34,436 nt of DNA from Xenorhabdus griffiniae. Its GTDB lineage: Bacteria; Pseudomonadota; Gammaproteobacteria; Enterobacterales; Enterobacteriaceae. Location of the stretch: NCBI RefSeq assembly GCF_015163655.1, contig NZ_JADEUF010000035.1:1-34436 (forward strand), read 5' to 3'. Made by a program: the position numbers and the translations under genes. Under the pieces are notes generated by a model. The model made no database searches, was not told the origin of the DNA, and saw only the letters and a program-made list of their open reading frames with translations. This document shows positions 1 to 34,436 of the stretch, piece after piece. Position 1 is the first letter of the stretch; every line of letters starts with the position of its first letter.

Positions 1-1679
1 CGGATCGAGCGGGACATAGGCTCCGCCAGCCTTAAGGATAGCCAGTAAGCCGACCACCATATCCAGACTGCGCTCGACACAAATCGCCACGCGCTTGTCT
101 GGACGGACGCCCCGCGCAATCAAATAATGGGCCAGCTGATTAGCGCGACGGTTCAGTTCGCCATAACTCATCGTTTGTTCTTCAAATACCACGGCGGGCG
201 CATTGGGTTGTTGCGCGGCCAGTGCTTCAAACGGGGGATGGATTAAGATTTCTGACGGGAAATCCATCTGTGTGGCATTGAAATTTGTCAGCAATTGCTG
301 TTCCGATTTTGGCATTATCGGCAGAGTGGCAATGCATTGTGTTTCATCAGTAACCATGGCCGCCAATATATTCTTCAGGTAGTCAACCATCCGTTCAACC
401 GTGGTTGAATCGAATAAATCAGCAGCATAGGTTATAGCGCCGGCTAAACCTGATTCGGTTTCAGTGAGTGATAATGTGATGTCAAAATAGGCACCATGGT
501 GAGCCTGCTCAATTGAGATGAGCTGCAAATCAGGTAATACCAGATTCTGGGCGGGTGTGTTATTCAAGGTCAGCATTACCTGAAAAATGGGACTGTAGCT
601 TAAGTTACGTTCAGGCTGGAGTGCCTCCACCATCTGTTCGAAAGGCAGATCCTGATGAGCATAGGCGGCAAGTGATCGTTCGCGAACTTGTGCGAGCAGC
701 TCCGTGACATTGAGGCCATCATTAAATGTGACACGTAAGGCCAGCGTATTGACAAAGAAACCTATCACGCCTTCAAGTTCATGGTGTGGGCGATTGGCGA
801 CTGGGGTGCCGATAACGATATCGCTCTGACCACTGAGTCGGGCCAATACGATACTCCAGGCACTCAATAGGGTCATAAACAAGGTGCAGTTATGGCGTTG
901 TCCAAGTTCTTTAAGTGATACCAATAACGCGGTATCAAACTGGAAAGAGATCTGGTCACCCGCATAGGTTTGTATGGCTGGACGCGGCCGATCGGTGGGT
1001 AATGTCAGTAAGGCTGGCGCGTCTTTAAGCTGGGTACACCAGAAATCACGTTGTGTTTCCAGAGGCGTTTCTTTTTGCTGAGCATGTTGCCAGACCGCAT
1101 AATCCGCATACTGGATGGGGAGTGGTGGTAAAGGATTTTCTTCGCTCTCAAGCGCTGCACGGTAGAAAACACCCAGTTCTCGTACCAGCACACCAAGCGA
1201 CCAGCCGTCAGTGATAATATGATGCAGGGTCAGCAGCAAGATATGTTCTTCGTCTGCCAGTTGCAGCAGTTGACCACGAATAAGTGGCCCTTGGACGAAA
1301 TCAAAAGGTGTTTGGGATTCGCGTTCGATAAGCTCGGTAACACGGCGGGTATGCAAGGCCGGATCAAGCTGGCACAGGTTGTGGCAGGACAAGGTAAAAC
1401 CGAGGTCAGCAGGTTCAATGTGTTGGTAGGGTTGTCCTTCAATCAATATAAAGCGAGTGCGCAGGCTTTCATGGCGAGCAACCAGACGGTCAAGGGCAAT
1501 CACTAACGCATGACGATCCAGTGAACCGCTCAGGCGTAGTGCCGCAGGTAAATGGTAGGCTTGACTCGCCGCCGGATCGAGCTGACCGAGGAACCATAAA
1601 CGTTGTTGCGCAAAGGAGAGAGGCAGTGGCTGGTTGCGATCCGCAATGGGAATAACGGTATGAGTCGTTGTAGCCATGT
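1..1679 (-). other. Module M11: LCL C - A (truncated by window edge)
   Basis: A complete LCL C domain starts near 1625 (SFAQQRLWFL) and has HHIITDGWS near 1210. The A domain begins near 260 and is cut after GGAYVPLDP at position 1, before any specificity residue, so its substrate cannot be read. The preceding linker (TTTHTVIPIADRNQPLP) matches the linker at the right edge of the window, supporting the view that gene 1 also continues upstream into a T domain. The alternation predicts a dual C/E domain next, beyond the left edge. Confidence 0.85.
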
Positions 1680-4600
1680 TAGTTAACGTATGCGCTAATG
1701 CCATTAGAATCGGTTGGTCAAAGAGCGTCTGTAACGGTAACTCCCGTGCCAGCACCTGACGGATACGCGCAACAAGTTGGACGGCAAGCAGAGAGTGTCC
1801 ACCCAGCTCAAAGAAATGATCATGACGGCCAACCTGTTCCAGCCCCAGTAAGTCTCGCCAAATTTGGGCCAACGCAGTTTCTATTTCACCGACGGGGGCT
1901 TCATAGCTGCGCGTCACGACGGCAGCAGCATCCGGCACAGGGAGCGCCTGCCGGTTGAGTTTGCCGTTAGGCGTTAACGGAAAAGTCGCTAACGTGACAA
2001 AAGCACTCGGCAGCATATAGTCGGCAAGGTGTTGAGCGAGTTGCTGACGCAATTCAGCGGGCAGTAGTTCAGCACCATTTCGTGGACGCAGATAGGCAAC
2101 CAACTGTTTTTGCCCTGCTTCATCTTCGCGGGCGATCACAACCGCTTCGCGCACCCCATCACACTGCATCAGTTGTGTCTCGATTTCGCCCAATTCAATG
2201 CGAAAGCCCCGCAGCTTGACCTGAAAATCATTGCGGCCGAGGTATTCGATATTACCATCGGGCAGCCAGCGGCCAAGGTCACCGGTTTTATACATACGTG
2301 CGTCTGGCTCTGAAGAGAATGGATCGGCAAGAAAACGTTCGGTAGTCAGTTCCGGTTGGTTGAGATAACCGCGGGCCAGGCTGACGCCCGCGATATAGAT
2401 TTCCCCTGTGACACCAAGGGGGACGAGTTGTCCGTGAGGGTCCAGAATATAACTTTGGCTATTGGCGATCGGGCGACCAATAACGGAAACTTCCGGTACA
2501 CCTGCCTGAGCAGAATATTCATACCAAGTGGCATCACCATTGATTTCAGATGAACCATAAAAATTCAGGAGACGGAGCCAGGGGTAATCTGTCACTACCT
2601 GTCGGGCTAACTCAGGTGCAAGCCGTTCTCCGCTGCAAATCAACGTCCTGACTGATTTGAGATGAATTCGATTATCATGATCCTGTATTAAAAGTTTTAA
2701 TAGTGAAGGTACAACGACCAGATAGTTAACATTAAAACGCTGCAAACCTGCACTGAACTGGCTGGGATCTTTCACTTCATAGTTATTGAAAACCACCAGT
2801 TTGCCACCTGCCAGCAGTACACCCAACGTTTCAGTGATTGAATCAACAAAGCTGATACTGGTTTTCAGCGCCCCGATTAATGGCGGAATCGCGATGTCTC
2901 GGACGAACCACAAGAGCCGATTGCATAGGGCTAGATGACTACTCATGACTCCTTTGGGCAGGCCAGTGGAGCCAGAAGTATAAACAACATAGGCCAGATG
3001 ACGGGGAGTCAGGCCAGATACTTCTGGGTTGTGATCTGGCTGCATTTCCATGCTGTCATCTTGGATATCAAGCAGGAGGAGAGGAACAGCATCGGTTGAC
3101 TCAGTACCTGTAAAAATATCAAGCCAGGCTAGTTGGGTCAGTATCGCTACCGGTGCTGAATCCTCAAGCATATAGGCCAGCCGTTCGGCCGGGTAAGCCG
3201 GATCAAGCGGCACATAAGCCCCTCCCGCTTTCAGGATAGCCAGTAAACCGACCACCATCTCTGGGCTGCGTTCGACACACATAGCGACACGATCGTCTGG
3301 GCGTACACCCAACATGATTAAATGATGCGCCAGACGATTGGCACGGCGATTCAGTTCACCATAGCTGAGTGACTGTTCACCGTATACTACGGCGATATCA
3401 GCGGGGTGCTGTACTGCTTCGATTTCAAACAGTTGGTGGATCAGGACATCCTGCGGAAAATCGGCTTGTGTGGCATTGAAGTCTGTCAGCAGTTGTCGTT
3501 GCTCCAGAGCAGGCAGGATCGGCACGTGCAGAATGGGTTGCTGCGGATTATGGATAAGTGCATCAATAAGACCACTGATAGCAGTGACCAGATAATGAGT
3601 TATACGTGCCGGATCAATATTCGTCACAGTTTGGGCAGTTAAATGGAAACCAACGCCCATATCATCTACCGATAGCGTGATTGGATAGTTGGTTCGCTCT
3701 TCCGCTGCCAGGATGCGGATACCCGCCCAGACCGAACTGGCTGTTTCTATCTCACCCGATTGACTATGACGATAATTCAATAACGCACTGAACAGCGGCA
3801 TTGGTTGGGGTACGCCACTGCATCGTTGTGCCAGCGATAACGGTGCCTGTTCATGTTCTAATAACCGAGTCAGATTGTGGTAGGTAGCCTGTACCACTTC
3901 TTGCACGCTAAATCCGGTCAGCGTAATCCGTATCGGCAGCGTGTTGATAAACATGCCCAATATTCGGTTGGCTCCTGTGATCCCTTGCAAACGTCCCAAT
4001 AATACTGAGCCAAAGACCACATCGTGGTGACCACTGGTTTGAGCCAACACTTGCGCCCACGCGACATGAAACAGGACGCCAGGACTGATACCTAAACGGC
4101 GAGCCTGAGAACGAATCGCCTTTGCCAGCGTGGGATCAAGCGACAGGCTGTGTTCGTTGAGAGTCCGATTATCGCTTGCTACGCTGAGTACCCCGTAAGG
4201 AGCGGTTGGCTCAGCAATATCAGCCAGCTGGTCACGGAAATAGGTTTCATGCTCTGCTACTGGCACACTTAATGTCCGGGCAATAAAGTTACGATAGGGC
4301 AGAGCAGTAGGCAGCATGGCGGCATTTCCCTGCAACACGTGGGCAATCTCAGCGAAAATCAGCTCCAGTGTCATATGGTCACTGACCAGATGATGAAAAC
4401 GCAAAGATAACAACCATTCATCGTGTACGGGATCATGGGCGATATCTGCGGCAAACAGCGGCGCACGGCTTAAATCGAGGCGATACTGGCGTGGATCTGT
4501 GTAGTTACGTAATTGTAATGGCATTGGTTGGGATAATACGTCGTCTTCCGTGGACGGGGTGAAGACATTGATATGCAGCGATGCCTGACGCCAAACTACC

Positions 4601-7600
4601 TGAACGGGCTGGGCCAGATCTTGCCAATAGGCGGCAGTTCGCAGAATATCATGGCGATCGATAATGTGTTGCAGCGCGGCTAAAAAGGCATCAAGCCGTT
4701 CGCGGGTATCGAAAGCGAGCAGGCTTTGCAGCAGATAATCATCACCTTGTGTCTGTAATAAGTGCTGGAAAAGAATGCCTTCCTGTAACGGCGCCAGAGG
4801 ATAGATATCCTGCACATTGGCGACCCCTCCTGACACAGTCGCGACAATGGCATCAATCTCGTCCTGGGACAACGAAACCAGTGGCAGCATATCTGGCGTA
4901 ATGGAAGTACAGCCTTCGGGGATAAGCTGGGGTGGCGTTTCAAAAGCGCAGGGATTGTCTTGAGATGTCAGAATGGCTTGCGCCAGCTCACTTAAGATTG
5001 GGGTCGCAAACACACTGCGCACGTCAAGTCGCCAACCAAGGTTATGCAGTTGTTCAATCAGGTTGACTATCAGCAATGAGTGTCCGCCGAGTTCAAAGAA
5101 ATGTTCATGACGACCGACCTGTTCCAGTCCCAGCAAATCTTGCCAGATCCGGGCTAAAGCCGTTTCTATCTCTCCGACCGGCGTTGCATAGCCGCGAGTG
5201 ATCACCGCAGATGTATCGGGGACAGGCAGGGCCTGCCGGTCGAGCTTGCCATTAGCATTCAGTGGGAAGGTGTCCAATGTCACAAAAGCGCTGGGTAACA
5301 TATATTCGGCCAGGTGTTGGGCGAGTTGCTGGCGTAATTCGGCCGGTATCAGTTCGGCACCCGCCAGCGATCGCAGATAAGCCACCAGCCGTTTCTGCCC
5401 TGGCTCATCTTCACGGGCAATAACCACCGCTTCACGTACACCGTGACATTGCATCAGTTGTGCCTCGATTTCCCCTAATTCAATGCGAAATCCACGCAAC
5501 TTGACCTGAAAATCATTGCGGCCGAGGTATTCGATATTGCCATCAGGCAGCCAACGGCCGAGATCACCGGTTTTGTACATACGTGCGTTCGGTTCTGAAG
5601 CGAAGGGATCGCTTAAGAAGCGCTCGGCAGTGAGTTCAGGCCGATTCAGGTAACCGCGGGCCACACCGGCACCGGCGATATAAATTTCGCCGGTAACTCC
5701 AAGGGGAACAAGTTGTCTGGCCGCGTCAAGGATATAGATGCGGGTATTGGCGATGGGACGACCAATATGAGAAACAACATTTGTTGTCCGATTCATGCGG
5801 GTCCAGGTCGAATACGTTGTCGTCTCCGAAGGGCCATAGAGATTGCAGATATCCTCTACACCAGAATGGGTAAACAGATGTTCGACAATATGGGGTTTCA
5901 GCGCTTCCCCCGCCAGATTAATGGCTTTAACGGTGGGGGGAATGGCATTTGTCTCGCTCAAATGCGCGATGGCCGATGGCACCGTATTAATCAGGCTGAT
6001 CGCCTGTTCTGTAGCAGCAGATTTGGCAGCGATTAACGACAGGGTATCAGCAACAATATGAACCGTACCGCCAGAAATCAGTGGCGCAAAACATTCGTAC
6101 ACGGACAAATCAAAATTAAACGAAGTCGCAAACAGAGTATGAGCCAATACTTCGGGGCGAAAAGCCCGTTGGGCCCAGGTCAGGAAATTCACGGTATTGC
6201 GATGCGCAATGGCAACCCCTTTGGGTGATCCGGTCGAACCTGAGGTGTAGATCACATAAGCCAAATGATTTGATGTTAAACCCAGTGCCTGAGCGTCGGG
6301 ATTGGCTATCGATTGACTTAAGCGGTATTGATTGTCACTGCTGAGTAGATTGTCGATAAAGACCGTAGCGGCGGAACTGGTCAGTCTGTCGGTGAATTTT
6401 TTCTGCGTGATGACTACGACGGGAGTCGCATCCTCAAGCATATAGGCCAATCGGCTGGTTGGGTAAGCGGGATCGAGCGGGACATAAGCACCCCCCGCTT
6501 TAAGAATAGCCAGTAACCCCACCACCATTTCTAAACTGCGTTCGACACAGATAGCGACTCGATCATCTGGATTTACCCCTAATGTAATCAAATGATAAGC
6601 CAGATGATTGGCATAGTGGTTCAATTCCCCATAGCTAAGAGACTGATCGCCACATACTACCGCTGTTGCATTGGGCGTTTGTGCAGTTTGCATTTCGACC
6701 AATTGATGGATCAGGGCGTCCTGGGGGAAATCGGCTTGAGTGGCGTTGAATTCCACCAACAATTGGTGCCGCTCCGAGGCTGACAATATTGGCAGGCTGG
6801 CAATAGTCTGTTCGGTTTCGCTTGTCATTGCCACCAGTACCCGTTTCAAATAGCTGACCATCCGTTCTATCGTCGAGGAATCAAACAGATCAACGGCATA
6901 TTCCAGCTCGCCAAACAAACCAGATTCTGTTTCGGTCAGCGATAAGGTCATATCGAAGTGGGTACTGTGGCGTGCTTGTTCAATTTGGCTGAGTTGCAAG
7001 CCAGGTAACGTCAGGGTCTTGGCGGGCGTATTGTTTAGAGCCAACATCACCTGAAAGATCGGGCTGTAGCTTAGGCTACGTTCAGGCTGGAGTGCTTCCA
7101 CGACCTGTTCAAACGGCAGATCCTGATGGGCGTAGGCAGCAAGTGCCCGTTCCCGCACCTGGTCAAGCAGATCCGTTACATTAAGGTCATCATTGAGAGT
7201 GACACGTAAGGCCAGCGTATTGACAAAGAAACCAACCAGCCCCTCAAGCTCACGGTGTGGACGGTTAGCAACTGGCGTACCGATGACGATATCATCCTGT
7301 CCACTGAGTCGGGCGAGTACAATACTCCAGGCTGCCAGTATAGTCATAAACAGAGTCGTGTGATGCCGTTGTCCAAATGACTTAAGTGATGCCAGCAAGG
7401 TCGCATCAAACTGAACAGGCACCTGTTTACCTGCATAAGTGGGTACGGAAGGTCGTGGCCGATCGGTGGGTAATGTCAGCAAGGCTGGGGCGCCCTTAAG
7501 TTGCGTACACCAAAAATCGCGTTGTTTAGCAAGGACAGTGTCTTGTAACCACTCACGTTGCCAGACGGCATAGTCAACATACTGAATGGGGAGTGGCGGC

Positions 7601-8214
7601 AGCGGATCATCCTGGTTGTCAAGAGCCGCACGATAGAGTGCGCCTAGTTCGTGCACCAGTACCCCGATAGACCAGCCGTCAGAGATGATGTGATGCTGGG
7701 TCAGCAATAACACATGTTCTTCATCCGTGAGTTGTAACAGTTGGCCGCGGATCAGCGGGCCTTGAGTTAGGTCGAAAGGCGCCTGTGTTGCAAGGGCAGT
7801 CAGTTCGGCGAGACGGCTAGCCCGCGTTTTGGTGTCTAATCGACGTAGATCATGGCAGGACAGGGCAAAACCGCTGTCAGCCGGATCGATATGCTGACAG
7901 GGTTGGCCTTCGTTCAGAACAAAGCGGGTACGCAGACTTTCATGACGTGCAACCAGATGATTGAGTGCGTTAGTCAGGGAGTCACGGTTAAGTTGGCCTG
8001 TCAGGCGCAGCGCTATTGGAAGATGATAGGCCAGACTAGCGGCAGGATCGAGTTGGTTAAGGAACCACAGCCGCTGTTGGGCGAAGGACAATGGCAGAGG
8101 ACGCGCACGGACGGCTTGTTTGATGGGTGGCCGCTTCTGATGATGCTTGTTATGTTGTAATTGTTCTTTAATTTTCTTTTGTAAAACAGCACGTTTCAGA
8201 TTATCGCGGTTCAT
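1..8214 (-). CDS. Gene 3: multimodular NRPS, three modules begun (3' end outside window)
   Basis: The gene starts at ATG 8214 and I see no in-frame stop down to the left edge, giving 2738 codons. Approximate residues: docking N-terminus 1-30, LCL C 40, A 499, T 1044, dual C/E 1135, A 1589, T 2139, LCL C 2197 (HHIITDGWS), A from 2655, cut before its specificity region. AAGG lies 6 nt upstream of the start and the gap to the gene 2 stop is 11 nt, so translation is likely coupled. The first A code is DLYNNALTYK (Ala-like). The second A domain is unlike every other in the window: its code VDTVISFGDK lacks Asp235 and is of the beta-alanine type. The dual C/E domain reads QHLLQTQGD, with the first signature His replaced by Gln. 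The N-terminal linker is strongly basic (HHQKR, QAVRAR) where other linkers have PADRSQ. A terminating thioesterase, if any, would lie further left. Confidence 0.93.
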   Translation of the reverse strand, partial: MNRDNLKRAVLQKKIKEQLQHNKHHQKRPPIKQAVRARPLPLSFAQQRLWFLNQLDPAASLAYHLPIALRLTGQLNRDSLTNALNHLVARHESLRTRFVLNEGQPCQHIDPADSGFALSCHDLRRLDTKTRASRLAELTALATQAPFDLTQGPLIRGQLLQLTDEEHVLLLTQHHIISDGWSIGVLVHELGALYRAALDNQDDPLPPLPIQYVDYAVWQREWLQDTVLAKQRDFWCTQLKGAPALLTLPTDRPRPSVPTYAGKQVPVQFDATLLASLKSFGQRHHTTLFMTILAAWSIVLARLSGQDDIVIGTPVANRPHRELEGLVGFFVNTLALRVTLNDDLNVTDLLDQVRERALAAYAHQDLPFEQVVEALQPERSLSYSPIFQVMLALNNTPAKTLTLPGLQLSQIEQARHSTHFDMTLSLTETESGLFGELEYAVDLFDSSTIERMVSYLKRVLVAMTSETEQTIASLPILSASERHQLLVEFNATQADFPQDALIHQLVEMQTAQTPNATAVVCGDQSLSYGELNHYANHLAYHLITLGVNPDDRVAICVERSLEMVVGLLAILKAGGAYVPLDPAYPTSRLAYMLEDATPVVVITQKKFTDRLTSSAATVFIDNLLSSDNQYRLSQSIANPDAQALGLTSNHLAYVIYTSGSTGSPKGVAIAHRNTVNFLTWAQRAFRPEVLAHTLFATSFNFDLSVYECFAPLISGGTVHIVADTLSLIAAKSAATEQAISLINTVPSAIAHLSETNAIPPTVKAINLAGEALKPHIVEHLFTHSGVEDICNLYGPSETTTYSTWTRMNRTTNVVSHIGRPIANTRIYILDAARQLVPLGVTGEIYIAGAGVARGYLNRPELTAERFLSDPFASEPNARMYKTGDLGRWLPDGNIEYLGRNDFQVKLRGFRIELGEIEAQLMQCHGVREAVVIAREDEPGQKRLVAYLRSLAGAELIPAELRQQLAQHLAEYMLPSAFVTLDTFPLNANGKLDRQALPVPDTSAVITRGYATPVGEIETALARIWQDLLGLEQVGRHEHFFELGGHSLLIVNLIEQLHNLGWRLDVRSVFATPILSELAQAILTSQDNPCAFETPPQLIPEGCTSITPDMLPLVSLSQDEIDAIVATVSGGVANVQDIYPLAPLQEGILFQHLLQTQGDDYLLQSLLAFDTRERLDAFLAALQHIIDRHDILRTAAYWQDLAQPVQVVWRQASLHINVFTPSTEDDVLSQPMPLQLRNYTDPRQYRLDLSRAPLFAADIAHDPVHDEWLLSLRFHHLVSDHMTLELIFAEIAHVLQGNAAMLPTALPYRNFIARTLSVPVAEHETYFRDQLADIAEPTAPYGVLSVASDNRTLNEHSLSLDPTLAKAIRSQARRLGISPGVLFHVAWAQVLAQTSGHHDVVFGSVLLGRLQGITGANRILGMFINTLPIRITLTGFSVQEVVQATYHNLTRLLEHEQAPLSLAQRCSGVPQPMPLFSALLNYRHSQSGEIETASSVWAGIRILAAEERTNYPITLSVDDMGVGFHLTAQTVTNIDPARITHYLVTAISGLIDALIHNPQQPILHVPILPALEQRQLLTDFNATQADFPQDVLIHQLFEIEAVQHPADIAVVYGEQSLSYGELNRRANRLAHHLIMLGVRPDDRVAMCVERSPEMVVGLLAILKAGGAYVPLDPAYPAERLAYMLEDSAPVAILTQLAWLDIFTGTESTDAVPLLLLDIQDDSMEMQPDHNPEVSGLTPRHLAYVVYTSGSTGLPKGVMSSHLALCNRLLWFVRDIAIPPLIGALKTSISFVDSITETLGVLLAGGKLVVFNNYEVKDPSQFSAGLQRFNVNYLVVVPSLLKLLIQDHDNRIHLKSVRTLICSGERLAPELARQVVTDYPWLRLLNFYGSSEINGDATWYEYSAQAGVPEVSVIGRPIANSQSYILDPHGQLVPLGVTGEIYIAGVSLARGYLNQPELTTERFLADPFSSEPDARMYKTGDLGRWLPDGNIEYLGRNDFQVKLRGFRIELGEIETQLMQCDGVREAVVIAREDEAGQKQLVAYLRPRNGAELLPAELRQQLAQHLADYMLPSAFVTLATFPLTPNGKLNRQALPVPDAAAVVTRSYEAPVGEIETALAQIWRDLLGLEQVGRHDHFFELGGHSLLAVQLVARIRQVLARELPLQTLFDQPILMALAHTLTNMATTTHTVIPIADRNQPLPLSFAQQRLWFLGQLDPAASQAYHLPAALRLSGSLDRHALVIALDRLVARHESLRTRFILIEGQPYQHIEPADLGFTLSCHNLCQLDPALHTRRVTELIERESQTPFDFVQGPLIRGQLLQLADEEHILLLTLHHIITDGWSLGVLVRELGVFYRAALESEENPLPPLPIQYADYAVWQHAQQKETPLETQRDFWCTQLKDAPALLTLPTDRPRPAIQTYAGDQISFQFDTALLVSLKELGQRHNCTLFMTLLSAWSIVLARLSGQSDIVIGTPVANRPHHELEGVIGFFVNTLALRVTFNDGLNVTELLAQVRERSLAAYAHQDLPFEQMVEALQPERNLSYSPIFQVMLTLNNTPAQNLVLPDLQLISIEQAHHGAYFDITLSLTETESGLAGAITYAADLFDSTTVERMVDYLKNILAAMVTDETQCIATLPIMPKSEQQLLTNFNATQMDFPSEILIHPPFEALAAQQPNAPAVVFEEQTMSYGELNRRANQLAHYLIARGVRPDKRVAICVERSLDMVVGLLAILKAGGAYVPLDP
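1680..4964 (-). other. Module M10: dual C/E (variant signature) - A (beta-Ala type) - T
   Basis: The domain opens near 4810 with DIYPLAPLQ, then QHLLQTQGD at about 4744-4770, with Gln for the first His of the dual C/E signature. Later it has HHLVSDHMTLE, so the condensation histidines are intact. The A domain carries a non-standard core (separate entry) with the beta-alanine type code VDTVISFGDK. A10 near 1960 is a normal NGKLNRQALP. The T domain (LGGHSLLAVQL, near 1795) is of the class that precedes LCL domains. Confidence 0.85.
2490..2960 (-). other. Atypical A-domain core, beta-alanine type, in M10
   Basis: Code residues with my position estimates: V235 (2847), D236 (2844), T239 (2835), V278 (2718), I299 (2640), S301 (2634), F322 (2562), G330 (2538), D331 (2535), K517 in NGKLN. 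This gives VDTVISFGDK. It resembles the beta-Ala code VDWVISLADK of bleomycin synthetase, where the Asp that normally contacts the alpha-amino group is shifted from 235 to 236 to suit a beta-amine. The YGSSEINGDATWY stretch fits that subfamily too. The flanks (A3 YTSGSTG before, GRPIAN after) are the ordinary sequence of this assembly line. Another beta-amino acid is possible. Confidence 0.75.
4965..8214 (-). other. Module M9: LCL C - A (Ala-like) - T
   Basis: The LCL domain begins near 8095 and has QHHIISDGWS near 7690. The A domain has FDLSVYE near 6105, LINTVPSAIAHL near 5975 and LYGPSETTTY near 5835. The code D-L-Y-N-N-A-L-T-Y-K is identical to that of M1, and the surrounding core (TWTRMNR, NTVNFLTW) also matches M1. 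The two A domains are paralogous copies, probably for Ala. The T domain (LGGHSLLIVNL) sits before a dual C/E domain. Confidence 0.85.
8120..8214 (-). other. N-terminal docking helix of gene 3 protein
   Basis: The start MNRDNLKRAVLQKKIKEQLQ shares LKRAVL and EQL with gene 2. It is followed by a His/Lys/Arg-rich linker (NKHHQKRPPIKQAVRAR) that is more basic than in gene 2. A docking function is inferred from position and similarity. Confidence 0.65.
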
Positions 8215-8225
8215 GTTATGCCTTA
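8215..8225 (-). promoter_or_regulatory. RBS of gene 3 in the 11-nt gene 2/gene 3 gap
   Basis: AAGG at 8224-8221 is 6 nt before ATG 8214 and lies directly after the gene 2 TGA (8228-8226). This matches the AAGG-6 nt-ATG arrangement of gene 2. There is no room for a promoter or terminator. Confidence 0.75.
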
Positions 8226-11200
8226 TCATTTGTTGTTGTCTCCGCCTAAAATTGCCATTAATTCTTCGGTTGACATTAAATCCAGCTCGTCCTCAAGTAA
8301 TTCAATATTGCTGTTCCCTATAGCATCCAATTGGGTAGTAAGGATGATGTCGGCCTGCTCTGCCAATTGAGGAGAAAGAAACAACGAGGAGATAGGGATA
8401 TCGACCAGAAATTCATCTTGTATGCGTGTTGCTAATTGCGCGATCAGCAATGAGTGGCCGCCAAGTTCAAAAAAGTCATCGTGGCGACCAATTCGTGCTA
8501 ATCCCAGCAAGTCTTGCCAGATTTGGGCCAGCATGATTTCTTCTGCATTGATCGGTGCTTCATAGTGGCGTGCGACCATAGCGGATGCATCAGGGGCAGG
8601 AAGTGCCTGACGGTCGAGTTTGCCATTGGGGGTCAGCGGGAAAGTCTCCAATATGACAAAGGCGCCAGGCAGCATATAGCCAGCGAGATGCTGGGCCAGT
8701 TGCTGATGCAGTTCTGTCGGCACCAGTTCAACACCGGTTTGGGGGATCAGGTAGGCGACCAGACGTCTCTGGCTCCCCGTGTTGTCGAGAAGCGTATCTT
8801 CGCGCATAAGAACGATGGCTTCGTGCACGCCATCACATTGCATTAACTTAGCTTCAATCTCGCCGGGTTCAATGCGAAAACCACGCAACTTGACCTGAAA
8901 ATCATTGCGACCAAGATATTCGATATTGCCATCAGGCAGCCAACGCCCGATATCACCGGTTTTGTACATACGGGCATCGGGGTTCTGGGAGAACGGATCG
9001 GCAAGGAAGCGTTCGGCAGTCAGTTCAGGCCGGTTCAGGTAACCGCGAGCCACGCCGTCACCGGCAATATGGATTTCACCTGCTACCCCGATGGGAACGG
9101 GTTGACCACGCGTATCCAGAATATAAATCCGGGTATTGGCAATTGGGCGGCCAATAGGGATGGAGCGGGTTACATCCACGGGGGAAGTGATCTCGTAGGT
9201 GGAGGCAAATGTTGTCGTTTCCGTTGGGCCATAGCCGTTAATCAGGTGGACGGGTTGAGACGCAGCCCGTTGTACCTGTTGTATTTTCCTCGGATCGAGC
9301 ACATCACCACCGGTAAGCAGGTAACGTAACTGACCAAATAAGGGTTTGAGACTATCGAGATATTCGTTGAACAAACCCACCGTTAACCAAAGGGCGGTGA
9401 CTCGCCCCTTGATCAATGAATCGCAGAAACGTTCTGGATCGAGCAGCACGGATTGCGGAATGATATGCAGGCGTGCCCCGTTGAGCAGGGCAGACCAAAT
9501 TTCCCAGGTCGAGGCATCAAAAGCGATATTGGCACAATGAGCAACGCAGTCGGATGTACCGATATCTGCATAAGCACTATTGATAACCAGCCGATTGACA
9601 CTGCGGTGTTCGACCATCACCCCTTTGGGTTGCCCCGTAGAGCCAGAGGTGTAGATCACATAGGCTAGATTTTGTGATGTCAGGTTCAGTACCCGTGGAT
9701 TAGGGGAGGAAATCGGATGTATCTCTTGGCTATCAAGCACGATGATAGGCACTGTCGCAGATACATTGCGGTGTAACCTGTCGAATTGTGCTGTCTGGGT
9801 CAGTAATACCACTGGAGCGGCATCTTCGAGCATATAAGCCAGCCGTTCGGTGGGATAAGCCGGATCGAGCGGAACATAAGCGCCGCCAGCCTTAAGAATG
9901 CCGAGTAATCCCACAATAGTATCCAGACTGCGTTCGACACAAATTGCCACCCGATCATCTGGCCGCACTCCCAGAGCAATCAAGTGATGAGCCAGACGAT
10001 TAGCCCGTTGGTTCAGTTCACCATAGCTCAGTGTTTGGTTTTCACAGACGACAGCGATGGTATCTGCATGTTGTTCAGCCTGTGCTCCAAACAGTTGGTG
10101 GATTAGCGCACCTTGCGGGAAATCAACTTGAGTAGCGTTAAAATCGGCCAGCACTTGTTGCCGCTCTGCCGTTGGTAAGATTGGCACGGCCAAAATCATC
10201 TGTTGTGGATGGTGTACCAACGCATCGATCAGGCCACGAATGGCTGTCAGCAGGTAATGGGCTACACGAACGGGATCGATATCTGCCACAGTGTGGATGG
10301 TCAGGTGAAAACCAACGCCTAAGTCATCTATTGATAGTGTGATTGGATAGTTGGTTCGTTCCTGTGTAGCAATAACGCGCATGTCTGACCAGATATTAAC
10401 CGCGTTCGCGTCATTGGCTTGGGAATGACGGTAATTAAGTAAGGAGCTGAACAGCGGCATGGGTTGCGCGACACCACTACAACTTTGTGCCAACGCCAAT
10501 GGTGCCTGTTCATGTTCCAGTAGCGACATCAGGTTATCGTAGGTGGCTTGTACCACGGTTTGTACACTGCGATCAGCCAGAGAAACACGTACTGGCAGGG
10601 TGTTGATAAACATCCCCAGTATTTGGCCGGCACCGGCACCGCCTTGCAGACGCCCCAATAGTACGGAGCCAAAAACGACGTCGTCACGACCACTGGTATG
10701 GGCCAATACCTGCGCCCAGGCCACATGAAACAGGACACTCTGATTGATCCCTAAGCGTCGAGCCTGGCTGCGAATAGCTTCCGCCAGTTCAGAAGGAAGA
10801 GAAAGGCGGGCTTCGGTGATGGCGTTACCATCGCTTAATGTTTGGTTATCCGGTATTGACAGCACACCGAATGGGGCTGTCGGTGCATCAATATCGGCGA
10901 GTTGAGCACGAAAATAGGCTTCGTGTTCTGTGGCGGGTGCGTTCAGGATTTGAGCGATAAAGTTGCGATAGGGCAGTGCCGCAGGCAGTGTTTGTTGTCC
11001 CTGCAATATTTGCGCTATTTCGGCAAAAATCAGATCCAGTGTCATATGGTCGCTGACCAGATGATGGAAACGCAGGGCCAGCAGCCATTCGTTCTGTAGT
11101 GGATCATGGGCGATATCGGCAGCAAACAGCGGGGCATGGTTCAAATTAATGCGGTGCTGGCGTGGATCGGTGTCAGCCTGTAATTGCGCCGGAATATCGT

Positions 11201-11609
11201 CTGGCGTGGCAGGGATGAATTCGTGGATAGTCAGCTGCGCCTGACGCCAAACCACCTGAACTGGCTGTTCCAGTCCTTGCCAATAAACGGCCGTGCGCAG
11301 GATATCATGGCGGTTAATAACCTGTTGCAAGGCCGCCAGAAAGCTCACAAGACGATCGCGAGAATTGAACGCGAGCAGGCTCTGCAACAGATAGGTATCC
11401 CCCTGTGCCTGCATTCGGTAATGGAACAGAATTCCTTCCTGCAACGGGGCTAGTGGATAAATATCCTGTACATTACTGGCTCCGCCGGAAACGGTAGCAA
11501 CGATGGCATCAATTTCAGCTTGAGAAAGCGAAACCAATGGCAGCATATCGGGGGTAATGGCCGTACAATCTTCAGGGATCAGGTTGGGGGGGACGACAAA
11601 GGTGCTGCC
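8226..11609 (-). other. Module M8: dual C/E (variant signature) - A (Val-like) - T - docking tail
   Basis: The domain opens with DIYPLAPLQ near 11465 and then reads HYRMQAQGD at about 11400-11433. Three consecutive positions of the HHLL half are changed, while GD is kept. The HHxxxD condensation motif (HHLVSDH) is intact, so peptide bond formation should continue. The A domain has FDASTWE near 9515 and NGYGPTETTTF near 9230, with code D-A-W-W-L-G-G-T-F-K (Val-like). The terminal T domain is LGGHSLLIAQL, followed by an acidic tail ending EELMAILGGDNNK. Confidence 0.85.
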
Positions 11610-14600
11610 CCCATACTGGATAGCCTGAGCCATATCAGCAAGGACAGGTGAGGCGAACACACTGCGCACTTCGAGTTGCCAGCCGATATTACGCAGCTCT
11701 TCGATCAGGCTGACAATCATCAACGAATGGCCGCCGAGTTCAAAGAAATGGTCATGGCGGCTGACTTGTTTCAAATCTAAGAGTTTTTGCCAAATCTGTG
11801 CCAGGGCGATTTCTTTCTCACCAACGGGCGCAGCATAACTACGGGCGACGACGGCCGATAAATCCGGGGCCGGCAGCGCCTGACGGTTAAGTTTGCCATT
11901 GGGGGTGAGCGGGAATGTGTCTAACATAACAAACGCACTGGGTAACATGTATTCAGCAAGATGCTGAGTCAGTTGCTGACGCAATTCAGCCGGCACCAGT
12001 TCAATCCCTTCCCGTGGCCGCAGATAGGCCACCAGCTTTTTCTGGCCGGGCTCATCTTCGCGCGCCAGCACAACCGCTTCGCGTACGCCGTCACATTGGG
12101 TGAGCCTGGCTTCGATTTCCCCCAGTTCTATACGGAAGCCCCGTAACTTGACCTGAAAGTCATTACGGTCAAGGTATTCAATATTGCCATCGGGCAGCCA
12201 GCGGGCCAGATCGCCGGTTTTGTACATCCGGGCATCGGGTTGCGAAGAGAACGGATCGGGCAGGAAGCGTTCGGCGGTGAGTTCAGGGCGATTGAGGTAA
12301 CCGCGGGCGACGCCGTCACCGGCAATATGGATTTCACCTGCTACCCCGATAGGAACAGGTTGACCCTGCGTATCCAAAATATAAATTTGGGTATTTGCGA
12401 TGGGGTGCCCAATGGGGATTTTTCTGCTTTTACCTTCAACGTTCTCGTCTTCCATAACAGGAATTTCATAGGCGGTGGCAAACGTGGTTGTCTCGGTTGG
12501 CCCATACACATGCAGTAAGTGTCTGGGGGGATGTTCGGTTCTGAGACGAATAGCCGGGCGGTTATCCGCTTGTTCACCGCCGAACAGGACATAGCGTAAG
12601 CCAGAGAGGGATGGCCCAATGAGATCCGCGTATTGGTTAAACAGGGCAGTGGTCAGGAACAGGGCAGTGACCCCTTCTGATGACAAACACTGACCAAACT
12701 GCGTGGGCTGGAGCAAGACTTTTTCCGGGATAAGCACAATACGTGCCCCATGCACCAGCCCCGCCCATATTTCCCAGGTGGCGGCGTCAAATGAAACATT
12801 GGCGCAATGGGCAATACAGTCGTCAGGGCCAATCTCAGCAAAGCCACTGTTAATGATAAGACGCAGGACATTGCGATGTTCGACCATCACGCCTTTGGGT
12901 TGTCCCGTCGAGCCGGAGGTGTAAATCACATAAGCCAGATGGCGTGATGTCAGCCCCAATGTCTGGGCTTGCGGATTGTGCGTTGGCTGGGTTTCCAGTA
13001 ACGCTTCCGGGGCATCAAGCACAATGACCGGCACCGTTGCAGGGACGCAGTTTCGTAATCTGTCGCATTGTGAGGTCTGGGTGAGTAACACCACCGGGGC
13101 GGCATCGTTCAGCATATAAGCCAGCCGTTCGGTGGGATAAACCGGATCGAGCGGCACATAAGCACCGCCCGCTTTAAGAATGCCGAGTAATCCCACAATA
13201 GTATCCAGACTGCGTTCAGCACACATCGCTACCCGATCATCCGGCCGCACGCCGACAGTTATCAGGTAATGGGCCAGCTGATTCGCGCGATGATTTAACT
13301 CACCGTAGCTCAGGGTTTGCTCTTCATAGACGACCGCAATGCGGTCGGGATGCTGTGCCGCTTGTGCTTCAAACAGCGAGTGGATCAACGCGTTTTGCGG
13401 GAAATCGGCCTGAGTGGCATTAAAATCCACCAGCAGTTGTTGTCGTTCTGATACGGGCAGCATCGGTAATGTGGCAATAAGTTGGGTGTCATCCGCTGTC
13501 ATGGCGATCAGTGCTTTGTTGAAATAACCGACTATTCGCTCAACGGTAGCGGCATCGAATAAATCGGTGGCATATTCCAGCCCACCGATTAAACCGGCTT
13601 CGGTTTCACTCAGTGATAAGGTTAAGTCAAAATGTGCACTGCGATGTTCCTGAGCAATCGTCGTCAGTTGCAACCCCGGCAGGGTCAACTCTTGGGCTGG
13701 GGTATTGTTTAAGGCCAGCATTACCTGAAACAGCGGGCTGTAACTCAGGCTGCGTTCCGGCTGGAGCGCCTCCACAACCTGCTCGAAAGGCAGATCCTGA
13801 TGGCTATAGGCGGCCAGCGCCCGCTCTCGCACCTGGGCCAGCAAATCTGTCACACGGAGGTTATCATGGCAGGAGATACGCAAGGCCAGCGTATTAACAA
13901 AGAACCCCATCAGTCCTTCCAGTTCCTGGTGTGGACGGTTAGCGACAGGGGTGCCGGTAACAATATCCGCCTGACCACTGAGCCGGGCCAGTACCAGACT
14001 CCAGGCACTGAGCAGCGTCATAAACAATGTGGTGTTGTGACGTTGTCCAAGCACTTTCAGTGAAGCCAATAAATCCGCATCAATCTGCACTGGCACGCGG
14101 TTGCCCGCATAGGTTTGTACTGCCGGACGTGGCCGGTCGGTTGGGAGAGTGAGTAAAGCCGGTGCATCAGCAAGCTGGGTACACCAGAAATCACGTTGTT
14201 CTGTGAAGGCGGTGCCTTGTAACTGCTCCTGTTGCCAAACCGAATAATCAGCATACTGGATCGGCAGGGGAGGCAAAGGATCAGGTTGGCCGTCAAGGGC
14301 CGCAAGGTAAAAGATGCTTAGTTCTTGCACCAGCACACCGACAGACCAGCCGTCAGTGATAATGTGATGCAGGGTCAGCAACAGCACATGCTCGTCGTCA
14401 GCCAGTTGCAGCAGTTGACCACGGATCAGCGGGCCTTGGGCAAAATCGAAGGGCGCCTGTGCCTCGCTATCGGCGAGTTCGGCAACATGCTGGGTACGCA
14501 AGGCGGGATCGATCGGGCGCAGGTCGTGGCAGGTCAGGGCAAAACCAATGTCAGCCGGATCGATATGTTGGCAGGGCTGGCCTGCTACCAGAATAAAACG

Positions 14601-14888
14601 GGTACGCAGACTTTCATGGCGGGCAATCAGGCGATCCAGTGCTGCTTTCAGCGCTGGGTAGTCGAGCTGACCAGTGAGGCGTAATGTCACCGACAGATGA
14701 TAAGCCTGGCTGGCCGCCGCATCGAACTGGCTGATAAACCACAACCGCTGCTGGGCAAAAGAAAGCGGCAGGGGCTGATGTCTGTCCGCGGGTTTGATGC
14801 ATGCCGGTTGCTGTTGCCCCTCGCGGGCTTTCAGTTGTTCTGCAAGTCTTTTTTCCAGAACTGCACGTTTCAACTCATTGATATTCAT
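8226..14888 (-). CDS. Gene 2: bimodular NRPS, C-A-T-dual C/E-A-T
   Basis: This is a complete two-module NRPS of 2220 aa. Approximate domains: N-terminal docking helix 1-25, LCL C at 38 (HHIITDGWS), A at 498, T at 1050, dual C/E at 1142, A at 1592, T at 2142, acidic docking tail from about 2180. I chose ATG 14888 because AAGG sits 6 nt upstream and the resulting N-terminus (MNINELKRAVLEKRL) aligns with that of gene 3 (MNRDNLKRAVLQKKI), which has the same AAGG spacing. The alternative ATG at 14903 overlaps the gene 1 stop (TAATG), has GGAG 8 nt upstream, and would add five residues. The two A codes are DAWFLGVTFK (branched aliphatic) and DAWWLGGTFK (Val-like). Two oddities are visible: the dual-domain signature is HYRMQAQGD instead of HHLLxxxxGD, and the first A domain has LDRND where all others have LGRND. 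It takes the chain from gene 1 and passes it to gene 3. Confidence 0.95.
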   Translation of the reverse strand: MNINELKRAVLEKRLAEQLKAREGQQQPACIKPADRHQPLPLSFAQQRLWFISQFDAAASQAYHLSVTLRLTGQLDYPALKAALDRLIARHESLRTRFILVAGQPCQHIDPADIGFALTCHDLRPIDPALRTQHVAELADSEAQAPFDFAQGPLIRGQLLQLADDEHVLLLTLHHIITDGWSVGVLVQELSIFYLAALDGQPDPLPPLPIQYADYSVWQQEQLQGTAFTEQRDFWCTQLADAPALLTLPTDRPRPAVQTYAGNRVPVQIDADLLASLKVLGQRHNTTLFMTLLSAWSLVLARLSGQADIVTGTPVANRPHQELEGLMGFFVNTLALRISCHDNLRVTDLLAQVRERALAAYSHQDLPFEQVVEALQPERSLSYSPLFQVMLALNNTPAQELTLPGLQLTTIAQEHRSAHFDLTLSLSETEAGLIGGLEYATDLFDAATVERIVGYFNKALIAMTADDTQLIATLPMLPVSERQQLLVDFNATQADFPQNALIHSLFEAQAAQHPDRIAVVYEEQTLSYGELNHRANQLAHYLITVGVRPDDRVAMCAERSLDTIVGLLGILKAGGAYVPLDPVYPTERLAYMLNDAAPVVLLTQTSQCDRLRNCVPATVPVIVLDAPEALLETQPTHNPQAQTLGLTSRHLAYVIYTSGSTGQPKGVMVEHRNVLRLIINSGFAEIGPDDCIAHCANVSFDAATWEIWAGLVHGARIVLIPEKVLLQPTQFGQCLSSEGVTALFLTTALFNQYADLIGPSLSGLRYVLFGGEQADNRPAIRLRTEHPPRHLLHVYGPTETTTFATAYEIPVMEDENVEGKSRKIPIGHPIANTQIYILDTQGQPVPIGVAGEIHIAGDGVARGYLNRPELTAERFLPDPFSSQPDARMYKTGDLARWLPDGNIEYLDRNDFQVKLRGFRIELGEIEARLTQCDGVREAVVLAREDEPGQKKLVAYLRPREGIELVPAELRQQLTQHLAEYMLPSAFVMLDTFPLTPNGKLNRQALPAPDLSAVVARSYAAPVGEKEIALAQIWQKLLDLKQVSRHDHFFELGGHSLMIVSLIEELRNIGWQLEVRSVFASPVLADMAQAIQYGGSTFVVPPNLIPEDCTAITPDMLPLVSLSQAEIDAIVATVSGGASNVQDIYPLAPLQEGILFHYRMQAQGDTYLLQSLLAFNSRDRLVSFLAALQQVINRHDILRTAVYWQGLEQPVQVVWRQAQLTIHEFIPATPDDIPAQLQADTDPRQHRINLNHAPLFAADIAHDPLQNEWLLALRFHHLVSDHMTLDLIFAEIAQILQGQQTLPAALPYRNFIAQILNAPATEHEAYFRAQLADIDAPTAPFGVLSIPDNQTLSDGNAITEARLSLPSELAEAIRSQARRLGINQSVLFHVAWAQVLAHTSGRDDVVFGSVLLGRLQGGAGAGQILGMFINTLPVRVSLADRSVQTVVQATYDNLMSLLEHEQAPLALAQSCSGVAQPMPLFSSLLNYRHSQANDANAVNIWSDMRVIATQERTNYPITLSIDDLGVGFHLTIHTVADIDPVRVAHYLLTAIRGLIDALVHHPQQMILAVPILPTAERQQVLADFNATQVDFPQGALIHQLFGAQAEQHADTIAVVCENQTLSYGELNQRANRLAHHLIALGVRPDDRVAICVERSLDTIVGLLGILKAGGAYVPLDPAYPTERLAYMLEDAAPVVLLTQTAQFDRLHRNVSATVPIIVLDSQEIHPISSPNPRVLNLTSQNLAYVIYTSGSTGQPKGVMVEHRSVNRLVINSAYADIGTSDCVAHCANIAFDASTWEIWSALLNGARLHIIPQSVLLDPERFCDSLIKGRVTALWLTVGLFNEYLDSLKPLFGQLRYLLTGGDVLDPRKIQQVQRAASQPVHLINGYGPTETTTFASTYEITSPVDVTRSIPIGRPIANTRIYILDTRGQPVPIGVAGEIHIAGDGVARGYLNRPELTAERFLADPFSQNPDARMYKTGDIGRWLPDGNIEYLGRNDFQVKLRGFRIEPGEIEAKLMQCDGVHEAIVLMREDTLLDNTGSQRRLVAYLIPQTGVELVPTELHQQLAQHLAGYMLPGAFVILETFPLTPNGKLDRQALPAPDASAMVARHYEAPINAEEIMLAQIWQDLLGLARIGRHDDFFELGGHSLLIAQLATRIQDEFLVDIPISSLFLSPQLAEQADIILTTQLDAIGNSNIELLEDELDLMSTEELMAILGGDNNK
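8229..8320 (-). other. C-terminal docking tail of gene 2 protein
   Basis: This is an acidic tail (LLEDELDLMSTEELMAILGGDNNK, of which the last half matches gene 1). EELMAILGG is identical in both proteins. It probably docks onto the basic N-terminus of the gene 3 protein. Confidence 0.65.
11610..14888 (-). other. Module M7: LCL C - A (branched aliphatic) - T
   Basis: The LCL domain follows the docking N-terminus and has SFAQQRLWFI and HHIITDGWS. The A domain has FDAATWE near 12780 and HVYGPTETTTF near 12500. The code D-A-W-F-L-G-V-T-F-K is close to Ile codes such as DAFFLGVTFK, but Leu or Val cannot be excluded. The core closely matches M4. A8 reads LDRNDFQ near 12165, with Asp replacing a Gly that is Gly in every other module read. 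The T domain is of the dual-C/E-preceding class (LGGHSLMIVSL). Confidence 0.85.
14809..14888 (-). other. N-terminal docking helix of gene 2 protein
   Basis: About 25 residues before the C domain begin MNINELKRAVLEKRLAEQLK, a charged amphipathic helix. The internal C domains of gene 1 lack it and have a TQTxIxxADR linker instead. It is therefore specific to protein starts and is a likely acceptor docking element. Confidence 0.65.
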
Positions 14889-14905
14889 ATTAAACCTTGT
14901 CATTA
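14889..14905 (-). promoter_or_regulatory. Gene 1/gene 2 junction with RBS and alternative starts
   Basis: The stop TAA (14905-14903) shares its last A with a possible ATG (14903). AAGG at 14898-14895 lies 6 nt before the preferred ATG at 14888. GGAG (14915-14912), inside the gene 1 coding end, lies 8 nt before ATG 14903. Either way translation of gene 2 is probably coupled to termination of gene 1. Confidence 0.7.
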
Positions 14906-17900
14906 TTTACTCTCCCCGCCTAAAATTGCCATCAATTCTTCTGCTGACAATGAGTCAAGCTCGTTTTGAATTGACTCAAGCTCGTTTTCCGCTACCGCAT
15001 TCATTTGCGCTGAGAGAATGGCAGTGGCCTGTTCTGTTAATGTGGGCGAAGTGAATAACGCCGTCAGAGGGATACTGACCAGGAATTTATCTTGTATGCG
15101 GGTTATCAATCTGACGACCATCAGTGAATGGCCGCCAAGTTCAAAGAAATGGTCGTAGCGACTGATACGCTCTAGTCCTAATAGATCCTGCCAGATTTGT
15201 GCCAACGCGGTTTCTATCTCACCTTGTGGCGGTTCATAACCCTGGGTTACTACAGCCGCCAGATCCGGCGCAGACAGGGCCTGACGGTCAAGTTTGCCAT
15301 TGGGGGTGAGCGGGAACGTGTCTAACGTAACAAAGGCACTGGGCAACATATAGTCAGCGAGATATTGAGCAAGCTGCTGACGCAGCTTCGCGGGCGCTAA
15401 TTCAATCCCTTCCTGCGGTAACAGGTAAGCAACCAGCCGTTTCTGGCCGGGTTCGTCTTCGCGCGGCAACACAATTGCTTCGTGCACACCATCACATTGG
15501 TTGAGTCGGGTTTCGATTTCTCCCAGCTCGATACGGAAGCCACGCAGCTTGACCTGAAAGTCATTGCGGCCAAGGTATTCGATATTGCCATCGGGCAGCC
15601 AGCGGCCGAGATCGCCGGTTTTGTACATGCGGGCATCGGGTTGCGAAGAGAACGGATCGGGCAGGAAGCGCTCGGCGGTGAGTTCAGGTCGATTCAGATA
15701 ACCGCGCGCTACGCCGGCACCGGCAATGTAAATTTCCCCCGCTACACCATAAGGAACGGGTTGACCTGGCATATCCAGAATATAAATCTGGGTATTCGCG
15801 ATCGGGCGACCGATAGGAATGGAACGGGTCACATCAACGGGTGAGGTAATCGCATAGGTTGTGGCAAATGCAGTGGTTTCCGTTGGGCCATAGCCATTAA
15901 TCAGGTGTGCTGGCTGGAACTCGGCTAATTGCACCTGCTGTATCTTTCTTGGATCGAGCACATCACCGCCGACAAGCAGATAGCGTAGTTGCTCAAACAG
16001 GGGGCTGAGGTTATCGAGATATTCGTTGAACAGGCCGACAGTCAGCCAGAGGGCACTGATTTTCCCCTCAATCAGTGAATCGCAGAAATGCACTGGATTA
16101 AGCAGAATCGATTGTGGGATCACATGCAGGCGTGCGCCATTAAGTAAGGCAGACCAGATTTCCCAGGTCGAGGCGTCAAAAGCAATATTGGCACAATGGG
16201 CGATACAGTCGTTGGGACCAATGTCAGTAAAGCCATTATTGATAATCAGGCGAAGAACATTGCGGTGCTCGACCATCACGCCTTTAGGTTGTCCCGTCGA
16301 GCCAGAGGTATAAAGCACATAGGCCAGATGGTGTGACATCAACCCCAAGGCGTGTATGTCTGGATTATGGGGCGGTTGCTCCGTCAAAATTAATTCCTGG
16401 GCGTCGAGTATTACTATCGACATGGACATAGGTACAAAACTGGACAGCTTGTCGGCTTGTGTTGTCTGAGTCAGCAACGCCACGGGTTCTGAATCTTCAA
16501 GCATATAAGCCAGCCGTTCGCTCGGATAGGTGGGATCGAGCGGGACGTAAGCGCCGCCGGCTTTGAGAATAGCGAGCAGGCCGACGATGAGATCCAGACT
16601 ACGTTCGATACAGATGGCAACCCGATCATCCGGGTGCACGCCCAATGAAATCAAATGGTGAGCTAACTGATTGGCACGGCAGTTAAGTTCACCATAGCTG
16701 AGCGTTTGTCCGTCAAATACGACAGCAAGGGTATCGGGATGGCGTGCCGCTTGCGCTTCGAACAATGAATGAATCAACTGGTCTTGCGGAAAATCGACCT
16801 GCGTAGCGTTGGCATCTACCAGTAGTTGCTGGCGCTCTGTGGCGGGCAGGATTGAGATATCCCGAACTAACCGTTGTGGATCATGAACCAGAGCATCGAT
16901 TAAGCCACTGATGGCGGTGACCAGATAGTTGGTTACGCGGGTTGGGTCGATACCGGCTACTGTCTGGGCGATGAGCTGGAAATTGACGCCTAAATCATCT
17001 ACTGACAGGGTGACAGGATAGTTAGTGCGCTCTTCTGCGGCTAAAGTACGTATACCCGCCCAGATAGTATCAAGCCCTCCGGTTTCAGCAGATTGACCAT
17101 GACGATAATTCAATAAGCTACTAAATAACGGCATCGACTGCGGCATACCGCTGCAACGTTGTGCCAATGCCAATGGAGCCTGTTCGTGTTCCAGTAACAT
17201 CATCAATCCGTGGTGGGTGTTGTGGACGACTTCCTGAACCGTGTAATTAGTCAGGGAAACCCGCATTGGCAACGTATTGATGAACATACCCAATACTCGC
17301 TCAGCCCCCGCACCGCCTTGCAGACGGCCTAACAGCACGGAGCCAAATACCACGTCATCGCGGCCGCTGGTCTGTGCCAATACTTGCGCCCATGCCACAT
17401 GGAACAGCACACTGGGGCTGACGCCTAAACGACGCGCCTGAGAGCGAATGGCTTTGGCTAGATCGGGGGCAATAGGCAGACGGGCCTCAACCACGCAGTC
17501 ATTGTCAGGATGCACCTTGAGCACCCCAAAAGGTGCCGTGGGTTCATCAATATCCGCCAGTTGGGTGCGGAAATAAGCCTCGTGGTCGGCGGTCGGGGTA
17601 GCCAGGGTTTGGGCGATAAAGTTGCGGTAAGGCAGTACCGCTGGCAGCCTCTCCGTTTTGCCCTGCAAGATAAGCGCGATTTCTGCAAAAATCAGCTCCA
17701 GGGTCAGATGGTCACTGACCAGATGATGGAAGCGTAGCGCCAGCAGCCATTCATCCTGTGCCGGATTCGGGGCGATATCGGCGGCAAACAGGGGCGCCTG
17801 ATTTAAATTGAGACGGTGCTGGCGTGGATCGGTATGACGCTTGAGTTGGGTGACAACGTCACCCGTTGTAGTGGGGGTGAAGATGCTAACTTTCAGCGGT

Positions 17901-20900
17901 GCCTGACGCCAGACCACTTGCACCGGTTGTGCCAGTTCTCGCCAGCAAACGGCAGTACGCAGAATATCATGGCGGTCGATAACCAATTGTAGCGCCGCTA
18001 AAAAGGCATTCAGGCGCTCACGGGTATCGAACGCGAGCACGCTTTGCAGCAGATAATTATCCCCCTGGGTCTGTAACAGATGATGGAACAAAATCCCTTC
18101 CTGTAACGGCGCGAGGGGATAGATATCCTGCACATTGGCGCCGCCACCCGGAACAGTATTAACGATGGCATCAATTTCAGTCTGGGACAGGGAAACCAAA
18201 GGCAGCATGGCGGGGGTAATGGTTGTGCACTCTTCAGCGATGAGATTGGGTGGCACGACAAAGGTGTTGGCATCACGGCGGACAGTCTGCGCCATATCAA
18301 TCAGGACAGGGGCGACGAAGACACTGCGAACGTCGAGCTGCCAGCCCAGATTGCGCAGTTCCTCGATCAGGCTGACAATCATCAGTGAATGGCCACCGAG
18401 TTCGAAGAAGTGGTCATGGCGGCTGACTTGTTTCAATCCCAGAAGTTTTTGCCAGATTTGAGCTAAGGCGATTTCTGTCTCACCGACAGGGGCTTCATAG
18501 CCGCGAGCAACAACCGCCGATAAATCGGGAGCAGGCAGGGCCTGGCGGTCGAGTTTACCGTTAGGGGTGAGCGGGAAAGTCTCTAAAGTGACAAAAGCGC
18601 TGGGTAACATATAGTCGGCAAGGTGTTGGGCGAGTTGCTGGCGCAGTTCAGCCGGCACCAACTCCACGCCCGCCCGTGGCCGCAGGTAGGCCACCAGCCG
18701 TTTCTGGCCGGGCTCATCTTCACGGGCTAATACCACGGCGTCGCGCACGCCATGACATTGTTCCAGTTTTGCCTCGATTTCCCCCAATTCAATGCGGAAG
18801 CCCCGCAGTTTGACCTGAAAATCATTGCGGCCCAGGTATTCGATATTGCCATCGGGCAGCCAGCGACCGAGATCGCCAGTCTTGTACATCCGGGCAGCCG
18901 AATTCAGGAAGAATGGATCAGTGAGGAAGCGCTCGGCGGTGAGTTCAGGCCGGTTCAAATAGCCTCTGGTGACACCGTCACCGACGATATAGATTTCGCC
19001 AGCCACGCCGAGCGGAGCCGGTTGACCGTGGGGGTCAAGAATATAGATCCGCAGATCAGCCAGTGGCTGACCAATCAAGCTGCCCCGTCCTGAATAAATA
19101 TCGGCTTCGGTCAGTTCGCGATAGGTAGCATGAACAGTAATTTCGGTGATGCCATACATATTGACCAGACGGGTTTGCGCGGTCGGATTGCGGGTCACCC
19201 ACGGGATAAGGGTATGTAATTCCAGCGCCTCACCGCCAAAAATAATGCACCGCAGGGCGTGTTTAGCCACACCCTGAGCGGCAATCAGTGAACGGAAAGC
19301 ACTGGGTGTCTGGTTTAAGATCGTGACGTGTTCACGGCACAATAGCGAATAGAATAGCTGCGGTGAACGGGCACACTCGGCTGAAATAACGACCAACCGA
19401 CCACCGTAAGCCAAAGCCCCCCACAGTTCCCAGACGGAGAAATCGAAAGCAAATGAGTGGAACAGCGTCCAGACGTCTTTATCATCAAACTGGAAACGGG
19501 ATTGGGTTGCGGCTAACAGGCGGATGACATTGGCGTGTTCAACCATCACCCCTTTCGGTGTTCCGGTCGATCCCGACGTGTAAATCACGTAGGCCAGATG
19601 GCGGGATGTCAGCCCCAGTGCCTGTGCGTCTGGATTATCGGTCGGCTGCATTGTCAGGAATGCTGTCTGGCTATCACAGATATTATCCAGCAAGACCGTA
19701 GGTAAGGCGCTGTCCAGCTTGTTGCGTAACGTTGCTTGAGTCAGTAAAGCCACAGGCGCCGCATCTTCCAGCACATAGGCCAATCGCTCGGCGGGGTAGG
19801 CCGGATCGAGCGGCACATAGGCACCACCTGCTTTGAGAATTGCCAGTAAACCGACCACCATCGCCAGACCACGCTCGATACAAATCGCGATCCGATCGTC
19901 CGGACGCACGCCAGACGCAATGAGATAATGCGCTAACTGATTGGCACGGCGGTTTAACTCACCATAGCTGATCGTTTGTTCCTCAAATACAGCGGCGATA
20001 GCTTCAGGATGTTGTGCGGCCTGCGCTTCAAATAGTTGGTGGATCAACGCGTCTTGTGGGAAGTTCTGCTGGGTGGCATTGAATTCCACCAACAGTTGCC
20101 GTCGCTCCGATTCTGGCAGCAGGGGCAGGGCACCAATAAGTTGTGTCTCATCCGCCACCATAGCGGTCAACACATTTGTCAGGTAACCCACCAAACGCTC
20201 AATGGTCGTGGCGTCGAATAAATCCGTGGCGTAGGCCAGTTCACCGACCAGGCGGCCGTCCTCATTTTCGGCCAATGACAAGGTCAAATCAAAGTGAGCA
20301 CTATAGTGTTCCTGCTCAATGTGGGTGAGTTGTAGCTCAGGCAAGGCTAACGCTTGTCGTGATATATGTTGTGGTGTGTTGTTTAAGGCCAGCATCACCT
20401 GGAAAATGGGGCTGTAACTCAGGTTGCGTTCAGGCTGGAGCGCTTCCACCACCTGTTCAAAGGGCAGATCCTGATGGGCATAGGCCGCGAAAGCGTGTTC
20501 CCGCACTTGGGCGAGCAAGTCAGCAACACGACTGGAATTATCCAGCGTGATACGTAAGGCCAGTGTATTGACGAAGAACCCGATTAATCCTTCCAGTTCA
20601 TGGTGTGGACGGTTAGCAACCGGGGTGCCGATGACAATATCCTCCTGTCCACTCAGTCGGGCCAATACGATACTCCAGGCACTGAGTACGGTCATAAATA
20701 AGGTGGTGCGATGGCGCTGTCCAAGACGCTTAAGCGCAGTCAATAAGTCTGCATCAACATTGACAGGGAGCCGGCGGCCAACATAGGACTGTACCGCTGG
20801 GCGGGGTCGGTCGGTTGGCAATGTCAATAAAGCCGGCGCACCTTCAAGCTGGGAACACCAGAAGTCGCGCTGTTTCGCAATGGCACTTTCTTGTAACCAT

Positions 20901-23900
20901 TCTCGCTGCCAGACGGCATAGTCGGCGTACTGAATCGGCAAGGGGGGTAAGGGATCATCTTGGCTGTCGAGGGCGGCGCGGTAAAGGGCGCTGAATTCAC
21001 GCAGCAATACGCCGATGGACCAGCCATCCGAGATAATATGATGCTGGGTGAGCAGCAAGATATGTTCCTCATCGGCCAGTTGCAGCAAATGACCGCGGAT
21101 CAGCGAACCTTGGCTAAAATCAAAAGGTGTTTGTGCTTCGAGATCGGTTAATTCCGCGATACGGTTAATATGCGCTTCTGGCGTTAATGCGCGCAAATCC
21201 TGATAAGACAGGGAAAAACCCCTATCAGCCGGATCGATTTGTTGGCAAGGTTGGCTGGAAACCAGCACAAAACGGGTACGCAGGTTTTCATGGCGGGCGA
21301 CCAGAAGATCAAGGGCGCGGATTAAAACTGGGCGATTAAGTTGTCCGCTTAGGCGCAACGCCATCGGGATATGATAAGCCAGGCTGGCTGCCGGATTGAG
21401 CTGAGTGAGAAACCATAAACGTTGTTGAGCAAAGGACAGGGGCAACAGCTGACTGCGGTCAGCGACAGGGATGTTTGTCTGAGCGATTGTTGACGTATCA
21501 GTTAGCGCGCGGGCCAAATCGATCAAACGCGGTTGCTCAAAAAGTTGCTGTAACGGCAACTCGTGGGCCAATTGTTGACGAATGCGGGCCGCCAGCTGGA
21601 CAGCCAGCAGGGAATGGCCGCCGAGTTCGAAGAAATGATCGTAACGGCCGACATGTTCCAGTCCGAGCAGATCTTGCCAAATCTCAGCCAGAATAATTTC
21701 TGTTTCACCCTCGGGGGCTTCATAGTGGCGCGTGACCACCGCGGATAAATCCGGTGCCGGCAGAGCCCGGCGATCCAGCTTGCCGTTGGGGGTGAGCGGG
21801 AAGGTATCCAGCGTGATAAAGGCACTGGGTAACATATACTCAGCCAGATGCTGGGCGAGTTGTTGTCGTAACTCAGCCGGAACCAATTCAATTCCTTCTT
21901 GTGGTAGCAGATAGGCCACCAGTCGCTTTTGTCCGGGTTCATCTTCGCGCGCCATTACCACGGCTTCACGCACGCCGTCACATTGGGTCAGTCTGGCCTC
22001 GATTTCGCCCAGTTCGATACGGAAGCCCCGCAGTTTGACCTGAAAATCATTGCGGCCGAGGTATTCGATATTGCCATCGGGCAACCAGCGGCCGAGGTCA
22101 CCGGTTTTGTACATGCGGGCATCAGGCTCTGAAGAGAACGGATCGGCAAGGAAGCGTTCAGCGGTCAGTTCAGGGCGATTCAGGTAGCCACGGGCAACCC
22201 CAGCACCGGCAATATAAATTTCACCGGCAACCCCAGAAGGGACAGGTTGACCTTGTTGATTCAGGATATAGATCTGGGTATTCGCAATCGGGTGACCAAT
22301 GGGGATTTTTCTGCCTTTACCTTCAACGTCTTCGTCTTCCAGAACAGGGATTTCATAGGCGGTGGCAAACGTGGTTGTCTCTGTTGGTCCATACATATTC
22401 AGTAAATGTTTGGGTGAATGTTCGGTTCTAAGGCGAATGGCAGGACGGGTATCACCCTGTTCGCCACCAAAAAGGACATAACGCAAACCAGACAATGCTG
22501 GCGCAATTAAACTCGCATATTGGTTAAACAGTGCCGTGGTCAGGAATAACGCACTGACACCCTCCGCTGATAAGTACTCACCAAAATCAGTGGGTTGTAA
22601 CAAGGTTTTTTCTGGAATTAACAGAATACGCGCGCCATGAACTAAGCCAGCCCACACCTCCCACGTGGCGGCATCAAATGAGACATTGGCGCAATGGGCA
22701 ATACAGTCGTCAGGTCCTATATCGGCAAAGCCATTATTGATGATAAGGCTAACGACGTTGCGATGTTCGACCATCACCCCTTTGGGCTGGCCGGTCGAAC
22801 CCGATGTGTAAATGACATAGGCTAAATGACGTGATGTCAGTCCCAGTGCTTGGGCGTTTGGGGTATCCGTCGGTTGTGTCGTCAGCAGGGTTTCATTGCG
22901 GTCACATAAAGAGTCAAGCAAGATCGTCGGCACGGTGTCAGGCAGCTTGTTGACTTGTGCTGTCTGGGTCAATAAAACAACGGGAGCTGAATCCCTGAGC
23001 ATATAGGCTAACCGTTCAATCGGATAGGTTGGATCGAGCGGGACATAGGCACCGCCTGCCTTGAGGATCGCCAGTAAGCCGACCACCATCTCCAGACTGC
23101 GTTCGATACAGATAGCGACGCGATCATCTGGACGCACCCCTAGCGTAATCAAATGATGAGCCAGACGATTGGCATGTTGGTTCAATTCTACGTAGCTCAA
23201 TGTCTGGCCTTCGCAAATCACGGCGGTGGCATGGGGGCGTTGTAATGCCTGAGCTTCAATGAGTTGATGGATCAGGGCATTTTGCGGAAAATCCACTTGG
23301 GTTGGGTTGAAGCCTACCAGCAATTGTTGACGCTCTGGTTCCGGCAAGATTGGAACATTTAGGATCAATTGTTGTGGGTTGTGGATCAGGGCATCGATCA
23401 GGCCGTTAATGGCCGTTTCCAGATAGGCGGTGGTGCGTTCTGGCGCAATTTCTGTCACGGTCAGGGCGGTTAATTGGAAATTATCCCCTAAATCATCGAC
23501 TGACAGGGTAATGGGATAGTTGGTCTGCTCTTCAGCCGCAACCAGTCGCATATCTGTCCAGATTGTGTCAATGGCGTCTCCCTTGTCAGTCTGGCTATGG
23601 CGATAATTCAGCAAAGCACTGAACAGTGGCAATGGTTGTGCCACGCCACTGCACCGTTGTGCCAGCGCTAATGGGGCCTGTTCATGCCCCAGCAAGGTGG
23701 TCAGGTTATGGTAGGTATCCTGCACGATTTCCTGTACGGTACGTCCGCCCAGAGAAATACGAATTGGCAACGTATTGATAAACATCCCCAATATACGATC
23801 AGCCCCTGCATTACCTTGCAGGCGGCCCAATAACACGGAGCCAAACACCACATCATCACGACCGCTAGTCTGGGCTAATACCTGTGCCCAGGCTACGTGG

Positions 23901-26900
23901 AACAGGACGCCCGGGCTGACTCCCAAACGGCGGGATTGAACACGAATGGCTTCCGCCCGTTCAGGAGTGAGTAAAAGTCTGGATTTGGCGACAGAGACAG
24001 GTTTAGTGTCGTTTGGCGCGTTTTTAGGAATAGCGAGTACACCGAACGGCGCCGTGGGTTCATCAATATCGGCGAGCTGTTCGCGAAAGTAATCCTCATG
24101 TACTGAACTCGGTACATTCAGGATCTGGGCGATAAAGTTGCGATAGGGTAGCGTGGTAGGCAGAGCTTCCGCATTTCCTCGTAATATTTGGGTAATCTCA
24201 GCGAAAACCAGATCCAGTGTCATATGGTCGCTGACCAGATGGTGGAAACGCAGTGCCAGCAACCACTCATTTTGTGCCGGATCAAGGGTAATATCAGCCG
24301 TAAATAAGGGGGCTTGAGTCAGGTCGATACGATGCTGGCGCGGATCGGTATGAACCTGTAACTGCGCTGGAATATCGTTGGTCGAGATTGGGATGAATTC
24401 ACGGACAGTGAGCGGTGCCTGACGCCAAACCACCTGAACCGGTTGCGCCAGATCTTGCCAGTAAACCGCCGTGCGCAGGATGTCATGACGATCAATAACT
24501 TGCTGTAAGGCACCTAAAAAAGCCTCAAGACGTTTACGGGTATCGAAGGCAAGTATGATTTGCAATAAATAGGTGTCGCCTTGTGCCTGCAACAGATGAT
24601 GGAACAGGATGCCTTCCTGCAAGGGAGACAATGGATAGATATCCTGTACATTACTTGCCCCATCAGAAACAGTATTAACGATGGCATCAATCTCAGCCTG
24701 GGACAGGGAAACCAGTGGCAGCATAGCGGGCGTAATAGCGGTACAGCCCTCGGGTATCAGGTTGGGTGGCACGATAAAGGTATGGGTATCACGCTGGAGA
24801 TTCTGGGCCATATCGATCAGGATGGGCGCAGCGAATACACTGCGAACGTCAAGTTGCCAACCCAGCTTGCGCAGTTCTTCGATCAGGCTGACTATCATCA
24901 ACGAGTGACCGCCAAGTTCAAAGAAGTGGTCGTGGCGGCTGACTTGTTCCAATCCCAATAGCTCTTGCCAGATTTGTGCCAGGGTAGTTTCCGTTTCACC
25001 CATCGGGGGTTCATGACGGTGCATCACGATGGCGGATGCATCGGGTTCAGGCAGCGCCTGATGGTCAAGTTTGCCGTTTGGCGTTAACGGAAAGGATGCC
25101 AGCGTGACAAAGGCGCTGGGCAGCATATAGTCAGCGAGGTGCCGGGCAAGTTGCTGGCGCAGTTTGGCTGGCACCAATTCAGCGCTTTCCTTTGGCAGCA
25201 GATAGGCAACAAGTCGTTTCTGGCCTTGATCTTCGCGAGCAACCACCACCGCTTCACGTACTCCATCACATTGTGTGAGTTTGGTTTCGATTTCCCCCAA
25301 TTCAATGCGGAAACCACGGAGCTTGATTTGAAAATCATTGCGGCCCAAATATTCGATATTGCCATTGGCGAGCCAGCGCCCGAGATCTCCTGTTTTGTAC
25401 ATCCGTGCGTTGGGGTTGGAAGAGAACGGATCAGCGAGGAAGCGTTCGGCAGTGAGTTCGGGACGATTAAGATAACCGCGGGCAATTCCCGCACCAGCAA
25501 TATAGATCTCCCCTATGACACCCAGCGGGACTGGCTGATAATGGGTATTAAGGAGATAGATTTGGGTGTTGGCTATGGGGCGGCCAATCGGCGGTGGATT
25601 ATCGGTTGAGCTATCCTCTGCGCAGGGACAGGCATAGAGCGTAGCACAGACCGTGATTTCCGTCGGTCCATAGGCATTGAGCATTTGCCGCCCGGGTGAC
25701 CAGCGTTTAACTAAGGTTGATGGGCAGGCCTCTCCTCCCACCAGCAAGGTTTGCAGGGTATCAGGCAGGGAATCCATTGCGGCCAACGCAGTGGGCGACA
25801 GGAGAACATGGCTGATGGCCTGCTCGGTTAAGTAACCGGACAGTATGGCTCCGGGCAGCAGATTGGCTCGTTTGGCCAGATAGAGACGCCCGCCGGCCAT
25901 TAAAGCCATACAACATTCCCAAATACAGGCATCGAAACTGTTTGAAGCGAACTGTAAGACGCGACTCGCTGGGGTTAGTGCCAGCGCATGTTGCTGAGTC
26001 GTGATCAAATTGCACAGGCTATAATGTTCGATCATTACCCCTTTCGGTTGACCGGTCGAACCGGAAGTATAAATGACATAGGCCAGATGGTGTGACGCTA
26101 AACCCAATGCCTGTGCGTCTGGATTATCAGCAGGTTGGGTTGTCAGGTACGGTTCGGGATTATCCAGTAAGACGGTTGGCAAAGCGTTAAATTGAGCAAG
26201 CCACCCTGATCGGGACAGTGCCGATTGCGTGAGTAACGCCACCGGAGCAGCATCTTCAACCATGTAAGCCAGCCGTTCGGCCGGATAAATGGGATCGAGC
26301 GGCACATAAGCCCCGCCCGCTTTGAGGATAGCCAGTAAGCCGACTACCATCTCCAGACTACGCTCAGCGCAGAGGGCGACGCGATCGTCTGGACGTACCC
26401 CTAACGTAATCAGGTAATGGGCTAATTGATTGGCGCGGTGGTTTAATTCGCCATAGCTCAGCGTTTGGTCTTCGTAGACTACGGCAGTGGCATCGGGACA
26501 CTGTTCTGCCTGAGATTCGAACAGTTGATGGATCAACGCCGTTTGCGGAAAATCCATCTGCGTCGCGTTGAAGTCCACCAGCAGTTGTTGCCGTTCTGAG
26601 GCGGGCAGCATCGGTAAAGTGGCAATGGGTTGGGTTTCATCCCCCGCCATAACCGTCAGCACATGGGTTAAGTAACCGACCATACGCTCAATGGTTGCGG
26701 CGTCAAACAGATCGGCTGCATAGGCCAAATCACCGACCAGACCGGCTTCGGTTTCGGTCAGTGACAAGGTTAAGTCAAAGTGAGCGTTGGGATGTGCCTG
26801 TTCAATGGGGATGCATTGGATATCGGATAATGCCAGCGCCTGAGCGGGGGTATTATTTAAAGCCAGCATTACCTGGAAGATCGGGCTGTAGCTGAGATTG

Positions 26901-29900
26901 CGTTCAGGCTGGAGCGCTTCCACCACCTGCTCAAAGGGCAGATCCTGATGAGCATAAGCGGCGAGCGCTCGCTCCCTAACCTGAGTCAGCAGGTCAGTGA
27001 TAGTGACGGGATCATTCAGGCTGACGCGTAAGGCCAGTGTATTAACGAAGAAACCGATTAATCCTTCAAGTTCATGGTGTGGTCGGTTAGCGACAGGGGT
27101 ACCGATAACGATATCATCCTGACCACTCAGCCGGGACAATACAATACCCCAGGCACTCAGCACAGTCATAAACAAGGTAGTGTTATGGCGCTGTCCAAGT
27201 TTTTTCAATGATGCCAATAAAGCGGCCTCAAACTGTACAGGCACTCGACCACCGACAAAAGTTTGTGTCGCCGGACGCGGGCGGTCGATTGGGAGAGACA
27301 GTAAAGCCGGTGCGTCTGCAAGCTGAGTACACCAGAAATCGCGTTGTGCAGTGAGGGTGGCTTCTTGCAACCATTTACGTTGCCAGACCGCATAATCGGC
27401 GTACTGGATCGGCAATGGCGGCAAGGGGACATCTTGGCCGTCGAGGATGGCGCGATAAAGCACACTGAGTTCATGCATGAGTATACCGATGGACCAGCCG
27501 TCAGAAATAATATGATGCTGGGTAAGCAGCAAGACGTGCTCTTCGTCTGCCAGTTGCAGCAAGTGACCGCGGATTAGCGGGCCTCGGGTAAAGTCAAAAG
27601 ACGTTTGTGCTTCAAGGGCGATCAAATCAGCAACATGGACGGAGTGCGTTTCTGGTGCCAGCGAGCGTAAGTCTTGGTAAGACAGGGCAAAGTTAATGTC
27701 AGTTGGTTCGATGTGCTGATAAGGCTGGCCGGAAACCAGCACAAAGCAAGTGCGCAAGTTTTCATGTCGGGCGATCAATTGGTCAAATGCACGGATTAAG
27801 GCCGGACGATTAAGTTGACCGATCAGGCGTAATGCCAAAGGAATATGATAGGCCAGACTGGCCGCTTGATCGATCTGACTCAGGAACCACAATCTTTGTT
27901 GAGCAAAGGACAGAGGTAACGGTTGGTTGCGATCAGTAACAGGGATTGTTATTTGGGCTATAGCTGAAGCGCCATTAAGTGTTTGAGCCAGGTCTGTCAA
28001 TATGGGTTGATCAAAGAGCTGTTGGAGTGACAAATTTCGTGCCAAATCTTGGCGTACATGTGCGACGAGTTGGACGGCAAGCAGGGAATGACCACCCAAT
28101 TCAAAGAAATGATCGTGGCGACCTACTTGTGCCAGTCCGAGTAACTCTTGCCAAATCTGAGCCAGAGCGATTTCTGTCTCACCGACGGGGGCTTCGTAGC
28201 CGTGAGCGACTACGGCTGACAGTTCAGGAGCAGGCAGGGCCTGACGGTTGAGTTTGCCATTGGGCGTCAGCGGGAAGGACGTCAACGTGACAAAAGCACT
28301 GGGTAACATATAGTCAGCGAGATACTGGGCGAGTTGCTGGCGCAGTGCAGCGGGTTCCAGTTCAAATCCCTCTTGCGGTAACAGATAGGCCACCAGTCGT
28401 TTTCCATCTTCGCGGGCGATCACGACCGCTTCACGTACGCCGTCACATTGACTCAATCTGGCTTCGATTTCTCCCAGCTCGATACGGAAGCCACGCAACT
28501 TGACCTGAAAATCATTGCGCCCGAGATATTCGATATTGCCATCGGGCAGCCAGCGGCCGAGATCACCGGTTTTATACATGCGGCTGTTTGGCTGTGAAGC
28601 GAAGAGATCGGTCTGGAAACGTTCGGCAGTCAGTTCAGGTCGATTCAGGTAACCACGGGCTACGCCGGCACCGGCAATATAAATTTCCCCTGTCACACCG
28701 CGAGGAACGGGTTGGCCGTGTGAGTCCAGGATATAAATCTGGGTATTGGCAATCGGGCGGCCGACAGGAATGGAACGCGTCACATCAACGGGGGAACTCA
28801 GCGCATAGGTAGTAGCAAATGTTGTGGTTTCTGTTGGCCCATAGCCATTTATCAGGTGAACGGGTTGAGATTCAGCCGATTGCACCTGTTGTATCTTCCT
28901 TGGATCGAGTACATCACCGCCGATAAGCAGGTAGCGCAATTGTCCAAACAGGGGTTTGAGGCTATCGAGATATTCGTTGAATAAACCCACCGTCAACCAG
29001 AGGGCGGTGACGCGTTCCTTGATCAGTGCATCACAGAAATGTGCCGGATCGAGCAACACCGATTGTGGCACCACATGCAGGCGGGCGCCATTGAGCAAGG
29101 CGGACCAAATTTCCCAGGTCGAGGCATCAAAAGCGATATTGGCACAATGGGCGACACAGTCATTCGAATCAATATCAGCAAAGCCACTATTAACGATAAG
29201 ACGAAGAACATTACGATGTTCTATCATCACGCCTTTAGGTTGGCCGGTAGAACCAGAGGTATAGATCACATAGGCCAAATTCTGTGATGTCAGACCTAAT
29301 GCGTGTGGATTGGGGTTGTGAGTGGGTTGTGCCGCCCAAAACGATTCTTGGGTATCAAGCAATACGGTAGGTATCAGGTTGTTTAATCTGCTAACTTGTA
29401 TTGTCTGGGTCAGCAGAACCACAGGCTCTGCATCTTCAAGCATATAAACCAGTCGTTCAGTCGGATAGCTTGGGTCAAGTGGCACGTAAGCCCCGCCAGC
29501 CTTGAGAATAGCCAGCAAACCAACCACCGTTTCCAGACTGCGTTCGGCACAGATGGCAATTCGATCATCTGGACGCACACCCAACGCAATCAGGTAATGG
29601 GCCAACCGATTGGCTCGGCGGTTAAGTTCGTCATAGCTCAGGCATTGCTCTGCAAACACGATGGCTGTTGCATCGGGATGATGTTTCACCTGGGTTTCGA
29701 ATAGCTGGTGGATCAAGGCATTTTGTGGAAAATCTGCTTGGGTGGCATTAAAGTCCACCAACAGTTGTTGCCGTTCTGACACGGGTAAAATGGATAGCTC
29801 TTGGATTAATCGTCGTGGTTTGTGAGCCAAAGCGTCAACTAATCCACTGATAGCGGTCGCCAGATAAGTAATTATGCGTGTCGGATCAATACTTGCCACC

Positions 29901-32900
29901 GTTTGTGCGGTCAGGCGGAAACCGACGCCCATATCATCTACCGATAAGGTTATCGGATAGTTAGTCCGCTCCTCAATAGCAACGATACGCATATCTATTT
30001 GAGGTATTTCAATGACATTAGCTTCGTCGCCCTCGATAATTTGGCTGTGACGGTAATTGAGTAGCGTACTGAACAGGGGTATTGACTGTGCCACACCGCT
30101 ACAACGTTGGGCCAGTGCTAATGGTGCTTGCTCGTGTTCCAGCAGTGTCGTTAAATTGTGATAGGTAAGCTGTACCAGCTCCTGCACGCTATGATCAGCC
30201 AGGGAAATTCGTATCGGCAAGGTATTGATAAACATCCCCAATATTCGGGAAGCGCCTGCACCTCCCTGTAATCGGCCTGATAATACGGAGCCAAAGACCA
30301 CATCATCGCGGCCGCTGGTTTGTGCCAGCACTTGCGCCCAGGCGACATGGAACAGGACACCTGAACTGACTCCCAGACGGCGAGCTTGAGAACGTATTGC
30401 CTCCGCCAGAGCAGGATCGAGTGAGAGATGGGCTTCGACGATCGGTTCATTATCATCCTGCATTGAGAGTACACCGAAGGGGGCTGTCGGTGCGTCGATA
30501 TCCGCCAGTTGAGAACGGAAATAGGCTTCATGCTCAGTACCCGGCACACTTAAGGTCTGAGCGATAAAATTGCGGTAGGGCAACGTTGCCGGCAGGGTAT
30601 CAGCATAACCCCCTTGTATTTGGGCAATTTCGGCAAAAATCAGCTCAAGTGTCATATGGTCACTGACCAGATGATGGAAACGCAGAGAGAGCAACCATTC
30701 ATCCTGTGTCGGATCATGGGCGATATCAGCAGCGAATAGCGGAGCACGGCTCAAATCGAGGCGATGCCGACGCGGGTTGGTATGCTCCTGTAGCTGGGAC
30801 AGGACGTTATCTGCCGTGTCAGGAACGAAGGTATTGATATACAACGGTGCCTGGCGCCAGACTACCTGAACTGGCCTTATCAATCCTTGCCAGCAGGCCG
30901 CGGTACGCAGGATATCGTGGCGGTCAATGACTTGTTGGAATGCGGACAGGAAGGTGTCAAGACGCTCACGAGTTTCAAAAGCAAGCAGGGTTTGTAACAG
31001 ATAAGTGTCACCTTGTGTTTGGCGCAAGTGATGGAACAGAACCCCGTCTTGTAACGGTGCCAATGGATAAATATCCTGTATATTGCTGGTCCCGCCAGGA
31101 GTTGCGGCAACAATGGCATCAATCTCGGTTTGGGACAATGAAACCAGTGGCAGCATATCAGGCGTAATGGCCGGGCAATCGGCAGGGATACGGTTAGGCG
31201 GCACCACGAACGTGTCAATATCACTTGTCATTGCCTGTGCCATCTCAGTCAGGACAGGTGAGGAGAACACACTGCGAACATCAAGCTGCCAGCCGAGGCT
31301 GTATAGCTGTTCGATCAGGCTGACAATCATTAATGAATGACCGCCAAGCTCAAAGAAATGGTCATGACGGCCGACTTGTTCCAATCCCAAGAGATCTTGC
31401 CAGATCTGCGCCAGAGCGATTTCTACCTCGCCATGTGGCGCTTCATAACCACGTGCGATCACTGAAAACGCATCAGGGGCGGGAAGGGCTTGACGGTCAA
31501 GTTTACCATTGGCAGTCAGCGGGAAAGTGTCAAGTACCACAAAGGCACTGGGTAGCATGTATTCAGCGAGGTATTGCGCAAGTTGTTGGCGCAGTTGTGC
31601 GGGAAGTAGCTCAACGCCGTTCTGAGGTCGCAAATAGGCGACGAGTCGTTTTTGTCCCCCCGTGTTTATCTCTTCGGTATTTCCATAAACAGTATCAGTA
31701 TCTTCACGGGCAATCACTACTGCTTCTTGCACACCATAGCACCGCATCAATTGGGCTTCGATTTCGCCCAGTTCAATGCGGAAGCCACGTAGTTTAACCT
31801 GAAAATCATTGCGGCCGAGGTATTCGATATTGCCATCGGGCAACCAGCGGCCGAGGTCGCCGGTTTTGTACATACGGGCGTCGGGATCTGAGGAGAACGG
31901 ATCAGTGAGAAAACGTTCTGCGGTCAGTTCAGGGCGATTCAGGTAACCACGGGCAACCCCAGCGCCGGCAATATGTATTTCCCCAATAACACCAAGTGGT
32001 ACAGGCTGAGTATGTGCATCCAAAATATAAATCTGGGTATTGGCAATCGGGCGACCGATATGGTTGGCAAATCCGGTTGCCCGATTCATCCGCGTCCAGG
32101 TCGAATACGTCGTGGTTTCAGAAGGACCATACAGGTTGCACACATTCTGTACGGCAGAGTGAGAAAATAAATGTTCAACAATGTGTGACTTTACTTTTTC
32201 TCCCGCTAAATTGACCGTCCGAATATCCATGGGTAGCGCATTGGTTTCCACCAGCTGAGCGATAGCCGATGGCACGGTGTTGATAAGGCTGAGTGATGGT
32301 TTTGGGTTGGCTGAACTTGTATTGACCAGTGACAGTATGTCAGTGACAAGGTGAACCGTACCACCAAGGAGCAGAGGGGCAAAGCATTCGTATACCGACA
32401 AATCAAAATTCAGGGAAGTAGCAAAAAGGGTGTGTGCCAACTCCTCCTGACTAAACGTCTGTTGTACCCAGGTCAGGAAATTCACGGTATTGCGGTGTTC
32501 GATTGCCACGCCTTTAGGCAAACCTGTAGAGCCTGATGTGTAGATCACATAGGCCAGATGGCGTGAGGTGAGTCCCAGTGCTTGTGCGTCGGGATTATAA
32601 ACTGGCAGAAAAGGTTCTTGGCTGCTGAGGACGTTATCGAGCAAAACGGTGGGTATCGTACCAGCCAGCCTGTCAGCAAGTTTTGTTTGGGTCAGTATTA
32701 TTCGCGGCGCTGAGTCTGCAAGCATATACATCAGCCGTTCGGTTGGATAGGCCGGATCAAACGGCACATAGGCACCACCTGCTTTAAGAATACCAAGTAA
32801 ACCCACCATCATGTTCAGGTTGCGTTCAACACAAATTGCTACCCGATCATCCGGACGTACCCCTAAGGCTATAAGATGATGAGCCAGTCGATTAGCCTGG

Positions 32901-34436
32901 TGGTTCAATTCATCATAACTGAGTGTCTGAGCTCCACACACTATCGCTGTAGCTGTGGGACTGTTGATCACCTGCGCTTCAAATAGTTGGTGGATCAGGG
33001 CGTCTTGCGGGAAGTCTGCTTGAGTGGTGTTAAAATTCACCAACAGTTGTTGTCGCTCTAAAGCTGACAATATCGGCAAAGTCGCAATGGCTTGGGTTGC
33101 ATCGGCTGCCATTGCTGCCAGTGCTCGTTGCAGATAGCCGACCATACGTTCAACAGTTTCGGCATCGAACAGATCAGAGGCATATTCCAGTCCGCCAACC
33201 AAACCAGAGTCGGTTTCAGTTAACAACAACATTAAATCGAAATGGGCGCTATGGGTCGCCAGTTCAACTCGGGAGATCTGCAAACTGGACTGTGTTTGGC
33301 CTTGAGCCGGCGTATTATCTAAAGCCAGCATGACCTGAAAGATTGGGCTATGGCTCAGGTTACGTTCAGGTTGTAATATTTCCACCACCTGCTCGAAGGG
33401 CAGATCCTGATGAGCATAGGCGGTTAGCGCCCGCTCCCGGACCTGTGCAATCAGTTCAGCCACACTGAGATCGTCATTGAATGTAACGCGTAAGGCCAGT
33501 GTATTGACGAAGAAACCAACCAACTCCTCAAGCTCACGGTGCGGGCGATTGGCGACAGGGGTGCCGATAACAATATCATCCTGACCACTAAGCCTGTTGA
33601 GTACAATACTCCAGCCAGCCAGTAGGACCATAAACAAGGTACTGTTATGGCGTTGTCCTAGTTCCTTAAGTGAATTTAATACTGAGGCATCAAGGTGGAA
33701 AGGCACTTGTCTGCCGACATAAGTTTGTACTGCTGGGCGTGGCCGATCAGTGGGGAGTGATAATAACGCGGGCGCATTTTCAAGTTGCCGGAGCCAGAAG
33801 TTTCGCTGTGCAGTAAAACTTTCTCCTTGCAACCATTCACGCTGCCAGACGGCATAATCAGCGTACTGAATGGGAAGTTGCGGCAAAGGATCATTGTGGT
33901 CATTAAGGACAGCGTGATAGAAAACACCCAGTTCGCGTATCAGCACCCCAATAGACCAGCCGTCAGCAATAATGTGGTGCAGGGTGAGCAGTAACACATG
34001 TTCCTTATCTGCCAGTTGCAGCAGTTGACCACGGATCAAGGGGCCTTGAGCAAAATCGAAAGGTGTTTGGGCTTCGAGTGTCGCGAGTTCAGTTACCCGC
34101 TCGATATGCAGAGCAGGATCGAGTTGACGCAAGTCCTGACGGGACAGGGCAAAACCGATATCCGCCGGGGCGATTTGCTGGCTGGGTTGGCCTGCAACCA
34201 GCACGAAACGTGTCCGCAGACTTTCATGCCGAGCTATCAGACGATCAAGTGCGGTGGTCAGGGCATGATGATTAAGTTGCCCCGTCAGGCGTAGTGCTAC
34301 AGGAATATAATAGGCTTGACTCGCCGCCGGATCGAGCTGACCGAGGAACCATAACCGCTGTTGAGCAAAGGATAAAGGCAAGGGCTGGCTGCGATCAGCT
34401 GGGGAGATCACGGTTTGTGTGAGAGTGGCCGTTTCT
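14903..34436 (-). CDS. Gene 1: giant NRPS, six visible modules (5' end outside window)
   Basis: This is a multimodular NRPS of 6510 visible residues (roughly 0.7 MDa), open without a stop from the right window edge to TAA at 14905-14903. Domain order with approximate visible residue numbers: C 17, A 476, T 1031; dual C/E 1119, A 1567, T 2112; C 2172, A 2629, T 3174; dual C/E 3262, A 3715, T 4271; C 4329, A 4794, T 5346; dual C/E 5438, A 5881, T 6432; C-terminal docking tail from about 6480. All six T domains keep the LGGHSL phosphopantetheine serine, and all six A domains keep the A10 lysine in NGKLD. The first start-like codon in view (GTG at 34411) lies inside a linker that matches the T-to-C linkers within this protein (TQTxI-PADR), so the gene very probably begins further right with at least one more module. 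It acts in the cytosol and hands its peptide to gene 2. I infer an Ala-Val-Leu-aliphatic-Thr-Val segment with residues 1, 3 and 5 inverted. Confidence 0.95.
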   Translation of the reverse strand, partial: ETATLTQTVISPADRSQPLPLSFAQQRLWFLGQLDPAASQAYYIPVALRLTGQLNHHALTTALDRLIARHESLRTRFVLVAGQPSQQIAPADIGFALSRQDLRQLDPALHIERVTELATLEAQTPFDFAQGPLIRGQLLQLADKEHVLLLTLHHIIADGWSIGVLIRELGVFYHAVLNDHNDPLPQLPIQYADYAVWQREWLQGESFTAQRNFWLRQLENAPALLSLPTDRPRPAVQTYVGRQVPFHLDASVLNSLKELGQRHNSTLFMVLLAGWSIVLNRLSGQDDIVIGTPVANRPHRELEELVGFFVNTLALRVTFNDDLSVAELIAQVRERALTAYAHQDLPFEQVVEILQPERNLSHSPIFQVMLALDNTPAQGQTQSSLQISRVELATHSAHFDLMLLLTETDSGLVGGLEYASDLFDAETVERMVGYLQRALAAMAADATQAIATLPILSALERQQLLVNFNTTQADFPQDALIHQLFEAQVINSPTATAIVCGAQTLSYDELNHQANRLAHHLIALGVRPDDRVAICVERNLNMMVGLLGILKAGGAYVPFDPAYPTERLMYMLADSAPRIILTQTKLADRLAGTIPTVLLDNVLSSQEPFLPVYNPDAQALGLTSRHLAYVIYTSGSTGLPKGVAIEHRNTVNFLTWVQQTFSQEELAHTLFATSLNFDLSVYECFAPLLLGGTVHLVTDILSLVNTSSANPKPSLSLINTVPSAIAQLVETNALPMDIRTVNLAGEKVKSHIVEHLFSHSAVQNVCNLYGPSETTTYSTWTRMNRATGFANHIGRPIANTQIYILDAHTQPVPLGVIGEIHIAGAGVARGYLNRPELTAERFLTDPFSSDPDARMYKTGDLGRWLPDGNIEYLGRNDFQVKLRGFRIELGEIEAQLMRCYGVQEAVVIAREDTDTVYGNTEEINTGGQKRLVAYLRPQNGVELLPAQLRQQLAQYLAEYMLPSAFVVLDTFPLTANGKLDRQALPAPDAFSVIARGYEAPHGEVEIALAQIWQDLLGLEQVGRHDHFFELGGHSLMIVSLIEQLYSLGWQLDVRSVFSSPVLTEMAQAMTSDIDTFVVPPNRIPADCPAITPDMLPLVSLSQTEIDAIVAATPGGTSNIQDIYPLAPLQDGVLFHHLRQTQGDTYLLQTLLAFETRERLDTFLSAFQQVIDRHDILRTAACWQGLIRPVQVVWRQAPLYINTFVPDTADNVLSQLQEHTNPRRHRLDLSRAPLFAADIAHDPTQDEWLLSLRFHHLVSDHMTLELIFAEIAQIQGGYADTLPATLPYRNFIAQTLSVPGTEHEAYFRSQLADIDAPTAPFGVLSMQDDNEPIVEAHLSLDPALAEAIRSQARRLGVSSGVLFHVAWAQVLAQTSGRDDVVFGSVLSGRLQGGAGASRILGMFINTLPIRISLADHSVQELVQLTYHNLTTLLEHEQAPLALAQRCSGVAQSIPLFSTLLNYRHSQIIEGDEANVIEIPQIDMRIVAIEERTNYPITLSVDDMGVGFRLTAQTVASIDPTRIITYLATAISGLVDALAHKPRRLIQELSILPVSERQQLLVDFNATQADFPQNALIHQLFETQVKHHPDATAIVFAEQCLSYDELNRRANRLAHYLIALGVRPDDRIAICAERSLETVVGLLAILKAGGAYVPLDPSYPTERLVYMLEDAEPVVLLTQTIQVSRLNNLIPTVLLDTQESFWAAQPTHNPNPHALGLTSQNLAYVIYTSGSTGQPKGVMIEHRNVLRLIVNSGFADIDSNDCVAHCANIAFDASTWEIWSALLNGARLHVVPQSVLLDPAHFCDALIKERVTALWLTVGLFNEYLDSLKPLFGQLRYLLIGGDVLDPRKIQQVQSAESQPVHLINGYGPTETTTFATTYALSSPVDVTRSIPVGRPIANTQIYILDSHGQPVPRGVTGEIYIAGAGVARGYLNRPELTAERFQTDLFASQPNSRMYKTGDLGRWLPDGNIEYLGRNDFQVKLRGFRIELGEIEARLSQCDGVREAVVIAREDGKRLVAYLLPQEGFELEPAALRQQLAQYLADYMLPSAFVTLTSFPLTPNGKLNRQALPAPELSAVVAHGYEAPVGETEIALAQIWQELLGLAQVGRHDHFFELGGHSLLAVQLVAHVRQDLARNLSLQQLFDQPILTDLAQTLNGASAIAQITIPVTDRNQPLPLSFAQQRLWFLSQIDQAASLAYHIPLALRLIGQLNRPALIRAFDQLIARHENLRTCFVLVSGQPYQHIEPTDINFALSYQDLRSLAPETHSVHVADLIALEAQTSFDFTRGPLIRGHLLQLADEEHVLLLTQHHIISDGWSIGILMHELSVLYRAILDGQDVPLPPLPIQYADYAVWQRKWLQEATLTAQRDFWCTQLADAPALLSLPIDRPRPATQTFVGGRVPVQFEAALLASLKKLGQRHNTTLFMTVLSAWGIVLSRLSGQDDIVIGTPVANRPHHELEGLIGFFVNTLALRVSLNDPVTITDLLTQVRERALAAYAHQDLPFEQVVEALQPERNLSYSPIFQVMLALNNTPAQALALSDIQCIPIEQAHPNAHFDLTLSLTETEAGLVGDLAYAADLFDAATIERMVGYLTHVLTVMAGDETQPIATLPMLPASERQQLLVDFNATQMDFPQTALIHQLFESQAEQCPDATAVVYEDQTLSYGELNHRANQLAHYLITLGVRPDDRVALCAERSLEMVVGLLAILKAGGAYVPLDPIYPAERLAYMVEDAAPVALLTQSALSRSGWLAQFNALPTVLLDNPEPYLTTQPADNPDAQALGLASHHLAYVIYTSGSTGQPKGVMIEHYSLCNLITTQQHALALTPASRVLQFASNSFDACIWECCMALMAGGRLYLAKRANLLPGAILSGYLTEQAISHVLLSPTALAAMDSLPDTLQTLLVGGEACPSTLVKRWSPGRQMLNAYGPTEITVCATLYACPCAEDSSTDNPPPIGRPIANTQIYLLNTHYQPVPLGVIGEIYIAGAGIARGYLNRPELTAERFLADPFSSNPNARMYKTGDLGRWLANGNIEYLGRNDFQIKLRGFRIELGEIETKLTQCDGVREAVVVAREDQGQKRLVAYLLPKESAELVPAKLRQQLARHLADYMLPSAFVTLASFPLTPNGKLDHQALPEPDASAIVMHRHEPPMGETETTLAQIWQELLGLEQVSRHDHFFELGGHSLMIVSLIEELRKLGWQLDVRSVFAAPILIDMAQNLQRDTHTFIVPPNLIPEGCTAITPAMLPLVSLSQAEIDAIVNTVSDGASNVQDIYPLSPLQEGILFHHLLQAQGDTYLLQIILAFDTRKRLEAFLGALQQVIDRHDILRTAVYWQDLAQPVQVVWRQAPLTVREFIPISTNDIPAQLQVHTDPRQHRIDLTQAPLFTADITLDPAQNEWLLALRFHHLVSDHMTLDLVFAEITQILRGNAEALPTTLPYRNFIAQILNVPSSVHEDYFREQLADIDEPTAPFGVLAIPKNAPNDTKPVSVAKSRLLLTPERAEAIRVQSRRLGVSPGVLFHVAWAQVLAQTSGRDDVVFGSVLLGRLQGNAGADRILGMFINTLPIRISLGGRTVQEIVQDTYHNLTTLLGHEQAPLALAQRCSGVAQPLPLFSALLNYRHSQTDKGDAIDTIWTDMRLVAAEEQTNYPITLSVDDLGDNFQLTALTVTEIAPERTTAYLETAINGLIDALIHNPQQLILNVPILPEPERQQLLVGFNPTQVDFPQNALIHQLIEAQALQRPHATAVICEGQTLSYVELNQHANRLAHHLITLGVRPDDRVAICIERSLEMVVGLLAILKAGGAYVPLDPTYPIERLAYMLRDSAPVVLLTQTAQVNKLPDTVPTILLDSLCDRNETLLTTQPTDTPNAQALGLTSRHLAYVIYTSGSTGQPKGVMVEHRNVVSLIINNGFADIGPDDCIAHCANVSFDAATWEVWAGLVHGARILLIPEKTLLQPTDFGEYLSAEGVSALFLTTALFNQYASLIAPALSGLRYVLFGGEQGDTRPAIRLRTEHSPKHLLNMYGPTETTTFATAYEIPVLEDEDVEGKGRKIPIGHPIANTQIYILNQQGQPVPSGVAGEIYIAGAGVARGYLNRPELTAERFLADPFSSEPDARMYKTGDLGRWLPDGNIEYLGRNDFQVKLRGFRIELGEIEARLTQCDGVREAVVMAREDEPGQKRLVAYLLPQEGIELVPAELRQQLAQHLAEYMLPSAFITLDTFPLTPNGKLDRRALPAPDLSAVVTRHYEAPEGETEIILAEIWQDLLGLEHVGRYDHFFELGGHSLLAVQLAARIRQQLAHELPLQQLFEQPRLIDLARALTDTSTIAQTNIPVADRSQLLPLSFAQQRLWFLTQLNPAASLAYHIPMALRLSGQLNRPVLIRALDLLVARHENLRTRFVLVSSQPCQQIDPADRGFSLSYQDLRALTPEAHINRIAELTDLEAQTPFDFSQGSLIRGHLLQLADEEHILLLTQHHIISDGWSIGVLLREFSALYRAALDSQDDPLPPLPIQYADYAVWQREWLQESAIAKQRDFWCSQLEGAPALLTLPTDRPRPAVQSYVGRRLPVNVDADLLTALKRLGQRHRTTLFMTVLSAWSIVLARLSGQEDIVIGTPVANRPHHELEGLIGFFVNTLALRITLDNSSRVADLLAQVREHAFAAYAHQDLPFEQVVEALQPERNLSYSPIFQVMLALNNTPQHISRQALALPELQLTHIEQEHYSAHFDLTLSLAENEDGRLVGELAYATDLFDATTIERLVGYLTNVLTAMVADETQLIGALPLLPESERRQLLVEFNATQQNFPQDALIHQLFEAQAAQHPEAIAAVFEEQTISYGELNRRANQLAHYLIASGVRPDDRIAICIERGLAMVVGLLAILKAGGAYVPLDPAYPAERLAYVLEDAAPVALLTQATLRNKLDSALPTVLLDNICDSQTAFLTMQPTDNPDAQALGLTSRHLAYVIYTSGSTGTPKGVMVEHANVIRLLAATQSRFQFDDKDVWTLFHSFAFDFSVWELWGALAYGGRLVVISAECARSPQLFYSLLCREHVTILNQTPSAFRSLIAAQGVAKHALRCIIFGGEALELHTLIPWVTRNPTAQTRLVNMYGITEITVHATYRELTEADIYSGRGSLIGQPLADLRIYILDPHGQPAPLGVAGEIYIVGDGVTRGYLNRPELTAERFLTDPFFLNSAARMYKTGDLGRWLPDGNIEYLGRNDFQVKLRGFRIELGEIEAKLEQCHGVRDAVVLAREDEPGQKRLVAYLRPRAGVELVPAELRQQLAQHLADYMLPSAFVTLETFPLTPNGKLDRQALPAPDLSAVVARGYEAPVGETEIALAQIWQKLLGLKQVSRHDHFFELGGHSLMIVSLIEELRNLGWQLDVRSVFVAPVLIDMAQTVRRDANTFVVPPNLIAEECTTITPAMLPLVSLSQTEIDAIVNTVPGGGANVQDIYPLAPLQEGILFHHLLQTQGDNYLLQSVLAFDTRERLNAFLAALQLVIDRHDILRTAVCWRELAQPVQVVWRQAPLKVSIFTPTTTGDVVTQLKRHTDPRQHRLNLNQAPLFAADIAPNPAQDEWLLALRFHHLVSDHLTLELIFAEIALILQGKTERLPAVLPYRNFIAQTLATPTADHEAYFRTQLADIDEPTAPFGVLKVHPDNDCVVEARLPIAPDLAKAIRSQARRLGVSPSVLFHVAWAQVLAQTSGRDDVVFGSVLLGRLQGGAGAERVLGMFINTLPMRVSLTNYTVQEVVHNTHHGLMMLLEHEQAPLALAQRCSGMPQSMPLFSSLLNYRHGQSAETGGLDTIWAGIRTLAAEERTNYPVTLSVDDLGVNFQLIAQTVAGIDPTRVTNYLVTAISGLIDALVHDPQRLVRDISILPATERQQLLVDANATQVDFPQDQLIHSLFEAQAARHPDTLAVVFDGQTLSYGELNCRANQLAHHLISLGVHPDDRVAICIERSLDLIVGLLAILKAGGAYVPLDPTYPSERLAYMLEDSEPVALLTQTTQADKLSSFVPMSMSIVILDAQELILTEQPPHNPDIHALGLMSHHLAYVLYTSGSTGQPKGVMVEHRNVLRLIINNGFTDIGPNDCIAHCANIAFDASTWEIWSALLNGARLHVIPQSILLNPVHFCDSLIEGKISALWLTVGLFNEYLDNLSPLFEQLRYLLVGGDVLDPRKIQQVQLAEFQPAHLINGYGPTETTAFATTYAITSPVDVTRSIPIGRPIANTQIYILDMPGQPVPYGVAGEIYIAGAGVARGYLNRPELTAERFLPDPFSSQPDARMYKTGDLGRWLPDGNIEYLGRNDFQVKLRGFRIELGEIETRLNQCDGVHEAIVLPREDEPGQKRLVAYLLPQEGIELAPAKLRQQLAQYLADYMLPSAFVTLDTFPLTPNGKLDRQALSAPDLAAVVTQGYEPPQGEIETALAQIWQDLLGLERISRYDHFFELGGHSLMVVRLITRIQDKFLVSIPLTALFTSPTLTEQATAILSAQMNAVAENELESIQNELDSLSAEELMAILGGESK
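14906..14990 (-). other. C-terminal docking tail of gene 1 protein
   Basis: After the last T domain comes an acidic, predicted helical tail (repeated ELxS/NELDSL) ending SAEELMAILGGESK. Position at a protein end and similarity to the gene 2 tail support a docking role towards the basic N-terminal helix of the next synthetase. The role is inferred. Confidence 0.65.
14906..18269 (-). other. Module M6: dual C/E - A (Val-like) - T - docking tail
   Basis: The dual domain starts near 18125 with DIYPLAPLQ and an intact HHLLQTQGD. The A domain has FDASTWE near 16170 and NGYGPTETTAF near 15890. Its code D-A-W-W-L-G-G-A-F-K differs from M2 and M8 only at position 330 (Ala for Thr), and Val is the likely substrate. 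The T domain (LGGHSLMVVRL, RIQDKFLVSIPL) differs from the internal T domains and resembles the terminal T domain of gene 2, as expected for one that must dock in trans. The protein ends in ELDSLSAEELMAILGGESK. Confidence 0.85.
18270..21489 (-). other. Module M5: LCL C - A (Thr) - T
   Basis: The LCL domain begins near 21450 with SFAQQRLWFL and has QHHIISDGWS. The A domain has FDFSVWE near 19440, VTILNQTPSAF near 19300 and NMYGITEITVH near 19155. The code D-F-W-N-I-G-M-V-H-K is the canonical Thr code, the most certain specificity call in the window. The T domain (LGGHSLMIVSL) precedes the M6 dual C/E domain, so D-allo-Thr is expected. It is the only polar side chain predicted in the readable part of the peptide. 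Confidence 0.9.
21490..24789 (-). other. Module M4: dual C/E - A (branched aliphatic) - T
   Basis: This domain opens with DIYPLSPLQ and HHLLQAQGD near 24640, an intact dual C/E signature. The A domain has FDAATWE near 22670 and NMYGPTETTTF near 22390. The code D-A-W-F-L-G-M-T-F-K lies between Leu (DAWFLGNVVK) and Ile-type codes, so I call only a branched aliphatic residue. An acidic loop (EDEDVEGKGRK) just before the GHPIANTQ segment is shared only with M7, marking these two A cores as recent copies. The T domain is of the LGGHSLLAVQL class. Confidence 0.85.
24790..27974 (-). other. Module M3: LCL C - A (Leu-like) - T
   Basis: The LCL domain starts near 27920 and contains QHHIISDGWS. The A domain (about 26560-25050) has FDACIWE near 25930 and NAYGPTEITVC near 25670. 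The code D-A-W-L-L-G-A-V-C-K is nearest to a Leu code (DAWLYGAVMK, 8 of 10); an aromatic residue is a weaker alternative because the last positions resemble the Phe code of GrsA. The A core (MALMAGGRLYLA, VLLSPTALAAM) is not shared with any other module in the window. The T domain is the dual-C/E-preceding class (LGGHSLMIVSL), so this residue should become D. Confidence 0.8.
27975..31219 (-). other. Module M2: dual C/E - A (Val-like) - T
   Basis: The condensation domain opens with DIYPLAPLQ near 31075, followed by HHLRQTQGD. This fits the dual C/E signature HH[IL]LxxxxGD except for Arg at the fourth position. The C3-equivalent motif is HHLVSDH. The A domain has FDASTWE near 29120 and NGYGPTETTTF near 28840, with code D-A-W-W-L-G-G-T-F-K, closest to the Val family DAxWxGGTFK (for example GrsB Val, DAFWIGGTFK). 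The T domain is LGGHSLLAVQL, the class that precedes LCL domains here. The domain should link D-residue 1 to L-Val 2. Confidence 0.85.
31220..34436 (-). other. Module M1: LCL C - A (Ala-like) - T
   Basis: The C domain begins near 34387 with SFAQQRLWF and has HHIIADGWS. The A domain spans roughly 33010-31480, with FDLSVYE near 32400 and LYGPSETTTY near 32130. My reading of the code is D-L-Y-N-N-A-L-T-Y-K, one residue from the Ala code DLFNNALTYK known from microcystin synthetase; Cys codes (DLYNLSLIWK) share the first four positions, so Ala is preferred but not proven. The T domain (LGGHSLMIVSL) is of the class seen before dual C/E domains. The A domain has an extra loop of about 12 residues between AREDT and GQKRLVAYL (about 31650-31700). 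The residue should be inverted by M2. Confidence 0.85.

Follow-up and report, generated by a model that had tools for sequence, protein, structure and literature searches.

Alternating condensation domains in Xenorhabdus griffiniae lie in a probable xenoamicin synthetase operon

Three synthetase genes and their modules

The window, i.e., the whole stretch of DNA that was analyzed, comprises 34,436 bases and is the entire contig C202 of a 4.22-Mb genome assembled in 272 contigs. Prediction of open reading frames showed that it is occupied by three overlapping NRPS frames, all on the reverse strand, which are called xabA, xabB and xabC here in line with the assignment proposed below. The xabA frame (14903..34435, minus strand) lacks its 5' end and encodes modules 2-7 of 13 in the 6510 aa that fall into the window; the full XabA protein has 7588 aa in G013, a closed genome from this species, and 7600 aa in Xenorhabdus sp. 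BG5. The xabB frame (8226..14903, minus strand) is complete and encodes modules 8-9 in 2225 aa. Over the best segments, its product shares 95% identity with XabB of Xenorhabdus sp. BG5, 83% with that of X. thuongxuanensis, 73% with that of X. khoisanae and 69% with that of X. mauleonii DSM 17908. The xabC frame (1..8229, minus strand) lacks its 3' end and encodes modules 10 and 11 and the start of module 12 in 2743 aa; full XabC has 4857 aa in the closed genome.

The ends at which the three proteins meet carry docking stretches. XabA closes with a stretch of the SLiM type that ends in ELDSLSAEELMAILGGESK (14903..15004, minus strand), and XabB opens with one of the beta-hairpin type that begins with MTRFNMNINELKRAVLEKRLAEQLK (14796..14903, minus strand). 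The C-terminal docking stretch of XabB ends in ELDLMSTEELMAILGGDNNK (8226..8327, minus strand) and the N-terminal stretch of XabC begins with MIRHNMNRDNLKRAVLQKKIKEQL (8122..8229, minus strand). The XabA/XabB and XabB/XabC docking pairs are termed SLiM-beta-hairpin in PMC9113145, from which the naming was adopted.

Modules were numbered such that the first C domain of the window belongs to module 2. The odd window domains are accordingly those of the even-numbered modules, and the even ones are those of modules 3, 5, 7, 9 and 11. All modules lie on the minus strand. Module 2 (31940..34384) has an LCL C domain and the A-domain code DLYNNALTY- (Ala). Conversion of its residue to the D form is predicted for module 3 (28646..31078), which has a dual C/E domain (FHHLRQTQGD, HHLVSDH) and the code DAWWLGGTFK (Val). 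They are followed by module 4 (25469..27922; LCL C domain, DAWLLGAVCK, Leu), module 5 (22181..24649; dual C/E domain with FHHLLQAQGD, DAWFLGMTFK, Leu/Ile) and module 6 (18956..21451; LCL C domain, DFWNIGMVHK, Thr), whose Thr would provide the ring-closing hydroxyl. Module 7 (15695..18133), the last of xabA, combines a dual C/E domain (FHHLLQTQGD) with the code DAWWLGGAFK (Val). Within xabB, module 8 (12294..14771) has an LCL C domain and the code DAWFLGVTFK (Leu/Ile), and module 9 (9036..11471) a dual C/E domain with HY for HH (FHYRMQAQGD) and the code DAWWLGGTFK (Val). Within xabC, an LCL C domain and the code DLYNNALTYK (Ala) make up module 10 (5647..8097), and a dual C/E domain with QH for HH (FQHLLQTQGD) and the code VDTVISFGDK (beta-Ala) make up module 11 (2362..4815). 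Module 12 (1..1629) is cut by the contig end and retains an LCL C domain and the first 77 residues of an A domain, which reads Pro in the closed genome of the same species and in BG5. Read in order, the ten A-domain codes give Ala, Val, Leu, Leu/Ile, Thr, Val, Leu/Ile, Val, Ala and beta-Ala, the eleventh A domain being the one cut by the contig end. All residue names are predictions from the codes. The codes agree with the residues named in the preliminary description of this DNA, namely Ala, Val, Leu/Ile, a single Thr and beta-Ala.

Classes of the C domains

The classes of the C domains were assigned from a FastTree phylogeny with a midpoint root. It comprised 395 C-family domains; 65 loci contributed 289 of them, and the xab clusters together with the set of the genome itself the other 106. 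Non-E matches had to cover at least 330 model positions, and four of 71 loci (L012, L013, L015 and L016) were left out in favor of longer stretches of the same clusters. The labels used to read the tree represent domain context, not experiment. Of the window domains, the six odd ones all grouped with LCL domains (clade of 228, support 0.96) and the five even ones all with dual C/E domains (clade of 80, support 1.0). The alternation of LCL and dual C/E domains that had been read from the letters alone was thus borne out by phylogeny, with none of the even domains in an LCL or DCL clade. The dual C/E clade contained 59/59 domains with the motif HH[ILMVF]xxxxGD and 0/22 context-labeled DCL domains; the latter were all found in the adjoining DCL clade (22/22; 37 domains, support 0.75). 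This pairing agrees with the excerpted text of Rausch 2007 (PMC1894796), which gives DCL domains as the group nearest to the dual C/E domains and HHxxxDH and HH[I/L]xxxxGD as the motifs of the latter. The E clade (25 domains, support 1.0) consisted of context-labeled E domains only and included none of the 11 window C domains in this tree of 395. Five of the 30 context-labeled E domains were located elsewhere (three in the LCL, one in the DCL and one in the dual clade) and are probably mislabeled.

The same division was apparent in the profile scores. Against PF00668 the odd domains reached 373-390 bits and the even ones 176-184 bits, in strict alternation over all 11 C domains, which is one of 462 possible orders of six plus five domains. 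Among solved structures, an odd domain was best matched by Txo2/Txo1 and TycC and an even domain by McyB, matches that alone do not define a subtype. The active-site motif HHLVSDH was present in all five even domains and the N-terminal His motif was exact in three of them, with HY in module 9 and QH in module 11. The T domains directly in front of the dual domains belonged to a distinct sequence type in five of five cases, compared to none of the five other T domains in the window.

The operon in related genomes and its predicted product

Contig C202 is linked at its ends to contigs C2 and C17 by shared sequence of exactly 111 bp. Contigs C17, C202 and C2 were co-linear both on BG5 (94.9% identity for C202) and on the closed genome of the same species (96.9%), and this mapping left two gaps of ∼1.5 kb each, corresponding to the A-T portions of module 1 and module 12. 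The module 1 and module 12 stretches of the closed genome are 97.9% identical over 1737 bp and include an exact block of 562 bp, a near-repeat that is enough to break a short-read assembly and that accounts for the contig breaks and the shared 111-bp ends. The 13-module order of the genome itself was obtained through the co-linear contigs, with modules 1 and 12 partly unassembled. Thirteen modules on three NRPS proteins, divided 7+2+4, were present in all four complete clusters (the closed genome, BG5, X. khoisanae and X. mauleonii); in X. thuongxuanensis modules 2 to 12 lie on a contig that is cut at both ends. The C types were identical in the four complete clusters: starter, L, dual, L, dual, L, dual in the first protein, L, dual in the second and L, dual, L, L in the third. 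The starter C domains of contig C17 and of the four complete clusters (5/5) were placed in a 15-domain starter clade with a support of 0.99. As module 1 has a starter C domain and modules 12 and 13 both have LCL domains, the alternation in the complete synthetase is not total. The long D-L chain of the preliminary description holds up to module 11, where the alternation ends, and the sequence on either side of the window (contigs C17 and C2 and the relatives) completes a 13-module operon.

The last module, on contig C2, gave a thioesterase match with two stretches. Directly after this thioesterase-bearing end of xabC stands a PF00282 decarboxylase gene, xabD, whose product has counterparts with 98% identity in the closed genome, 94% in BG5, 81% in X. 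khoisanae and 79% in X. mauleonii. At a threshold of at least 75% identity over at least 510 residues XabD was found in 21 of 30 genomes of the genus, and one more genome had two partial copies; xab-related genes are said to belong to the core Xenorhabdus pangenome in an excerpt of PMC9177418. One Xenorhabdus genome has two complete genes related to xabD (81 and 83% identity; G012:C2, at 2382.5 and 2428.1 kb), which lie 46 kb apart and perhaps represent two xab-type lines.

XabABC and XabD are attributed to Zhou et al. 2013 (cited in PMC6305712, PMC12668312 and PMC8163882). The excerpted description of XabABC from X. doucetiae (PMC12668312) gives a product of 13 residues that is acylated (C4-Pro start) and closed to a ring at Val13, with XabC adding the last four residues, D-Ala10, beta-Ala, Pro and Val13, and with xabD located downstream for beta-alanine. 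X. mauleonii is a listed xenoamicin producer (PMC6305712). The present locus resembles these two systems in its 13 modules, the four last residues from XabC, the beta-Ala/Pro/Val end, the downstream decarboxylase, the Ala10 predicted as D and the docking pairs A/B and B/C, and the codes of X. mauleonii yield the mass of xenoamicin A; the likeness to X. doucetiae XabABC, as well as that to the class III cluster discussed below, rests on the published descriptions. It differs from X. mauleonii XabABC at module 8, where the code is of the Leu/Ile type here and of the Val type there (B/C type, not A), and in the dual motif of module 11, which reads QH here and HH there. Three NRPS genes and one decarboxylase were found here, as in the excerpts of PMC12668312, whereas XabABCD plus XabE, one NRPS gene more, are described in those of PMC6305712.

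The class III xenoamicin XAM-1320 of Xenorhabdus sp. KJ12.1 differs from xenoamicin A in 7 of 13 residues, is D/L alternating by Marfey analysis except for its C-terminal part, and forms a beta-helix by NMR, with a pore view mentioned in a figure legend (excerpts of PMC8163882). Its assembly line is similar to the present one, with 13 A domains and C/E domains that produce alternating D/L residues except at the C-terminus. Judged by the xenoamicin family, which alternates up to the C-terminal part, the D/L-alternating, beta-helical hydrophobic peptide that had been anticipated is the right kind of product.

The codes of the closed genome and BG5 read Pro-Ala-Val-Leu-Leu/Ile-Thr-Val-Leu/Ile-Val-Ala-betaAla-Pro-Val, with DLYNNALTYK, VDTVISFGDK, DVQFIAHVVK and DAWWLGGTFK of XabC representing Ala10-betaAla11-Pro12-Val13. 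Pro1 and Pro12 were taken from these relatives, since the Pro12 code of the genome itself is unassembled. Departures from this order are a Val-type code for module 8 in X. mauleonii and a Leu/Ile-type code for module 9 in X. khoisanae. The Thr code was located at module 6 in six of six clusters, which conflicts with an excerpt of PMC12668312 that puts the ring Thr at position 8 and yet also Leu/Ile at position 8. From the codes, a butyryl group adopted from the literature and a lactone, [M+H]+ was calculated to be 1300.8239 for X. mauleonii, 1314.8395 for this species (closed genome) as well as for BG5, and 1328.8552 for X. khoisanae. The theoretical values printed in Table 3 of PMC8042232 are 1300.8238 for xenoamicin A1,2,3 and, among the B-type xenoamicins from X. 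khoisanae J194, 1314.8395 and 1328.8552, a match that cannot separate Leu from Ile or Ala from beta-Ala because these are isobaric. From its codes, the product of this species is predicted to be a B/C-type xenoamicin.

Taken as a whole, the window very probably represents the central part of a Xenorhabdus xabABCD operon encoding the xenoamicin synthetase, with assembly and product as proposed in the following. The starter C domain on contig C17 would load a short acyl group onto Pro1, and XabA (modules 1-7), XabB (modules 8-9) and XabC (modules 10-13) would pass the chain on via their docking ends, adding Ala2-Val3-Leu4-Leu/Ile5-Thr6-Val7, then Leu/Ile8-Val9, and then Ala10-betaAla11-Pro12-Val13. 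Inversion of the preceding residue by each dual C/E domain (modules 3, 5, 7, 9 and 11) would make residues 2, 4, 6, 8 and 10 D, and the chain would alternate up to betaAla11, with Pro12 and Val13 as L residues. The thioesterase end of XabC would close the lactone onto the Thr hydroxyl, and XabD, a PLP-dependent decarboxylase with putative aspartate specificity, would supply beta-alanine. In this scheme the order of the domains, the classes of the C domains, the codes, the co-linearity with whole operons and the agreement in mass for the relatives are results of the analysis, and we infer the residue identities, the inversion at each dual domain, the ring closure and the acyl group. The linear chain that had been envisaged earlier would be replaced by an N-acylated peptide closed as a lactone.

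The stereochemistry of this product would be different if the synthetase made a xenoamicin but inversion had been lost in the HY-bearing dual domain of module 9, the QH-bearing one of module 11, or both, in which case position 8 and/or 10 would be L and the alternation would be shorter than the domain count implies. The HY variant of module 9 occurred in all six clusters, and QH was found in module 11 in four of the six (the window, the closed genome, BG5 and X. thuongxuanensis), the other two, X. khoisanae and X. mauleonii, having HH. A survey of Pseudomonas E/C domains lists 74 that are experimentally inactive in epimerization, but describes this motif as having no striking difference between 394 active domains and the 74 inactive ones (PMC10531924), and the HY and QH variants are therefore not read as a loss. 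D-Ala10 is moreover stated for native xenoamicins (excerpt of PMC12668312), namely those of X. doucetiae, whose motif may differ. The distinct T-domain sequence in front of dual domains is also kept in modules 8 and 10, and overall we consider a loss of inversion in these two modules unlikely.

Alternating C types distributed over three proteins would also fit an undescribed kolossin-like class, in which several proteins together form the synthetase for a long linear D/L peptide, an idea raised in the preliminary description. The kolossin A synthetase of Photorhabdus is reportedly one giant 15-module protein that makes a formylated pentadecapeptide. It shares the alternating D/L logic, whereas the present system has three proteins, 13 modules and, as proposed, an acylated lactone; a single giant protein of 15 modules was not what the operon contained. 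Linear gramicidin is likewise an alternating D/L hydrophobic beta-helix, but its synthetase is said to use separate E domains and a formyl start, compared to 0/11 E-clade domains here. The window is co-linear with the 13-module operons of named relatives, X. mauleonii included, and the codes, the decarboxylase neighbor and the mass all fit xenoamicin, while the starter C domain and the thioesterase match point to an acylated, released peptide. An undescribed class is thus highly improbable, and the match of the operon to xab rules out a kolossin-like novelty: the arrangement that seemed new is that of the published xenoamicin synthetase XabABC, so that published xenoamicin work already covers the alternation, the division of the synthetase into several proteins and the helical shape of the product.

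A second synthetase beside xabD and the place of the locus in its family

The minus strand of contig C2 (5908-46538; L005-L007) encodes another NRPS line, termed the second line here, which has 12 modules (7551 + 5992 aa) and stands between xabD, directly upstream of it, and a luciferase-like gene. In BG5 the luciferase-like gene directly follows xabD and the second line is absent from that place. Its C types are starter, L, dual, L, dual, L, dual in the first subunit and L, dual, dual, dual, dual in the second. The same line was found in the closed genome (G013:C1, ∼1958.8-1996.2 kb; L095-L097) with 11 modules (7+4; 7554 + 4904 aa), and the codes of the two genomes differ at A1, A2 and A3 of the first subunit and at A1 and A2 of the second, which indicates that module number and content of the second line vary within the species. 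A 4.3-kb probe of the second line gave a match of at least 81% over at least 3.3 kb in at least 5 of 30 genomes of the genus, including the genome itself. No paper on the second synthetase appeared among the literature listed for it, which carries little weight. A further NRPS was observed on contig C269 (L008), with four A domains that have variants of DTSDIGSVIK (one of them cut) and one with DVWHLSLIDK; it may be the PAX line, which is rich in Lys.

Over 2.5 kb (contig C2, coding-strand 15707-18258) the second line was 91.7% identical to xabA of BG5, and this similarity suggests that exchange between xab and the second line may have taken place. The docking ends are also alike, with 31/36 N-terminal residues as in XabB and 29/38 C-terminal residues as in XabA. 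With docking ends this close, XabA could hand its D/L heptapeptide to the second subunit of the neighbor. That XabA feeds this subunit while the first subunit of the neighbor feeds XabB, giving hybrid peptides besides xenoamicin, is a speculative idea to which we give little credence; if true, there would be two crossed assembly lines yielding hybrid peptides.

For the xenoamicin synthetase proposed here, the assignment would add one more species to an established family of beta-helical peptides. It also illustrates that the stereochemical logic of a synthetase can be deduced correctly from C-domain classes recognized by eye in the bare sequence.
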